A stretch of DNA of 64,000 nucleotides from Achromobacter sp. AONIH1 (GTDB lineage Bacteria > Pseudomonadota > Gammaproteobacteria > Burkholderiales > Burkholderiaceae_B). The first letter of the stretch is position 1. Each line of letters opens with the position of its first letter. The translations under genes and the position numbers were made by a program. Of the stretch, positions 1 through 64,000 are shown piece by piece. The notes under the pieces were generated by a model, which ran no database searches, was not told where the DNA came from, and worked only from the letters and a program-made list of their open reading frames with translations. The stretch lies in contig NZ_CP026124.1 of the NCBI RefSeq assembly GCF_002902905.1, positions 4,464,001 through 4,528,000 on the forward strand, given 5' to 3'.

Positions 1-1
1 C

Positions 2-3000
2 CTTCAGGCTGAGGTCTCCCCCGCCCGTCGTGACGCGGGCGCCGTCCGGCGTGATCCGTCCCGTGCTTCCCACCGCCAGCACCAGGCCGTCGCTATAAGG
101 GAAACGGAAGGAGGATGTGCTGCCGGGCTTTCTCTGGATCCCCGCATCGCCGCCCACCGCGACATCCACATTGCCGCCGCCCAGCGCGCCAATGCCGGTG
201 AAGCCTTCTATCGTGACGCCCGGCTGGCGAATGGAAGAATAGAACGCGGTCGGCACATACGTGCCGAAATTGATCCACCACGCGGTGCGCTGCCCCAGGT
301 CCTCGCCGCCCTGCCGCCACAGCCAGGTACCCGTGTAGCCTCCGCTCATCCAGCCCGATCCGCGCTTGTCGGACAGCTCCGGCCCGCTGGCGATGCCCCG
401 GGTGGCGGCACGCATATTGCCCTGCACGCCGATATAGACGTTGCCGCCCTGCTCCGGGTACCAGGCGGCGTACTGACCGCCCGTCACCAGCGGTTCGTAG
501 CGGGCCGACCCCGCGCCCAGGACGGACTCGCGGCCATTCGCCAGGGACTGGTCCGGATCGCTGGCCCGCTTCAGGTTGTAGGCGTCCTGCCCCAGGGCAT
601 TGAGGACGGGGTTGCCATCGTGATCCCGCACGGGGCCGGACTGCGTGCCTGCCGTGTAGATGCCGTAGAACGAGGTCTGGCGGAAGTCGCCGCCGGACAG
701 GATGTCCAGGTCGCCCTTCCCGGTTCGGATGACGCTGAAAATGGGCGATTCGCCCAGCCGTCCTCCCGACAGGTCCTGCTGATAATGCAGATCCGCCAAC
801 CGGACCTGACCGCCACCGGCCAGCTGCATGGACGGCAGCAAGGCGCGCGTGTCGGCCGACGCCAGATCCGCGCCGCCGGCCAGCCGAAGGCTCCACGACT
901 CGGTACCGGCGGGCAACATGGGCGCGACGGCCCAGATGCGGCCCTGCTTGCCATTGGCGTCCAGATCGCGCAGGGGCACGCTGCTGCCGGCAAAGCGCAA
1001 CGTCGAACCCGATGGCAGATAGGAACCCGGCGCCAGGGTCAGGTTGCTCGACAGCGCAGGCTGCATGTCGAAGATGCCCAGCGACGTGCCCTTGGGCAGG
1101 GTGAAAGGCGCCACCGTAATGCTCTGGTCAGCCATGAAGCCGGCGGCCAGCGTGGTTCCCGGCTCCAGCAGCAGGTTGGCGGCGACGATGGTACCCGCGG
1201 CGTAGACCGTGCCGTCGGGCGTGGTGACCGCGCCGCCCAGCACCGTGCCAGCGCGCAGGTTGAAATAACTCTCGAGTTGGACCTCGGTCGGCATGCGCAC
1301 GCGGGCCTTGATGACGCTGGAGCGCAGCGGCGCGTCGAAGTTCAGCGATTCTCCCTCGACATTGGGAAACGTCGTGGTGACGCCAGCCGCGGCGCCTCGC
1401 AGGGTGATGCTCTTGGGCACGATGATGCTCTGCTGCCACAGATCCACGCCGTTCGGATTGTTCGTCGCCAGCCGGCCCACCAGCCTCCATGCGCGGCTGT
1501 CTTCATCCGTGCTCAGGGGCGGTGCGAAACCGTCGTTGATGCTGCCGTAGACATTGAGATTGCCCTTGGCCCGTATCAACAGAACGCCGGGCTCGCCCAT
1601 GCCGCGCCGGGCCGGGTTGGACGGATCCGCGCCCGGACCATAGCGATAGCCGGACAGGTCCAGGTCCCCGCTGATCGTCAGGTCGCCGTCGGCCGTCGCG
1701 CTGCTGATTTCCACGCCGGGACGCAGACGGTACGGTCCCAGGGCGGCAAGCCGGCCGGACAGCGCGGCGTTGTTCAACGCCCCGTTCATGTATGTCGTAT
1801 TGTCCCGGTGGACACGATCGAGATAGGCCTGGGTGATCTGCTGGGGTCGCCTGCCGTTGACATCGGGCACGCCGGCGGCCGGCGCATCGATGTAGGTGGC
1901 GTAGTCGAACGCATTGACCGCCACGCGCATCGCGCCCGCGATGCGGGGCGCGCCCAGCACGTCCAAGGCGACGTCGTTGGCGCCGATGCGGGAGGCGTTC
2001 AAATCGACGGTGCCGCGGGCGCGGCCGTCGTTCCTGCCAGGGCCCGTCCCCGCGGGTGCCGCGGTGCCGGCGCGAAGGTCCATTTCCGCGCCCGCCGCCA
2101 GGATCAGCCGTCCCTTGCGCGACGTCAGATCGATCACGGCGCGGTTCGGGCTGTCGATGATGGCGCCGGCGCTGTCGACGCGCAGCAGCGTTCCGTGCGC
2201 ATCAAGCAGCCCGTTGAGAACCAGATCGTTCATGGCCGCGAGCCGGATGCTGCCCACCTGTGCGCCGCTGGCGTCGATCTTGCCATTGATGCGCAGGCTG
2301 CCGCCGTCGGCGGCGATGACGACGTGCCGGGCGCGGACTTCGTCGCCGACCGTCAGGTCCCCGATCCTGGTCTGGAAACTGCGGGATCCGGTGACGCCGG
2401 TCTGGGTGAGGCGGCGATTCAGACCGCCGAAATCCTCGATGGATTGCCCTTTCAGCTGGATGCCGCCGTTTTCGAAGGGCACATAGGTGCCGCCGGCATC
2501 GTATTCGCCGCTGGCGCTGCCCAGCAGTTGGCCTCGCAGCGCGATCAGGCCGGCCGTCGCGCCCGTGGCCGACGCGCGCAGGCTGCCTGCGTGGTTATAG
2601 GCGGCGGAAACGTCCACGACCGATCCGGCCGACTGAATTATGTTGCCCGACTTGCTTTCCAGCTCGACATCGCCGCCCCAGCTGTAACGGGTCTGGTCGA
2701 ACAGCGTCGTGCCGCGCCCGGCCATGTCGATGCGCGCGCCGTCGCCCAGCGTGATGTCCCGTTCGGCCCGCACGCTCAATTTGCCGCTGGGCAAGGCGAT
2801 GGCGCTGTCCAGCGTGACGCTGTCCGCGACCAGATACAACGATCCGCCGATGGCCGCGGCGCCGACCGCCTGTCCCGCACCCGACAGGCGCAGCGCGCCG
2901 CCGGCCGTGATGCGGGACACGGACGCGGCTTCGCCTGTCAGCAGCGGCGTGCGCAGCACCAGGTCGCCGCCCGAATAGGAAAACGCGCCGTTCGAGTAAC

Positions 3001-6000
3001 TCCCGCGAGACTGATAGACGCCCACACTGCCTTCACCGTTCGCGGAAATGCGTTCCGTCGCGTCCAGGGTCACCTGGGAGAAACCCAGCGCGAGGCGTTT
3101 CATGTTCAGATGCGGCGTCAACGGCGTTCCGTTGGCATCGCCCAGCATGATGCGGCGGGCGCGCAGATCCAGACGACCGAGTCCGGTTCCGGCCCCGCCG
3201 GCAACGATGTCCCCCGCGGGCGCATCCGCCACGCCGTTCCAAACCAGCGTGTCGGTGCTCACGCTCGCGACATCGCCGGCCGCGCCCAGTCCATACATGG
3301 CAGGCGTATTGAACACCAGTTGCTGCAGGCTGGATTTTCCGGTGGTGGGATCCAGCGTGCTCAGATTCACCGAACCGAAGAAATTGACCGAGTTCTTCAT
3401 TGAGAAAATGACGCGCTCCAACGCCGGCGCGCCCATTTCCCGATCGCCGATCAACAGGCGGCTCAACAGGGTCTGCGACAGTCGCAACCCCGGCGGCAGC
3501 ACGCCGCGCGCGGCAGCGTCGGCCAGCGCCGCCTCGTTGCCCACGTTCAGGCTGTTCGCCGCCAGCACCAGATTGCGCGTGCCGTAGCGCAGCGCATCGT
3601 GGACAATCAGGTTGCTGGTGCCGATGGCGATCGTGCCGTCCGAATAGAGACGTGCGGGCGCCGCGCAAGCCGCGACGGCGCAGTCCGCGCCCAGTTCGAT
3701 CCCCGCCTCCTGACTGCTGACGCCATTGGCGAAATCCAGCCAGCCGTTGGACACCGCCAGCACATTCACGCTGCTGTCGGATTGGCCGTAGCGATAGCCG
3801 TTGCGCGAGTCGTAGGGCGCGGCGCCCATGCCCAGCGTATTGATGATGGCTCCGCGCTCCACCACGATCGATTTGGTGTCCGATGTCATCAGCAGGACTT
3901 CGGGAGCTCGCAGCAGCGCTCCGCTGCGCAGGTAGATATCGTCGCCGCGCACGTCGAATCTCAACCGGTCCGGGCTGATCGAGGATTGAGCGGTCGAGCC
4001 TCCGATGGAAATGCGATCGGCGCCCAAGGCGTTGATATCGGCCGCCCGGACCGAGGCGCCCAGGAATCCGGGCGTGGCGCCGTCCTTCACGATTTCCAGC
4101 GGCTGGTCCGCACGCACGATTACCTGGCCGCCATAGCCCTGCGCGCCTCGGTTGGCGCGCATCACGCCTTCGAATCGGAACGCCGTCGCGCCTGCGCTGT
4201 CCGCGTCCGAGAGGAATCGCAGTTCGAGCGCAGAGACATCCTGAGGCGACCACGCACGCGGCAGCCCCTTGCGCGTCGCGTCCGCCAAGACGTAGGCCTG
4301 GTAGTCCATCTCGTTGTATTGCGCGTGCCGGCGCAACACGTCGCCCGGCGTGATCAGCGCCTGACGGGGCCAGCCGTCGCCGGTGCCCGTGCCGGCCAGC
4401 CCGCGCGTCGCCGTCACCGTCCAGGATCCGCCGCGCAGGCCGACAGGCGCGAACGGCTGCGCATTCGCCCCAACCTCGACGCGGAAAGCGCCGGGCAGGA
4501 GCGCGTAGTACGCGGGGAGCAGCGTATAGGTGCCCGCCGCCAGACCGGGCACGCCCGCGCCGATGGTGATGGTTTCTCCGGGCAATGGCCGGGATCCCGC
4601 GTAGCCGGCGGAGGCATCCCTCGGCGCCAGCGGCGCATACCGGTCGGGCAACCCTGGCAAGATGGCATAGACCGGGCGGGCGTCCAGCGTCGGCAGTTCG
4701 AATTGGCCTGATGGCGGGTCGAACCGGGGCAGCGGGTGGTACATGGGATCCGTGGAGCCGCCTCGTCCGCTGACGAATGCCGCGCCGGCCAGCGTGCCGC
4801 CGCCGGAAACATCGATCACCGCGCCCGGATCCACGCTGAACGAGCGGCCCGTAAGCACCACGCCGTGTTCCATGTTGCCGATGCCGTTCTTGCCCCCTAC
4901 CGAGCCAAGCTCGACGGTCGCGCCGTTGTACAGGTAGCTCAATCCGTCGACCGTGCCGCCATAGGGTATCGTCGCGCCCCTGGCGCTGACGGACGTCAGG
5001 CTGCCCGGCAGCAGCCGCACGCTGCGATTGATGTTGGCGCCGGTCGAGCCCAGTTGTATCGCGCCCAGCGGCGCATACAGGACGCCGCCCTGCTCCACCG
5101 TCGGCGCCATGAGCGCCAGCCTGCCGAACGCCGACAGCGGCGTGACGGCGGACAGGGACCCGTCCACGCGTTGCACCCGCAATGCGCGCTCCGGGTCAAA
5201 GGTATTCGCATCCCTGACGCCGGCCACCGCGAGGCCGGCGGAACCCGTCGCGGGATAGATGCGCTGCGCCGCCAACAACAGGTCGCCGCTGGCGAGCATG
5301 GCGCCGGCCGAGGGAAAGCCGCCGAATGGCAGCGAAGCCGGGGTGGCCGCCGTCGAGGACAGAAAACGCAGATCGCCCCGGCTGCGTAGTTCGACCAGGC
5401 CGTAGCCACGGCGGTCCACGGTTTGTGTCATGCCGCCATTGAGCGTGACCGCGCCCTGGATGCCCGTGCGGACGAAATCGCGGATGTCGATATGGTCTGC
5501 TTCAACGCCGAGCCGCGCGGCGTCTCCTTGCCCTGACGCCCGCCATTCTTCCAACGAGGCGAATACCGGCAGAGGCGGAGTCGACGGGGGAAGCAGACTG
5601 GTGCGTCCGCTCAGCAGCACGTAGGGCGCGGCGAGGCGAACCGTGGCGCCGGCCCGCGTATTGCCGAGCGCGCCTTCATACAGGTTGATGGCCCGGCGCA
5701 AGCCCAGATCCACATTGCCATCGAAAGTGACGAGGTCCCGCGCCATCAGCGACACTTCGTCGAAGCCGCCGGCCAGGATCTGATCGACGCCGATGCGGCC
5801 CTGGCCATAGCTCAGCGTGACCGAATCCGGCCGCGCGCCGACGGGCAGCAGGCTGGCCCCGCCGGCTTGGGCGACCACCAGCTCCCTGGGGCGGATCATT
5901 TCATCTGGCGTACCTGCGTCATAGAGTGGCGTTTCCAAGCGAAGCGAGAGCTTGCCGCCCGGCGCATCCGGCGTGCCGCCCGCGGCCCGCATGTCGCCGT

Positions 6001-9000
6001 CGAGATAGAGCCCTGCCGTCGCGGACAGCGCGATTTCTCCGCCCTTGCCTCCGATGCGCGTGTGAACGGCCGCCGCGCCCGGCATCGGGACATCGACATC
6101 CATGCGCGTTCCCGACGCGTCCAGCACCGCCCCGGGGCGGATCACGACGAATTCGCCGTCCAGCGCGATGCGTCCGCCGTCCCGCTGCAAACCGTATTGG
6201 CGTCCCGCCGTGTCTATCCCGGTCGCCGAGATGCCCGCGACATCCAGCCGCGCCTGCCCGTCCAGCCAGATCGAATTTGACAGTCCGCCCTTCTGCAGCT
6301 GGATGCCGACAACCGGGTCCGCCCCTCGCGCCGCCTCGATACGGCCGCCCGGCGCGCGCAGGGTTCCGCTGATGCGCAACATGCCGCGCGACTGCAGCTG
6401 GATCACCTGGCCGGGGTCCACCTCGACCAGCGCGCCCGCGCCGATGCGCAGGCCGCCTTCGGACTTGGGCTGGTACGGCGCGAAGGCGCTCAGGGACACG
6501 CTGGCGCCCAGGCGCTGGGACATGCGTCCCGCGAGCGGGTCCTCCTGGAACACGGGAGGCGTCCACAGTTCCAGCGCGTCGGCCACGCTGGAAGCACCGG
6601 CGTCAGGGTTGACTGAACGCGGACGATAAACCGGCATGACGGGGCGGACCATGGCGCCATCGGCGATCTCCAGGCCGGCATTGCCGTTGATCTCATAGCG
6701 CGAGAATCCCTGCGCGAACAGACTTTCGGACAATACGATGACGCCAGGCTGCGCCGCGCCCGCACCGCCGATCCGCACCTTGTCGCTGGACAGCCTGAAG
6801 GTGCCGCCACCCGTCACGCCATAGGCATGGGCCGTGCCATCGAACGTGACGCCGACGCGACCGGGCGCGGGCGCGCTGCCATCCGGGGAAAGAGCCAACT
6901 CCACTCTGACGTCGCCGCCCCGGCCGCCGATCAATTTGCCGGATGCGGCGATTGCGGCGCCGGAATCCGCATTCAGCACGCTGCCTTTCCCGACCCGCAC
7001 GTCCTCGGTGCCACGCAATACGATCTGTCCGCCGTTGCGATATGCCAGGTCGCCGGCTGTCGCGGGATCGCGCCTTGCGTTGACCCACGCGCCGCTGACG
7101 TCGAGCAGTACGCCCGGCGCAACGATCAGGCGGGCCGACGCGTTGGCGACCGCTGGAATCATGGCATCCCGATCGATGCCTTCGTACACATTGCCCGCCG
7201 CGATGCGACCGCTACGCGCGCTCAGGTCCGACGCAATCGCCACGTCAGGCGCATACAGCTCTATCTGGCCGCCATTCGCCACGCGCAGGCGGCTTTTCAC
7301 CGACACGGACTCCGACGCGACGGCGGTGATCTGCCCCAGACCGATACCGTTCAGCCTGCCGGCGTCCAGGGAAATGCGGCCGTTTCCAAGCGCTGGCAAG
7401 GGATCGTCCAGGTTGACTGCCAGCGCGCCGGATGGCTGTCCGTCCTGGATAGAGATATTTCCCGTCGTGGCATACAGATCGTAGCCCCAGCGCACCTTGC
7501 CGTTCTGTTCGAAGCTCTTGGCCTGGTATCCGCCGATGACCAGCTGGCCTGCCAGTGACCGGGCCAACTGCGATTGCCGGTAGCCCGTTTGCTGGCGCAC
7601 GCCGGCGTCGATGTTCTGTCTGGCCTGCGTTTGATAGACGCCTTGAAACGCCTCGCCGATGATGTCGCCATCGAGAACGGCGGTTTTCGTCGATACGACC
7701 AGCTGACCGGCGTCGCGGCCGGCGGTATAGCCTTCTTCGTAGCGCTGGCGCGGCCCGATCAGCGGGTTGTGGAAATAGCGCGTGCCCTTGTCGCCCCAAC
7801 GCGCATGGACATCCTCGAAGCCCTTGTACAAGCCCTTGTACAGCAGATCTCCCGGCGCACGCGATATTTCGTACAGCCGGCCGTCCTCGCCGCGCAGCCA
7901 GCTTTGCCTGAGATAGCCGCTCTGCACGTCCAGCGTGCCGCCGGAGATGTTGATCTGGGAGCCGGCGCGACTCACCAGCTCGCCGCCCGCCACGGTGACG
8001 ATGCCGCCCACCGCCGCCCATTCGCCGACGCCATGCTCGGTGGTGCCCAGATAGCCGCCCACTTCCAGCAGGCCACCCGGCGTATACCAGCGCTCCCGCT
8101 CGTAGCCGTTGACGCCCTTGGCGATCTGGATCAGCGTGCGCCTGTCCACCCAGACATCGGTGTTGTTCAGTGTCTTGCCGTCCCGGCTGACCGGCGCATC
8201 GCGCTGTTCGTTGCCCTGGATATTGACTTTGACGTTGTTCGACTCCATGGCGAGCTTGACGCCGACAGCGCCGGCCACGTCCAGGACCGCGCCGTTTTCC
8301 AGCAGGGTGCGCCGCGCGGCGGACACCGCGATCTGGCCGCCGGTCGCCAGGGCCATCGCGCCGCCTTCCACCTGCACCGTTCCGCCGCTGGTCATCTCGA
8401 TGCGCGACTGGTCGCGCCGGTCCGGCACGGAGCTAAGATGATCGAACGCCTGTCCCGCCGCGCGATAGCCGTCTGCCGCGCTTGCCGGAAGCAGCAAGGC
8501 ATCGCGCTGGGCATCCAGCGCGCGCCCGCCGTCGGCCTCAAGTAGAATTGCCGTGGCCGAATCGCGGCCCAGCACGATCTTGCCGCCGGTATCGCTGGCC
8601 GAGTTGAGCAGATGCACCGTGCCGCGCGTCGTTACCGTGGTGCTGGATACCGCGACGCCCAGCTGGCGCACGTCATGGCCCGTCAGCGTCACGTCTCCGG
8701 TCGGAGCCTGGATCAATCCCGTATTCGCCACCAGCCCTGCTTCACTGTCGGCCCTGCGGCGCGCGGACACCTCGTTGCCACGGGTCGTCGATATGCTGTT
8801 GGCGTCGGACGCCAGGCCCTTGCGGATGATGAAGCTGTCTCCGGCGGCCAGCAGCGTCTGGCCGCCCGGCGTCGTGATCTGACCGGCATTGTGCGTCTCC
8901 CGCCCCAGGAGCAGCACGTAACCGCCGCCCTGGGTGACCGACTCGGGCTTGCCCGTCTGTATGCGCGCGCCTGCTTCCACGCGCACGTCGCCCGTCGCCT

Positions 9001-9877
9001 TGCTGAACGTCGCGGCGTCGCCGGCGCCGGCCAGATCGTTGCCGAAGGCCGGCGTCATCCGCTCCTGGACCCCGCTGTCCACCTTCGCGCTGTAGATGCC
9101 CTGCCTGAACTGCGCATCGCTCATGCCCACCGCGGCGGCGACCAGGTTGCGGGTATTGACCTGGCTGGTGCCGCTGAACACGATGCCGTTCCGATTCACG
9201 ACCATGACCGTGCCAGCCGCGTCGATCTGCCCCTGGATCTGGCTGGGGCGGGCCTTGGGATCGTTCACCCGATTCAACACCGCCCAGGACGCTTCCTGTT
9301 TGAAGGCCACCGTCGTCTGGCGGCCAACGTTGAAGGTCTCCCAGTTCAGGATGGCGCGCTCGCCGGTCTGTTCCACCGTGACGACGGTACGGCCATTCAC
9401 CTGAGCCTGCGACTTGTCGGTCAGCGCCTTGGCGTTCTCCCAACCCGCCGTCAGCGGATTGCGGTCCACCTTCAGTCCGCCTTCCGCCATTCCGTCAGGC
9501 ACCGCCGACGCACCGTTGAGCGCGGCCTGGCGCGCGGCGGCCTGGGCCGATTGCTGGGCCGCGATCATGGCGGCTGTGCGGTTCAGGTTGACCAGCGACC
9601 GTTGCAGCTGATCCTGCGAGCGCTGTTGCTCTCGTTGCGCGTTCGGTATTCCGGCAATGCCGCCGCCCGGCAGCCGGCCCGTGGCCGCCGCCTGCGCCTG
9701 GGTGGCGCGCTTGTCGGCGAACCAGCCGGGGCTGAAGGCCGGTCCCGCCGCCGCCGCCGATCCGGCCGTCATGGCCAGCGCCATCGCGTGCACGACCGGC
9801 GCAAGCCGGAACTTCGCCACGCCCTGCCCCTGGTTTTTTCCCTTTCGCCCTGCCGTCAAGCCCACGCGTCGATTCAT
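2..9877 (-). CDS. Filamentous-haemagglutinin-like two-partner-secretion exoprotein (TpsA), 3' end beyond the window
   Basis: This frame stays open from the ATG at 9877 to the left edge, giving at least 3,290 residues with no stop seen. The start gives a basic N-terminus and a hydrophobic signal ending in AAAAG near residue 45. Residues about 140-250 form the TPS secretion domain, with RAILNWETFNVG, NRNGIVFSG (residues 228-236) and an NTRNLVAAA segment. The rest is repetitive beta-helix-like sequence with many variants of LDASG and IDVSG. TpsA proteins cross the outer membrane through a cognate TpsB pore and act as large adhesins. No TpsB gene lies in the window, so it may lie to the left. The size and the secretion-gene neighbours resemble PdtA of Pseudomonas aeruginosa, but that assignment is inference. 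The gene has its own promoter element upstream and is cut off from the PstS-like gene by a terminator. Confidence 0.9.
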   Translation of the reverse strand, partial: MNRRVGLTAGRKGKNQGQGVAKFRLAPVVHAMALAMTAGSAAAAGPAFSPGWFADKRATQAQAAATGRLPGGGIAGIPNAQREQQRSQDQLQRSLVNLNRTAAMIAAQQSAQAAARQAALNGASAVPDGMAEGGLKVDRNPLTAGWENAKALTDKSQAQVNGRTVVTVEQTGERAILNWETFNVGRQTTVAFKQEASWAVLNRVNDPKARPSQIQGQIDAAGTVMVVNRNGIVFSGTSQVNTRNLVAAAVGMSDAQFRQGIYSAKVDSGVQERMTPAFGNDLAGAGDAATFSKATGDVRVEAGARIQTGKPESVTQGGGYVLLLGRETHNAGQITTPGGQTLLAAGDSFIIRKGLASDANSISTTRGNEVSARRRADSEAGLVANTGLIQAPTGDVTLTGHDVRQLGVAVSSTTVTTRGTVHLLNSASDTGGKIVLGRDSATAILLEADGGRALDAQRDALLLPASAADGYRAAGQAFDHLSSVPDRRDQSRIEMTSGGTVQVEGGAMALATGGQIAVSAARRTLLENGAVLDVAGAVGVKLAMESNNVKVNIQGNEQRDAPVSRDGKTLNNTDVWVDRRTLIQIAKGVNGYERERWYTPGGLLEVGGYLGTTEHGVGEWAAVGGIVTVAGGELVSRAGSQINISGGTLDVQSGYLRQSWLRGEDGRLYEISRAPGDLLYKGLYKGFEDVHARWGDKGTRYFHNPLIGPRQRYEEGYTAGRDAGQLVVSTKTAVLDGDIIGEAFQGVYQTQARQNIDAGVRQQTGYRQSQLARSLAGQLVIGGYQAKSFEQNGKVRWGYDLYATTGNISIQDGQPSGALAVNLDDPLPALGNGRISLDAGRLNGIGLGQITAVASESVSVKSRLRVANGGQIELYAPDVAIASDLSARSGRIAAGNVYEGIDRDAMIPAVANASARLIVAPGVLLDVSGAWVNARRDPATAGDLAYRNGGQIVLRGTEDVRVGKGSVLNADSGAAIAASGKLIGGRGGDVRVELALSPDGSAPAPGRVGVTFDGTAHAYGVTGGGTFRLSSDKVRIGGAGAAQPGVIVLSESLFAQGFSRYEINGNAGLEIADGAMVRPVMPVYRPRSVNPDAGASSVADALELWTPPVFQEDPLAGRMSQRLGASVSLSAFAPYQPKSEGGLRIGAGALVEVDPGQVIQLQSRGMLRISGTLRAPGGRIEAARGADPVVGIQLQKGGLSNSIWLDGQARLDVAGISATGIDTAGRQYGLQRDGGRIALDGEFVVIRPGAVLDASGTRMDVDVPMPGAAAVHTRIGGKGGEIALSATAGLYLDGDMRAAGGTPDAPGGKLSLRLETPLYDAGTPDEMIRPRELVVAQAGGASLLPVGARPDSVTLSYGQGRIGVDQILAGGFDEVSLMARDLVTFDGNVDLGLRRAINLYEGALGNTRAGATVRLAAPYVLLSGRTSLLPPSTPPLPVFASLEEWRASGQGDAARLGVEADHIDIRDFVRTGIQGAVTLNGGMTQTVDRRGYGLVELRSRGDLRFLSSTAATPASLPFGGFPSAGAMLASGDLLLAAQRIYPATGSAGLAVAGVRDANTFDPERALRVQRVDGSLSAVTPLSAFGRLALMAPTVEQGGVLYAPLGAIQLGSTGANINRSVRLLPGSLTSVSARGATIPYGGTVDGLSYLYNGATVELGSVGGKNGIGNMEHGVVLTGRSFSVDPGAVIDVSGGGTLAGAAFVSGRGGSTDPMYHPLPRFDPPSGQFELPTLDARPVYAILPGLPDRYAPLAPRDASAGYAGSRPLPGETITIGAGVPGLAAGTYTLLPAYYALLPGAFRVEVGANAQPFAPVGLRGGSWTVTATRGLAGTGTGDGWPRQALITPGDVLRRHAQYNEMDYQAYVLADATRKGLPRAWSPQDVSALELRFLSDADSAGATAFRFEGVMRANRGAQGYGGQVIVRADQPLEIVKDGATPGFLGASVRAADINALGADRISIGGSTAQSSISPDRLRFDVRGDDIYLRSGALLRAPEVLLMTSDTKSIVVERGAIINTLGMGAAPYDSRNGYRYGQSDSSVNVLAVSNGWLDFANGVSSQEAGIELGADCAVAACAAPARLYSDGTIAIGTSNLIVHDALRYGTRNLVLAANSLNVGNEAALADAAARGVLPPGLRLSQTLLSRLLIGDREMGAPALERVIFSMKNSVNFFGSVNLSTLDPTTGKSSLQQLVFNTPAMYGLGAAGDVASVSTDTLVWNGVADAPAGDIVAGGAGTGLGRLDLRARRIMLGDANGTPLTPHLNMKRLALGFSQVTLDATERISANGEGSVGVYQSRGSYSNGAFSYSGGDLVLRTPLLTGEAASVSRITAGGALRLSGAGQAVGAAAIGGSLYLVADSVTLDSAIALPSGKLSVRAERDITLGDGARIDMAGRGTTLFDQTRYSWGGDVELESKSGNIIQSAGSVVDVSAAYNHAGSLRASATGATAGLIALRGQLLGSASGEYDAGGTYVPFENGGIQLKGQSIEDFGGLNRRLTQTGVTGSRSFQTRIGDLTVGDEVRARHVVIAADGGSLRINGKIDASGAQVGSIRLAAMNDLVLNGLLDAHGTLLRVDSAGAIIDSPNRAVIDLTSRKGRLILAAGAEMDLRAGTAAPAGTGPGRNDGRARGTVDLNASRIGANDVALDVLGAPRIAGAMRVAVNAFDYATYIDAPAAGVPDVNGRRPQQITQAYLDRVHRDNTTYMNGALNNAALSGRLAALGPYRLRPGVEISSATADGDLTISGDLDLSGYRYGPGADPSNPARRGMGEPGVLLIRAKGNLNVYGSINDGFAPPLSTDEDSRAWRLVGRLATNNPNGVDLWQQSIIVPKSITLRGAAAGVTTTFPNVEGESLNFDAPLRSSVIKARVRMPTEVQLESYFNLRAGTVLGGAVTTPDGTVYAAGTIVAANLLLEPGTTLAAGFMADQSITVAPFTLPKGTSLGIFDMQPALSSNLTLAPGSYLPSGSTLRFAGSSVPLRDLDANGKQGRIWAVAPMLPAGTESWSLRLAGGADLASADTRALLPSMQLAGGGQVRLADLHYQQDLSGGRLGESPIFSVIRTGKGDLDILSGGDFRQTSFYGIYTAGTQSGPVRDHDGNPVLNALGQDAYNLKRASDPDQSLANGRESVLGAGSARYEPLVTGGQYAAWYPEQGGNVYIGVQGNMRAATRGIASGPELSDKRGSGWMSGGYTGTWLWRQGGEDLGQRTAWWINFGTYVPTAFYSSIRQPGVTIEGFTGIGALGGGNVDVAVGGDAGIQRKPGSTSSFRFPYSDGLVLAVGSTGRITPDGARVTTGGGDLSLK

Positions 9878-9984
9878 GCCGTATCTCTAGTGTGAAATGC
9901 CGCCGCCCGTCGGGCGGCCTTGCCTAGTCCCATTCATAACGGCCGCGCGCATGCTGACGCCGCGCTGACCGCTACAGCTACTCG

Positions 9985-10038
9985 CATGATGTGTAATTCA
10001 GATGACAGCGCCGGGAAAAAAGGTGTGGAGTGCCGTAA
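9985..10038 (-). promoter_or_regulatory. Shared promoter element, copy A, with PHO-box-like half-site
   Basis: Read on the minus strand, this stretch contains TTTTTTCCCGGC followed by CTGTCAT, and then an 11-bp-spaced weaker unit ATTACAC. It aligns without gaps to 11507-11560 upstream of the PstS-like gene (44 of 54 bases identical, 28 of 29 in the core at 10003-10031). It ends 107 bp upstream of the exoprotein ATG and lies downstream of the preceding terminator, as a promoter should. PhoB binding is inferred. Confidence 0.6.
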
Positions 10039-10085
10039 CAAGTTGCGGAGTGGCGTTCGCCCGGAACGCCCTTGCAAGGTCGATG

Positions 10086-10128
10086 AAAAAAGACGGCGCA
10101 CCCCGCGATACTCGCGGAATGCGCCGTC
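10086..10128 (-). terminator. Rho-independent terminator of the PstS-like gene
   Basis: On the minus strand a GACGGCGCA/TGCGCCGTC outer stem encloses an inner CCGCGA/TCGCGG stem and is followed directly by six T residues. It lies 50 bp after the PstS-like stop codon and before the exoprotein promoter element, so the two genes are separate transcription units. Confidence 0.85.
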
Positions 10129-10178
10129 CACACTGCTGCTATCGCGACTTGCCTACAGCTGCTGGAGCCCTCGCCCCA

Positions 10179-11393
10179 TTAGCCGCGGCCAGCGTAGCTG
10201 CCGCAAACCGTCGTGTTGCCGATGTTCAGGTTCTTGGCATCGCCCGTCACGAAGGTGTTGAGGATCGCGTCGCGCGTATCCTGGCTCAGCGCGACCAGCA
10301 GGTGGTCGCCCGGCAGCAGGTTGCCGGCGTCGTAGTGCTTCGTCAGGAAGTCCTTGACGTCGTTGGCGACAGCAGCGCTGGTGTAGCACTGGCTCAGCAC
10401 CAGGTTGGTGGGGCCGGCGATCGGATAACCCTTGGTCGGGTTGACCGACGCACGGATCCAGTTGAACGGGTTGCCGGCGTTGTTCACGTCGTTCCAGCCA
10501 GTCGCGGCCGGATTCGTGACGGTGGGAGCCGAGCCCGGCAGGCCGCCGGAACCCGAGTTCTGCAGCGCCAGGTTGACGTCGTCGGCGGTCGGGCTGTAGA
10601 CGACATTGTCATTCGAGTTGCGCAGATTGGCCTGCTTCAGCGTGCCGGTGTAGGCCGGATCGGGGCTGAGGTAGGTGATGGCGGAAGTCTGGCCGCCGAT
10701 CACGGTCGCCACGCCGCCGCTGCCGTTGGCCGGCAGGAAGGTGGCGGGCGGGGTGTTCGACGGGAATTCCTGGGCGAAGGTGCTCTTGCCCGAGAAGGCC
10801 ACGTTCGAATCGGCGCCGCACACGGCTTGCAGATGGCGGGTCAGCAGTTCGGTGGTGCCGCTGCTGTCGCTGCGGTACACGACCTTGAAGTCGTTCAGAT
10901 TGGCGGGGACGGTCACGCCGACCTGGCTCCACTTGGTGAACTTGCCCGAGAAGATGCCGCAGACCTGGGCCTTGTTCAGCGTGATGACGCCCGTCGGACC
11001 CTTGTAGGAAACCGTCACCGGGGTGGCGACCGAGGGAATCTGGATCAGCGGACCGTGGCCCACCGGGTTGCCGATCTTGCCCAGGCCGGTCGTCAGGTAG
11101 TCGTTGATCTGCGTTTGCGTCAGGATGGAATCGCTGCCGATCCAGTGCACCACACCCGAGCTGCCGAAGCCGGTGGCGTTGTTCGTCAGGAAAGCGGTCT
11201 TGCCCGCGCCGCTGCCCACGCCCTTGTAAGGCTTGAAGCTCGCTTCGGGGAAGTTGGTGATTTCGTCGTTGTACAGCTTCTCGGGCAGCGTGGCGCCGCC
11301 GGAAACCACGACCTGCTGCGCCAGCGCGGCGCCCGACAGGGCCATCAGGCCGACCGCCGACAGAACGGCGACCAGGGAATTGCGGTTGAACAT
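10179..11393 (-). CDS. PstS-like phosphate-binding protein, secreted (DING/LapA-type candidate)
   Basis: The 404-residue protein starts at ATG 11393, preceded by AAGGAG. It has a Sec signal peptide cleaved after ALA (residue 25). The mature part starts with VVVSGGATLPEKLY and carries a YRSDSSGTTELL loop, the phosphate-binding RSDxSGTT signature of PstS family proteins. It is longer than a typical PstS (about 345 residues), and no pstCAB permease genes follow, so it may not feed an ABC importer. It lies directly downstream of a type II secretion operon, next to a giant exoprotein and behind a PHO-like element. This suggests a phosphate-starvation-induced exported phosphate binder or phosphatase, like the DING/LapA proteins secreted by the Hxc system. 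A free-standing periplasmic PstS is the alternative. Confidence 0.8.
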   Translation of the reverse strand: MFNRNSLVAVLSAVGLMALSGAALAQQVVVSGGATLPEKLYNDEITNFPEASFKPYKGVGSGAGKTAFLTNNATGFGSSGVVHWIGSDSILTQTQINDYLTTGLGKIGNPVGHGPLIQIPSVATPVTVSYKGPTGVITLNKAQVCGIFSGKFTKWSQVGVTVPANLNDFKVVYRSDSSGTTELLTRHLQAVCGADSNVAFSGKSTFAQEFPSNTPPATFLPANGSGGVATVIGGQTSAITYLSPDPAYTGTLKQANLRNSNDNVVYSPTADDVNLALQNSGSGGLPGSAPTVTNPAATGWNDVNNAGNPFNWIRASVNPTKGYPIAGPTNLVLSQCYTSAAVANDVKDFLTKHYDAGNLLPGDHLLVALSQDTRDAILNTFVTGDAKNLNIGNTTVCGSYAGRG

Positions 11394-11506
11394 GTCTTGC
11401 TCCTTGCACTCGTTTCGGAGAGAACTGCCAGTGGAGAAAAGAACGGATGAATCCAAGAACGCACCCTGCGGCTACGGAGAGAAAAGCCTGCCTGACGCGT
11501 TGAAGT

Positions 11507-11560
11507 CATGATGCGCAAGCGAGGTGACAGGGCCGGGAAAAAAGGTGTGGAGTCGGGTAA
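11507..11560 (-). promoter_or_regulatory. Shared promoter element, copy B, with PHO-box-like half-site
   Basis: This is the second copy of the element at 9985-10038, with a core of 28/29 identity at 11525-11553. On the minus strand it contains CCTTTTTTCCCGGC then CTGTCAC, with a weak second unit 11 bp on (CTTGCGC). It ends 113 bp upstream of the PstS-like ATG, nearly the same distance as copy A from its gene. Confidence 0.6.
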
Positions 11561-11582
11561 GAATGTGGGGATAAGCCCGCCC

Positions 11583-12788
11583 TCACCCAACCATCTGATT
11601 GATCTCCATGATCGGCAGCATCACCGCCAGCACGATCACCAGCACCACCGCGCCCATGGTCAGGATCATGATCGGCTCCAGCAAGGCCGTCATCGCCATC
11701 GCCCGCCGCTCGATATCCGACGACAGCGTCTGCGCCGCCCGGTCCAGCATGCGCGACAGCGTGCCGGTCTTCTCGCCGCTGGACACCAGATGGCACAGCA
11801 GCGGCGGGAACACTTTCTGCTGCCGCAGCGCCGCGCCCAGGCCCGAACCGCCTTCGATGCGCGCAGTGGCGTCGAGCACGGCGCGGCGCAGGCATTCGTT
11901 GCCCAGCGTCTGGCGCGCCGCTTCCAGGCCGCGCAGCAGCGGCACGCCGGCGTCTGACAGGATGGCCAGCGTGGACGCGAAGCGCGCGGTGTTCACGCCC
12001 AGCGCGAAGCGCCCGATCATCGGCAGGCGCAGCACGCGCGCATGCCAGGCCAGCCGGGCGGCCTCGGCGCGCTGTGTCCAGCGCCAGAGGCCGAACAGCA
12101 GGACCAGGACCAGCGCGTTCAGCGCGCCCCATTGGCGCACGTATTCGCTGGCGGCCAGCATCGCCTGGGTGATGAAGGGCAGCTCCTGCCGCGCCTGCGA
12201 GAAGGCGCTGACCACCTGCGGCACCACGTAGGCCAGCAGGAAGATGACGATGCAGATCGAGACGCAGCCGACGATGGCCGGATAGATGAAGGCGGTCAGC
12301 ACCTTGGAGCGCAGCGCGTTGCGTTCCTCGATGTAGTCGGCCAGCCGTTCCATGATGCGCGCCAGGTCGCCGGAGTCCTCGCCGGCCTTGATCAGCGCGC
12401 GATAGATGGGCGGAAAGTCGCGCGGGCGCGCGGACAGCGTATCGGAAAAGCGCTGGCCGCCGCGTACATCGGCGCGCACGGCGGTGAAGGTATCGGTGAT
12501 GTGTTTTTTCTCGGCCTGTTCGACGGTGGCGGTCAGCGCGGCTTCCAGCGGCAGGCCGGCGGCCAGCAGGCTGGCGAGCTGGCGGGTGGCCCAGGCCAGG
12601 TCGCTGTCGGACAGCCTGGGGCCGAACAGCTCGATCTGGCCGCGCCTGGCGGCGGCCTCGCGCAGTTCCAGCGCGGTCAGGCCCTGCGCGCGCAGCTGGG
12701 CGCGCGCCGAGCGCGCCGAGTCGGCCACCAGCGTGCCGCGCTGGATGGCGCCCTGTGCGTCGGCGGCCTCGAAACGGAAATTCGCCAT
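11583..12788 (-). CDS. gspF: Type II secretion inner-membrane platform protein GspF
   Basis: The 401-residue protein begins MANFRFEAADAQG and shows the two T2SSF repeats of the family. The first contains GLPLEAAL and GEDSGDLARIM, and the second contains SGEKTGTLSRML. Three membrane segments are visible: one around residues 160-190 (IVGCVSICIVIFLLAYVV), one near residue 220, and one at the C-terminus. GspF is the polytopic platform protein that couples the GspE ATPase to pseudopilus assembly. It is the last gene of the gspGKLMDEF operon, 10 bp after gspE, and the PstS-like gene follows with its own promoter. Confidence 0.95.
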   Translation of the reverse strand: MANFRFEAADAQGAIQRGTLVADSARSARAQLRAQGLTALELREAAARRGQIELFGPRLSDSDLAWATRQLASLLAAGLPLEAALTATVEQAEKKHITDTFTAVRADVRGGQRFSDTLSARPRDFPPIYRALIKAGEDSGDLARIMERLADYIEERNALRSKVLTAFIYPAIVGCVSICIVIFLLAYVVPQVVSAFSQARQELPFITQAMLAASEYVRQWGALNALVLVLLFGLWRWTQRAEAARLAWHARVLRLPMIGRFALGVNTARFASTLAILSDAGVPLLRGLEAARQTLGNECLRRAVLDATARIEGGSGLGAALRQQKVFPPLLCHLVSSGEKTGTLSRMLDRAAQTLSSDIERRAMAMTALLEPIMILTMGAVVLVIVLAVMLPIMEINQMVG

Positions 12789-12798
12789 GGTCTCTCCC

Positions 12799-14250
12799 CT
12801 ACCCGTCCCGCGTCACGCGGATGATTTCTTCGGGCGCGGTCTGGCCGTCGCGGACCCAGCGCTCGCCATCCTCGCGCATCACCTTCATGCCGGAGCGTTG
12901 CGCGGCCACGCGCAGCTGCTGTTCACCCGCGCCTTCGTGGATCAGGCGGCGCTGCTCATCGTCGATGACGTACAGCTCGTGGATGCCGGTGCGGCCGCGA
13001 TAGCCGGTGTGGTTGCAGGCCGGACAGCCCACCGGCAGGAAATGGCCACCCTCGGGCGCGGGCCGCTTGCAATCCGGGCACAGTCGGCGCACCAGGCGCT
13101 GGGCCAGCACGCCCAGCAGCGACGAGGCCAGCAGGAAGGGCTCGACGCCCATGTCGGTCAGGCGGGTCAGCGCCGAGACCGAGTCGTTGGTATGCAGCGT
13201 GGCCAGCACCAGGTGGCCGGTGAGCGAAGCCTGCACCGCGATCTGGGCGGTCTCCAGGTCGCGGATCTCGCCGATCATGATGACGTCGGGGTCTTGCCGC
13301 AGGATGGCGCGCAGCGCCACGGCGAAGCTCATGTCGATCTTGGCGTTGACCTGGATCTGGCTGATGCCTGGCAGGTCGTATTCCACCGGATCCTCGACGG
13401 TCAGCACGTTGCTGGTGGCGGCGTCGATCTGGCCCAGCGCGGCGTACAGCGTGGTGGTCTTGCCGCTGCCGGTCGGGCCGGTCACGAGCACGATGCCGTG
13501 CGGCTGGTGCACCAGGCGGTCCAGTTCCGCCAGCACGCCGGGCGCCATGCCCAGGCGTTCGAGCTTGAGGCGCCCGGCTTCCTTGTCCAGCAGTCGCAGC
13601 ACGGCGCGCTCACCATGCCCGGTCGGCACCGTGGACACGCGAATGTCGATGGGCCGGCCGCCCACGCGCAGCGCGATGCGGCCGTCCTGCGGCAGGCGTT
13701 TCTCGGCGATGTCCAGGTGGGCCATGATCTTGATGCGCGAGATCAGCGCCGAGTGCAGCGCCTTGCGCGGGCTGACCACGTCGCGCAGGCCGCCGTCGAC
13801 GCGGTAGCGCACCACCGAATGCGTCTCGAATGGCTCGATGTGGATGTCGCTGGCGCCGTCGCGCGCGGCCTGGGTGAACAAGGCGTTGATCATGCGGATG
13901 ACGGGCGCGTCGTCCTGGGCGTCGAGCAGGTCCGTGACTTCCGGCATCTCGTGCATCAACCGGTCCAGGTCAACCTCGTTCTCGGCCGCGCCGACCACGG
14001 CGGCGGCATCGCCGGCGTCGGCGTAGGCCGCCGTCAGCAGGGACTCCAGTTCGGCGTCGGCGGCCTGGCGCAGCGGCACCGGGCCATGGCGGCGGCGCAC
14101 TTCGGTGATGGCCCAGGAAGGCGTCAGCGGGCTGACGACCAGTTCGTCGCCATCACCCGCGCGGCGCAGCAAGGCCCGCTGCGCGCGCGCCCAGGCATAG
14201 GGCAGGCGCGTCCCGGCGCCTGGCGCGGCTTCGCCGGCGGGCGCGCTCAT
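12799..14250 (-). CDS. gspE: Type II secretion ATPase GspE
   Basis: The 483-residue cytoplasmic ATPase powers pseudopilus extension. The Walker A loop [10 protein letters not shown], the Asp box TVEDPVEY, Walker [10 protein letters not shown] and the His box TLHTND are all intact. A tetracysteine zinc motif (CPDC, then CPAC) follows, as in GspE/PilB family members. The N-terminal region is fairly short, which may reflect a reduced GspL-interacting domain. Its ATG overlaps the gspD stop by 4 bp, so the two are translationally coupled. Confidence 0.95.
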
Positions 14251-17081
14251 AGGCCCAGCACCATCTCGGGCTGGTAGCCCAGCTCGCGCAGCAGCTGCAA
14301 CGCGGTGTCCACCGAGCGCTGGTCGCGCGGCACGCTGGCGCGCACCACGTAACTCTGCCCGCCCGGTCCGGACAGGGTGTAGGCCTTCAGGCCGCTGACC
14401 TGCACGCGCCGGGAGACCGCCGTCGCCTCGGCTTCCGTGGCCACGTCGGCGAACTGCAGCACGGTGTTCCTGGCATCCGGCTGACCGTAAAGCGCGGCGG
14501 GATCGCTGGCGACGGTCAGGCCGGCCGGCAGGCGCGTGCGCACCTCGGTGCGCTCATCGGCCGGGCTCTTGACGGCGGCCAGCTGCCTCGGCTCGGTCGT
14601 GCCCTGCGTGGCGGGCGGCTCCCGGCGCAGGGTCTGCTCCAGCGAACCGGCGCGGAAGTCATAGGGCTGCCCCGCCACCGGCACGCCGGCCGGCGGCAGC
14701 ACCGGCGCCCGCATGTCGGGCAGCAGCGGATGGTCCGCCGGCTGCACCTGGCTCTGCACGCGCCGCATGTAGTTGTAGCGGCTCTGGGTCAGCCCCATGC
14801 CGCCAGCCGAGTCGCGCACCACGTAGGGGCGCAGGAACACCATCAGGTTGGTCTTGCTGCGCCCGCGCGTGTCATAGCGGAACAGACTGCCCAGTACCGG
14901 GATGGAGCCCAGCACCGGCACCTGGTCCCGGCTGTTCGTGACGCTGTCTTCCAGCAGGCCGCCCAGCACCATGATCTGGCCGTCGTCCAACAGCACGCTG
15001 GTGTCCATGGCGCGCTTGTTGGTGACCAGCCCGGCCGCGACATCGGCCGTCCTGTCGATGCTGCTGACTTCCTGGTAGATGTCCAGCTTGACCGTGCCGC
15101 CCTCGGATATCTGCGGCCGGATGTTGAGCTTCAGGCCGATGTCCTCGCGCTGGATGGTCTGGAAGGGATTGCTGTTGGTGCTGCCGGGCGTGATGTACTG
15201 GCCGCTGACGAAGGGCACGGTCTTGCCCACCATGATGGAGGCCGGCTCGTTGTCCAGGGTCAGCAGGTTCGGCGTGGACAGCACGTTGCTGCCTCCCTTG
15301 GTCTGCATCGCGCGCGCCAGCACGCCCAGGTTGGCGACCTCGCCAACGCCGGGAATGTTGATGGTGCCCGAGATCACGCCGATGCTCAGGCCGCCCTTGG
15401 GCAAGGCCTGGATGGAATTCTTCCCGCCAGGCGTGAAGGTGTCCTTGCCGAAGTTCGCGCCGCCGAACACGCGGCCGCCGCCGGCCAGCCACTGAATGCC
15501 CAGCTCCGCGCCGTCGTTTTCCGTGATCTCCACGATCAGGCTTTCCACCAGCACCTGGGCGCGGCGCTGATCCAGCAGGTCGATCACCTTGCGCAGGCTG
15601 CGGTACATGGGCTCGGGCGCCGAAATGATCAGCGTGTTGGTGGTGGCGTCGGCGTTCACCGTGACGCCATTGGCCGAGAATGCGGAGCCGTCCTGCCCCT
15701 TGCGGCCGGTGGTGCCGGGTCCGAGCGCGTCCGTGCCCCGGCCGTTGTAGCCGCTACGGGCGCCGGCACCCGTGCCGTTGTTCTGCCCGGCGCCGGAAGC
15801 GCTGGCGCCAGACGTATTCGCCTGCTGGCCGTTGGCATTGCCCGAGCTGTTGCCCAGGCCGCCGCCGAAGGCCCCGCCCGGCCCCAGCGCGGCGCGCGCG
15901 GCGGCATCGCCGCCAGCGCCGCCGCCGTCGCTCTCTCCGGTCAGGACACCGCGCAGCACGCGGGCCAGATGCGTGGCCTGGGCGTTGCGCAGGTAGACCA
16001 CATGCAGGTTGTCCGGGTCCGTCTGCGAGCTGTCCAGCTGGCGGATCAGGTCGCGCGCCAGCTTGGCGCGACCGGGGCTGCCAGAGCGCACGATGACGCT
16101 GTTGGCGCGCGGGTCGGCCACCACGACGACGCGCTGGCTCGGATCCTCGTTGCGCTGAGCGTCCAGCAATTCCGAGGCCATGCCTGCGATGTCCACGGCG
16201 ATGCCCTGCCGCACCTTGACGACTTCGGTGACCAGCGACGAGGGATTGTCGATGCTGGCGATGATGCGGCCGATGCGGTCCAGGTTGTCGGCGTAGTCGG
16301 TGATGACCAGCGTGTTGTTGGCCGGATAGGCCGTGATGCTGTTGCTGGGCGCGATCATGGGGCGCAGCACCGGCACCAGCGCGGTCGCGTTCTCATAGCT
16401 CAGGCGGAAGGTCCGCGTGACCACGCCGCCGCCCGCCGGCGCGTCGGCGCTTTGCACCGGCCCGCCCTGCAGCTTGGCGTCGGCTTCCGGCATCACCCGG
16501 GTGCCGCCGGCCACGTCGACCGCCGCGTAGCCCTGCATGCGCAGCGCGCCCAGCAGCATGCCGTAGGCGGCGTCGGGCGCGACCGGCCCCTGCGACACCA
16601 GCGTCAGCGTGCCCTTGACGCGCGGGTCGACCAGGAACTGCTTGCCGGTGAATTTGGCCAGCACGCGCAGCACGGCGGGAATGTCGGCGTCGACGAAGTT
16701 CAGCAGCACGCCCTCCTGCGCGGCGGCGGCGGGTTTGCCCGGCGGGACGTTGGCCGCCGGAGTATCGCTGGTCTTCTGCCCGGCGTCGGCCTGCGCCGAC
16801 AGCGGCGCGGCGCGCTTGTCGCCGCCCACGGCGCGCGATGCCTGCGCGGTGCGCAAGGGCTGCGCCCGCGCGGCCTCGGGCGCCGGCGTCGCCCTGGCCT
16901 GCGCGGTGGGCGCCAGCGTCATGGCCAGCGGTGGCAAGCCATCCAGCCCCGTCTGCGGCGCGTCGGCGCGTCGGCCGCCGTCCGGCGTCGAGCAACCGGC
17001 AAGCGCAGCCAGTACGGCCATGCTCACGACCTTGCGCCGGGCCGTCGTGCGGGCGGCTTGCGGCAAGCGATACTGCGTCAC
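14247..17081 (-). CDS. gspD: Type II secretion secretin GspD, lipoprotein type with C-terminal SPOR-like region
   Basis: I place the start at GTG 17081, five bases after the gspM stop, with GAGAGG upstream. The N-terminus then carries a lipobox LAGC (Cys30), so this is a candidate liposecretin like HxcQ that could reach the outer membrane without a GspS pilotin. N0-N3 repeats are followed by the secretin core, with [15 protein letters not shown] near residue 740. A Gly/Asn/Gln/Ser-rich insert of about 80 residues lies near residues 395-475, inside the N-domain region. The last 70 residues (about 870-944) resemble a SPOR domain, which normally binds denuded peptidoglycan and is unusual in secretins. 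The protein is long for the family at 944 residues, mainly because of these two additions. Confidence 0.93.
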
Positions 17082-17085
17082 TGTG

Positions 17086-17718
17086 TTACCTCTCGTTCCG
17101 GGTGGCGGGGGACAACTCGATGGATGCGCGGTACTGATCCAGAAGCGACATCCCGGTTGGCGACACGGCGCCCTTGCCCGGCACTTCGAGCACCGTAACG
17201 GCCGGCCTGGACCCGGCGGCGGCGGGCGCATCGATGCGGCGCAAGTCGATCCGGTCCGGCCGCAGCGACAGACGCCCAGGCTGCGTCAGCAGCCAGCGCA
17301 ACAAGGGTTCGGCCCGCGCGTCATCCAGGCTCAGGCGCCAGCGGCCATCCTGGCCGGGCGCCGTCACGTCGGCCTGCAAACCGGCCTGCTCCAGGCCGAG
17401 GCGCAGCGACGCTTCCGTCGCCGGGCCGCGCGCGGTTTGCTCACGAGGCGCGCTGGCCAGCAATGTTTCCAGCTCGATGCTCAAGCCGCGCAGGCGCGTC
17501 AGTTCGGCGCGCGCGCGCTCGGCCCTGGCCAGCGCAGGCTCGATCAGCGCCAGCCAGCACAGCGCGGCCAGCGCCAGCAGGGCGCAGCCGGCCAGCATGC
17601 GGCGCTCGCGCGGCGCCAGTCCGAGCCAATAATTCCCGGCGCGCGCGCGCCAGTCCGCGATGCGCTTGCGCCCTGCCGCGAACGGCGCCGCCGCCAGGGG
17701 CCGGAACGCGAAGCTCAT
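17086..17718 (-). CDS. gspM: Type II secretion protein GspM
   Basis: The 210-residue bitopic inner-membrane protein has one transmembrane segment (ALLALAALCWLALI, near residues 45-60) and a periplasmic ferredoxin-like tail ending in ATRNER. The LAPRERRML sequence just before the membrane helix is typical of GspM. GspM dimerises with GspL in the assembly platform. Its ATG overlaps the gspL stop by 4 bp and gspD starts 5 bp after its stop, so it is inside the operon. Confidence 0.85.
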   Translation of the reverse strand: MSFAFRPLAAAPFAAGRKRIADWRARAGNYWLGLAPRERRMLAGCALLALAALCWLALIEPALARAERARAELTRLRGLSIELETLLASAPREQTARGPATEASLRLGLEQAGLQADVTAPGQDGRWRLSLDDARAEPLLRWLLTQPGRLSLRPDRIDLRRIDAPAAAGSRPAVTVLEVPGKGAVSPTGMSLLDQYRASIELSPATRNER

Positions 17719-19004
17719 GAGCGGCTCGCGGGTGCCGCGCCCTGTGGCGGCGCGCGGCGCAGGCGCCAGCCGCCGGCTTGCGGCTCGACGGATACGCCGT
17801 CCTTGGCCGCCGCCTTGATCCAGTCCGGCGTGCCCCCTTCCGGCGCCGGGTCACGGCGCGCGCCGGGCGCCATCTCCACATCCAACGCGCCGTCCGCATA
17901 GCGCAAGCCGGCCACTTCGCCGGTGGCGAAGGCCAGATGCTGCGTGGCTGCGCCCAACAGGAACGCGAACTCCGATTGCCCGGGACCGCCTTGCAACTGC
18001 TGGCGGACCTGGCGCAAGGGATCGGTCACGCGGGCCAGGGCGGGGAACGCCTGTTGCACACGGCCATGCACGTGCGCGCGCAGTTCGGCGACGCCGTGTT
18101 CAAGGCGCCAGGCCTGCAACTGCAGGCCGCCGATCCACACCGTGGCGGCGATGGCGGCCCATTTGATGGCGCCGCGCCACGATCCGGCCACGGCGCTCGC
18201 GCGGCGGGCCAGCGCTACATTCCAGCCTGGTGCGACATCGGCGCCAGCCTCGATCTCGCGGCCCTGTTCAGCGGGCATGTCATGGGGCCACCAGGGCGGA
18301 ATCCCGCCGATCCAGACGATCCGCGCCGGTCTGGCGGTCTCCAGCGCGCGCAAAAGGGCCTGCACACCGGGGATGTCGGCTCCCGACGCGCCCACGCCCG
18401 GCTTGTCAGCGCCGGCGGCATGCCCGCCCACGGAGTCCATGGCGCCTGTATCCGCGCGGGAAACATCCCCGGAAGGCACGTCCGCGCGCGCGATCGCATG
18501 GATCTCCACGTGATCGGAGCCGGCGCGCAGCGCTACCCAATCGTCTCCCTGCATCAAGGTCCAGCCGTCGGGTGTGCGCGGCAGCCATAGCGGCAGCGGC
18601 GCAAGAGCCGCTGCCGTCAGGCCGCAACCTTCCATCAGCGCCTGCGCCCGTTCCGCCTGTTCGCGGGCGATCCAGGCCAGGCAGACATTCCCGTCCGCGG
18701 CGCGCGCGCCATGGGCCACCAGCAGCGCGTCGGCGTCGCCCAGGGCCAGCAGTTCCACCGCGCCCGCCGCCGCCACTTTCAAGCGCGCGGGCGTCAGCGG
18801 CGGCAAGAGCGCGGCGGCCAGCGCCATGTCCTCCGGCTGCACGAAGGCGGTCACGCGCGCGCCCCGGTGCAAGCCCGCCAGCTCGGCAAGGCTGCGCGGC
18901 GTGGCCGATCGCAGCCAGGTCTTGCCCTCGCGCAGCGCATAGGGCAGCGGCGTGTCGGCAGAGAGCAGGCGCAAGGCCGGCAACAGGACGCGGATCTCCG
19001 GCAT
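17715..19004 (-). CDS. gspL: Type II secretion protein GspL
   Basis: The 429-residue protein starts MPEIRVLLP at ATG 19004, which overlaps the gspK stop by one base. The large cytoplasmic N-terminal part is the actin-like domain that recruits GspE. A membrane segment (WAAIAATVWIGGLQLQAW) lies near residue 310 and is followed by a coiled region and a periplasmic ferredoxin-like domain. A Gly/Ala/Asp-rich stretch near residues 185-215 looks like a poorly conserved insertion. Sequence conservation is low, as usual in this family, so the call rests partly on operon position between gspK and gspM. Confidence 0.85.
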   Translation of the reverse strand: MPEIRVLLPALRLLSADTPLPYALREGKTWLRSATPRSLAELAGLHRGARVTAFVQPEDMALAAALLPPLTPARLKVAAAGAVELLALGDADALLVAHGARAADGNVCLAWIAREQAERAQALMEGCGLTAAALAPLPLWLPRTPDGWTLMQGDDWVALRAGSDHVEIHAIARADVPSGDVSRADTGAMDSVGGHAAGADKPGVGASGADIPGVQALLRALETARPARIVWIGGIPPWWPHDMPAEQGREIEAGADVAPGWNVALARRASAVAGSWRGAIKWAAIAATVWIGGLQLQAWRLEHGVAELRAHVHGRVQQAFPALARVTDPLRQVRQQLQGGPGQSEFAFLLGAATQHLAFATGEVAGLRYADGALDVEMAPGARRDPAPEGGTPDWIKAAAKDGVSVEPQAGGWRLRRAPPQGAAPASRS

Positions 19005-19972
19005 CAGGCGCCTTCTCTCGACCAGAGCACCTCGGGCCACGGCTTCGCGCCGCGCGCCAGCAGCGCCTGGAACGGCACCAGCGCCGACCCCAGCCGCGCG
19101 GCGCCAGCGAGCCGGAACCAGTTGCTCTGCACGGCCACGCGCGCCGGATTGCCCTGTTGCCCGGGCAGGTTCAACCTGTTGGCGAAATCGCCCTCCGTGG
19201 CGAACCACATGCCGGCATCGCGCTGGGCGACCAGCGCCTTCGCCTGCTCCAGCGACAGGTCGGGCACGCGGGCGGCGATCACTTCGGCCCGGGCGGTGTT
19301 CACGTTGACCAGGGTGACACGCGGCAATACCGTGACATAGGGCCGCAGGCGCGCGACGACACCGGCGTCCACGCCCGGCGCGCCGGCAAGCTCATCCAGG
19401 CTGCGCGGAAATGGCGCCAGGTTGGGCCGCCCGGCTTCACCCGGCCGGGCCGAAGCCGCGCCGTCGCCAGCTTTATGCGGCGGCGGCAATGACGCCAGCA
19501 TGCGCTGCGCCAGGGCGTCCGCGACCTCCGGCCGCAGCCCCAGCGATTGGCACAGGCGGGCCAGCTCCTCGACGCCGTCCTGATACAGCTTGCCCTCGAA
19601 GACCAGATTGCGCAGGTTGAGCTTGCCCTGCTCGTCTTCCAGGCGGCCCAGGAACACCGGCTGGCCGCCGGCCGTGGCCGCGAGCCGCGCATCGGTGATG
19701 GGCGCGGCCCAGGGCGCGTCGCCGCGCGTGGTGGCGTTGCGCTCGCCATCCTCCTTGATCAGACGCAGGGCCAGGTTCAGGCCGCCGCGCAGCAGCGCCT
19801 GGGCCTGGGCGCGGTTCTGCGCGGCCTGCACCCCGCGCAGGAAGGCGTCCTGGCGTTGCAGCAGCGAGGCGGTGATCATGGTCACCGCCGCCACCACCAG
19901 CAAGGCGCTGATGACGGCCATGCCTTGCTGCCGGACGCGGCGCTCAGAGCTGCCAGGAACCGATGTCGGCAT
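19004..19972 (-). CDS. gspK: Type II secretion minor pseudopilin GspK
   Basis: From the ATG at 19972 the protein has 322 residues. It carries a prepilin-peptidase site after RQQG (residue 17) followed by MAVISALLVVAAV. The +5 residue is Ser instead of Glu, and the lack of Glu5 is a recognised GspK trait. The large globular domain contains EDEQGKLNLRNL and VNVNTARAEVI, both typical of GspK. GspK caps the pseudopilus tip, normally in complex with GspI and GspJ, and neither is encoded here. The start overlaps gspG by 29 bp. A later ATG at 19921 is too close to the cleavage site to be likely. Confidence 0.88.
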   Translation of the reverse strand: MPTSVPGSSERRVRQQGMAVISALLVVAAVTMITASLLQRQDAFLRGVQAAQNRAQAQALLRGGLNLALRLIKEDGERNATTRGDAPWAAPITDARLAATAGGQPVFLGRLEDEQGKLNLRNLVFEGKLYQDGVEELARLCQSLGLRPEVADALAQRMLASLPPPHKAGDGAASARPGEAGRPNLAPFPRSLDELAGAPGVDAGVVARLRPYVTVLPRVTLVNVNTARAEVIAARVPDLSLEQAKALVAQRDAGMWFATEGDFANRLNLPGQQGNPARVAVQSNWFRLAGAARLGSALVPFQALLARGAKPWPEVLWSREGA

Positions 19973-20405
19973 TGCCTGCTTCCCCGTCCGGCTTGCCGTC
20001 GGCGCCGTAGGAAAACACATCGATTTCGCCGTGCGCGCCGGGATTCAGGTACTGATAGGGATGGCCCCAGGGATCGTTGGGCAGGCGGTCCAGATAGGCG
20101 CGCCAGGCGCTGTTGGCGCCCGGCCCCGTAGCGGGCCGCTCCACCAGCGCGCGCAATCCTTGCTCGGTGCTGGGATAGCTGCCGGTGTCCAGCCGATAGA
20201 GCTTGAGCGCCTGCATCAGCGCGCTGATGTCCTGGCGCGCGGCGACCGCGCGCGCCTGATCAGGGCGGTCCAGCAGACGCGGCACCACCAGCGCCGCCAG
20301 GATGCCCATGATCACGATCACCACCATGATCTCGATCAGCGTGAAACCACGCTGCCGATGGCCGGGCGGGCAATGCGTATCCGTCTGGTGCCGGCTTGCT
20401 TTCAT
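19944..20405 (-). CDS. gspG: Type II secretion major pseudopilin GspG
   Basis: The 153-residue protein starts at ATG 20405, with GGAG ten bases upstream. The prepilin site is QRG/FTLIEIMVV with Glu at +5. The conserved GspG C-terminal segment includes YPSTEQGLRALV, LPNDPWGHPYQYLNPG and a terminal GSWQL. GspG polymerises into the pseudopilus that pushes substrates through the secretin. It is the first gene of the operon. Longer in-frame starts upstream lack a ribosome binding site and would add a non-prepilin leader. Confidence 0.93.
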   Translation of the reverse strand: MKASRHQTDTHCPPGHRQRGFTLIEIMVVIVIMGILAALVVPRLLDRPDQARAVAARQDISALMQALKLYRLDTGSYPSTEQGLRALVERPATGPGANSAWRAYLDRLPNDPWGHPYQYLNPGAHGEIDVFSYGADGKPDGEAGNADIGSWQL

Positions 20406-20619
20406 CGCGCGGGGACTCCGAGGCTGCCGTTGGGCCCGAGAACCGGCGCGCGTCCGGGTCAGTCGGGCGCCGTTCAGGTCCGGAGATATTGGCAAGCCCG
20501 GATTTCACGCATTTGACGCATTGTGCGGAGGATTGAAAGCTACGGCCGGAACGCCGCAAGCGCCAGCGAGGTGGATCCTGGCGTGCTGTCCCGCGCATAC
20601 GCCCGCGCGCGATCCGTCA
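20406..20619. other. Intergenic region between gspG and marR
   Basis: This 214-bp stretch must hold the promoter of the gsp operon. The only notable structure is a near-perfect 9-bp direct repeat on the minus strand, ATGCGTCAA then ATGCGTGAA, at about 20502-20523. The spacing is 9 bp rather than the 11 bp of a PHO box. No copy of the 54-bp shared element is present. Confidence 0.4.
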
Positions 20620-21114
20620 CTAGCCGGCGTAGGCGCCCAGCAGCTTGCCCAGCAGGTCCGCGAGCTGGCGCTGCTCGGTCGCGTCCAGCGGCGACAGGAC
20701 CTCGGCCTGGTTGCGCACGTGCGCGACCACCGCCCGATCGATCAGTTTCAAGCCGGCGCGGGTCAACCGCACCAGCGTCGCGCGACCATCGCCGGGATTG
20801 GGCACGCGCTCCACCAGGCCCGCGCTTTCCAGGCGGTCGATGCGGTTGGTCATGCTGCCCGACGAGATCATCATGTCCTCGTACAGCGCGGTCGGGGTCA
20901 GGCCCTGCGCCGCGCCGCTGCGCCTGAGCGTGGCCAGCACATCGAATTCACCCGGTTGCAGGCCGAATTCCGCGAACAAGGGGTTGATCCGGTCGCGAGT
21001 GATGACCAGCGCGCATTCGGCGAGGCGGCCCAGCACCAGCATGCTGGACACGTCCAGGCCCGGCAGCTCGCGATTCCATTGGGCCACCGCGCGGCCCGCC
21101 CTATCCATAACCAT
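20620..21114 (-). CDS. MarR family transcriptional regulator
   Basis: The 164-residue winged-helix regulator starts at ATG 21114, with GGAG nine bases upstream. The DNA-binding part contains FDVLATLRRSG, MMISSGSMTNRIDRLE and the beta-wing GDGRATLVRLT. MarR dimers usually repress a divergent gene and themselves and release DNA on binding small aromatic ligands. Two 18-bp palindromes lie between it and the divergent CynX-type transporter, so that transporter is the probable target. A longer in-frame start would be translated from the operator repeats and is not credible. Confidence 0.9.
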   Translation of the reverse strand: MVMDRAGRAVAQWNRELPGLDVSSMLVLGRLAECALVITRDRINPLFAEFGLQPGEFDVLATLRRSGAAQGLTPTALYEDMMISSGSMTNRIDRLESAGLVERVPNPGDGRATLVRLTRAGLKLIDRAVVAHVRNQAEVLSPLDATEQRQLADLLGKLLGAYAG

Positions 21115-21129
21115 GACGGCATCTCCAGT

Positions 21130-21147
21130 TATCTTGACGTCAAGATA
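21130..21147. promoter_or_regulatory. Operator palindrome 1 (MarR site)
   Basis: TATCTTGACGTCAAGATA is a perfect 18-bp inverted repeat located 16 bp upstream of the marR start codon. Its size and symmetry suit a MarR dimer. Confidence 0.75.
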
Positions 21148-21156
21148 AATTCCAAA

Positions 21157-21174
21157 TATCTTGACGTCGAGATA
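21157..21174. promoter_or_regulatory. Operator palindrome 2 (MarR site)
   Basis: TATCTTGACGTCGAGATA differs from operator 1 by one base. Its centre is 27 bp from that of operator 1 and 57 bp upstream of the divergent transporter start. Both promoters could be occluded by two bound dimers. Confidence 0.75.
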
Positions 21175-21222
21175 TTTTAGCAACGCGGCCGTTCAAACGT
21201 GGGCCGATCACAGGGAGCAGCA

Positions 21223-22377
21223 GTGAATCTTTCCGTAGCGCAACGGTGGCAGGTGGCCGCCATCATCCTGGTGGGCCTGAATCTGCGCCCCGTGCTGGCC
21301 TCGGTGCCGCCCCTGCTGGATGCCTTGCAGGCGGCGACCGGCATGTCCGACGGCGCGGCGGGCCTGATGACCGCCCTGCCCGTCTTCGTCATGGGCATAG
21401 GCGCGCTGAGCGCGGCCCCGCTGCGCCGCCTGCTGGGCGAGCGCCTGGGCGTGCTGCGGGGGCTGGCCGTGATCGCCATCGCCGCCGGCGCCCGGCTGGC
21501 GGCGGATCATACCGGCGCGCTGTTGGCCACCGGCGTCGCGGCCGGCCTGGGCATCGCCATCGCGCAGGCCCTGTTGCCGGGCTACATCAAGGCACGCCTC
21601 ACGGCTGCCAGCAGCGGCGTGATGGGGCTCTATTCGACCGCCATCATGGGCGGCGCGGCCATCGCCAGCGTCGCCACGCCGCTGATGGCGCGCCAACAGT
21701 CGCTGTCCCTGTCGCTGGCGGCCTGGGCCGTGCCCGCCCTGGTCGCGCTGGCCTGCTGGGCGCGCGCCGCCGGCCGCGCCGAGGCCGTCGCGCATGCCGC
21801 AGGCGCCGACGGCGCGCACGGGCGCCGCGCCTGGCTGCTGGCCATTTTCTTCGGCCTGGGCACGGGCGCCTACACGCTGGTGCTGGCCTGGCTGCCGCCC
21901 TACTACACCGCGCTGGGCTGGACGCCGGTCGCGGCCGGCAGCCTGCTGGGCGCCGTCACGGTCGCGGAAATCGCGGCCGGCCTGCTGGTGTCCGCGCTGA
22001 TCGGCCGCCTGCCCGACCGCCGCCCGGCGCTGTATCTGGCGATCGGTTCGCTGCTGGTCGGTCTGGCGGGCCTGGCCATCGCGCCGCTGGCCTTTGCCTG
22101 GCCGGCCTCCGTGCTGGCGGGCCTGGGCATCGGCGCCCTCTTTCCGTTGTCGCTGATCGTGACCATGGACCACGCGGCCACGCCCGCGCAGGCCGGCCGG
22201 CTGGCGGCCTTCGTGCAGGGCGTGGGGTATTTGATCGCGGCGACGTTTCCCTATGCGGCGGGGCTGATCCGGCAGCATGTGTCGGACCTGCGGCCGGCAT
22301 GGGGAGTGATGATGGCGATCTGCGCGATCCTGTTCGGGATGGCCCTGCGGTTCCGGCCGCAGGCGGGCCGGCGCTGA
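21223..22377 (+). CDS. CynX/NimT family MFS transporter
   Basis: The 384-residue protein starts at GTG 21223, behind GGGAG. It has about 12 hydrophobic segments and the CynX-type N-terminal signature LNLRPVLASVPPLL. CynX-family carriers have been linked to cyanate, nitroimidazole or small organic anion transport, so the substrate cannot be read from sequence. It is divergent from the MarR gene and separated from it by two operator palindromes, which suggests induction by a ligand it exports or imports. Confidence 0.88.
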   Translation: MNLSVAQRWQVAAIILVGLNLRPVLASVPPLLDALQAATGMSDGAAGLMTALPVFVMGIGALSAAPLRRLLGERLGVLRGLAVIAIAAGARLAADHTGALLATGVAAGLGIAIAQALLPGYIKARLTAASSGVMGLYSTAIMGGAAIASVATPLMARQQSLSLSLAAWAVPALVALACWARAAGRAEAVAHAAGADGAHGRRAWLLAIFFGLGTGAYTLVLAWLPPYYTALGWTPVAAGSLLGAVTVAEIAAGLLVSALIGRLPDRRPALYLAIGSLLVGLAGLAIAPLAFAWPASVLAGLGIGALFPLSLIVTMDHAATPAQAGRLAAFVQGVGYLIAATFPYAAGLIRQHVSDLRPAWGVMMAICAILFGMALRFRPQAGRR

Positions 22378-22385
22378 CGCGGCCC

Positions 22386-22694
22386 TCAGTCTTCGGCCGG
22401 GCCCTTGCGATGACCGTCCACGTGGCCCAGCGAGCGCGAGGGATCGATCAGGTCGCGCACGCGCTGCTTGAGCGTCTTGGCGTCCGGAAAGCCGCCGTCG
22501 CGCTTGCGATCCCAGAGCAGTTCTCCGTCGCAGCTGACCTGGAACACGCCGCCCGTGCCCGGCTGTAGCGCAACCTCGCCCAGATCGGTGGAGAACGTGG
22601 ACAGCAACTCCTGAGCCATCCAGGCGGCGCGCAGCAGCCATTGGCACTGGGTGCAATAGACGATGACGATGCGGGGGCCGTTGATGTCGCTCAT
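22386..22694 (-). CDS. Rdx (SelT/SelW/SelH) family thioredoxin-like protein
   Basis: The 102-residue protein starts MSDINGPRIVIVYCTQCQW. Its CxxC pair (Cys14 and Cys17) sits at the end of the first beta strand as in SelW-like proteins, with Cys in place of selenocysteine. The GVFQVSCDGELLWDRK and GGFPDAKTLKQRVRDL segments match the family. A redox role is presumed, and the physiological substrate is unknown. It is convergent with the upstream transporter, with 8 bp between the stops. Confidence 0.85.
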   Translation of the reverse strand: MSDINGPRIVIVYCTQCQWLLRAAWMAQELLSTFSTDLGEVALQPGTGGVFQVSCDGELLWDRKRDGGFPDAKTLKQRVRDLIDPSRSLGHVDGHRKGPAED

Positions 22695-22826
22695 GCCGGC
22701 GATTCTAACTTGAGCGCCTGGCCGGCGATGGCATCGCAACCCGCCCGGCATGTCGCCAGCGCCCGATCCGGGCTTGAGGGATAATCGAGGGTTTTTCCCT
22801 AGCCCCTTTGCGGCCTGGACCCTGCA

Positions 22827-24029
22827 ATGACCCCTGTATCCACTACCCGCGGCCAGGCTTGGCTGATCGGCCTGCTGATGGCCCTGGTCACGCTCACGCC
22901 GATGGGCATCGACATCTACCTGCCTTCCCTGCCCGGCATGGCGCAGGATTTCGGCGTCACGATGGCCGCCATGCAGACCAGCGTCACGCTGTTCATCTTC
23001 GCGGTCGGCCTGAGCCAATTGCTGATCGGACCGCTGGCCGACCGCCACGGTCGCCGGCCGGTGGCGCTGGCCGGGGTCGCGGCCTACGTCGCCGGCTCGG
23101 CGCTGGGCGCCTGCGCGGGCACGGTGGAGTGGTTCTATGCCGCGCGCGTGATCCAGGGCATCGGCGCCTGCGCCGCTTCGCTGGTGGCTTTCGCCGCCGT
23201 GCGCGATCGCTACGCCCCGGCCGAAGGCGCGCGCATCTACAGCTACCTGAACGGCGCGCTGTGTTCGGTCCCGGCGCTGGCGCCCATGCTGGGCGGCGCG
23301 CTGGCGGTGCTGGCCGGCTGGCGCAGCACCTTCGTTTTCATGGTGCTGTTCGCGCTGACGCTCTCGCTGCTGCTGGCGCGGCGCTTCGGCGAGACCCGGC
23401 CGCCAGCCGCCGGACCCGCCGCCAGCGCGGCGGCCTGGCGCCAGTATCTGCCCATCGCGACGAGCGGCCGCTTCGTGTATTTCGCTGTGTTCGGCATGGC
23501 CGGCATGGCCATGATCCTGGTCTTCGTGTCAGCCGCGCCCGTGGTGCTGGTCCAGCGCCTGGGCTATTCCGAGCTGGGTTTCGGCGCCTGGTTCGGCGGC
23601 AATGCCGTGCTCAACATCGTCGCATTCTTCCTCGCACCCCGATTCATCGCGCGCTTTGGCCGTATGGTCATGCTGCGCGCCGGCCTGATTGCACTGCTGC
23701 TGGCGGCGGCCATGCATCTGGCGGCCTGGCTTTGGCTGCCTTTGTCCGCCTGGGCCTTCATGTTGCCGGTGGCGGTGCTGACGGTCGGGTTCTCGCTGGC
23801 GCTGGGCTCCGCCCTGAGCCTGGCGCTGGAACCCTATCCCGACCGCGCGGGCACCGCCGCCGCGGTGTTCGGCCAGTTCCAGATGAGCGGCTCCGCCCTG
23901 ATCGCGACGCTGCTGCTGGGCCAGGGCATGAGCCCGCAGCTGGCCATGGCGCTGATCGGCGCGCTGCTGGCCGGACCGCTGCTCTGCGCTTCCGGCTGGA
24001 TCGCGCGGTCCGTGTCCCGCCACGGCTGA
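22827..24029 (+). CDS. Bcr/CflA family multidrug efflux MFS transporter
   Basis: The 400-residue inner-membrane protein has about 12 transmembrane helices. The N-terminal MGIDIYLPSLPGMAQDFGV segment and GPLADRHGRRPV (motif A) are hallmarks of Bcr/CflA drug:proton antiporters. In enteric bacteria the family exports bicyclomycin, sulphonamides or chloramphenicol-type drugs, but the local substrate is unknown. An enoyl-CoA hydratase homologue follows 44 bp downstream and may be co-transcribed. Confidence 0.92.
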   Translation: MTPVSTTRGQAWLIGLLMALVTLTPMGIDIYLPSLPGMAQDFGVTMAAMQTSVTLFIFAVGLSQLLIGPLADRHGRRPVALAGVAAYVAGSALGACAGTVEWFYAARVIQGIGACAASLVAFAAVRDRYAPAEGARIYSYLNGALCSVPALAPMLGGALAVLAGWRSTFVFMVLFALTLSLLLARRFGETRPPAAGPAASAAAWRQYLPIATSGRFVYFAVFGMAGMAMILVFVSAAPVVLVQRLGYSELGFGAWFGGNAVLNIVAFFLAPRFIARFGRMVMLRAGLIALLLAAAMHLAAWLWLPLSAWAFMLPVAVLTVGFSLALGSALSLALEPYPDRAGTAAAVFGQFQMSGSALIATLLLGQGMSPQLAMALIGALLAGPLLCASGWIARSVSRHG

Positions 24030-24073
24030 GACTGCCGCGCTGGTATCCTGAGGCCACAACGACAGGAGATGAC

Positions 24074-24883
24074 ATGAGCACGCAATCTTCCGCCAGCCCG
24101 GCCCTCGAACCGTTGCTGCTGCGCACCGACAGCCAGGGCATCGTCACGCTGCGCCTGAACCGGCCGGGACAGTTCAACGCGCTGTCCGAAGCGCTGCTGG
24201 CCGCGTTGCAGGCGCAGATCGATGCGCTGGCCGGCGACGCGAGCCTGCGCTGCGTGGTGCTGGAAGCCAGCGGCCGCGCCTTCAGCGCCGGGCATGACCT
24301 GCGTGAAATGCGGAGCCAGCCGTCACTGGACTACTACCGTGAGTTGTTCCGCAAGTGCGGCGCGGTGATGCAGGGCCTGCAAGCCCTGCCCGTGCCGGTC
24401 ATCGCCAAGGTGCGCGGCATCGCCACCGCCGCCGGCTGCCAGCTGGTGGCCAGCTGCGACCTGGCGATCTGCGCCGATGACGCCCGTTTCGCCGTGTCGG
24501 GCATCAACGTCGGTCTGTTCTGCGCCACGCCGGCGGTGGCCCTCAGCCGCAACGTATCGGCCAAGCGCGCCTTCGACATGCTGGTCACCGGACGATTCAT
24601 CGACGCGGCCACGGCCGCTGACTGGGGACTGGTCAACGACGCGGTGCCCGCAGACCAACTGGATGCGCGCGTGGCTGAACTCGCCGCCGAGATCCTGTCC
24701 AAGAGTCCGGCCGCCATCCGCCATGGCAAGCGCATGTTCTACAAGCAGCGGCAGATGGCGCTGGCCGACGCCTACGACTACGCTGGCGACGTCATGGCCC
24801 GCAACATGATGGAAGAGGACGCCGCCGAAGGCATCGACGCCTTCCTGCAAAAGCGCGCGCCGCGCTGGCGCGGCCTGGCCTGA
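24074..24883 (+). CDS. Enoyl-CoA hydratase/isomerase family protein (ECHDC3-like)
   Basis: The 269-residue crotonase-fold protein starts at ATG 24074 behind AGGAGATGAC. The oxyanion-hole segments GRAFSAGHDLREM and RGIATAAGCQLVASCDL are present, as is GINVGLFCATPAVALSRN, which is typical of the ECHDC3 branch. The C-terminal MMEEDAAEGIDAFLQKRAP helix caps the active site. The physiological acyl-CoA is unknown, and members of this branch are not proven to hydrate enoyl-CoA. Confidence 0.88.
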   Translation: MSTQSSASPALEPLLLRTDSQGIVTLRLNRPGQFNALSEALLAALQAQIDALAGDASLRCVVLEASGRAFSAGHDLREMRSQPSLDYYRELFRKCGAVMQGLQALPVPVIAKVRGIATAAGCQLVASCDLAICADDARFAVSGINVGLFCATPAVALSRNVSAKRAFDMLVTGRFIDAATAADWGLVNDAVPADQLDARVAELAAEILSKSPAAIRHGKRMFYKQRQMALADAYDYAGDVMARNMMEEDAAEGIDAFLQKRAPRWRGLA

Positions 24884-24898
24884 ACGGCCCCGGGCGGA

Positions 24899-26164
24899 TC
24901 AGGCCAGCCAGCCCAGCGCCCAGCCGCCCGCCGCCGCCGTCATCACCACCCATACCGGCGACCAGCGCGCATACACCAGCAGGCCGAACAGCAACAGGGC
25001 CAGCCCGAAGTCCGCCGGTCCACGGATGGCGGACGTCCATACCGGGTCGTACAGGGCCGACAGCAGCACGCCGACCACGGCGGCGTTCACGCCGGCCAGC
25101 ATGTTGCGCACGCCCGGCCGCCGGCGCAGCCCGTCCCAGAACGGCATCGCGCCGGCCAGCAGCAAGGCGCCCGGCAGGAAGATCATCGCCAGCATGCTGA
25201 AACCGCTGATCCAGCCCATCCAGCCGCCGGCGGGGTGTTGCGCAGCCACGCCCAAAAACGCGGCAAAGGAGAACAAGGGCCCCGGCATGGCCTGCGCCGC
25301 GCCATAGCCCGCCAGGAAATCCGGTTGCGACACCATGCCGCCGGCCACCGCCGTGGATTCCAGCATGGGCAACACCACATGCCCGCCACCGAAAACCAGC
25401 GCGCCGGCCCGGTAGAAGCCTGCGAGTTGCGCGGCCAGGGGCGTGGCGGCGTACTCGGCCAGGACCGGCAAGCCGATCAACAGGGCCGCGAACAGTCCCA
25501 GCAGCACCCATCCCGCGCCGCGCCGCACGCTTTGCGACGGCTGTCCGAGCAAGGGGCGAGGCGGCAGTTGCAGCACGGCCGCGCCCACCACCGCGCCCAG
25601 GGCGATGGCGGCCAGCTGCCCCGGCGCCGAGGGCAAGGCCAGGGTGATCAGCGCGGCCACGCAGGCCATGCCGGCCCGGATCCGGTCCGGACAGAGCGTG
25701 CGGCCCATGCCCCACACCGCTTGCGCGATGACCGCCACCGCCGCCACCTTCAGGCCATGGATCGCGGCGGAACCCGACAACCAGCCGAAATGCGCCAGCC
25801 CCAGGGCGAACAGCATCAGCGCCATGGCCGAGGGCAGCGTGAACGCCAGCCAGGCGGCCAGCATGCCCGCCCAGCCCGCGCGCTTCAGGCCGATCGCCAT
25901 GCCCACCTGGCTGCTGGCCGGTCCCGGCAGGAACTGGCACAGCGCGACCAGATCCGAATAGGTGTAGTCGTCCAGCCAGCGGCGGCGGTCGACGAATTCG
26001 GTGCGGAAGTAGCCCAGATGCGCCACCGGGCCGCCGAAGGAAGTCAGGCCCAGCCGCAGGAACACCAGGAATACCTCGATACAGGAACCTCGCCCCACCG
26101 CCGTCTGTTCATGGACGGCGGACTGGCTGGCGACGTGTTCGTCGTGCGACGGCGGTTGCGGCAT
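24899..26164 (-). CDS. chrA: Chromate transporter ChrA
   Basis: The 421-residue protein has the two homologous halves of long-chain CHR transporters. The first half contains FLRLGLTSFGGPVAHLGYFR and CQFLPGPASSQVGMAIG. The second has FYRAGALVFGGGHVVLPML and YGAAQAMPGPLFSFAAFLG. ChrA exports chromate across the inner membrane in exchange for sulphate or proton-motive force. It is convergent with the upstream hydratase gene. No chrB-type regulator is adjacent. Confidence 0.94.
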   Translation of the reverse strand: MPQPPSHDEHVASQSAVHEQTAVGRGSCIEVFLVFLRLGLTSFGGPVAHLGYFRTEFVDRRRWLDDYTYSDLVALCQFLPGPASSQVGMAIGLKRAGWAGMLAAWLAFTLPSAMALMLFALGLAHFGWLSGSAAIHGLKVAAVAVIAQAVWGMGRTLCPDRIRAGMACVAALITLALPSAPGQLAAIALGAVVGAAVLQLPPRPLLGQPSQSVRRGAGWVLLGLFAALLIGLPVLAEYAATPLAAQLAGFYRAGALVFGGGHVVLPMLESTAVAGGMVSQPDFLAGYGAAQAMPGPLFSFAAFLGVAAQHPAGGWMGWISGFSMLAMIFLPGALLLAGAMPFWDGLRRRPGVRNMLAGVNAAVVGVLLSALYDPVWTSAIRGPADFGLALLLFGLLVYARWSPVWVVMTAAAGGWALGWLA

Positions 26165-26484
26165 GGTGGGTGTGTTTCATCTGACCGGGCGGAACCACAG
26201 CTGTCCGCCCCGGTATTTAGCTTATAGCCCGGGGCGAGGCTCCGATTCAATCGAGAGTTCCGCCATCCCGCCCTAGTCCAGGTGCATGAATCTTCACAAA
26301 TTACGAACAAAAACCGCAGATCTGTGATCAAGCCGGCGGCTAGGATCGCCCGTTGGCCCGTGGCGGCATGTCCGCCATGCCCGCCCCGGCACAAGACAAC
26401 AGCATCATGAGCACCCACGGCGCATCCCGGCTCGCCCGACAGACCACCGCCCAAGCCCCGAGGCAGGCGGCCGCCAGGGCATCC
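26165..26484. promoter_or_regulatory. Divergent promoter region between chrA and the orphan sensor kinase
   Basis: This 320-bp stretch has no supported gene. It holds CTTCACAAATTACGAACAAA at 26289-26308, which resembles the CTTYACAAAC repeats found near the RstAB-like genes at 57.7 kb. Three earlier in-frame starts for the kinase (TTG 26353, ATG 26368, ATG 26407) lie here but lack ribosome binding sites. Confidence 0.4.
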
Positions 26485-27780
26485 ATGCTCAAGCTGGCGC
26501 TGCGCATCCTCATCGTCGCAACCATCGGCTATATCCTGGCGACGCAGTTCGTCAGCCGCAGCTTCAGCTACCTGCTGGAACCGATCACCGCCGATCTCGT
26601 CTACGAGACGCTGCGCGGCCAGATGCACGCCCTGCGCACCGAACTGGATCCGCAACCGCCGGCCGAACGCGAGGCCTACCTGCGCGACCACATCAAGCCC
26701 CACTATGGCCTGGGCCTGCAGATCAAGACGCCGGCGCAGGCCGCCCTGACCCGCGCCGAGCGGGACATGGTGGACAAGTACGGCATCGTCATGCGGGACG
26801 ACTACAACACCTTTCTTTCGCGCATGCCCGGCGAGCCGGCGCAGTGGCTGGAAGTGACCTTGCCCTCACAGCGCTCGCTCGAGAAGATGGTGACCTGGAC
26901 GGCCTGGACCGTGCTGGTGCTGATCCTGGCCGGCGTGCTGCTGCTGTTCTGGGCCATGCCCATCCATCGCGACCTGGACGTGGTGCGCAACGCCACGCTG
27001 CGCATGGCGCAAGGCGACCTGGATGTCCGGGTGCGCCTGTCGCGCATCTCCGGCATCCGCCACATCGGCGAGAGCTTCAACCATATGGCCGAGCGCATCG
27101 CCGCGCTGGTCGACAACCAGCGCAGCCTGACCAACGCCGTCTCGCACGAGCTGCGCACGCCGCTGGCGCGGCTCTCGTTCGAGGTCGACATGCTGAGCGA
27201 GGGCGGCATCGATCCCAAGCGCAGCGCCGTCCTGCACGACATGCGCGCGGATATCGCCGAACTGGAGGCGATGGTGGCCGAACTGCTGGTTTACGCCCGG
27301 CTGGAGCGTCCCGCTGAAGACACCGTGAAGCTGGAAACCGTGGACACCGCCGACTGGATGGGCGAAGCCCTGGCCCAGGTCGCCCATCAGGCCAGGGCCC
27401 GCTCCGTGCAGTGCGCCATGCGGCCCGGCTGTCCGGCGCATGTACGGCTGCACCCGCGCTACATGAGCCGCGCGTTGCTGAACCTGGTGCAGAACGCCGT
27501 GCGCTACGCCAACTCCCGGGTGGAAATCGGGCTGACGCGCAACGCCGCCGAGGAATTCGAGCTGACCGTCGACGACGACGGCGGCGGCATCCCGCAAGCC
27601 GACCGCGAGCGGGTGTTCGAACCGTTCATCCGCCTGGACGAAAGCCGCGACCGAGGCACCGGCGGCGCCGGCCTGGGGCTGGCCATCGTGCAACGGGTGG
27701 CCGCCAATCACGGCGGCACCATCGAGGTGCGGGACAGTCCCCTGGGCGGCGCCCGCTTCGTGCTGCGCTGGCCGGCCTGA
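26485..27780 (+). CDS. RstB-like sensor histidine kinase, orphan
   Basis: From ATG 26485 the protein has 431 residues. I chose this start because its paralogue at 57836-59125 begins with the matching MLKFVLRLF sequence. It has two membrane helices flanking a periplasmic domain of about 130 residues, a HAMP region, the dimerisation box SHELRTPLARL with the phospho-acceptor His, the N box NLVQNAVRYA, and the ATP lid boxes DDDGGGIP and GTGGAGLGLAIV. All catalytic motifs are intact. No response regulator gene is next to it, so its partner is elsewhere, possibly the RstA-like regulator at 59.5 kb. Confidence 0.9.
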   Translation: MLKLALRILIVATIGYILATQFVSRSFSYLLEPITADLVYETLRGQMHALRTELDPQPPAEREAYLRDHIKPHYGLGLQIKTPAQAALTRAERDMVDKYGIVMRDDYNTFLSRMPGEPAQWLEVTLPSQRSLEKMVTWTAWTVLVLILAGVLLLFWAMPIHRDLDVVRNATLRMAQGDLDVRVRLSRISGIRHIGESFNHMAERIAALVDNQRSLTNAVSHELRTPLARLSFEVDMLSEGGIDPKRSAVLHDMRADIAELEAMVAELLVYARLERPAEDTVKLETVDTADWMGEALAQVAHQARARSVQCAMRPGCPAHVRLHPRYMSRALLNLVQNAVRYANSRVEIGLTRNAAEEFELTVDDDGGGIPQADRERVFEPFIRLDESRDRGTGGAGLGLAIVQRVAANHGGTIEVRDSPLGGARFVLRWPA

Positions 27781-27787
27781 AGACGCC

Positions 27788-29350
27788 TTACTGCGGGGTG
27801 TCGCGGCGCGCCAGCAACTGATCGATGCGCAGCCCGTCGCGGCGCGTCACCTCGAAGGTCCATCCGCCCCATGCGATCGTTTCACCGGCGTCCGGGATGC
27901 GGCCGACGACGCGCAGCAGGCAACCCGCCAGCGTTGCGTCCGGCGCATTCTCCAAGGCTGCATCCATATCCAGCAGCCGGGCCGCCTCGTCGGCCGCCAG
28001 GCCGCCCTCGAGCAGCCAGGAGCCGTCGGACAGCGGCACCGCCTCGCGCGGGTCTTCGCGGTGCTCGGGCAATTCGCCGCCCACCGCCGTCAACACATCC
28101 ATCGGCGTGACCAGCCCTTCGCAGTCGCCATGCTCGTCCACCACGATCAGCATGTGGTCGCGCGAGGCGCGCAGCTCGTCCAGCACCTTCAGCACCGGCG
28201 TGGTCTCCAGTACGTACAGCGGCTCGCGCGCCAGTTCCACCAGATCGATGGGGCCGGGATTGGACAACAGCGGCAGCACGTCCTTGAAGTGCAGCACGCC
28301 CAGCACGTTGGCCGCGTCGCCAGCGCACAGCGGCAGGCGCGAATGGCCCGACGCGAACTTGCGCACCACCGTCTGCGGCGAGTCGGCCACATCCAGCCAC
28401 ACCATGCGGCCACGCGGCACCATGATCGAGCGCACGTCGCGCGCGCCGGCCGCCAGCACGCGTTCGATCATCGAGCTTTCCTCGGGCGCGAAGGCCGGCT
28501 CGTCGCCGGCGCCATCGACCAGCGCGGCCACTTCGTCGGCCTGCTGCGTCGGCTGGCCGGCGCGGCCCGCGCGCAGCAGGCGCAGCACCGCCTGCGCGGT
28601 GCGCTGGCGACGGCTCAGCGCATGCGCCCCTCGGGCGCGATTGCGGCGCGCCAACTGGTTGAACAGCTCGATCAGGATCGAGAAGCCGATGGCGGCATAC
28701 AGATAGCCCTTGGGCACATGGAAGCCCAGGCCTTCGGCCACGAGGCTGAAGCCGATCATCAGCAGCAGGCCCAGGCACAGGATCACCACGGTGGGATGGC
28801 GCGCCACGAAACCCATCAGCGGGCGGCTGGCCAGCATCATCACCGCCATGGCGACGACCACGGCGATCATCATGATGCTCAAGTCCTGCACCATGCCCAC
28901 GGCCGTGATCACCGAGTCCAGCGAGAATACGGCGTCCAGCACCACGATCTGCAGGATCACCTGCCAGAACACGGCATGCTGCGTCTTCTGCCCGGCGTCG
29001 TGGCCGACGCCGCCTTCCACGCGCTCGTGCAGTTCCATGGTGCCCTTGAACAGCAGGAACAGGCCGCCCAGTATCAGGATCAGATCGCGACCTGAGATCT
29101 CGGCGCCCAGCACGGTGAACAGAGGCTGGGTCAGCGTCACCACCCAGGCGATGCTGGCGAGCAGGCCCAGGCGCATGACCATGGCCAGCGTCAGGCCGAT
29201 CATGCGCGCGCGGTTGCGCTGATGCGGCGGCAGCTTGTCGGCCAGGATGGCGATGAACACCAGGTTGTCGATGCCCAGCACGATTTCAAGAATGACCAGC
29301 GTCGCCAGGCCAAGCCAGGCGGTCGGGTCGGACATCCAGTCAAAGATCAT
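27788..29350 (-). CDS. TerC family membrane protein with CBS pair and CorC-type domain
   Basis: The 520-residue protein starts [19 protein letters not shown]. Residues about 1-235 form the TerC membrane domain, with [20 protein letters not shown] and [18 protein letters not shown] bearing the acidic residues thought to bind metal. Residues about 300-425 hold two CBS motifs ([12 protein letters not shown] and [10 protein letters not shown]). The C-terminal 90 residues match the CorC_HlyC transporter-associated domain. The architecture equals YegH/YoaE-type proteins. TerC proteins are linked to Mn2+ and other metal export, and an mgtC operon next door fits a metal-ion theme. Confidence 0.92.
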
Positions 29351-29762
29351 CAGTGGTCCAGATAGGGTTCAGGCGGGCGCGAGGGGCCCGGAAAAGGCAT
29401 GGCGAAAACCGTAGCGCGGACGCGGGGGCGCGCACAAGACGGGCGCGGGGCCCGGCCCGGACCGGATGGACGAGGAAGGAAGGCTGCTGCGTGGCCGTTC
29501 TGACAGGACGCGCGAGGCGCGCCGGCCGGGCCGTGTCGGAGGAAGGTCTCGGGCGCCCCGGACAGCGAGGCGCCCTGCTAGGAGGAGGGTCGTCGTTCAT
29601 GCTTGGCGAAAAAGGCGGCGCGGCGTCCTGCAAAGGCCTCGCGTCCGCCCGTCACGCCGGGCTCTCATTCTTACTGGAAACTGAATACTACCTGAAATCC
29701 AAGAACCGTCATTCGCCGCGATTGACGTGCGGCATGATTTTGCAGGCGGCATGAATAATGTC
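29351..29762. other. Intergenic region between terC and the mgtC operon leader
   Basis: This 410-bp region must contain the terC promoter on the minus strand. I see no convincing gene in it. Its GC content drops around 29665-29760. Confidence 0.4.
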
Positions 29763-29792
29763 TTGGTGTTTACCCTAGGCCCTGGCTATACT
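29763..29792 (+). promoter_or_regulatory. Candidate sigma-70 promoter of the mgtC operon
   Basis: TTGGTG (29763-29768) and TATACT (29787-29792) are separated by 18 bp. Transcription would start near 29799, leaving a leader of about 250 nt before the first coding sequence at 30048. Confidence 0.55.
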
Positions 29793-29897
29793 GGGCGCTC
29801 TTCAAACCCCATTGAGATCACTGTGGACAACGACGGATGTAGTCATAGCACGACTGCTCGCGCCGCTTGACGCAACCGATCCGCAGAATCTTCTGAC

Positions 29898-29921
29898 GGG
29901 TCCTGCGTCCAGCCAGGACCC
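29898..29921 (+). promoter_or_regulatory. Hairpin in the long mgtC operon leader
   Basis: GGGTCCTG and CAGGACCC form a perfect 8-bp stem around an 8-nt loop inside the candidate 250-nt leader. Directly after it lies a frame reading PPPPYPP (about 29932-29952), with proline codons clustered as in the mgtP leader peptide of the Salmonella mgtCBR operon. No good start codon for such a leader peptide was found. Confidence 0.35.
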
Positions 29922-30047
29922 GGCCTTACCGCCTCCCCCCTATCCGCCAGCCTTTTCACGGCCGGGCGCCATGCGCCTTGCCACGCTGGCGGATTGGCGC
30001 GCGCATGTGGACCTTCCTCATCGTCCTCCCCTCGCAAGGAGACGACC

Positions 30048-30401
30048 ATGCGCTTCAAGCCCTTTTTCACGCTCCCCGTCCGCGCCGACGCGGCTCCCGC
30101 CGCCGTGCGCCCGGCAGCGCCCACCTATCGCTTCACCATCGTCAGCGTCAGCGCCACGCTGAACGCGCTGCGCAAGCAGCTGTACTACGAGCTGCAGGCG
30201 CTGGACCTGCGCGTGCTGAACGTGCGCATCTCGCGCGAAGAATCGGATCAGCTCGCCAGCACCACCGTCACCCTGCTCTGCCCGCCGCAGTTGCGTGGCG
30301 TGCTCAACGCCGTCGCGCTGCGGCTGGGCCAGAGCCCGGACGTGCGCCGCGTGCATTGGGAAAACGACGCCGGCGCCGCCATCGCGGTACTGCCCGCCTG
30401 A
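30048..30401 (+). CDS. Small ACT-like protein, first gene of the mgtC operon
   Basis: The 117-residue protein starts at ATG 30048 behind AAGGAG. After a proline/alanine-rich 25-residue lead it shows a beta-alpha-beta-beta-alpha-beta pattern: TYRFTIVSV, a long helix to about residue 55, two strands around NVRISREE and TTVTLLCPP, a second helix, and DVRRVHWEND. This is the ACT-like layout seen in the C-terminal domain of MgtC proteins. I do not recognise a named family. It may be a free regulatory domain that partners the MgtC encoded 236 bp downstream. No signal peptide is evident. Confidence 0.75.
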   Translation: MRFKPFFTLPVRADAAPAAVRPAAPTYRFTIVSVSATLNALRKQLYYELQALDLRVLNVRISREESDQLASTTVTLLCPPQLRGVLNAVALRLGQSPDVRRVHWENDAGAAIAVLPA

Positions 30402-30452
30402 GCAACGCCATTCCGTAGTTTTCTGAATCGCGGACACGGAAAGGAGACTGTC

Positions 30453-30560
30453 ATGAAAGACCCGTACAAGTACCTGCTGCTCGCCCGGGTGCTGGCCCTG
30501 GCGCTGATCTGGCTGGTGGCGCTGGTACTGGCCCTGGTATCGAGCTGGCAGCCCGTCTGA
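30453..30560 (+). CDS. 35-residue single-span membrane peptide upstream of mgtC
   Basis: This short gene begins MKDPYKYLLLARVLALALIW and ends SSWQPV. It encodes a basic N-terminus, one hydrophobic helix of about 22 residues and a short polar tail. AAGGAG lies eight bases before its ATG, as strong a ribosome binding site as any in the window. It sits between the ACT-like gene and mgtC in the same direction. Its size and position recall MgtR, the 30-residue peptide that targets MgtC for proteolysis in Salmonella, and other small regulators such as MgtS and KdpF. That functional link is inference, and no sequence homology is claimed. Confidence 0.65.
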   Translation: MKDPYKYLLLARVLALALIWLVALVLALVSSWQPV

Positions 30561-30637
30561 AGGGCTCGGCAAGTCTGGGCGCGGCCATCGCAAGGGGCGG
30601 GTCGCGCCCTGTTCACAATACGCTGCAAGAGAACAAG

Positions 30638-31351
30638 ATGAAAAACTTCGAGAACATCCAATTGCTGACGCTGGCCAATACGCTGGTCAGCCTGCTCAGC
30701 GCCTTCGTGCTGGGCTCCATCGTCGGCTTCGAGCGCCAGTTCCGCCAGCGTACCGCGGGCCTGCGCACCAACGCGCTGGTGGCGGTGGGCGCGGCCATCT
30801 TCGTCGACATGGCCTTTCGCGTCGGCGGCGCCGACGGCGGCGCGCGCGTGATTTCCTACGTGGTGTCGGGCGTGGGCTTCCTGGGCGCGGGCGCCATCAT
30901 GCGCGAAGGCGGCAGCATCCGCGGGCTGAACACTGCAGCCACGCTGTGGGGCTCGGCCGCCATCGGCGCCTGCGCGGGCGCGTCGCTGCTGCTCGAAGCG
31001 GTGGCCGCCACGGCCTTCGTGCTGGCCGCGAACACCTTGCTGCGGCCCCTGGTCAGCCATATCAACCGCCAGCCGGTCGACGCGCAGACCACTGAAGTCA
31101 CCACCGTCATCCACGTGATCGCGCACGTGGACGAGCGCCAGGCAGCCATGACCGTCCTGGAAGACGTGCTGGAGGCCGAGCAGCTGCCGCTGTCGGAACT
31201 GAAGATCGACCAGTTTGGCGAGAACGAGGTCGAGATCGAGGCCGCCCTGAGCGAAGCTGCGGTCGACGAGGAAGACCTGGACCGTGTCGCCGCGCGGATC
31301 GCGAGCGCGCCGGCGGTGCGCACGGCGTTCTGGGCGGCGCGGACGGTTTGA
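30638..31351 (+). CDS. mgtC: MgtC/SapB family membrane protein
   Basis: The 237-residue protein has the MgtC membrane domain in residues about 10-145. Diagnostic motifs are GSIVGFERQFRQRTAGLRT, GFLGAGAIMREG and IRGLNTAATLWGSAAIG. Residues about 155-237 form an ACT-like cytoplasmic domain. MgtC supports growth in low Mg2+ and inside host cells and modulates F-type ATPase. The two small genes just upstream are probably co-transcribed with it. Confidence 0.93.
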   Translation: MKNFENIQLLTLANTLVSLLSAFVLGSIVGFERQFRQRTAGLRTNALVAVGAAIFVDMAFRVGGADGGARVISYVVSGVGFLGAGAIMREGGSIRGLNTAATLWGSAAIGACAGASLLLEAVAATAFVLAANTLLRPLVSHINRQPVDAQTTEVTTVIHVIAHVDERQAAMTVLEDVLEAEQLPLSELKIDQFGENEVEIEAALSEAAVDEEDLDRVAARIASAPAVRTAFWAARTV

Positions 31352-31397
31352 CGCCGAAGCCGTTCCGCTCCTGACCGGGAGCGCAGGACGGCGCCCG

Positions 31398-32318
31398 CTA
31401 TTGCGTGGCGACAGGCTGGCTCGCCTGCACGCGGTCCGCCTCGGACTTCGCCGCCCCGCCACCATAGGCCTGGATCCACGACGAGGCATAGGCGGCCGAC
31501 GCGGCCAGCGGTTCGCCTCCGTCGTACTGCGTGCGCAGCCGGATCATCAGCTCGTCCAGCAACATGGGCCGGCCCAGCGCGTAGCCCTGCCCGTAGCGGC
31601 AGCCCGCCGCGCGCAGCGCGGGGATATCCTCGACGTTCTCCACGCCTTCGGCCACGACGCGCCAGCCCATCCGCGTGGCCAGCTCGGCCGCCGTGCGCAA
31701 CACTTCGAACGCCACGGCGCTGCGCCGCATGCGGGTGACGAAATACTGGTCTATCTTCACTTCGGACAGCGGAATGGCCGACAGCAGCTTGAGCGAGGCA
31801 TGGCCGGTGCCGAAATCATCCAGGCTGACCTCGCAGCCGGCTTCTTCCAGTTTCAGCAACGAAGCCCGCAACACGTCCAGCTCGCGGATGGGCTGATCCT
31901 CGGTCAGCTCCACCCGCAACAGCGAGGCGGGCAGCTCGGCGGCGCGGATGCGCAGCAGCAGCGCTTCGACCGCCCCGGCGTCGGACAGCGTGCTGGCCGG
32001 CGCGTTGATCGCAATGGGAACGGCCACCCCCGCGCGCCGCATGGTCTGCAGCATCTCGATCACGCGCACGCTGACGCGCTCGAACAGTTTCCTGTCCAGT
32101 CCCTGCCGGTTGATCGAGGGAATGAAATCAGCGGGCATGACCGTGCCCAGGCGGGGGTGCTGCCAACGCGCCAGGGCCTCGGCCGATACGATGCGGCCAG
32201 TAAGCAGGTCCACCTGAGGCTGCAACAATACCCTGAGCCCGTCCTTGCCGGCGACCATGGCCGCAATTTCAACGTCATCCGCAACCTGACCGGAGGCTGC
32301 CTGTTGATTCAGCGTCAT
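31398..32318 (-). CDS. EAL domain cyclic-di-GMP phosphodiesterase
   Basis: The 306-residue protein is a stand-alone EAL domain starting at ATG 32318 behind AGGAG. The active-site set is present: SAEALARWQHP, INAPAS, ELTED, LDDFGTGHAS, EVKIDQYFV, VAEGVEN and GQGYALGRP. It is therefore predicted to hydrolyse c-di-GMP. There is no GGDEF, PAS or receiver domain and no membrane helix. The last 45 residues are an Ala-rich tail of unknown role. Lowered c-di-GMP would favour motility over adhesion. Confidence 0.9.
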   Translation of the reverse strand: MTLNQQAASGQVADDVEIAAMVAGKDGLRVLLQPQVDLLTGRIVSAEALARWQHPRLGTVMPADFIPSINRQGLDRKLFERVSVRVIEMLQTMRRAGVAVPIAINAPASTLSDAGAVEALLLRIRAAELPASLLRVELTEDQPIRELDVLRASLLKLEEAGCEVSLDDFGTGHASLKLLSAIPLSEVKIDQYFVTRMRRSAVAFEVLRTAAELATRMGWRVVAEGVENVEDIPALRAAGCRYGQGYALGRPMLLDELMIRLRTQYDGGEPLAASAAYASSWIQAYGGGAAKSEADRVQASQPVATQ

Positions 32319-32592
32319 GTCTGCGCTCCTGAAGCGTCCCGGATTCTGGGCCGCGCTGTCCGGGCGCGGTCCGAGACGCACTGGACATGAACGCCGACAC
32401 AGAACTGCGCAGGCCGGCGATTCGGCGTGGTAACGCTTACGTTTTTTTAGGCGATTTCCGCCGATTTCTCCAGATTATTTTGCGCCCGCGCGGCGCGAAT
32501 GTCACAGATGTGTAACCATACCTGCAGGTTGCCGCGAAATTGGCGATGACCTGCCACAGAAGACGCATTGGCGGCCTTCCCGGCATGGTAGG

Positions 32593-34755
32593 GTGAGCGC
32601 CTCGCGCCCGCCGGGCCCCTTTCCTGAACGAAGCAGCAGCTTGACTTCCTCCCCCGCTCCCTGGCGCGCCGCCGTGCGCCGCATCCTCTGGCTGGACGCC
32701 CTGCAGGCCGCCGCCACCAGCGCGGCGCCGGTGATCCTGGCCGTGCTGCTCGATGAACCCCGGCTGGGCTGGAGCGCCATCGCGGCATTCTGGGCCTGCT
32801 TCGGCGATCCCGGCGGTCCGTTGCGACAACGCGCGGGCGCCATGCTGGCGCTTGGACTGGCCGGCGGTGTGTATTGCCTGCTGGCCAGCGTGAGCGCGCC
32901 CCATCTGTGGCTGCTGCTGCCGCTGACCTTCCTGTGCTGCACCCTGGGCGGCCTGCTGCGCGTGCTGGGACCGGCGGCCGCCATCATCGGCACGCTGCTG
33001 TCGGCCGGCTTCGTGGTGGCGGCCGAGCTGCCCGCGCCCACAGTCGTCGAGAGCCTGCGCTACGCGCTGTTCTTCGTCGCGGGCGCATCCTGGGCGATTC
33101 TGATGACGGCGCTGGTGTGGCGCCGCCGCCCCTGGAAGGACGCCACGCTGGCCGTGGCCCATTGCTACCGGGGACTGGCCGATTTTGCCGACGCGCTGGC
33201 CGGCATGTATTCCGGCTTGCGCCCCGAGACTGGCGCGCCGGCATGGAGCGCCGTGTCCCGCTCGCAGCGGGCTGCCCTGCGGGCCGCGCTGGAGGCGGCC
33301 CGCAGCCGCATCGGCGAAGTGCAAGGCGCGCGTCCCTCGCGCCGCACCCGCGCGCAGCAGCTGTATTACCTGCTCGACCGGGCCGAGGACAGTTTCATCG
33401 CCATGGTCGCCGCCGCCGACCTGCTCGAATCGAACGCGCCGCGCTGGCTGGGACGCAATGCCGGCGCCCACCTGTGCCACGCCTTGCACCGCTACGCCAG
33501 CGTATGCAATGCCATCGCTGGCACCTCCGATGCCGCCGACGCGCGCCAGGCGGATCGCCTGCGCGAACGGCTGGAACGCTACGGCGCCGATCTGCGCGAA
33601 CTTCGCGGCCCCGCGCTCGCGCACGCGCCCGAGCTGGCCAGCGTCATTCCGGTGCTGGACCGGCTGCAACAGTCCGCCCAGTCCGTCCGGCAGGCCCTGT
33701 TCGACGCCGCCGAGCTGCCGGCCGGCGCGGCATCCAGCTCGGCCGCCGCGCCGGCGCGGCAAGCCTGGAACACGCTGCGCCAGAACCTGCGACTGGAGTC
33801 TGACGCCCTGCGCCATGCCTTGCGCGTGGGCATCGGCGCCACGCTGGCCGTCGCCCTGTCGCGCAGCTTCGCCGTCAACCACGGCTACTGGATGTCGCTG
33901 ACCCTGGTCTTCATCCTGCAACCCTATTTCGCCGCCACCTGGCAGCGCACCGTGGAACGCGTGCTGGGCAGCGTCGCGGGCGCGATCGGCGCCTCTTTGC
34001 TGGGCCTGCTGCTGAGCACGCCGCTTTCCGTCGCGCTGGCCGTGCTGCCGATCGCGCTCGGCACGTTCGCCGCGCGCACGGTGAACTACGCCCTGTTCAC
34101 GTTCTTCCTGACCTCGCAGTTCGTGCTGGTCAGCCATATCCAGCAGCCGGACCTGCACGAACCGGAACTGGCCGCGCTGCGCGCCTTCAACAGCGTGCTG
34201 GGCGCCGTGCTGGCGCTGCTGATCGGCTTTCTGCTGTGGCCCGAGAAGGCGCCCCGCGAGCTGGCCGGTGCGCTGGCGCGCGCGCTGCAGCGACATGCCG
34301 ACTATGTGCTGGCGCTCGTTCGGGAAAAGAGCGGCGAGGCGGCGGAGTCGCCGCGGCGCATCGTCGAGCTGCGCCGGCAGGCCTGCCTGGCGGCCGACAA
34401 TGCCCAGGCGTCACTGGAACGGCTGCAGCAGAACCCCTTGCACCGCGACAGCAAGGTCGACACGGCGGAAGCCCTGCTCAATGCCATGCGCCGGGTGACC
34501 GCCGCCGGCACCGTGCTGGAAATCCAGCCCGGGCTGCCTGCCGACAGCGAAGCGGCATCCGCGCTGCGCGACTACGGCGAAACCCTGGCGCGGGCGCTGC
34601 ACCCGCGCGACGGCGAACCGGAACCCGGCGGCCGGGTCATGCCGGTGCCGTCGGCGGTGGGTCTGGCGCAACCCGGTCTGCCGCCCCCTCTGGAACGCAT
34701 CGCCCGCCAGGCGCGGCAGGTCCAGCAGCTGCGCGACAAGCTCCAACAGGCCTAG
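32593..34755 (+). CDS. FUSC family (YccS-like) inner-membrane transporter
   Basis: The 720-residue protein has two clusters of membrane helices, at about residues 30-160 and 395-540. They are separated and followed by long charged cytoplasmic helical regions, the FUSC/YccS/AaeB layout. The NHGYWMSLTLVFILQPYFAATW segment (shown here as NHGYWMSLTL and FILQPYFAATW) is typical of the second membrane half. Relatives export fusaric acid or aromatic carboxylic acids, and no membrane-fusion partner is next to it. The start is GTG 32593, with TTG 32641 as an alternative. Confidence 0.9.
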   Translation: MSASRPPGPFPERSSSLTSSPAPWRAAVRRILWLDALQAAATSAAPVILAVLLDEPRLGWSAIAAFWACFGDPGGPLRQRAGAMLALGLAGGVYCLLASVSAPHLWLLLPLTFLCCTLGGLLRVLGPAAAIIGTLLSAGFVVAAELPAPTVVESLRYALFFVAGASWAILMTALVWRRRPWKDATLAVAHCYRGLADFADALAGMYSGLRPETGAPAWSAVSRSQRAALRAALEAARSRIGEVQGARPSRRTRAQQLYYLLDRAEDSFIAMVAAADLLESNAPRWLGRNAGAHLCHALHRYASVCNAIAGTSDAADARQADRLRERLERYGADLRELRGPALAHAPELASVIPVLDRLQQSAQSVRQALFDAAELPAGAASSSAAAPARQAWNTLRQNLRLESDALRHALRVGIGATLAVALSRSFAVNHGYWMSLTLVFILQPYFAATWQRTVERVLGSVAGAIGASLLGLLLSTPLSVALAVLPIALGTFAARTVNYALFTFFLTSQFVLVSHIQQPDLHEPELAALRAFNSVLGAVLALLIGFLLWPEKAPRELAGALARALQRHADYVLALVREKSGEAAESPRRIVELRRQACLAADNAQASLERLQQNPLHRDSKVDTAEALLNAMRRVTAAGTVLEIQPGLPADSEAASALRDYGETLARALHPRDGEPEPGGRVMPVPSAVGLAQPGLPPPLERIARQARQVQQLRDKLQQA

Positions 34756-34788
34756 AGCTTGCGCCGGACGGGGCAAACTGAGGCCGGC

Positions 34789-34802
34789 TTGACGTGCATC
34801 AA
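34789..34802 (+). promoter_or_regulatory. FNR/Anr-type box upstream of the universal stress protein
   Basis: TTGACGTGCATCAA matches the consensus TTGATN4ATCAA at nine of ten fixed positions. Its centre is about 66 bp before the ATG. A class II arrangement (centre at -41.5) would put a transcription start near 34837, with AACGAT as the -10 hexamer. Confidence 0.6.
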
Positions 34803-34861
34803 GCGCCGGTCGGCGCGAACGCGCAACGATAGCGCCAACGCAAGTTCACTCAGGAGGCTCT

Positions 34862-35698
34862 ATGTACCGCCGCATTTCCGTCCATCTGGACCAGGGTTTC
34901 GACTGCAAGCGCCGCACCCAGGCAGCCATCGGCCTGGCCAAACGCCACCAGGCGGAACTGGTCGGCATCTACGCCACCTCCGCTCCGCCGCAGTACTACT
35001 ACGGCGAATCCGTGCTGATGTCCCGGGCGCTGAATGTCATGAAGGACTTGCAGGCACAAGGCCGCGATAGCGTCCAGAATGCGTTCCTGGCGGCGGCCTC
35101 GCAGGCGGACATCCCCGCTCAGGTCCGCAGCGACGACACCTCGCCCAGCGCCAGCGTGGCGCTGCACGGACGCGTCAGCGACCTGATCATCGTCAGCCAG
35201 CTGAACCGCGACGATGTCGAGGCTGCCCACGAGAACGAATTCGTCGAGCAGACCCTGCTGACCGCTGGCCGGCCGGTCCTGGTCGTGCCCTCCAGCGGCC
35301 ATTTCCCGGTGATCGGCGAGCGCGTGCTGTATTGCTGGGACGGCAGCCGTGAATCGGCCCGCGCGCTGGCGGATGCCGCGCCGGTGCTGCGCATGGCGGA
35401 CCACCTGGTCGTGTTGACGATGGACGAAGGCGCGGCCACGCGGGGCGTCGGATCGGCCAGCTTCGACGACCTGGCCAGCTACTGCGAGGCCCAGGGCATG
35501 CCTCGGCCCGAGCACGTGCGCCGCGACATCAAGGGCGTGGGCGTCGGCAGCACCATCCTCAACGCGGCGGCCGACTACAGCGCCGACCTGATCGTCATGG
35601 GCGCCTACGGTCACAGCAAGCTCAGGGAATGGGCCATGGGCGGCGCGACCGCCTCGATCCTGAAGACCATGACCGTGCCGATCATGTTCTCGCACTGA
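34862..35698 (+). CDS. Tandem-domain universal stress protein
   Basis: The 278-residue cytoplasmic protein holds two Usp domains, about residues 1-150 and 155-278. The second carries the ATP-binding pattern GAYGHSKLREWAMGGAT (Gx2Gx9G). A strong AGGAGG lies before the ATG at 34862. Tandem UspA proteins in Pseudomonas and beta-proteobacteria are often induced by oxygen limitation through Anr/FNR, and an FNR-like box is present upstream. A terminator follows the gene, so it is monocistronic. Confidence 0.93.
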   Translation: MYRRISVHLDQGFDCKRRTQAAIGLAKRHQAELVGIYATSAPPQYYYGESVLMSRALNVMKDLQAQGRDSVQNAFLAAASQADIPAQVRSDDTSPSASVALHGRVSDLIIVSQLNRDDVEAAHENEFVEQTLLTAGRPVLVVPSSGHFPVIGERVLYCWDGSRESARALADAAPVLRMADHLVVLTMDEGAATRGVGSASFDDLASYCEAQGMPRPEHVRRDIKGVGVGSTILNAAADYSADLIVMGAYGHSKLREWAMGGATASILKTMTVPIMFSH

Positions 35699-35714
35699 GC
35701 GCCTGCCGTGCCCG

Positions 35715-35741
35715 AGCCCCTGCCCAGGCAGGGGCTTTCTT
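35715..35741 (+). terminator. Rho-independent terminator after the universal stress gene
   Basis: AGCCCCTGCC pairs with GGCAGGGGCT and is followed by TTTCTT. It lies 17 bp after the stop codon. Confidence 0.85.
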
Positions 35742-35786
35742 GCTGTCGGCGAGTGGGTTTGGGCTCGGATGCTCCGCCGCGCCGCG

Positions 35787-36626
35787 CTACCAGGGAAAGA
35801 CGATCAGGTCGCCATACAGCCGCCGCAACGTGGCCTTGACCTCGGGAGATTCCTGATAGATGGCGATGAATTTCAGCAGCCTCGGATCGTTGGCGCGCTC
35901 GGGCGTGGTGACCCAGCGGATCGCGTAGCGGCGAACGGAATCGGGGCTGTTATTGTCGAAACCCAGGCAGTCCTGCTCGCTCAGGCCGGCCTGCCTGGCG
36001 AAGGAGGGATACGTGACCGAAGCCGTCACGTCATCGAAGGTGCGGGCCGATTGCGCGCCTTCGACAGGCACGAATTTCAGGCGCTTGGGATTGAGCGTCA
36101 CGTCTTCCACCGCCGCCATGTTGCCCACGCCGGGCTTCAGGCCGATCAATCCCATGGACTGCAGCAGCAGCAAGGCGCGGCCGGTGTTGACCGGATCGTT
36201 CGGCACCGCGACGGTGGCGCCCTCGGGCAGCGGCTCGCCCCGCTTCAGCTTCTTGGAATACAGACCGATGATGGTCGAATAGCCATAGGCGATCGGCACC
36301 AGCTTCACGCCTCGGCGCGCATTGAACACCTGCAGGAACGGCTCGTGCTGGAAGAAATTGGCATCCACCGAGCCATCGGCCACCGCGATATTGGGCAGCA
36401 CCCAGTCATTGAACTCCACCAGCTTGACCTCCAGCCCTTGCCGGGCGGCCAGCGCGATGGCTTTCTCGGTCGCCTCGTTGGCCAGGGCCGGAACCACGCC
36501 GATGCGCAGCGGCTTCTGCTGGGCAGCGGCAGGAAGCGCGCAAGCCATGGCGGCCAGCGCCAGCGCGGCCGCAAGACGGGGCCGCAGGAAGGAAAGAAGG
36601 GGCGGGAACAAGCGGATCATGGGCAT
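35787..36626 (-). CDS. MetQ/NlpA family substrate-binding protein
   Basis: The 279-residue periplasmic protein has an N-terminal signal ending near AAAQQ. An AMAC lipobox-like sequence a few residues earlier leaves open a lipoprotein form. The mature start KPLRIGVVPALANE, then NFFQHEPFLQVFN and VPNDPVNTGRALLLLQ, match MetQ-type methionine binders. No MetN ATPase or MetI permease is adjacent, so it probably uses a transporter encoded elsewhere or has another ligand. The ATG at 36620 is an equally plausible start. Confidence 0.88.
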   Translation of the reverse strand: MPMIRLFPPLLSFLRPRLAAALALAAMACALPAAAQQKPLRIGVVPALANEATEKAIALAARQGLEVKLVEFNDWVLPNIAVADGSVDANFFQHEPFLQVFNARRGVKLVPIAYGYSTIIGLYSKKLKRGEPLPEGATVAVPNDPVNTGRALLLLQSMGLIGLKPGVGNMAAVEDVTLNPKRLKFVPVEGAQSARTFDDVTASVTYPSFARQAGLSEQDCLGFDNNSPDSVRRYAIRWVTTPERANDPRLLKFIAIYQESPEVKATLRRLYGDLIVFPW

Positions 36627-36841
36627 GAATATGAAAAAATGGACGCCAGCGCTGCCGGCTTTCGGTCCATTGTGCCCCAAACGCCCGCCGCGCCATGGCA
36701 ATGCCCTCTGTCACGCCATGGCAATGCGGGCGCGGGCGCGACGGCGCTAAGATGTGTCCACCAAGCCGGCCAGGCCGGCGCTGGGCCGGCGGCGGCTCCA
36801 TCCGCCGCCTGATTCTGTCTTTCCTTTCCGGAGTCCGCCCC

Positions 36842-37795
36842 GTGCAGAAAACCGCCAAGCCGACCACCCCTTCCCTGCCGCGCGGCATCGCGCTGATCGG
36901 CGCGCCCACCGACATCGGCGCCGGCGCGCGCGGCGCCTCCATGGGACCGGAAGCCCTGCGCGTCGCCGGCCTGGGTCCGGTCATCGAGGCCCAGGGCTTC
37001 GAGGTCGAGGACCGCGGCAATCTGTATGGCCCGGCCAATCCCTGGCAGCCTCCCGTCGACGGCTACCGCCATCTGGCGGAAGTGGCCGCCTGGAACCGCG
37101 CGGTCCACGACGCGGTGCATGCCGAATTGCGCCAGGGCAAGCTGCCCATCCTGCTGGGCGGCGACCACTGCCTGGGCATCGGCTCGATCAGCGCGGTGGC
37201 GCGCCATTGCCGCGACACCGGCAAGAAACTGCGGGTGCTGTGGCTGGACGCGCACGCTGATTTCAACACCCATGCGCTTACCCCCACCGGCAATATCCAT
37301 GGCATGCCGGTAGCCTGCCTGTGCGGCTACGGTCCGGCGGAGATCACCGGCCTGTCCGGCCATCATCCCGACATCGAGGCCGCCTGGGTGCGCCAGATCG
37401 GCATACGCAGCGTGGATCCTGGCGAAAAGCGGCTGGTGCACGAGGCCGGGCTGGAAGTGTTCGACATGCGCTACCTGGACGAAATGGGCATGCGCGCCAC
37501 CATGCAGGCCGCGCTCGCGGGCCTGGACCAGGACACGCACCTGCATGTCAGCTTCGATGTGGATTTCCTGGACCCCGAGATCGCGCCCGGCGTGGGCACC
37601 ACCGTGCCTGGCGGACCGACCTACCGCGAGGCCCAGCTCTGCATGGAGATGATCGCCGACACCGGGCTGATGCGTTCGCTCGACGTGGTCGAACTGAATC
37701 CCGCTTTCGACGTGCGCAACAAGACCGCCGAACTGGCGGTGGACCTGATCGAAAGCCTGTTCGGCAAGTCCACGCTGATGCGGCGCGACGCCTGA
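36842..37795 (+). CDS. rocF: Arginase
   Basis: The 317-residue enzyme starts at GTG 36842, with GGAG nine bases upstream. It hydrolyses L-arginine to ornithine and urea. The binuclear manganese ligands are intact in GGDHCLG, DAHADFNTH and SFDVDFLDP. The GNIHGMP and EVFDMRYLDEMG segments are arginase-like rather than agmatinase-like. The alcohol dehydrogenase gene follows 49 bp downstream, but no clear pathway link is known. Confidence 0.93.
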   Translation: MQKTAKPTTPSLPRGIALIGAPTDIGAGARGASMGPEALRVAGLGPVIEAQGFEVEDRGNLYGPANPWQPPVDGYRHLAEVAAWNRAVHDAVHAELRQGKLPILLGGDHCLGIGSISAVARHCRDTGKKLRVLWLDAHADFNTHALTPTGNIHGMPVACLCGYGPAEITGLSGHHPDIEAAWVRQIGIRSVDPGEKRLVHEAGLEVFDMRYLDEMGMRATMQAALAGLDQDTHLHVSFDVDFLDPEIAPGVGTTVPGGPTYREAQLCMEMIADTGLMRSLDVVELNPAFDVRNKTAELAVDLIESLFGKSTLMRRDA

Positions 37796-37844
37796 CGCTC
37801 CCCTCTTCCGGTCGACAACAAGCAAGCCATAAAGGAGACATGCC

Positions 37845-38906
37845 ATGAAGTGCTATTGCGTGGTCGATTTCCGCGCCCCGCTGCAGGAAATGGACCAGCC
37901 CACGCCCGTGCCGCAAGGCGCGCAGGTGCTGCTCAAGGTCCGTGCCGCCGGCGTCTGCCACAGCGACATCCATCTCTGGGAAGGCGGCTACGACCTGGGT
38001 CAGGGGCGCACGCTGTCGCTCAAGGAACGCGGCGTTACGCTGCCGCTCACCATGGGCCACGAAACCGTCGGCGCGATGGTGTCGGCCGGCCCCGACGCGA
38101 CCGGCCTGCGGCCCGGCGGCAACTACCTGGTCTATCCCTGGATCGGCTGCGGCAACTGCCCGTCGTGCCAGGCGGGCCAGGAGAACCACTGCATGGCCCC
38201 GGCCTGCCTGGGCGTGCACCGCGCCGGCGGCTACGCCGACCACGTGCTCGTGCCGCACTCCCGCTACCTGATCGACATCGGCGACCTGGACCCGGCGCAG
38301 ATCGCGCCCTACGCCTGCTCCGGCCTGACCACCTATGCCGCGCTGAAGAAGATCGGCGAGCAGACCTACCGCCAGCATCCCGTGGTGATCTTCGGCGCGG
38401 GCGGCCTGGGACTGATGTGCCTGACGCTCATCAAGGCGCTCGGCGGCGCCGGCGCCATCGTGGTGGACATCGACCCCGCCAAGCGCCAGGCGGCGCTGGA
38501 GGCAGGCGCGCTGGCGGCCGTCGACGGCGCGGCGCCGGACGCGGCGCAGCAGATCATCAAGGCAGCCGGCGGCAAGCCGGCGCAGGCCGCCATCGACCTG
38601 GTGGGCGCGCCTGCCACCACTTCGCTGGCCTTCGACTTCCTGACCAAGGGCGGCAAGCTCATCATCGTGGGCCTGTTCGGCGGCGGCTCGACGTGGCCGA
38701 TCGCGCTGATTCCCATGAAGGCGCTGTCCATCATCGGTAGCTACGTCGGCAACCTGGCCGAATTGAAGGAGCTGATGGAACTGGTGCGCGCAGGCAAGGT
38801 CCCGCCCATGCCGGTGCACCGCTACGCGTTGGACCAGGCCGACAGCGTGCTGGCCTCGCTGCGGGCCGGCAAGGTGGTGGGCCGCGCGGTGCTCACGACG
38901 GCTTGA
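37845..38906 (+). CDS. Zinc-dependent alcohol dehydrogenase
   Basis: The 353-residue medium-chain dehydrogenase has catalytic zinc ligands in GVCHSDIHLWEGG and MGHE. Structural zinc is bound by GCGNCPSCQAGQENHC, and the Rossmann loop is FGAGGLGLMC. A strong AAGGAGA site precedes the ATG at 37845. The substrate is not clear from sequence. An insertion around YDLGQGRTLSLKERG near residue 50 sets it apart from simple ethanol dehydrogenases. Confidence 0.9.
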   Translation: MKCYCVVDFRAPLQEMDQPTPVPQGAQVLLKVRAAGVCHSDIHLWEGGYDLGQGRTLSLKERGVTLPLTMGHETVGAMVSAGPDATGLRPGGNYLVYPWIGCGNCPSCQAGQENHCMAPACLGVHRAGGYADHVLVPHSRYLIDIGDLDPAQIAPYACSGLTTYAALKKIGEQTYRQHPVVIFGAGGLGLMCLTLIKALGGAGAIVVDIDPAKRQAALEAGALAAVDGAAPDAAQQIIKAAGGKPAQAAIDLVGAPATTSLAFDFLTKGGKLIIVGLFGGGSTWPIALIPMKALSIIGSYVGNLAELKELMELVRAGKVPPMPVHRYALDQADSVLASLRAGKVVGRAVLTTA

Positions 38907-39054
38907 GCGCCAGCGCCTGCCGCGGCCAGGCGAACGGACGTGGCGGCGGGGTGCAAGCCGGATCGATCGCCGGCGCGCAGAGCGCCGGCGCCGAATGCCA
39001 TATCATAGGCACCGGCGGCTCCGCCCAAACGACTCTTCGAACCCAGGACCAGCA

Positions 39055-39432
39055 ATGACAGACCGGCAGCTCACGATACTCGCGGCATTGAACCTCATGG
39101 TGGCCGTGGGCGCGGGCGCCTTCGGCGCGCACGGGCTCAAGCGCATCGTCAGCCCCGAGCTGCTCGCCGTCTGGCAGACGGGCGTGCTGTACCATCTGAT
39201 CCATGCGCTGGGCATTTTGGCGGTCGCCCTGCTCGGCGCGCGCTATGGCTCGCCCCTGTTGTCGGCCGCCGGTCTGGTGATGTTCGCCGGCATCGTGCTT
39301 TTTTCCGGCAGCCTGTATCTGCTCGCGCTGACCGGCACGCACTGGCTGGGCGCGGTCACGCCGCTGGGCGGCGTCGCCTTCCTGGCCTCCTGGGCCATGG
39401 TTGCGCTGGCCGCCTACCGCAGCCAGGGCTGA
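39055..39432 (+). CDS. DUF423 family small membrane protein
   Basis: The 125-residue protein has four hydrophobic segments. It carries the family signatures GAGAFGAHGLKR near the N-terminus, WQTGVLYHLIHALG, and FSGSLYLLALTG. The start MTDRQLTILAALN gives the normal family length. Function is unknown; homologues include YgdD of Escherichia coli. Confidence 0.9.
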   Translation: MTDRQLTILAALNLMVAVGAGAFGAHGLKRIVSPELLAVWQTGVLYHLIHALGILAVALLGARYGSPLLSAAGLVMFAGIVLFSGSLYLLALTGTHWLGAVTPLGGVAFLASWAMVALAAYRSQG

Positions 39433-39531
39433 ACGCCCGGCCAGCTCGCGCCGGCCCTTGCGCTGGCGCCCTGCATCCAAGCCCTCCCTTCGTACGGCGC
39501 CAGGAATCGCCGTGATCCGCTGCTCCCGCCC

Positions 39532-40434
39532 ATGTCCTCCGCCACCCTGCCTACCGCCCGTCCCTCTTCCGCCGCCGCCGGCATCGCCTGTGTGATGGCC
39601 GGCATCTTCTTCCTTACGCTCAGCGATGCCAACGCCAAGTGGCTGGGCGCCAGCTATCACCCGCTGCAAATCCTGTTCCTGCGGGCGCTGATCGCCCTGC
39701 CGGTGGTCACGGCGCTGGCGCTATGGCTGGGCGGCCGCCGCGTCTTGCGCACCGGGCATCTGCGCCTGCACCTGGCGCGCGGCGCGATCAACGTGGTGTC
39801 GGCCTGTTGTTTCTACCTCGGCCTGAATTCCTTGCCATTGGCCGAGGCGACGGCGATCGCCTTCGCCGCGCCGCTGTTCGTGACGGCGTTGTCGGTGTTC
39901 GTGCTGAAAGAGCGCGTCGACAGCCGCCGCTGGCTGGCGGTGCTGGCGGGCTTCGCAGGCGTGCTGATCATCGTGCGGCCCGGCACCGATGCATTCCAGG
40001 CCGCCACGCTGCTGCCGCTGACCACTGCGATGCTGTACGCGGTCATGATGACCACGGCGCGCGGCATCAGCCCCAGCGAAGGCATGCTCACCACCACCTT
40101 CTACATCGTGGCCGGCCAGTTCCTGTGCAGCATCCTCACCCTGCCCTGGGTCTGGCAGGCGCCGGCCATCGGCGACCTGCCCTATTTCGCGGGCGTGGCG
40201 CTGTTCAGCACGCTGGGGCTGACGCTGATCACGCAGGCGTTCCGCATCGCCCCGGCCTCCGTGGTGGCGCCGTTCGACTACACCGGCCTGATCTGGGCCA
40301 CCGTGCTGGGCTGGGTGTTCTGGCGCGAGGCGCCCGACGCGCTGGCCTATCTGGGCGCCGCCTTCATCGCCGGCAGCGGCATCTACATCGCCTTGCGCGA
40401 GGCTCGCTCGAAGCCGCGCCGCGGCAAGCGCTGA
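39532..40434 (+). CDS. DMT superfamily (EamA) transporter
   Basis: The 300-residue protein has ten hydrophobic segments in two EamA repeats, with LSDANAKWLGASYHPLQILF in the first and FDYTGLIWATVLGWVFWREA in the second. Proteins of this type export amino acids, nucleosides or other metabolites. The substrate cannot be inferred. It ends 6 bp before the convergent glutathione S-transferase gene. Confidence 0.9.
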   Translation: MSSATLPTARPSSAAAGIACVMAGIFFLTLSDANAKWLGASYHPLQILFLRALIALPVVTALALWLGGRRVLRTGHLRLHLARGAINVVSACCFYLGLNSLPLAEATAIAFAAPLFVTALSVFVLKERVDSRRWLAVLAGFAGVLIIVRPGTDAFQAATLLPLTTAMLYAVMMTTARGISPSEGMLTTTFYIVAGQFLCSILTLPWVWQAPAIGDLPYFAGVALFSTLGLTLITQAFRIAPASVVAPFDYTGLIWATVLGWVFWREAPDALAYLGAAFIAGSGIYIALREARSKPRRGKR

Positions 40435-40440
40435 GGCGCG

Positions 40441-41079
40441 CTATTCGGTGGGCGGAGGGAAGTTGCGACGCAGCGCGCGAGCCACGGCCGGATTGCGTCC
40501 CGCCTCGCGCGCCACCGCCGTCAAGGCCGGGCAGACCGATTCAAACCAGGCCGGCCCCGGACGCCAGCGCGTCATCACGGCCACGTACAGGTCCAGCGCC
40601 GAAAACCGCTCGCCCAGCATGTGCGGCGCGCCGGCCTGCCGCTCCAGCTCCTGCCACAGTTCGGCGCGGCGCGTGTGCACGCGCTCGCGCAGCAGGTCGG
40701 CGGGCGCGCCTTCCGTGGTCCATTGCGGCGGATTGTCGCCATAGGTGAAGGTAGGATAGATGGCCGCGACCAACCGGATCAGCAGGTTCAGGAAGCGCGC
40801 GCGCTCGGGCTGGTCGGGCAACGGCGCCAGGCCGGCCTGCGGCGCCACGTCGTGCAGATGCAGGATCATGGCCGCGCTTTCTGTCATGACCTCACCGTCC
40901 GGCGTCACCAGCGTCGGCACCTGGCCTAGCGGATTCAGGCGCAGCAGGCGGTCGCGCTGCGGCCCCGGCTTCAGGTAAGGCACGTCTTCCAGCGTGTACG
41001 GCACATTGGCCAGCGCCAGCGCCATCTCGACGATGGCGGAACCGCAGCCGGCCGATCCGATCAGTTCGTAGGTCTTCAT
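40441..41079 (-). CDS. Glutathione S-transferase family protein
   Basis: The 212-residue protein has an N-terminal thioredoxin-like domain (MKTYELIGSAGCGSAIVEMA; NPLGQVPTLVTPDGEVMTES holds the cis-Pro and glutathione-gamma-glutamyl site). An all-helical C-terminal domain with FSALDLYVAVMTRWRPGP follows. It lies 4 bp after the sugar dehydrogenase gene and is probably co-transcribed. The substrate is unknown. Confidence 0.88.
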   Translation of the reverse strand: MKTYELIGSAGCGSAIVEMALALANVPYTLEDVPYLKPGPQRDRLLRLNPLGQVPTLVTPDGEVMTESAAMILHLHDVAPQAGLAPLPDQPERARFLNLLIRLVAAIYPTFTYGDNPPQWTTEGAPADLLRERVHTRRAELWQELERQAGAPHMLGERFSALDLYVAVMTRWRPGPAWFESVCPALTAVAREAGRNPAVARALRRNFPPPTE

Positions 41080-41083
41080 GGCT

Positions 41084-42253
41084 TCATCCCCCCGCCGGCG
41101 CGATGCGCAGCAGCTCGCCCGGCGATTCGTCCGTCAATACATACACATGGCCGTCCGGTCCGACCCGCACGTCCCGGATCCGCTTGCCGCGCTCGCCCAG
41201 CAGGCGTTCCTGCGCCACCACCTTGTCGCCGTCCAGCGTCAGCCGGATCAGATTACGCTCGGCCAGCGCGCCGATGAAGAGCGAATGACGCCAGGCCGGA
41301 AACCTGGGCGCGTCGTAGAACGCCATGCCGCTGATGGCGGGCGACTTCGGCCACCAATACAGCGGCGACTCCATGCCCGGCAGCGTCTGGCCGCGCGCCT
41401 CGGGGATGGGCTGGCCGGAATAGTCGATGCCGTAGGTCGCCAGGGGCCAGCCGTAGTTCAGCCCCGGCTTGATCAGATTGACCTCGTCGCCGCCGCGCGG
41501 CCCATGCTCGCTTTCCCACAGCTCGCCGGACCAGGGGTTCAACGCCATGCCCTGCGGATTGCGGTGGCCATAGGACCAGATCTCGGGGCGCGCGCCGGCC
41601 TTGCCCACGAAGGGATTGTCCGGCGGCACCGAGCCGTCGGCCCGGATGCGCACCACCTTGCCCTGCAGCTTGCCCAGGTCTTGCGCGGTGGAGCGCTGGT
41701 TGTTCTCGCCCAGCGCGATGTAAAGATGCCCTTTGCCGTCCAGCACCAGGCGGGAACCGAAATGCAGCCCCTCGGACAGCTTGGGCTCCTGCCGGAACAG
41801 GACGCGGAAATCCTCCAGGCGGGCCCCGTCATCGGCCAGACGGCCGCGCCCCACGGCTGTACCGGCGCGGCCGTCGCCGGCCTCGGCATAGGACAGGTAG
41901 ACCAGGCGGTCCTTGGCGAAATCCGGCGACAAGGCCACGTCGAGCAGGCCGCCCTGCCCCTGCGCGGCCACCTTGGGTACGCCTTTTAAGGGCGCGGACA
42001 GGCCGCCGGGAATGCGCAGCAGCCGCAGATTGCCGGGGCGTTCGGTGATGAGGATGCCGCCATCGGGCAGAAAGGCCATGGCCCAGGGATGTTCCAGGCC
42101 GCCCGCCACGGGCGTGACCTGGGTCGGCGCGGCGGGCGGGATCCCGGTGCCGGCCGACACCGGCTCGGCGCGCGCGGTTGCGGACCAGGCGCAGGCCGCA
42201 AGCACGGCGCCGGAAAGGAAGACGGACAGCGTTGCGGCGGCACGAGGCGGCAT
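41084..42253 (-). CDS. PQQ-dependent sugar dehydrogenase (Asd/YliI-like), exported
   Basis: The 389-residue protein has an N-terminal export signal. LAAC near residue 20 could be a lipobox, with cleavage at TARA/EP as the alternative. The beta-propeller shows GGLEHPWAMAFLPDGGILIT, GLLDVALSPDF, GHRNPQGMALNPWSGELW and EHGPRGGDEVN, all typical of soluble aldose dehydrogenases. I prefer ATG 42253 because GGAG then lies six bases upstream; ATG 42259 would leave no spacer. It oxidises sugars in the periplasm if supplied with PQQ. Confidence 0.9.
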   Translation of the reverse strand: MPPRAAATLSVFLSGAVLAACAWSATARAEPVSAGTGIPPAAPTQVTPVAGGLEHPWAMAFLPDGGILITERPGNLRLLRIPGGLSAPLKGVPKVAAQGQGGLLDVALSPDFAKDRLVYLSYAEAGDGRAGTAVGRGRLADDGARLEDFRVLFRQEPKLSEGLHFGSRLVLDGKGHLYIALGENNQRSTAQDLGKLQGKVVRIRADGSVPPDNPFVGKAGARPEIWSYGHRNPQGMALNPWSGELWESEHGPRGGDEVNLIKPGLNYGWPLATYGIDYSGQPIPEARGQTLPGMESPLYWWPKSPAISGMAFYDAPRFPAWRHSLFIGALAERNLIRLTLDGDKVVAQERLLGERGKRIRDVRVGPDGHVYVLTDESPGELLRIAPAGG

Positions 42254-42440
42254 GGTCATCTCCGGCTACGGCATGGGCGCATGGCGAATGGCGCGGCGTC
42301 CGTCGGACGATCCCGGCGCGAGGCGGCGGACGCGGCGGTATATATCGTGGGGCTATCACGCATCGTCGCCACATGAGTGGCGTACCATATGCGGCAAGGA
42401 CGGGTCGCCTCCCGCCCTGCCCCACAGGAGACGCCTTCAA

Positions 42441-43055
42441 ATGAAACTGTACTACATGCCTGGCGCATGCTCGCTCGCTTCCCACATCGTGCTGGAATGG
42501 CTGGGCAAGCCCTATGAAACGCACAAGCTCAGCCGCGACGAGCTCAAGGGTCCGGAATTCCTGAAGATCAATCCGCTGGGCGCGGTCCCCGCGCTGGCCG
42601 ACGGCGACTGGACCCTGACGCAGAACGTCGCCATCCTCGAATACCTGGCCGAACAGGCCCCGCAAAGCAAGCTGATGGGCGACGGCAGCGCGCGCTCCCG
42701 CGCCGAAGTACGCCGCTGGCTGGGCTTCATCAACTCCGACCTGCACAAGACCTTCTCGCTGGTCTTCGCGCCGATGCGCTTCCTGTCCGAGGAAGGCGCG
42801 CAGAAGGAACTGGCCGCCAACGCGTCCAAGCTGCTCTCCAAGCTGTTCGCGCAGCTCGATGCCCAGCTGGCCGGCAAGTCCTACCTGGTGGGCGCCGACC
42901 CCAGCGTGGCCGATGCCTATCTCTACGTGGTGCTGACCTGGGCGCATGGCAAGCAGGTCGACCTGACCGGCCTGGACAATCTGGCCGCGTTCTTCAAGCG
43001 CATGCAGGAAAACAGCGGCGTGAAGGCCGCTCGCAAGGCCGAAGGCCTGGAGTAA
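42441..43055 (+). CDS. gstA: Beta-class glutathione S-transferase
   Basis: The 204-residue enzyme begins MKLYYMPGACSLASHIVL. It has the Cys10 that defines bacterial beta-class enzymes and forms a mixed disulphide with glutathione. NPLGAVPALADGDWTLTQ and the helical SVADAYLYVVLTWA segment support the family. CAGGAG lies a little far (about 11 bases) from the ATG. It is divergent from the sugar dehydrogenase and separated from it by about 190 bp. Confidence 0.92.
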   Translation: MKLYYMPGACSLASHIVLEWLGKPYETHKLSRDELKGPEFLKINPLGAVPALADGDWTLTQNVAILEYLAEQAPQSKLMGDGSARSRAEVRRWLGFINSDLHKTFSLVFAPMRFLSEEGAQKELAANASKLLSKLFAQLDAQLAGKSYLVGADPSVADAYLYVVLTWAHGKQVDLTGLDNLAAFFKRMQENSGVKAARKAEGLE

Positions 43056-43274
43056 GCCCGCCGCGCGACGCAGGCCCGCCAGCGGGCCCGCGCCGGGCAG
43101 GCGTATGATGGCGGCTTGGCGCCGCCTGGGCGCCGCGGCATGCGGCGCCCTCGTTCAGCGAGCGGTCAGGTGCGGGCAGCGATGCCCTTGCCCTGCCGGT
43201 TCGCGGAACATCGCGGCATGCCAGAGGCCGGGCCGCTTTCCGAGCCCGGCGCGGCACCGCTTCGGAGTCTTAAA

Positions 43275-44018
43275 GTGAATAGCTTTTCCCAGGGTTGTTA
43301 CCTGGGTGTATTGGGCGGCATGGGCCCCATGGCCGGCGCCGCTTTCGCCTTGCGCCTGGCGGCGCTCACGCCCGCCGATGTCGACCAGCAGCACATTCCC
43401 ACACTGCTGCGCAACGATCCCCGCATCCCCGACCGCTCCAGCGCCTACATGGCCGGCGGCGAGAATCCCCTGCCCTACATGGTCGAAGGCGTGCGCTTCC
43501 TGGAACGCGCGGGCGCGCAGTTGATCGCCATCCCGTGCAATACCGCGCACCTCTGGTATGACCAGATCACGGCCGCCACCCGGCTGCCGGTGCTGCACAT
43601 CATCGAGGCGGTCATCGACGACCTGCGCCGGCTCGGCCTGCCCAAGGGCCGCATCGGGCTGATGGGCACCGCGGCCACGCTCAAGCTGGGCCTGTACCAG
43701 CGCCATCTCGAGGCACAGGGCTATGAATGCCTGGTGCCCGACGAGGACGAGGTCGAGCGCTATTGCATGGGCTCGATCCGCGCCGTGAAAGGCAATCAGC
43801 TCGAACAGGCCTACTCGCCGGCGGCCGAGTGCATCGCGCGCCTGAAGGCGCGCGGCGCCGACGCCGTGGTCCTGGGCTGCACCGAGCTGCCGCTGGCCGT
43901 GCCGCACGCGCTGCGTCCCGGCCTGGGCATCACGCTCACCGATTCGATCGATGCGCTGGCGCGCGCCGCCATCGACCGCTACCTGGCCGACGCGCCGCAC
44001 GCCCGCATCGCGGCCTGA
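43275..44018 (+). CDS. Aspartate/glutamate racemase family protein
   Basis: The 247-residue protein starts at GTG 43275, with GGAG eight bases upstream. It has the two catalytic cysteines of PLP-independent racemases in IPCNTAHLW and GCTELPLA, and the N-terminal GVLGGMGPMAG loop. It probably interconverts L- and D-aspartate or a related acidic amino acid. It runs convergent to the liv operon. Confidence 0.9.
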   Translation: MNSFSQGCYLGVLGGMGPMAGAAFALRLAALTPADVDQQHIPTLLRNDPRIPDRSSAYMAGGENPLPYMVEGVRFLERAGAQLIAIPCNTAHLWYDQITAATRLPVLHIIEAVIDDLRRLGLPKGRIGLMGTAATLKLGLYQRHLEAQGYECLVPDEDEVERYCMGSIRAVKGNQLEQAYSPAAECIARLKARGADAVVLGCTELPLAVPHALRPGLGITLTDSIDALARAAIDRYLADAPHARIAA

Positions 44019-44047
44019 GCCGCCCTCCCTTCCCCCGCATCCCGGAT

Positions 44048-44073
44048 AAAAAAAAGCGCACCTCGCGGTGCGC
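44048..44073 (-). terminator. Rho-independent terminator of the liv operon
   Basis: On the minus strand GCGCACC pairs with GGTGCGC over a 4-nt loop and is followed by eight T residues. It lies 26 bp after the livF stop codon. Confidence 0.92.
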
Positions 44074-44098
44074 CCACTCCCTTCGCGGGGGAAATTGG

Positions 44099-44800
<702 letters not shown>

Positions 44801-45564
44801 TTATTCCTCCCCCAGGTACGCCTTGATGACGCGCTCGTCGTTGCGCACCTGCTCGGGGGTGCCGGTAGTGATGGGCTTGCCGTGCTCCATGACCAGGATG
44901 CGGTCGGAGATGCCCATGATCAGGCTCATGTCGTGCTCGATGAGCAGCACCGCCACGCCGAACTCGCGGCGCAGCTGGTCGATGAGCGATTGCAGATCGC
45001 GCTTTTCCTGCGGGTTCAGGCCGGCGGCCGGCTCGTCCAGCATGAGCAGGCGCGGCTTGGTGATCATGCAGCGCGCGATCTCCAGGCGGCGTTGGTGGCC
45101 GTAGGCCAGGTTGCCGGCCTCGCGGTTGGCGAACTCGCGCAGGCCCATGAAGTCCAGCCATTGCGCCGCGCGCGCCAGCGCATCGGCTTCCGACTGGCGA
45201 TAGGACTTGAGCTTGAGCAGGCCCGGCAGCAGGCGCGCCTCGACCTGGGTGTGCTGGGCGACCAGCAGGTTTTCCAACACGGTCAGCTGCTTGAACAGGC
45301 GCACGTTCTGGAACGTGCGCACCAGCCCGTGGCGCGCGACCTTGTGGCTGGGCAGGCCGGTGATGGCCTTGCCGTCCATCAGGATCTCGCCCGCGGTGGG
45401 CGCGTAAAAACCGCCCACGCAGTTGAACACCGTGGTCTTGCCGGCCCCGTTCGGGCCGATGATGGCGAATACCTCGTCGGATTTGACTTCGAAGGCCACG
45501 CTGTCGACGGCCAGCAGACCGCCGAACCGCATGGTCAGTCCGGATACTTTAAGCAACGCCTCGC

Positions 45565-45568
<4 letters not shown>
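44801..45568 (-). CDS. livG: Branched-chain amino acid ABC transporter ATP-binding protein LivG
   Basis: The 255-residue ATPase starts [17 protein letters not shown] at ATG 45568 and overlaps the livM stop by 4 bp. Walker [10 protein letters not shown], the LivG-type signature [13 protein letters not shown], Walker [14 protein letters not shown] and the switch [10 protein letters not shown] are present. The long segment between Walker A and the signature is typical of LivG. Confidence 0.95.
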
Positions 45569-47726
<2,158 letters not shown>

Positions 47727-47918
47727 TATTTCTCTGTGCTCCAAATAGTTCCGGCTCCGGTAGTGAGACCCGGAGCCGGAAACCTGGGCGTATTTTATAA
47801 GGGCCTGCCATCGGCGCCTGCCGGCCGCACAGCGCTTTTGGCGCTTCGCTACGCGGATTACGGCATGACGGCAAGGACAGGCCCTACACGCCGGCACCAC
47901 GCCGGCGGGATCGCGAGT

Positions 47919-49034
47919 TTACAGCTGGGTCTTCTTTCCGTTCTTGTCCCACTTGTAGACGGCGAACTCGAAGTTCTTCAAATCACCCTTGGCGTCGTAC
48001 TCGACCTTGCCGATGCCGGTGTTGAAGGTGGTCTTGTGCATGTAGTCGGCCACCTTGGCGGGATCTTCGCCCACCGCGGTGATGCTGTCGGCCAGGATCT
48101 GGACGGCGGCATAGGCCGGCATCTGGAAGGCGCCGTCCGGATCGCGCTTGGCGTCCTTGAAGGCCTTGACGATGCTTTCGTTGCCCGGCAGCTTGGTGAA
48201 GTCGGCGGGCAGCGTGACCAGCAGGCCTTCGATGGCCGGGCCGGCGATCGCCACCAGGTCCTGGTTGGCGGTGCCTTCCGGACCCATGAACTGGACCTTC
48301 AGGCCCTGTTCGCGCGACTGGCGCAGCAGCAGGCCCAGCTCGGGGTGGTAGCCGCCGAAGTAGACCAGGTCCACGCCGGCCGACTTGAGCTTGGTGATGA
48401 TGGCCGAATAGTCGCTGTCGCCGACGTTGATGCCTTCGAACAGCGCGACGTTCACGCCTTCCTTGGTCAGCGTGTCCTTGACCTGGGTGGCCACGCCCGA
48501 GCCGTAGGTCTGCTTGTCATGCAGCACGGCAACCTTCTGCGGCTTGAGGGTCTTGGCGATGTAGCGGGCGGCATACGGACCTTGCTGGTCGTCGCGGCCG
48601 ATCGTGCGGAAGAAATAGTGCGGCTTGATGGTGTCGGTCACCAGCGGCGAGGTGGCGCCCGGAGTGATGCCGACGATGCCTTCCTGTTCGTAGACGTTCA
48701 CGGCGGCCACGGTCACGCCCGAGCACGCATGCGCCACGGCGAACTTGGCACCGGAGTTGACCACGCGGTTGGCGGCCGGCACGGCCTGCTTCGGTTCGCA
48801 GCCGTCGTCGATGAGGATGGGTTCGAGCTTCTTGCCCTTGACGCCGCCCTTGGCGTTGATCGTTTCGATGGCGGTCAGCGCGCCAGCCTGGATCTGGTCG
48901 CCGTACTGGGTGTTGGGGCCGGTCATCGGCTGGGGGATGCCGATCTTGATGGTGTCGGCGGCATGCACGGAACCTGCCAGGGCAAGCGCCCCAAGCGCGA
49001 CGGCTACCGGGGTAAGGCGATGCAGAAACTTCAT
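47919..49034 (-). CDS. livK: Branched-chain amino acid binding protein LivK/BraC
   Basis: The 371-residue periplasmic protein has a signal peptide ending in VHAAD (about residue 24). The mature part contains IKIGIPQPMTGPNTQYGDQI, DDGCEPKQAVPAANRVVN and IGRDDQQGPYAARYI, characteristic of type I Leu/Ile/Val-binding proteins. It is the first gene of the liv operon. A close paralogue lies at 60102-61229. Confidence 0.95.
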   Translation of the reverse strand: MKFLHRLTPVAVALGALALAGSVHAADTIKIGIPQPMTGPNTQYGDQIQAGALTAIETINAKGGVKGKKLEPILIDDGCEPKQAVPAANRVVNSGAKFAVAHACSGVTVAAVNVYEQEGIVGITPGATSPLVTDTIKPHYFFRTIGRDDQQGPYAARYIAKTLKPQKVAVLHDKQTYGSGVATQVKDTLTKEGVNVALFEGINVGDSDYSAIITKLKSAGVDLVYFGGYHPELGLLLRQSREQGLKVQFMGPEGTANQDLVAIAGPAIEGLLVTLPADFTKLPGNESIVKAFKDAKRDPDGAFQMPAYAAVQILADSITAVGEDPAKVADYMHKTTFNTGIGKVEYDAKGDLKNFEFAVYKWDKNGKKTQL

Positions 49035-49493
49035 GCGTAGTTCTCCAGCGAGGTTTTGAGCGGCTCGGACCGGTCCGAATTCGCGGGAGGGTGCCCCGTG
49101 ATTCGTGCCGCGCGTTGCCGGCTTCTTGGGCGAAAACACGATGTGGGCGGTATTCTGGAAGCAAGCCGCCGCACTGTCACTGCGTGTAATCCCCAATATT
49201 TGCGGAGAAATCTTTAATCGTGCCGCATCGAGGCTACAAGCCCGTGAAATCGCAGGGAAAATCGCGATCCGGCCTTGTTTATCCCCTTGCGCGTCAGCGC
49301 CGTTTCAGCATCTGCGCTTTGCGAAAAATCATTATCTGAGCCCGCGTATTCGCATTTAAATACAGTCCTTACGCAAGACTTACGGATAATAATTAGCGTG
49401 TTAATCCTGCGCGTTCGCGCCCGGAATATATCGATCGGTTTCAATAATGTCCGCGCGATGCCATACGCCAAGGCGCGCGCGGCCCCGAATGAC
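49035..49493. promoter_or_regulatory. AT-richer upstream region of livK
   Basis: This 459-bp stretch has no supported gene. From about 49180 to 49460 its GC content is clearly below that of the surroundings, with TTTAAATAC, ATAATAATTAG and GGAATATATCG runs. A promoter and leader for livK are expected here. I cannot point to one definite operator. Confidence 0.45.
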
Positions 49494-49515
49494 AAAAGGC
49501 GGCCCGCAGGCCGCC
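49494..49515 (-). terminator. Rho-independent terminator of the proC-yhhQ operon
   Basis: On the minus strand GGCGGCC pairs with GGCCGCC over a 4-nt loop, followed by TTTTGTC. It lies 22 bp beyond the yhhQ stop codon. Confidence 0.85.
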
Positions 49516-49536
49516 TCTTCCCTGCCCCGCCCGGCT

Positions 49537-50091
49537 TCAGGCGTTGGCCGGCTTGGCCAGGTTCCACATCAGCGCGCGGAACGGCGCCAGCATGCTGATG
49601 TTGACCGCCAGCTTGATCGCCAGATCGCCCGCCATCCAGGTCAGCCAGGGCGTGCCCGTGGCGGCGAAGGCCACGCTGAAGAACACGGCCGTATCCAGCA
49701 CCGCGCCCAACACGCCTGAAATCAACGGCGCGCGCCACCAGCGCTGGTCGCGCAGACGGTCGAAGACCTGGATGTCGACCAGTTGCGCGCAGATATAGGC
49801 CAGACCCGAGGCCAGCGCGATGCGCGGCGAGGCCACCCAGAACGAGACGACCAGCGCGGCGGCGAAACCGAACCAGGCCACGCGCCGCGCCGCCGATGGA
49901 CCGAAACGGCGGTTCAGCACGTCGGTGACCAGGAACGCCACCGGATAGGACAGCCCGCCCCAGGTCAGCCAGTCGTTCAGCGGCACCTGCACCAGGATGT
50001 TGGAACCGACCACCACCAGCAGCATGCACAGTACCGCCACCGCGAACTGCGGCGCGCGCATGGCTTCGTAGCGGCTCGCCTGCGCGCTCAT
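49537..50091 (-). CDS. yhhQ: Queuosine precursor transporter YhhQ
   Basis: The 184-residue membrane protein has five or six helices. It shows the family segments SYPVAFLVTDVLNRRFGPSA, SGLAYICAQLVDIQVFDRLR and AFRALMWNLA-type C-terminal sequence. YhhQ imports preQ0/preQ1, precursors of the tRNA base queuosine. Its ATG overlaps the proC stop by 4 bp, giving translational coupling. The loop containing Asp-Val-Leu-Asn is fully conserved. Confidence 0.92.
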   Translation of the reverse strand: MSAQASRYEAMRAPQFAVAVLCMLLVVVGSNILVQVPLNDWLTWGGLSYPVAFLVTDVLNRRFGPSAARRVAWFGFAAALVVSFWVASPRIALASGLAYICAQLVDIQVFDRLRDQRWWRAPLISGVLGAVLDTAVFFSVAFAATGTPWLTWMAGDLAIKLAVNISMLAPFRALMWNLAKPANA

Positions 50092-50921
50092 TTGCCGAAT
50101 TCCTCCGCCAGCTCGCGCGAACGGCGCGCGGCGGCCGCCAGCGCGTCCTCGACGATGCCGGCGAAGCCCGCCGCGCCGAAGGACGCCAGCGCGGCGGCCG
50201 TTGTGCCGCCCTTGGACGTGACACGCTCGCGCAGGACGGACGGCGGCTCGGACGACTCGGCCGCGAGTTTGGTGGCCCCGGCCAGCGTGCCCAAGGCAAG
50301 CTGGCGCGCCTGCTCGGCCGTCAGGCCGACCTTCTGGCCGCCGGCGATCAGCGCTTCCAGGAACAGGAACACATAAGCCGGGCCGCTGCCCGACAGCGCG
50401 GTCACGCCATCCAGCGCCGCGTCGTCGGCCACCCAGACGACGTCGCCCACGCTGGCCAACAGGCTGGCCGCGAGTTCGCGGTCTTCCTGACCGACGCCAT
50501 CCAGGGCGGCCAGGCCGGTCATGCCCGCGCCCACCAGGGCCGGCGTGTTCGGCATGCAGCGCACCAGGCGGCGGAACGGCTGCTCCGGCGTGCCCAGCCA
50601 GCCGGCCAGGGTATCGGCGCGGATGCCGGCCGCCACGCTTACCACAAGCGTGTCCGGACGCAGCCACTGACGCGTGGACGCCACAACGTCTTTCATGTTC
50701 TGTGGCTTGACCGCGAACACCCAGACGCGGCACCGCGCCAGGGCCTCGTCGGCGGCGGTGGCGGTGGTCATGCCGCGCGCCCGCCACGAGGCGTGCGCCT
50801 CCTCGTTTATGTCAATGACATGGATGTTGCCGGCGGGGCATACTTTGCCAGCCAGCCCGGAAGCCAGGGCGGCGGCCATATTGCCGCCGCCGATGAACGC
50901 AATCGAAAGTTCGTTTTTCAT
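50088..50921 (-). CDS. proC: Pyrroline-5-carboxylate reductase
   Basis: The 277-residue enzyme catalyses the last step of proline synthesis, reducing pyrroline-5-carboxylate with NADPH. The Rossmann motif FIGGGNMAAALASGL is at the N-terminus. RCMPNTPALVGAGMT and ALSGSGPAYVFLFLEALI (substrate loop and dimer helix) are intact. I use ATG 50921 because MKNELSIAFIGGG gives the normal family start. It is divergent from ugpB and co-transcribed with yhhQ. Confidence 0.95.
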   Translation of the reverse strand: MKNELSIAFIGGGNMAAALASGLAGKVCPAGNIHVIDINEEAHASWRARGMTTATAADEALARCRVWVFAVKPQNMKDVVASTRQWLRPDTLVVSVAAGIRADTLAGWLGTPEQPFRRLVRCMPNTPALVGAGMTGLAALDGVGQEDRELAASLLASVGDVVWVADDAALDGVTALSGSGPAYVFLFLEALIAGGQKVGLTAEQARQLALGTLAGATKLAAESSEPPSVLRERVTSKGGTTAAALASFGAAGFAGIVEDALAAAARRSRELAEEFGK

Positions 50922-51011
50922 AATGGGAGGATTGTAAACCGTCATGTCCCTGGGAAAAAAATGAAGAATGTTCGTTCGCGCCCAAAACGCGCAATTTGAC
51001 AGCCGTTTGGA

Positions 51012-51053
51012 GTGATGTGAAAGTCACGCTTTTGTCACAAACAATTCATAAGG
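51012..51053 (+). promoter_or_regulatory. Tandem PHO box of the ugp operon
   Basis: Four units spaced exactly 11 bp apart are visible: GTGAT (51012), GTCAC (51023), GTCAC (51034) and TTCAT (51045). PhoB binds tandem 11-bp repeats with a CTGTCAT/CTGTCAC core, so this is a strong candidate site. CATAAG at 51047-51052 may serve as the -10 hexamer. The box lies about 60-100 bp upstream of the ugpB ATG. Confidence 0.75.
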
Positions 51054-51114
51054 TGACGTGTTTTCCGCGGCCGGAAAATCGGCCGCGACACGCCCAACTG
51101 GAGGAAACCACACC

Positions 51115-52428
51115 ATGCGATCCCACCGTATTGCCCTAACCTTCGCCGCCGTCATGGCCGCGTTCGCCGGCGCCTCGGCCCATGCCGCCACCGAGATCCA
51201 GTTCTGGCACTCGATGGAAGGCGCGCTGGGCGACCGCGTCAACGGGCTGGTCGACGAGTTCAACAAGAAGAACCCCGAATACCAGGTCAAGGCAGTCTAC
51301 AAGGGCAACTACGGCGAGTCGATGAATGCGGGCATCGCCGCGTTCCGCGCCGGCAACGCGCCCGACATCCTCCAGGTCTTCGAAGTCGGCACCGCCACCA
51401 TGATGTACGCCAAGGGCGCCATCAAGCCGGTGCAGCAGATGTCCGAAGAAGCCGGCAACCCGATCGATCCCAAGGAATTCATCGGCGCCGTGGCCGGCTA
51501 CTACTCGTCGGCCGACGGTAAGCTGGTGTCGATGCCGTTCAACAGCTCCACCGTGGTGTTCTACTACAACAAGGACGCCTTCAAGAAGGCCGGCCTGGAC
51601 GCCGACAAGCCGCCCAAGACCTGGGAAGAGCTGGCCGCCGCCGGCCAGAAGCTCAAGGCCGCCGGCCAGGAATGCGGCTACACCACCTCGTGGCCGTCCT
51701 GGGTCCAGCTGGAAACGTTCTCGGCCTGGCACAACGTGCCCTACGCCACCAAGGACAACGGCTTCGGCGGCCTGGACGCCCGCGTTGCCGTGAACACCCC
51801 GCTGCACGTGCGCCACCTGGAAAACCTGGCCAAGCTGGGCAAGGAAGGCATCTTCATGTACGGCGGTCGCGGCGACGAGCCGAACTCGCTGTTCATCAGC
51901 GGCAAGTGCGCCATGATCACCGGCTCGTCGGGCCTGCGCGCCAACATCGCCAAGAACGCCAAGTTCGAATTCGGCACCTCCACCCTGCCCTACTACTCGG
52001 ACGTGCAGGGCGCGCCGCAGAACACCATCATCGGCGGCGCCTCGCTGTGGGTCTTCGCCAACAAGAAGCCGGAAACGTACAAGGGCGTGACCGCCTTCTT
52101 CAAGTTCCTGGCCAGCCCCGAGATCGCCGCCCGCTGGCACCAGCAGACCGGCTACGTGCCCGTCACCAAGGCCGCCTACGAGCTGACCAAGAAGGAAGGC
52201 TTCTACGACAAGAACCCCGGCACCGAAGTCGGCGTCAAGCAGCTGAACGTGGAAACCACCGCTCAATCGCGCGGCCTGCGCCTGGGCTTCCTGCCGCAGA
52301 TCCGTGAAATCGAGGACGCCGAGATCGAGCGCATCGTCTCGGGCAAGGTCACGGCCAAGGACGGCGCCGAGAACATCGTCAAGCGCGGCAACGAGCTGCT
52401 GGAAAAGTTCGAAAAGAGCGTAAAGTAA
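51115..52428 (+). CDS. ugpB: sn-Glycerol-3-phosphate ABC transporter substrate-binding protein UgpB
   Basis: The 437-residue periplasmic protein starts at ATG 51115 behind GGAGG, with a signal peptide ending in SAHAA. EIQFWHSMEGALGDRVNGL and YKGNYGESMNAGIAAFRAG are diagnostic of UgpB. SWVQLETFSAWHNVPYATKD forms part of the glycerol-phosphate site. Together with UgpAEC it imports glycerol-3-phosphate and glycerophosphodiesters, an alternative phosphate source. A PHO box precedes it. Confidence 0.95.
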   Translation: MRSHRIALTFAAVMAAFAGASAHAATEIQFWHSMEGALGDRVNGLVDEFNKKNPEYQVKAVYKGNYGESMNAGIAAFRAGNAPDILQVFEVGTATMMYAKGAIKPVQQMSEEAGNPIDPKEFIGAVAGYYSSADGKLVSMPFNSSTVVFYYNKDAFKKAGLDADKPPKTWEELAAAGQKLKAAGQECGYTTSWPSWVQLETFSAWHNVPYATKDNGFGGLDARVAVNTPLHVRHLENLAKLGKEGIFMYGGRGDEPNSLFISGKCAMITGSSGLRANIAKNAKFEFGTSTLPYYSDVQGAPQNTIIGGASLWVFANKKPETYKGVTAFFKFLASPEIAARWHQQTGYVPVTKAAYELTKKEGFYDKNPGTEVGVKQLNVETTAQSRGLRLGFLPQIREIEDAEIERIVSGKVTAKDGAENIVKRGNELLEKFEKSVK

Positions 52429-52454
52429 CGCCCGTCTCCCGCCAGGGAGGCATC

Positions 52455-52484
52455 CTGCGGCGGCCCGGCGACGGGCCGCCGCAG
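52455..52484 (+). terminator. Strong hairpin between ugpB and ugpA
   Basis: CTGCGGCGGCCC and GGGCCGCCGCAG form a perfect 12-bp stem around a 6-nt loop, 26 bp after the ugpB stop. No T tract follows, so it is more likely a 3' stabiliser or partial attenuator than a full terminator. Such an element would raise UgpB above the permease subunits. Confidence 0.6.
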
Positions 52485-52617
52485 TCGTAAAGTTCGTAGT
52501 TTCACAGGCTTGAAGCCCTGGTCATTTTGGGGCTTTGGGCCTATCGTGCTTTCAGGCACGAGGTTCTTCCGGCGGCGATCTTCCATCGCCGCTTTTCTGT
52601 ACCCTTGGGTTCCCCCT

Positions 52618-53499
52618 ATGGAAAAACGCGTTGTATTCGGGCATAAGACCCTGCCCTATCTGCTGCTGCTGCCGCAGATCGTCATCACAGTGGTCTTCTT
52701 CTTCCTGCCCGCCGGACAAGCCATGTGGCAGTCCATGCGGCTCGAAGACGCCTTCGGCCTGTCGTCCGAGTTCGTCGGCATCGACAACTTCGTCGAATTG
52801 TTCAAGCAGCAAGCCTACCTGGACTCGTTCCGCGTCACCGCCGTGTTCTCGGTGCTGGTGGCCGTGGTCGGCCTGGGCGTGTCGCTGCTGCTTGCCGTCA
52901 TGGCGGACCGCGTGATCCGCGGCGCCGGCCTCTACAAGACCCTGCTGATCTGGCCCTACGCCGTCGCGCCGGCCGTGGTCGGCGTGCTGTGGCTGTTCAT
53001 GTTCTCGCCCTCGGTCGGCATCCTGGCCGTCGCGCTGAACCACTCCGGCGTCAACTGGAACCCGCGCCTGAACGGCAACCAGGCCATGATGCTGGTGTTG
53101 ATCGCGGCCGTGTGGAAGCAGGTGTCGTACAACTTCCTGTTCTTCCTGGCCGGCCTGCAATCGATCCCGCGCTCGCTGATCGAAGCCGCCGCCATCGACG
53201 GCGCCTCGCCCACGCGACGCTTCTGGAGCATCGTCTTCCCGCTGCTGTCGCCCACCACGTTCTTCCTGCTGGTGGTCAACATCATCTATGCGTTCTTCGA
53301 CACCTTCGCCGTGGTGGACACCACCACGCAGGGCGGTCCCGGCACCTCGACCTCGATCCTGGTCTACAAGGTGTACAGCGACGGCTTCCGCGGCCTGGAC
53401 CTGGGTTCGTCCGCGGCTCAGTCCGTGGTGCTGATGTTCATTGTGATTGCCTTGACGGTCGTGCAGTTCCGCTACGTCGACCGCAAAGTGCAGTATTGA
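52618..53499 (+). CDS. ugpA: Glycerol-3-phosphate ABC transporter permease UgpA
   Basis: The 293-residue inner-membrane protein starts [20 protein letters not shown]. It has six membrane helices and the EAA loop [20 protein letters not shown] that docks on Ugp[21 protein letters not shown] is typical of UgpA. The 190-bp gap from ugpB contains a strong hairpin. UgpE follows 21 bp later. Confidence 0.95.
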
Positions 53500-53520
53500 T
53501 TTTGTTCGAGGCTACTAACA

Positions 53521-54372
53521 ATGGTTGAACGCCGTCCCTGGCTGGATATTCTGGCCCACGTCATCCTGCTCTGCGGCGTGGCGATGGTGGCATTTCCGCT
53601 CTACGTCACTTTCGTCGCGTCCACCCAGACGGCGCAGGAAGTGGCATCCGCGCCTATGTCCCTGCTCCCTGGCAAGCACTTCGTCGACAACTACATGCAG
53701 GCGCTGTTCGGCGGCTCGTCCGGCGGCTCCGCCGGCGCGCCGGTGGGCCGCATGATGTACGTCAGCCTGATCATGGCGCTGGCGATCTCCATCGGCAAGA
53801 TCGCGATCTCGCTGCTGTCGGCCTTCGCGGTGGTGTACTTCCGCTTCCCCGGCCGCATGTTCTTCTTCTGGATGATCTTCGTCACGCTGATGCTGCCCGT
53901 GGAAGTGCGGATCGCGCCGACCTACAAGGTGGTCGCCGACCTCGGCCTGCTCAACAGCTACGCCGGCCTGACGCTGCCGCTGATCGCCTCGGCCACCGCC
54001 ACCTTCCTGTTCCGCCAGTTCTTCCTGACCGTGCCGGACGAGCTGATCGAGGCCGCCCGCATCGACGGCGCCGGCCCGCTGCGCTTTTTCCGCGACGTGC
54101 TGCTGCCGCTGTCCAAGACCAGCATCGCCGCGCTGTTCGTGATCCAGTTCATCTACGGCTGGAACCAGTACCTGTGGCCGCTGCTGGTCACCACCCAGGA
54201 AGACATGTACCCCGTCGTGATCGGCATCAAGCGCATGATCAGCGGCGGCGACAGCGTGACCGAATGGAACATCACCATGGCCACCGCCATGCTGGCCATG
54301 ATCCCGCCCGCGCTGGTGGTCATCCTGATGCAGAAATGGTTCGTCAAGGGTCTGGTCGACACTGAAAAGTGA
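53521..54372 (+). CDS. ugpE: Glycerol-3-phosphate ABC transporter permease UgpE
   Basis: The 283-residue protein has six membrane helices and the EAA loop [39 protein letters not shown] at the N-terminus and [20 protein letters not shown] are UgpE-like. It forms the translocation pore with UgpA. Confidence 0.95.
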
Positions 54373-54437
54373 CGCTTGCCCATTGCGTTTGCGCACCACG
54401 CCCGCCCGAACACGACTCAGATAACACGAATTAACTC

Positions 54438-55526
<1,089 letters not shown>

Positions 55527-55548
55527 TCCCGCGCTTCGCCGAAACAGG

Positions 55549-55574
55549 AACGGGCGCCGCATGCGGCGCCCGTT
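55549..55574. terminator. Bidirectional terminator between ugpC and mipA
   Basis: AACGGGCGCCGC and GCGGCGCCCGTT flank an AT pair, forming a nearly perfect 26-bp palindrome followed on the plus strand by TTTCG. It lies 22 bp after ugpC and 36 bp beyond the convergent mipA stop. Confidence 0.75.
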
Positions 55575-55610
55575 TCGCATCCGGCGGGCGGATCCGCCCG
55601 CCCTCTTCCA

Positions 55611-56507
55611 TCAATACGTGTACGTGACCATCGTGCCGACGGAGTACTGATTGCGTTCCTTCACGATCGGGCTGTCCTTGGCGTCGCCGAACAGGCGGCG
55701 CGCCTCGGCGGCGGCCGTCAGCGTCCAGGACTTGCTCAGCGGATACGACCACACCGCGCCCAGCGCGATGCTTTCCAGGCCGCCCTCGGCCTCGTACTTG
55801 CGATAGCCGGACTTGGCCGACTGGCGGCCGCTGACGCCGTACCAGGTGCGCATGTAGTTGCCGTCGCCGAAGGTGCTGTTCAGCGACAGGCCGATCTTGC
55901 CGGCCGGACCGTCATAGACCTTGGCGCTGGCGCCCAGGTTGAACAGCGTGTAGGCGCTGCCGGTGTCGCGGTCGTCGCCCTTCTTGAACGCGTGCTGCAC
56001 CGAGGCGGACAGTGTCACCGGGCCGACGTCGGTCTCCGCGTCGAAACCAACCTGCGCGCGGCTCTTGATGTCGCCCATGCCGCGCAGCGCGTTCGAGCCT
56101 TCCAGGCCCTTCTTGTGGTCCTTGCGCGAGGCGCTGGGGCCAACGTAGATGCGGAACGTGCTGCCCATCGTGTTTGTTTCCCAACCCAGGCCATGGTCGG
56201 TGTTCAGGAAAATGCCGTAGGGACTGCGCACGCCGAAGCCGAACACGGGCACCGCGACGCTCTCGTCGCTGCCGCTGTAACGCGGCACATAGGCGCCACC
56301 CACCGTACCGTAGAAGGACCACTGGTCCTGCACCATGCCGGTGGCGCCACCCCTGGCGACCTCCAGTTCGCGAGATGTGGCGCCGCGCTTGCCGGAAGCG
56401 TTGCCGGCGCCATCCTCGGCCGCCATCGAAATGACAGGCAGCAGGGCCAGGGTGCATGCGGCGGCCACGCGGCGCGGCTTGAGGACTAACAGGGTAGATC
56501 GCTTCAT
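55611..56507 (-). CDS. MipA/OmpV family outer-membrane protein
   Basis: The 298-residue protein has a signal peptide ending in SMAAE and a beta-barrel rich in alternating hydrophobic residues. It ends in VTYTY, with the aromatic C-terminal residue required for BAM insertion. GGAYVPRYSGSDESVAVPVF is the family signature. MipA/OmpV proteins are 10- or 12-strand barrels; MipA links murein synthase MltA to PBP1b, while others are porins or adhesins. Confidence 0.92.
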   Translation of the reverse strand: MKRSTLLVLKPRRVAAACTLALLPVISMAAEDGAGNASGKRGATSRELEVARGGATGMVQDQWSFYGTVGGAYVPRYSGSDESVAVPVFGFGVRSPYGIFLNTDHGLGWETNTMGSTFRIYVGPSASRKDHKKGLEGSNALRGMGDIKSRAQVGFDAETDVGPVTLSASVQHAFKKGDDRDTGSAYTLFNLGASAKVYDGPAGKIGLSLNSTFGDGNYMRTWYGVSGRQSAKSGYRKYEAEGGLESIALGAVWSYPLSKSWTLTAAAEARRLFGDAKDSPIVKERNQYSVGTMVTYTY

Positions 56508-56575
56508 AGAGCTTCCAGGGAAACGAGGTTGAGGAGGTACTGCTTACAGCCGCCGCGCGGCACGCGGCGTCAAAT

Positions 56576-57685
56576 CTAGCGGACGTCGTCGCCGTACTTG
56601 GCCTGGCGCATCAGCGTCATGGCCAGCGTCGAAACCGATGCCACCAGCGGCTCGGCCGTATCGGCATTGCTCATGACCAGCACGGCGAGCTTGTCGCGCG
56701 GGGCCAGTACATAGCGGGAATGAAAGGCTTCGGTAGCGCCGCTGTGCGAACGCATCGCGTCGCCCGCGACGCCGTCCTCGTCACAGGGCGCGACCAGCCA
56801 GGACAGGGCCAGCCGGCAAGGCAGGCTGATGCCATCGGCCACGGTTTCCAGGTTCAGGATCGCCTGCGCGGACTCGGCCTTGAGCACTCGGGTATCGCGG
56901 TAGCGGCCTTCGGCGAACAGCATGCTGCTGAAGCGCGCCATCTCCGACGAACTCATCCACAACCCCTCGGCGGCCGCGTTGTCCAGAGGCGCTTCCGACC
57001 AGGGCTTGCCGCGCCGATAGCCGGCGGCGCGCAGCTCCAGCATGCGCTCATCGGCCTGGTACCCGGCGCGGGAAATGTTCAGCGGGCGCAGGATCGCGCG
57101 GCGCATATAGGTGTCGAAGGGCTCTTCGGCCGCGTGCGCCACCATGTCGCCCAGCAAGGCATAGCCCATGTCGGAACGCGCCCTGCCCATGGTGTCCTCG
57201 GGCGTGTCCGGGCGCAGCGTCAGCAGGCTGCGCGCGGTGACCGGATGCGCGCCCAGCCATTGCATGGCCGCGCGGCGCGGCTGGATCTCCCACTGCGGCA
57301 GCGCCTGCGCCGCGGGCATGTCCAGCGCCAGGCGCCCGTCGTCGGCGGCGCGCATGACGCCCGCCGCCGTCACCAGCTTGGAAATCGCACCGACGCGGTA
57401 CAGCGTGTCGCTGGACGCGCTGCGATGGCGCGCCTCGTCCGCATAGCCGAACCCGGCGCTCCAGACCAGCTTCTGATCATCGACCAGCGCGATCGACAGC
57501 CCGGGCACGTCCAGCGCGCTCAGGTCATGGGAAATGCGCTTAGTGAGATAGCTCACCACCGCGTGATAGTCGCCCTTGGATATGGCCGGCGGCTTGGCCG
57601 GCGGCACGCCCTGGCAACCGCCGGCAAAAGCCAGCAATGCGCCTAGGACAAGGGTACGGGCAAACGGAAACATGACGTGCGGCAA
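56576..57685 (-). CDS. Beta-lactamase-fold serine hydrolase homologue with lost catalytic serine
   Basis: The 369-residue exported protein has a hydrophobic signal and a weak lipobox AGGC (about residue 24). The overall layout is that of class C beta-lactamase/esterase family proteins: DVPGLSIALVDDQKLVWSAG, LYRVGAISKLVTAAG and HSGATEAFHS are recognisable. The active-site SxxK motif reads AISK, so the nucleophile is Ala (codon GCG), and the YxN motif reads RSD. The family's catalytic machinery is therefore missing, although the reading frame is intact. It may be a binding protein or a pseudo-enzyme. Its promoter overlaps a CTTYACAAAC direct repeat. Confidence 0.85.
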   Translation of the reverse strand: MPHVMFPFARTLVLGALLAFAGGCQGVPPAKPPAISKGDYHAVVSYLTKRISHDLSALDVPGLSIALVDDQKLVWSAGFGYADEARHRSASSDTLYRVGAISKLVTAAGVMRAADDGRLALDMPAAQALPQWEIQPRRAAMQWLGAHPVTARSLLTLRPDTPEDTMGRARSDMGYALLGDMVAHAAEEPFDTYMRRAILRPLNISRAGYQADERMLELRAAGYRRGKPWSEAPLDNAAAEGLWMSSSEMARFSSMLFAEGRYRDTRVLKAESAQAILNLETVADGISLPCRLALSWLVAPCDEDGVAGDAMRSHSGATEAFHSRYVLAPRDKLAVLVMSNADTAEPLVASVSTLAMTLMRQAKYGDDVR

Positions 57686-57753
57686 AGCCTCTGATGAGAA
57701 CTGCCGTCATGCTATCGATGGGTCAAGCTCCGTTCTTTCCTGCTTTGTATGGA

Positions 57754-57785
57754 GTTTGTAAAGATTGGACAGGATGTTTGTGAAG
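57754..57785 (-). promoter_or_regulatory. Direct repeat CTTYACAAAC, possible response-regulator box
   Basis: On the minus strand CTTCACAAAC (57785-57776) and CTTTACAAAC (57763-57754) are spaced 22 bp apart, two helical turns. They precede the serine-hydrolase homologue and lie just beyond the RstB-like kinase gene. Such repeats suit an OmpR-family dimer. The link to the adjacent regulator is inferred. Confidence 0.45.
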
Positions 57786-57835
57786 TTTATTGAAGACGCC
57801 CGTCCAGAGCGGCCTTCCGGGCAGCGTCGCAGCGC

Positions 57836-59125
57836 TCAGGCTGCCTTCCAGCTGATGATGAAACGGGCCCCGCCCAGCGGGCTGTCCACCACCTCGGCCG
57901 TGCCGTTGTGCCAGCGCGCCACCCGGCTGACGATCGCCAGCCCCAGGCCGGTACCGCCGGTGCCGCGGTCGCGGCTTTCGTCCAGCCGGATGAACGGCTC
58001 GAAGATGCGCTCGCGGTCCTCCAGAGGAATGCCGGGACCGTCATCGTCCACCATGAGCACATACTCGCGCGGCGCGGGCGAGACCAGACTCACCCGGATA
58101 TTGCCGCCGGCGTAGCGGATGGCGTTCTGCAGCAGGTTCAGCAGGGCCCGCGTCATATAGCGCTGATTCAGGTGCACCTGCGCCACCTGGCATAGCGCCA
58201 CCTCGCAACGCACGCCGCGCTGGCCGGCCTCGAAATCGGCATGCTGGACCACGGAGTCCAGCCAGCCGCGCGCGTCCTGCGCCTGCAGCGCCAGGCCGTC
58301 GCTGTGCTCCAGCCGCGCATACATCAACAACTCGGAGGCCATGCTGTCCAGCTCGGCCACGTCGTTCTTCATTTCCTCGATCAGGCGCGCGCGCGCGGCC
58401 TCGTCCCGTTCGCGGCCCATCATGTCCAGCTCGAACGACAGGCGCGCGATGGGCGTGCGCAGCTCGTGCGAGACGGCGTTGGTCAGTTCGCGCTGGTTGC
58501 TGATCAGGGCGCCGATGCGCTCGGACATCTGGTTGAAGGTTTCACCCAGATTGCCGATGCTGGAATGGCGCGACAGCCGGGCGCGCGCCTGCAGGTCGCC
58601 TTGGCCCATGCGCTGCGCCGCCGTCTTGAGCGCCTCCAGATCGCGCCAGATGGGCAGCGCCCACACCAGCATGAACGCGCACAGCAGCAGGCCCAGCGCG
58701 GAATAGACCGCCGCGATCACCCAGGGTCCGATCGACGGTTCGGGCGGCAGCTTGAGCTCCAGCCACTGGCCGCCCGCGCCCGGGATGCCGGCCACGAAGG
58801 TCTGCATCTTGTCGCGGATGAAGAAATCGCCCGCGCGGATGGCCTGCCGTTCCTTGTCGCTGGCGTTGTAATCGCGCGCGTTCACGACCCGCAGTCGCAG
58901 GCCGTAGTACGGCGCGAGCTGGTCGTCGATGTGAGTCTGCCGGGAGGCCGGCTCGATGCGCGACAGCTCCTGCACCAGACTGTGGATCTGGCCGCGCACC
59001 GATTCGCGCGTATAGGCATCACTGACCGGCTCGAACAGGTAGTTGGCGGAACGGTCCACGATCTCGTTGGAGATCACGAAGCCCACCGCCAGCACCACGA
59101 AGAGCCGCAGGACGAACTTAAGCAT
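57836..59125 (-). CDS. rstB: RstB-like sensor histidine kinase
   Basis: The 429-residue kinase starts MLKFVLRLFVV at ATG 59125, overlapping the response regulator stop by 8 bp. It has two membrane helices around a periplasmic domain of about 130 residues, a HAMP region, SHELRTPIARL with the phospho-acceptor His, NLLQNAIRYA, DDDGPGIP and GTGGTGLGLAIV. It is similar along its whole length to the orphan kinase at 26485-27780. The signal is unknown. The symbol reflects family resemblance, not proven orthology. Confidence 0.9.
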   Translation of the reverse strand: MLKFVLRLFVVLAVGFVISNEIVDRSANYLFEPVSDAYTRESVRGQIHSLVQELSRIEPASRQTHIDDQLAPYYGLRLRVVNARDYNASDKERQAIRAGDFFIRDKMQTFVAGIPGAGGQWLELKLPPEPSIGPWVIAAVYSALGLLLCAFMLVWALPIWRDLEALKTAAQRMGQGDLQARARLSRHSSIGNLGETFNQMSERIGALISNQRELTNAVSHELRTPIARLSFELDMMGRERDEAARARLIEEMKNDVAELDSMASELLMYARLEHSDGLALQAQDARGWLDSVVQHADFEAGQRGVRCEVALCQVAQVHLNQRYMTRALLNLLQNAIRYAGGNIRVSLVSPAPREYVLMVDDDGPGIPLEDRERIFEPFIRLDESRDRGTGGTGLGLAIVSRVARWHNGTAEVVDSPLGGARFIISWKAA

Positions 59126-59819
59126 CCTCGCCCTCGTGTGCCTTGGGCGAGAACAGATAGCCCTTGCCCCACACGGTCTTGATGCGCGCCGGATCGCGCG
59201 GGTCGTCGTCCAGCTTGCGGCGCAGCTTGCTGACGCAGACGTCGACGCTGCGGTCCAGGCCATTGAACTCGATGCCGCGCACGGCATTGAGCAGGTCGTC
59301 GCGGGTCAGCACCTGCCCGGCCTGGCTGGCCAGCGCCCACAGCATCTCGAATTCCATGGTGGTCAGGTCGACCTCCGCGCCCGCGTGCACCACGGCGCGG
59401 GTGCGCCGGTCGATGACCAGCGGGCCGAATTCCAGACGCTCCGGCGGTTCGTCCAGCTGGCTGTGCCGGCGCAGCAGCGCGCGGATGCGCGCCAGCAGCA
59501 CGCGCGGCTCGACCGGCTTGATGACGTAATCGTCCGCGCCCGACTCCAGGCCCAGGATCTGGTCCAGATCGTCCTCGCGGGCGGTCAGCATCAGGATGGG
59601 TGCGGAAGAGAACGCGCGCAGGTCGCGGCATACCTGCAGGCCATCGCGGCCCGGCAGCATCAGGTCCAGGATGGTGATGGCCGGATCGTGCCTGCGGAAC
59701 GCCTCGACCGCGTGGTCGCCGCGATAGGCCTGCGCCACGTTGAACCCATGTTGCTCCAGGAACTGGGCAATCAGGCGCGATAGCTTGGGATCGTCTTCGA
59801 CTAGCAGGGCCTTGGTCAT
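59118..59819 (-). CDS. rstA: RstA-like OmpR-family response regulator
   Basis: The 233-residue regulator starts MTKALLVEDDPKLSRLI. The receiver domain has the acidic pair in VEDD, the phospho-acceptor Asp in ILDLMLPGRDG, the switch Thr in LTAREDD and Lys in YVIKPVEP. The C-terminal winged helix contains LTTMEFEMLWALA and VCVSKLRRKLDDDP. A GTG nine bases upstream (59828) is a possible alternative start. It is co-transcribed with the kinase. Confidence 0.93.
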   Translation of the reverse strand: MTKALLVEDDPKLSRLIAQFLEQHGFNVAQAYRGDHAVEAFRRHDPAITILDLMLPGRDGLQVCRDLRAFSSAPILMLTAREDDLDQILGLESGADDYVIKPVEPRVLLARIRALLRRHSQLDEPPERLEFGPLVIDRRTRAVVHAGAEVDLTTMEFEMLWALASQAGQVLTRDDLLNAVRGIEFNGLDRSVDVCVSKLRRKLDDDPRDPARIKTVWGKGYLFSPKAHEGEDA

Positions 59820-60010
59820 GATGTCCACAAAAAAGAGTTCAATTGCGCCGCATTCTACGCAAAAGTCGGGAATCGGCGTTCGACCATAGCGGCCCGGCCC
59901 GGTTCCCGAGTCCGGACGGACCGAGGCAAATCGGCGGTTTCGGCCCTCCGTCCGCGAGGGCGGACCGCCCTCGGACAGGCGCGACGCTGCGCCTGGCCGC
60001 CCAATAGGAA

Positions 60011-60080
60011 ACGGGCCGGAAAGCTAGGCTTCCGGCCCGTCGCGAGCCCTTCCCCGGACCCGCGCGCTGCGGGTCCGGGG
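60011..60080 (-). terminator. Two hairpins downstream of the second livK
   Basis: The first hairpin on the plus numbering, 60011-60040, pairs ACGGGCCGGAA with TTCCGGCCCGT and is followed on the minus strand by TTTCCTATT. The second, 60052-60080, pairs CCCCGGACCCGC with GCGGGTCCGGGG over 5 nt. Both are strong, and the T-rich tail makes the first the more likely terminator. Confidence 0.6.
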
Positions 60081-60101
60081 ACGGTTCCGGCATGCGCCGG
60101 T

Positions 60102-61229
60102 TTACTTGTAGACGGTCTTGGAACCGTCCTTGTGCCAGGTGAACACGTCGAACTGGAAGTTCGTCAGGTCGCCCTGCTTGTTCCAGGAGATCTTGCCGAT
60201 CGGGGTGTCGAGCGTGTTGGCGTGCAGGAACTTGGCGACCTTGGCCGGATCCTCGCTGCCAGCGCCCTTGATGCCGTCGGCGATGGCCAGGGTGGCCGTG
60301 TAGGCGGTCATCTGGAACGCGCCCGCGGCGTTGCGCTTCTTGGCCTGGAAGGCCTTCACGATCTCGGCGTTGGCGGCGCTCTGGCTGAAGTCCGCCGGCA
60401 GCGTCAGCAGCATGCCCTCGACGGCGTCGCCGGCGATGGCGTTGATGTCCGGGTTGCCCGTGCCTTCCGGACCCATCCACTTGGCCTTCACGCCCTGTTC
60501 GGCCGCCTGGCGCAGCAGCAGGCCCATTTCGGGGTGGTAGCCGCCGTAGTAGACGAAGTCCACGCCGCCGCTCTTGAGCTTGGTGATGACGGCGGAGTAG
60601 TCGCTGTCGCCGGCGTTGATGCCTTCGAAGATCGCGACCGGGATGCCGCCCTTCTCGAGGTCGTTCTTGACCGCGGTGGCGATGCCCTGGCCGTAGGACT
60701 GCTTGTCATGCAGCACGGCGACCTTCTTCGGCTTGAGCTTTTCCAGGACGAACTTGGCGGCGGCCGGGCCCTGCTGGTCGTCGCGGCCGATGGTGCGGAA
60801 GATGAACTCGTAGTTCTTGCCGTCGGTCAGCGCCGGCGAGGTGGCCGACGGGGTCACCATGACCACGCCTTCGTTGTTGTAGACGTCGGCGGCGGCGATG
60901 GTCGCGCCCGAGCAGACGTGGCCAACCACGAAACCGATCTTGCTGTTGACCACGCGGTTGGCGGCCACCGGACCCTGCTTGGGTTCGCAGCCGTCGTCGA
61001 TGACGACGGTTTCCAGCTTCTTGCCATTGACGCCGCCGGCGGCGTTGATGCGCTCGACCGCCGTGTCAACGCCTTCGCGGACCATGTCGCCGTACTGGGT
61101 GACCGGGCCGGTGGTCGGGCCGACCACGCCGATCTTGATCGTCTGGGCTTGCGCGCCCGCTGCGAACGTCAACCCTGCGGCAACACCCAAGGCGGCGATG
61201 ACCGGGGTCAGACGGAATGCTGGCTTCAT
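60102..61229 (-). CDS. Branched-chain amino acid binding protein, second LivK/BraC paralogue
   Basis: The 375-residue periplasmic protein has a signal peptide ending in AQAQT. The mature part contains IKIGVVGPTTGPVTQYGDMV, DDGCEPKQGPVAANRVVN and IGRDDQQGPAAAKFVLEKL, closely parallel to LivK at 47919-49034. No permease or ATPase genes accompany it. It probably delivers its ligand to the LivHMGF complex encoded 13 kb away, perhaps with a different amino acid preference. Confidence 0.93.
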   Translation of the reverse strand: MKPAFRLTPVIAALGVAAGLTFAAGAQAQTIKIGVVGPTTGPVTQYGDMVREGVDTAVERINAAGGVNGKKLETVVIDDGCEPKQGPVAANRVVNSKIGFVVGHVCSGATIAAADVYNNEGVVMVTPSATSPALTDGKNYEFIFRTIGRDDQQGPAAAKFVLEKLKPKKVAVLHDKQSYGQGIATAVKNDLEKGGIPVAIFEGINAGDSDYSAVITKLKSGGVDFVYYGGYHPEMGLLLRQAAEQGVKAKWMGPEGTGNPDINAIAGDAVEGMLLTLPADFSQSAANAEIVKAFQAKKRNAAGAFQMTAYTATLAIADGIKGAGSEDPAKVAKFLHANTLDTPIGKISWNKQGDLTNFQFDVFTWHKDGSKTVYK

Positions 61230-61488
61230 GAGTGGACTCCTCTATTGGCATGTAATCGTTGGTTTTCACCGGGCGTAGGCCGGCTTTATCAGTGAATTCC
61301 GCCCGGCTGCTATGCGTTTGCACGGCAAAGCATACACTGAAAGATCACTGTCATTGTGGGCTCCGGCCCGCCTTTTTTTGTGCGGAAAACTTGATGGGAC
61401 GCATCACTTTCCCGCATTTCCCTTATGCCTTCAGGGATATATGCAAAAGAGGATTTATTCGTTTGCGTTACTAAGCCGGCGCGGCATC

Positions 61489-62103
61489 ATGGCCGCCATG
61501 AGACTCCAACCGATCATCGTCCCCGGATGGAAAAACTCCGGACCCGAACACTGGCAATCCCGCTGGGCGGACGCCTTGCCGCACGCGATACGGGTGCAGC
61601 AGCGGGACTGGGAACAGCCGTCCTGCGCCGAATGGACCGCCGCCGTGGCGGCCGAAGTGGACAAGGCCCGCAGTCCGGTGCTGCTGATCGCGCACAGCCT
61701 GGGCTGCCTGGCCTGCGCCGCGCTGCCGGTGCCGCTGCGCGCCAAGGTGGCGGGCGCCCTGCTGGTGGCGCCGGCAGACGTGGAACGCGCCGACGCCCCG
61801 GACTGTCTGCGCGGCTTCGCGCCGATCCCCCGGACCTCGCTGCCCTTCCAGAGCGTGGTGGTGGCCAGCGACAACGATCCCTATTGCCGCCTGGAGCGCG
61901 CGCGCCTGTTCGCGGAACACTGGGGCAGCCGCCTGGTGGTCGTGCCCGGCGCCGGCCACATCAACGCCGACAGCGGGCTGGGCGATTGGCCCCAGGGCCT
62001 GAAACTGCTGGGCGCGCTACGCCGGCGCTCGTCGTGGCGGGTCTCGCCGCCGCCCGAGCGCATCTCGCCGGTACCCGTGCGCCCCTTGTCGCACCAGGGC
62101 TGA
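61489..62103 (+). CDS. RBBP9/YdeN family alpha/beta hydrolase
   Basis: The 204-residue protein has the RBBP9-type start IIVPGWKNSGPEHWQSRW, the nucleophile elbow AHSLGC, an acidic residue in SDNDPYC and the His in GAGHINADSGLGDWPQG. The triad is therefore complete. Members are small serine hydrolases of mostly unknown substrate. ATG 61498 is an alternative start. It is divergent from the second livK gene across a 260-bp region with no other gene. Confidence 0.88.
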   Translation: MAAMRLQPIIVPGWKNSGPEHWQSRWADALPHAIRVQQRDWEQPSCAEWTAAVAAEVDKARSPVLLIAHSLGCLACAALPVPLRAKVAGALLVAPADVERADAPDCLRGFAPIPRTSLPFQSVVVASDNDPYCRLERARLFAEHWGSRLVVVPGAGHINADSGLGDWPQGLKLLGALRRRSSWRVSPPPERISPVPVRPLSHQG

Positions 62104-62170
62104 GCATCTCCACGCGGCGCTCGCCGATACGCGCCTTCTGCCCCTGACGGGCGTTCCATTGGGGCTGCCC

Positions 62171-62210
62171 AAAACAAAAACCCCGCGACGCAAGGGTGCG
62201 TGGCGGGGTT
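62171..62210 (-). terminator. Rho-independent terminator of dps
   Basis: On the minus strand AACCCCGC pairs with GCGGGGTT around an inner stem-loop (ACGCACCCTTGCGT), followed by TTTTGTTTT. It lies 32 bp beyond the dps stop codon. Confidence 0.9.
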
Positions 62211-62241
62211 GATCGGCCGCGCTATCGCGGCTCGCGCTGAA

Positions 62242-62742
62242 TCACTGCAGCAGGCTGCGCAGCATCCAGGCATTCTTCTCGTGCACGTCCAGGCGCTGCG
62301 TCAGCAGATCGGCCGTGGGTTGATCATTGGCGGCGTCGGCTTTCTCGAAGGCGGCGCGCGCGGTCTTGGCGACCGACTCGTTGGCGCTGACCAGCAGGCG
62401 CACCATTTCCAGCGCTTCCGGCACCGAGTCCGGCTCGGCGATCGACGACAGCTTGGCGTACTCGCGGTACGTGCCCGGCGCGTAGTGGCCCAGCGCCCGG
62501 ATGCGCTCGGCGATGCTGTCCAGCGCGTTCCATTCCTCGGTGTACTGCGTCATGAACATCAGGTGCAGCGTATTGAACATTGGCCCCGTGACGTTCCAGT
62601 GGAAGTTGTGCGTCATCAGGTACAGCGTGTACGAATCCGCAAGCAGCTTGGACAGCTCGCCCGCAACCGCGGCGCGATCCTTGTCGGAAATGCCGATGTT
62701 GATGCGCGGAACACTGGTGGTCTTCTTGGAGGACTTGGCCAT
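62242..62742 (-). CDS. dps: Dps family DNA-protecting ferritin-like protein
   Basis: The 166-residue protein starts MAKSSKKTTSVPRINIGIS behind AGGAG. The inter-subunit ferroxidase ligands lie in THNFHWNVTGPMF and EEWNALDSIAERIRALG. The lysine-rich N-terminus could bind DNA. Dps dodecamers oxidise iron with hydrogen peroxide and shield DNA. The oxyR gene lies 240 bp upstream on the same strand, so OxyR control is likely. Confidence 0.95.
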   Translation of the reverse strand: MAKSSKKTTSVPRINIGISDKDRAAVAGELSKLLADSYTLYLMTHNFHWNVTGPMFNTLHLMFMTQYTEEWNALDSIAERIRALGHYAPGTYREYAKLSSIAEPDSVPEALEMVRLLVSANESVAKTARAAFEKADAANDQPTADLLTQRLDVHEKNAWMLRSLLQ

Positions 62743-62914
62743 CGATGACTCCTGTTGAATGGACTGAGCAAGGATAACACTGCTGCTACGACAGACTTGG
62801 GACCGCACGGCGGCTCAACATTGATGCGGCTCAAGCGATAACTGCTGCAATCAATGAACTGCGTGCTGCAACCGAACACCAGACGTCGCAGCCAGAAACT
62901 GCAAGCGGGATGCC

Positions 62915-62983
62915 GCGGAGCCGGCTCCGCCGGTCCGTGGGCATGCCCCCTTGAGGGGGAGCGCGCGAGCGCTCGGGGGTGGG
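62915..62983. repeat. Cluster of palindromes downstream of oxyR, REP-like
   Basis: GCGGAGCCGGCTCCGC (62915-62930) is a perfect palindrome. CCCCCTTGAGGGGG (62946-62959) is a second hairpin, and an imperfect GAGCGCGCGAGCGCTC follows. The arrangement resembles intergenic repeats I recall from Alcaligenaceae and Comamonadaceae genomes. Only one copy is present in the window. Confidence 0.4.
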
Positions 62984-63934
62984 TCAATCTTGTTCTGCCG
63001 TGACCTCGCCCGCCAGCATCTGCACGCCCGGCAGCCCGCATTCATAGACGGCCTGCGCCAGCGCCTCGATCGCCGCGAGTCGCGGAAAGCTGCGGCGCCA
63101 GGCCAGCACCACGCGGCGTTCCGGCACCTGGCCCTCGAACGGCAAGTAACGCAGCAGGCTGTTCGAGGGAGGTTGCTCCGGCACAGCGGTCACCGGCAGC
63201 ACGGTGACGCCGATGCCCGCCGCCACCATGTGGCGGATCGTTTCCAGCGACGAGCCCTCGAAGGTGCGCTGGATGCCGTCGCTGGCCGCGGAAAAGCGCG
63301 ACAGCTCGGGACAGACCTCCAGCACCTGGTCGCGGAAGCAATGGCCGCTGCCCAGCAGCAGCATGGTCTGTTGCTTCAGGTCCTGCGCGTCGACGGCGGC
63401 CTGCTTCGCCAATTCATGGTCGTTCGGCACGGCCACCACGAAGGGTTCATCGTATAGCGGCTGCATGACCAGGCCGGCCTCCGGCAAAGGCAAGGCCATG
63501 ATGGCGCAATCGATCTCGCCCTGGCGCAGCAACTCGACCAGGCGCACGGTGAAGTTTTCCTGCAGTAGCAGCGGCATCTGCGGCGTGCGACGGATCTGCT
63601 CGGGCACCAGGCGCGGCAGCAGGTAGGGACCGATGGTATGGATCACGCCCACGCGCAGCGGCCCGGCCAGCGGATCGTGGCCCTGGCGCGCGATCTCCTT
63701 GATACTGGCGCTTTCCTCCAGCACCTTCTGCGCCTGCGCCACGATGCGCTGCCCGATCGGCGTCACGCCGACCTCGGCGCCGCCGCGTTCGAACAGGGTC
63801 ACGCCCAGCTCGTCCTCGAGCTTGCGGATGGCGACGGAAAGCGTGGGCTGACTGACGAAACAGGCCTCCGCAGCCCGACCAAAATGGCGCTCGCGTGCCA
63901 CCGCCACGATGTACTTGAGTTCGGTGAGAGTCAT
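62984..63934 (-). CDS. oxyR: Hydrogen-peroxide-sensing LysR-type regulator OxyR
   Basis: The 316-residue protein starts MTLTELKYIVAVARERHFG. The LysR helix-turn-helix FGRAAEACFVSQPTLSVAIR lies at residues 18-37. The redox pair falls exactly at Cys199 and Cys208 (GSGHCFRDQVLEVCPEL), the numbering of Escherichia coli OxyR. Oxidation to the disulphide activates peroxide-defence genes, and dps follows downstream. Only 66 bp of upstream sequence is within the window. Confidence 0.97.
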   Translation of the reverse strand: MTLTELKYIVAVARERHFGRAAEACFVSQPTLSVAIRKLEDELGVTLFERGGAEVGVTPIGQRIVAQAQKVLEESASIKEIARQGHDPLAGPLRVGVIHTIGPYLLPRLVPEQIRRTPQMPLLLQENFTVRLVELLRQGEIDCAIMALPLPEAGLVMQPLYDEPFVVAVPNDHELAKQAAVDAQDLKQQTMLLLGSGHCFRDQVLEVCPELSRFSAASDGIQRTFEGSSLETIRHMVAAGIGVTVLPVTAVPEQPPSNSLLRYLPFEGQVPERRVVLAWRRSFPRLAAIEALAQAVYECGLPGVQMLAGEVTAEQD

Positions 63935-64000
63935 ACGCCCCCCGGGTTATGCGGCGGCCAGCGGGCCGTCGGCGAAAAGTTTAGGGTGGTTCATCTAGGT

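Follow-up and report, generated by a model that had tools for sequence, protein, structure and literature searches.

We analyzed a stretch of 64,000 nucleotides from the genome of Achromobacter sp. AONIH1 (here referred to as the window) together with its flanks. Profile searches of both were used to determine gene content and gene order, which provide the support for the assignments given below. On the minus strand of the window the genes gspG-K-L-M-D-E-F, a lapA-like gene and tpsA are arranged head to tail; all three units named in the preliminary description were thus present on one strand. However, the window cuts the locus. Its left edge runs through tpsA and more genes follow beyond it on the same strand, namely vreA-vreI-vreR, two putative PhdA-like genes, a second ECF sigma factor gene and gspH-I-J-C. 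Positions of these outer genes are those of locus L014. Rfam and tRNA scans gave no match.

The type II secretion genes of the window were each assigned by a profile match. These were: gspG, encoding the major pseudopilin (19944..20405, ATG at 20405; Pfam T2SSG, 1.4e-39), gspK (about 19004..19972, start ATG at 19972 or 19921; NF037980, 238 bits, cut-off 130), gspL (17715..19004, ATG at 19004; TIGR01709, 106 bits, cut-off 65), gspM (17086..17718; Pfam T2SSM, 1.1e-21), the secretin gene gspD (14247..17081, GTG start, 944 aa; TIGR02517, 616 bits, cut-off 351), the ATPase gene gspE (12799..14250; TIGR02533, 695 bits, cut-off 630) and gspF (11583..12788; TIGR02120, 515 bits, cut-off 424), all on the minus strand. 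Pfam cut-offs were passed by all seven genes, in the case of gspL via GspL_C, so that the gene set initially reported was reproduced; NCBIfam cut-offs were passed by gspD, E, F, K and L. Beyond the left edge, and again on the minus strand, the core set C to M is completed by gspH (about 10310-10801 of L014), gspI (9937-10323) and the weakly matching gspJ (9345-9932; Pfam E 7e-4) and gspC (8831-9280; Pfam E 2.8e-7). The N-terminus of GspD carries a lipobox-like LAALAGC, recognized by eye. The HxcQ secretin is a lipoprotein.

Further genes of L014, also on the minus strand, are vreA (14649-15356), vreI, encoding an ECF sigma factor (14116-14631), and vreR of the FecR type (13018-14004). VreA combines an STN domain (28.8 bits) and a TonB-type C-terminal domain (TonB_2, 25.4 bits), both above cut-off, without a barrel, and is encoded beside the ECF factor and the FecR-type protein. 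The idea that VreA marks lap loci alone was discarded, since VreA genes form a family of which a single genome can contain as many as five. Downstream of vreR, the two genes here named phdA1-like (12278-12994) and phdA2-like (11563-12270) are putatively assigned; the first showed a weak match to the Phd antitoxin family (E 0.036, below cut-off). A designation of both as transposases was rejected, as the DUF772/IS-transposase models covered part of them only and the frames were open, with 64-81% conservation across five relatives. The gene ecf2, encoding the second ECF sigma factor, follows at 10944-11558.

The lapA-like gene (10179..11393, minus strand) encodes a PstS-like/DING protein of 404 aa (PF12849) with a Sec-type signal recognized by eye. 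Its nearest sequences in the PDB were 4m1v (6.6e-53), 5j1d, 5jk4, 2q9t and 4f18. Chains of DING proteins and phosphatases matched at 1e-49 to 1e-53 whereas ordinary phosphate-transporter chains reached only 6e-7 and 1e-6, and by sequence the protein is closer to the DING/LAP group than to transporter PstS. The mature N-terminus reads QQVVVSGGATLP and not DINGGG as in true DING proteins, which places it nearer to the LapA type. Among the ORFs scanned on either side of the gene the pstC, pstA and pstB families had no match, in line with the earlier remark that pstCAB is missing. According to the available part of PMC2225411, LapA-type substrates are themselves PstS-like/DING proteins, and therefore the PstS-like gene found here is the lapA counterpart. 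The same source describes Psp of P. fluorescens as Pi-induced and mainly secreted by Hxc; by analogy the PstS-like protein would be a natural type II substrate, as had been proposed. As a side observation, a phage search returned 49 records with PstS-like matches, of which three are listed at 26-28%.

The last gene of the window, the pdtA-like tpsA, occupies positions 1..9877 of the minus strand with its start at 9877, and it extends 2,455 bases past the left edge. The full frame is free of stops and encodes 4,110 aa, well in accordance with the minimum of at least 3,290 residues given before. A TPS domain (PF05860, 1.4e-21) was found near the start of the protein and a DUF3739 domain (1.6e-37) at its end, 2,455 bases beyond the left edge. 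TpsB (PF03865) had no match inside the locus and four matches elsewhere in the genome; the single PdtB-type TpsB gene is unlinked, at 5.894 Mb. Within the genus, PdtB-type TpsB was present in all nine lap-bearing genomes and in 16 of the 34 others.

Taken by its genes, the locus is a rearranged PUMA3/Hxc/Lap/Pdt locus, the known system being varied here in some unusual ways. The P. aeruginosa PUMA3-hxc-lapA/lapB-pdtA-phdA-pdtB locus shares with it VreA, VreI, VreR, a type II system, LapA, a giant TpsA and PhdA-like genes as well as a pho box at vreA (PMC2729926, PMC4971064 and PMC7035377, each as far as available); this comparison is based on published module descriptions. In contrast to P. 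aeruginosa, vreAIR comes after tpsA in Achromobacter, two PhdA-like genes and an extra ECF factor are present, gspH-I-J-C follow vreAIR within the pho-box run, and the locus has one lap gene and lacks pdtB. Strain SBW25 of P. fluorescens carries eleven hxc genes, the DING gene psp and then a haemagglutinin-type protein of 4,083 aa (hxc-psp-pflu2428; PMC2225411, in part); here the mature N-terminus of LapA differs from DINGGG and the type II genes are split into two groups. As described in the accessible sections of PMC2729926, some hxc-like genes of B. vietnamiensis lie upstream of its PUMA3 cluster and are interrupted by tpsA, and R. palustris and Janthinobacterium have four PUMA3 clusters, of which three precede tpsA and one precedes tpsB. 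Unlike in the Achromobacter locus, tpsB is accompanied there by exbBD and a PUMA3 cluster. The name Achromobacter does not occur in the portion of that text available.

The most probable reading, to which we assign a probability of roughly 0.6, is that the locus represents the PUMA3/Hxc/Lap/Pdt unit of P. aeruginosa in an Achromobacter form and acts as a phosphate-starvation export programme. The phosphate role is predicted from motifs and from experiments in Pseudomonas. The likeness to hxc-lap-pdtA suggested by the preliminary description is upheld by the conserved gene order, the grouping of GspD, the attached vreAIR and the pho-box motifs, and would extend the export unit of Pseudomonas to Achromobacter. 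Against this reading counts that hxcR of SBW25 is given as not Pi-regulated in the available part of PMC2225411. We also counted against it the GspE identities, the A. pestifer locus, the loss of gspD in related loci, the lack of the promoter-like element before tpsA of other genera and the choice of the pho-box pattern after sight of the site, all presented below.

In a GspD tree of 28 rows, with long branches among the unlinked Pseudomonas rows, a branch (100/98) separated the 13 lap-linked GspDs and one P. otitidis GspD from the remaining rows. By this grouping GspD sits with the lap-linked systems, apart from the housekeeping ones; the two gspD searches shared one GspD query and five genomes. 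The GspE identities point in the opposite direction: GspE shared 81% with the housekeeping GspE of its own genome compared with a median of 76% to lap-linked GspEs (n=46).

A comparison of gene order with relatives covered 65 named lap loci. The gene gspF was present in 53 and tpsA in 63 of these, and both occurred on the same strand in 52. Hence, of the proposed conserved unit in Alcaligenaceae the gene order was retained. However, the unit is patchy and not general in the family, being found in 16/268 family genomes and 9/43 genomes of the genus. VreA was present in all 22 lap-bearing genomes tested and, judged from coordinates, lay within 7 kb of the analyzed lap locus or inside it in 15 of them. 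For A. pestifer the stretch analyzed around the lap locus contained no vreAIR.

A promoter-like element of 31 bp precedes lapA (11522..11552, minus strand) and, in a second copy, tpsA (10000..10030, minus strand). The 6.65-Mb genome contains no further copy at up to 3 mismatches, the exact core was likewise restricted to these two positions, and 100 shuffles of the window gave zero copies. Both genes were preceded by the element in 8/8 Achromobacter loci of the same layout. The core also precedes lap genes of Pseudomonas and Variovorax. The search pattern TTTTTTCC-N5-CTGTCAYC was composed after viewing the promoters, and 12 of its 54 matches come from those promoters and one (L147) lies inside a gene. 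Upstream regions of tpsA outside Achromobacter had no element at up to 2 mismatches, so promoter sharing does not hold generally. In Achromobacter, the element gives a concrete promoter prediction, with one element in front of both genes, that of the phosphate binder predicted to be secreted and that of the giant exoprotein.

In addition, a classical pho box with one mismatch lies before vreA in 8/8 loci of the same layout (near 15530 of L014, minus strand). At up to 2 mismatches it was the sole match in 82 kb, with zero in five shuffles; the pattern was composed after seeing the site in the same genome, and the shuffles for both core-pattern and pho-box counts were first-order resamples. A PhoB orthologue above cut-off is encoded in the genome.

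The element before lapA and tpsA might itself be a pho box, TTTTCCN-N4-CTGTCAY, located 10 nt before a -10 hexamer. Both genes would then be plain PhoB/sigma70 genes with VreI/VreR not controlling them. The vreA box has the identical spacing of 7-4-7-10-6, Achromobacter, Variovorax and Pseudomonas all retain A2 and T6 of the hexamer, and the Pi-induced psp is a lap relative (PMC2225411, in part). However, one repeat only matches the pho consensus well, and the element can also be read as an ECF promoter with -35 CTCCACA/CTCCCGA, a T-tract and -10 CTGTCA. Moreover, as far as the sources are available, pdtA of P. aeruginosa requires both PhoB and VreI (PMC4971064) and mutation of vreR raises lapA (PMC7035377). 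When placed on P. otitidis, the start of PAO1 lapA at -107 (PMC12131859, available part) falls between both predictions, and the presence of VreA in every genome tested leaves no VreA-less genome to separate the readings. We regard control by PhoB/sigma70 alone as possible, at well below even odds.

According to the preferred reading of a phosphate-starvation export programme, PhoB would bind the pho box motif before vreA at low phosphate and drive vreA-vreI-vreR-phdA1-phdA2-ecf2, probably together with gspH-I-J-C if these are co-transcribed. Since gspG-F lack such a pho box, whether the type II machine is completed may depend on the vreA operon. The 31-bp element before lapA and tpsA would be fired by PhoB together with either sigma70 or VreI after its release from VreR. 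Following Psp and LapA of Pseudomonas, the signal peptide of LapA would take the protein across the inner membrane; LapA would then leave via the type II system of the locus and, outside the cell, bind and perhaps release phosphate. TpsA would presumably leave through the only PdtB-type TpsB of the genome, unlinked and common to other vreAIR-tpsA cassettes.

Different from Pseudomonas, gspD was deleted in 6/8 Achromobacter loci of the same layout, with 0-168 nt remaining between gspM and gspE, which raises the question of whether a type II system deprived of its own secretin can still function, and by what means. The genomes G012 and G040, one contig each, hold only the housekeeping gspD, and in G040 the lapA match is split between frames. 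These losses would fit a decaying type II half in Achromobacter, with the locus serving TpsA alone or LapA using the housekeeping system. Yet in AONIH1 gspD is intact and all type II genes of the locus are open. Between gspD-less genomes (four pairs) dN/dS was 0.05-0.10 for gspE, F and G and 0.25-0.42 for gspK, L and M, so the remaining genes are under selection; borrowing of the housekeeping secretin fits too. A decaying type II half, in either form, is in our opinion improbable.

PUMA3-type switches might sense the state of two-partner secretion, with VreA as the signalling half, and TpsB as the barrel, of a receptor that has come apart, so that each VreAIR would report export of its own TpsA via one shared TpsB. 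We consider this rather unlikely. The genus genomes with VreA-like genes and those with PdtB-type TpsB were identical sets (25 of 43), a count that ignores relatedness and for which the best 70 candidates were scored in most genomes. The co-occurrence may reflect one inherited vreAIR-tpsA-tpsB unit, and the sensing of two-partner secretion is therefore offered as a lead. It bears on the signal sensed by PUMA3 that VreA-type switches of the genus go with a giant TpsA and one shared TpsB: PdtB-type TpsB was single-copy in 24 of the 25 genomes having TpsB, and tpsA adjoined 53 of the 55 VreA-like places, the other two stopping at a contig end.

The genome of AONIH1 is a single contig of 6.65 Mb. 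On the minus strand of the window the genes gspG-K-L-M-D-E-F are followed by the gene of the 404-aa PstS-like protein (lapA) and by tpsA, which at full length encodes a TPS exoprotein of 4,110 aa with a DUF3739 domain at the C-terminus. Beyond the left edge of the window (stretch L014) the same strand carries vreA, vreI, vreR, two PhdA-like genes, a second ECF sigma factor gene (46% identity to VreI) and gspH, gspI, gspJ and gspC. The exoprotein, the PstS-like protein and the type II operon of the preliminary description are all present; the type II set, seemingly incomplete within the window, is arranged in two groups flanking lapA-tpsA-vreAIR, and gspH-I-J-C may gate the system. The two PhdA-like genes (L014:11563-12994, minus strand) gave partial matches to DUF772 and IS-transposase models, and automatic annotation may label them transposases.

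The export locus is a variant of the Pseudomonas unit (PUMA3/Hxc/Lap/Pdt of P. aeruginosa) and is probably phosphate-controlled. Gene content, order and conservation, a pho box, a shared upstream element and a single PdtB-type TpsB encoded in trans were read from the sequence, and we would expect co-transcription of the locus genes. In the open-licence literature on PUMA3, HxcQ or two-partner secretion we found no description of this locus in Achromobacter. Of specialist interest are the shared promoter element, the loss of the secretin in sister species and how strictly VreA, TpsA and TpsB are associated.

The solved structures nearest to the PstS-like protein were DING and alkaline-phosphatase proteins (4m1v with 6.6e-53, 5j1d, 5jk4, 2q9t and 4f18), whereas ordinary phosphate-transporter chains reached only 6e-7 and 1e-6. 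By sequence the protein is LapA-like; LapA and LapB of PAO1 have themselves been termed DING-like (PMC2225411). It was the sole place of its kind in the AONIH1 genome at E ≤ 1e-3, and its export would proceed through the type II system of the locus. Elsewhere in the window (29994-31351) a fragment comprising only the MgtC C-terminal domain directly precedes a full MgtC gene.

A lap relative was present in 16 of 268 family genomes at E ≤ 1e-30, nine of them among the 43 genomes of the genus. Eight of the nine genus loci shared the layout gsp, lap (one or two genes), tpsA, vreA-vreI-vreR and phdA1-phdA2-ecf2-gspH-I-J-C, readable through gspC in five of seven relatives, as the contigs of G011 and G031 stop in vreR. 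The ninth, A. pestifer (G016), carried gspM-D-E-F-lap-tpsA, further lap genes, gspJ-I-H, gspC, a phdA-like gene and TpsB; vreAIR was not found in the fetched stretch of this locus. In G040 the first lap gene (L052:19519 to L053:752) is a broken copy, matched as two overlapping pieces that lie in different frames and include a stop; a whole second lap gene adjoins it.

Using peptide patterns independent of type II and TPS genes, 65 named lap loci were fetched. On the same strand gspF was found in 53, tpsA in 63 and both in 52, so that the gene-order comparison bore out the supposed synteny: the locus is real and conserved, though patchy. In L090 and L130, the two that lack a same-strand tpsA, the locus carries one elsewhere, and 11 of the 65 had lap-tpsA without gspF in the available stretch, which covered 10 kb upstream in ten and less in L094. 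Among the host taxa are Achromobacter, Bordetella ansorpii, Bordetella genomosp. 13, Alcaligenes, Paenalcaligenes, Variovorax, Azoarcus, Mitsuaria and Pseudomonas. Approximately 4-6 kb past gspC, L014:2376-4731 carries a gene for a phage-type integrase and one that is KfrA-like; together with the patchy distribution, these neighbours may hint that the locus is mobile.

The GspD tree comprised 28 rows; a branch (100/98) separated 13 lap-linked GspDs and one of P. otitidis from the remaining GspDs of those genomes, and several unlinked Pseudomonas rows were long branches. The GspE of the window counts against this grouping, with 81% identity to the housekeeping GspE of AONIH1 versus 76% (median of 46 loci) to lap-linked GspEs. 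Between 17086 and 19004 of the window, gspL and gspM share about 36-53% identity with genus relatives whose gspE matches at 88-90%, reflecting either fast evolution or replacement.

AONIH1 and G011 retained gspD, the latter cut by a contig end. The six other loci of the shared layout (G006, G012, G021, G029, G031 and G040) lack it, gspM being followed by gspE after 0-168 nt. The remnants at these junctions (L051, L052, L056, L058, L060, L087) differ in length, and G040 retains the first gspD codons including the lipobox. Simple counting in four pairs of gspD-less genomes, one limited to M, E, F and lapA, gave dN/dS of 0.05-0.10 for gspE/F/G and 0.25-0.42 for gspK/L/M; judged from these sequences, the remaining type II genes seem to be kept under selection. 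In the single-contig genomes G012 and G040 the housekeeping gspD is the only one, and our guess is that gspD-less loci borrow this secretin.

Upstream of vreA we found CTGTCAC-N4-CAGTCAT-N10-TACATT, a pho-box motif with a -10 hexamer. It was kept in all eight loci at one mismatch to CTGTCAY-N4-CTGTCAY-N10-TANNNT, the N10 spacer of AONIH1 being unlike that of the seven relatives. Within the 82-kb stretch the box was the only match at ≤2 mismatches, five shuffles gave none, and no such box was found upstream of gspG. The P. aeruginosa vreA promoter contains a pho box and depends on PhoB, and in that species pdtA and phdA require PhoB and VreI (PMC4971064). A PhoB orthologue scored over the cut-off in AONIH1; PhoB and VreI would act on the promoters of the locus. 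The stretch holding phoB (L155) also contains three 7-bp pho-like repeats at 11-bp spacing (L155:11159-11190), about 180 bases upstream of an ORF at 11367.

One 31-bp element, CTCCACACCTTTTTTCCCGGCSCTGTCAYCT, precedes both lapA and tpsA, and these were its only copies genome-wide at ≤3 mismatches. Across the eight loci it was present before lapA (8/8, ≤1 mismatch) and tpsA (8/8, ≤2), and absent upstream of the second lap gene where this occurs. Its core, TTTTTTCC-N5-CTGTCAYC, matched exactly at these two sites only, with one more genome match at 2 mismatches; a reversed-core control gave 2 matches at ≤2. Of 143 regions upstream of lap and tpsA genes in the named loci, 54 contained the core at ≤2 mismatches versus 0.1 expected: ten in Achromobacter (five lap, five tpsA), one inside a gene (L147) and 43 at lap genes, chiefly of Pseudomonas and Variovorax. 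At that threshold it was not found upstream of tpsA outside Achromobacter. The element fits two readings: a PhoB/sigma70 promoter, with the 7-4-7-10-6 spacing of the vreA box and conserved A2 and T6 in the hexamer, or an ECF promoter with -35 CTCCACA/CTCCCGA, a T-tract and -10 CTGTCA. The lapA start of PAO1, reported at -107 (PMC12131859), sits between the two predictions when placed on the P. otitidis sequence.

Full-length VreA, clearly separated by score from TonB-dependent receptors, was present in all 22 lap-bearing genomes tested. This is weak evidence by itself because the VreA family has several copies per genome; the stronger part is linkage, VreA lying in or ≤7 kb from the fetched lap locus, by coordinates, in 15 of the 22. 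AONIH1 has five VreA-like genes, each adjoining vreI, vreR and a tpsA. TpsB was not found in its lap locus, and the genome holds four TpsB-family genes. The one at 5.894 Mb (L073:7358-8977) shares 63% identity with TpsB of the A. pestifer lap locus and ≤25% with the other three of AONIH1, and follows vreA2-vreI2-vreR2-tpsA2 on one strand (L156:1283-16081); tpsA2 encodes 4,166 aa with 46% identity to tpsA. TpsA would be exported through this unlinked TpsB.

Among the 43 genus genomes, VreA-like genes (E ≤ 1e-25) and PdtB-type TpsB (E ≤ 1e-60) were found in an identical set of 25, with TpsB single-copy in 24 of them. A tpsA adjoins 53 of 55 VreA-like places, and the other two (G009:C65, G028:C29) reach a contig end after vreR. 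PdtB-type TpsB was present in all nine lap-bearing genomes of the genus versus 16 of the other 34. In R. palustris and Janthinobacterium, Llamas and colleagues described multiple PUMA3-tpsA clusters alongside a single tpsB, and they speculated on an outer-membrane partner for VreA (PMC2729926); new here is the strictness of the association across one genus. Beside its single PdtB-type TpsB, AONIH1 has four vreA-vreI-vreR-tpsA cassettes in addition to that of the lap locus (L156, L160, L161, L162). In G012 (C1:3888001-3925000; L158, L159) two tandem vreAIR-tpsA cassettes are followed by one tpsB, and coordinates suggest the same arrangement in G029, G031 and G040.
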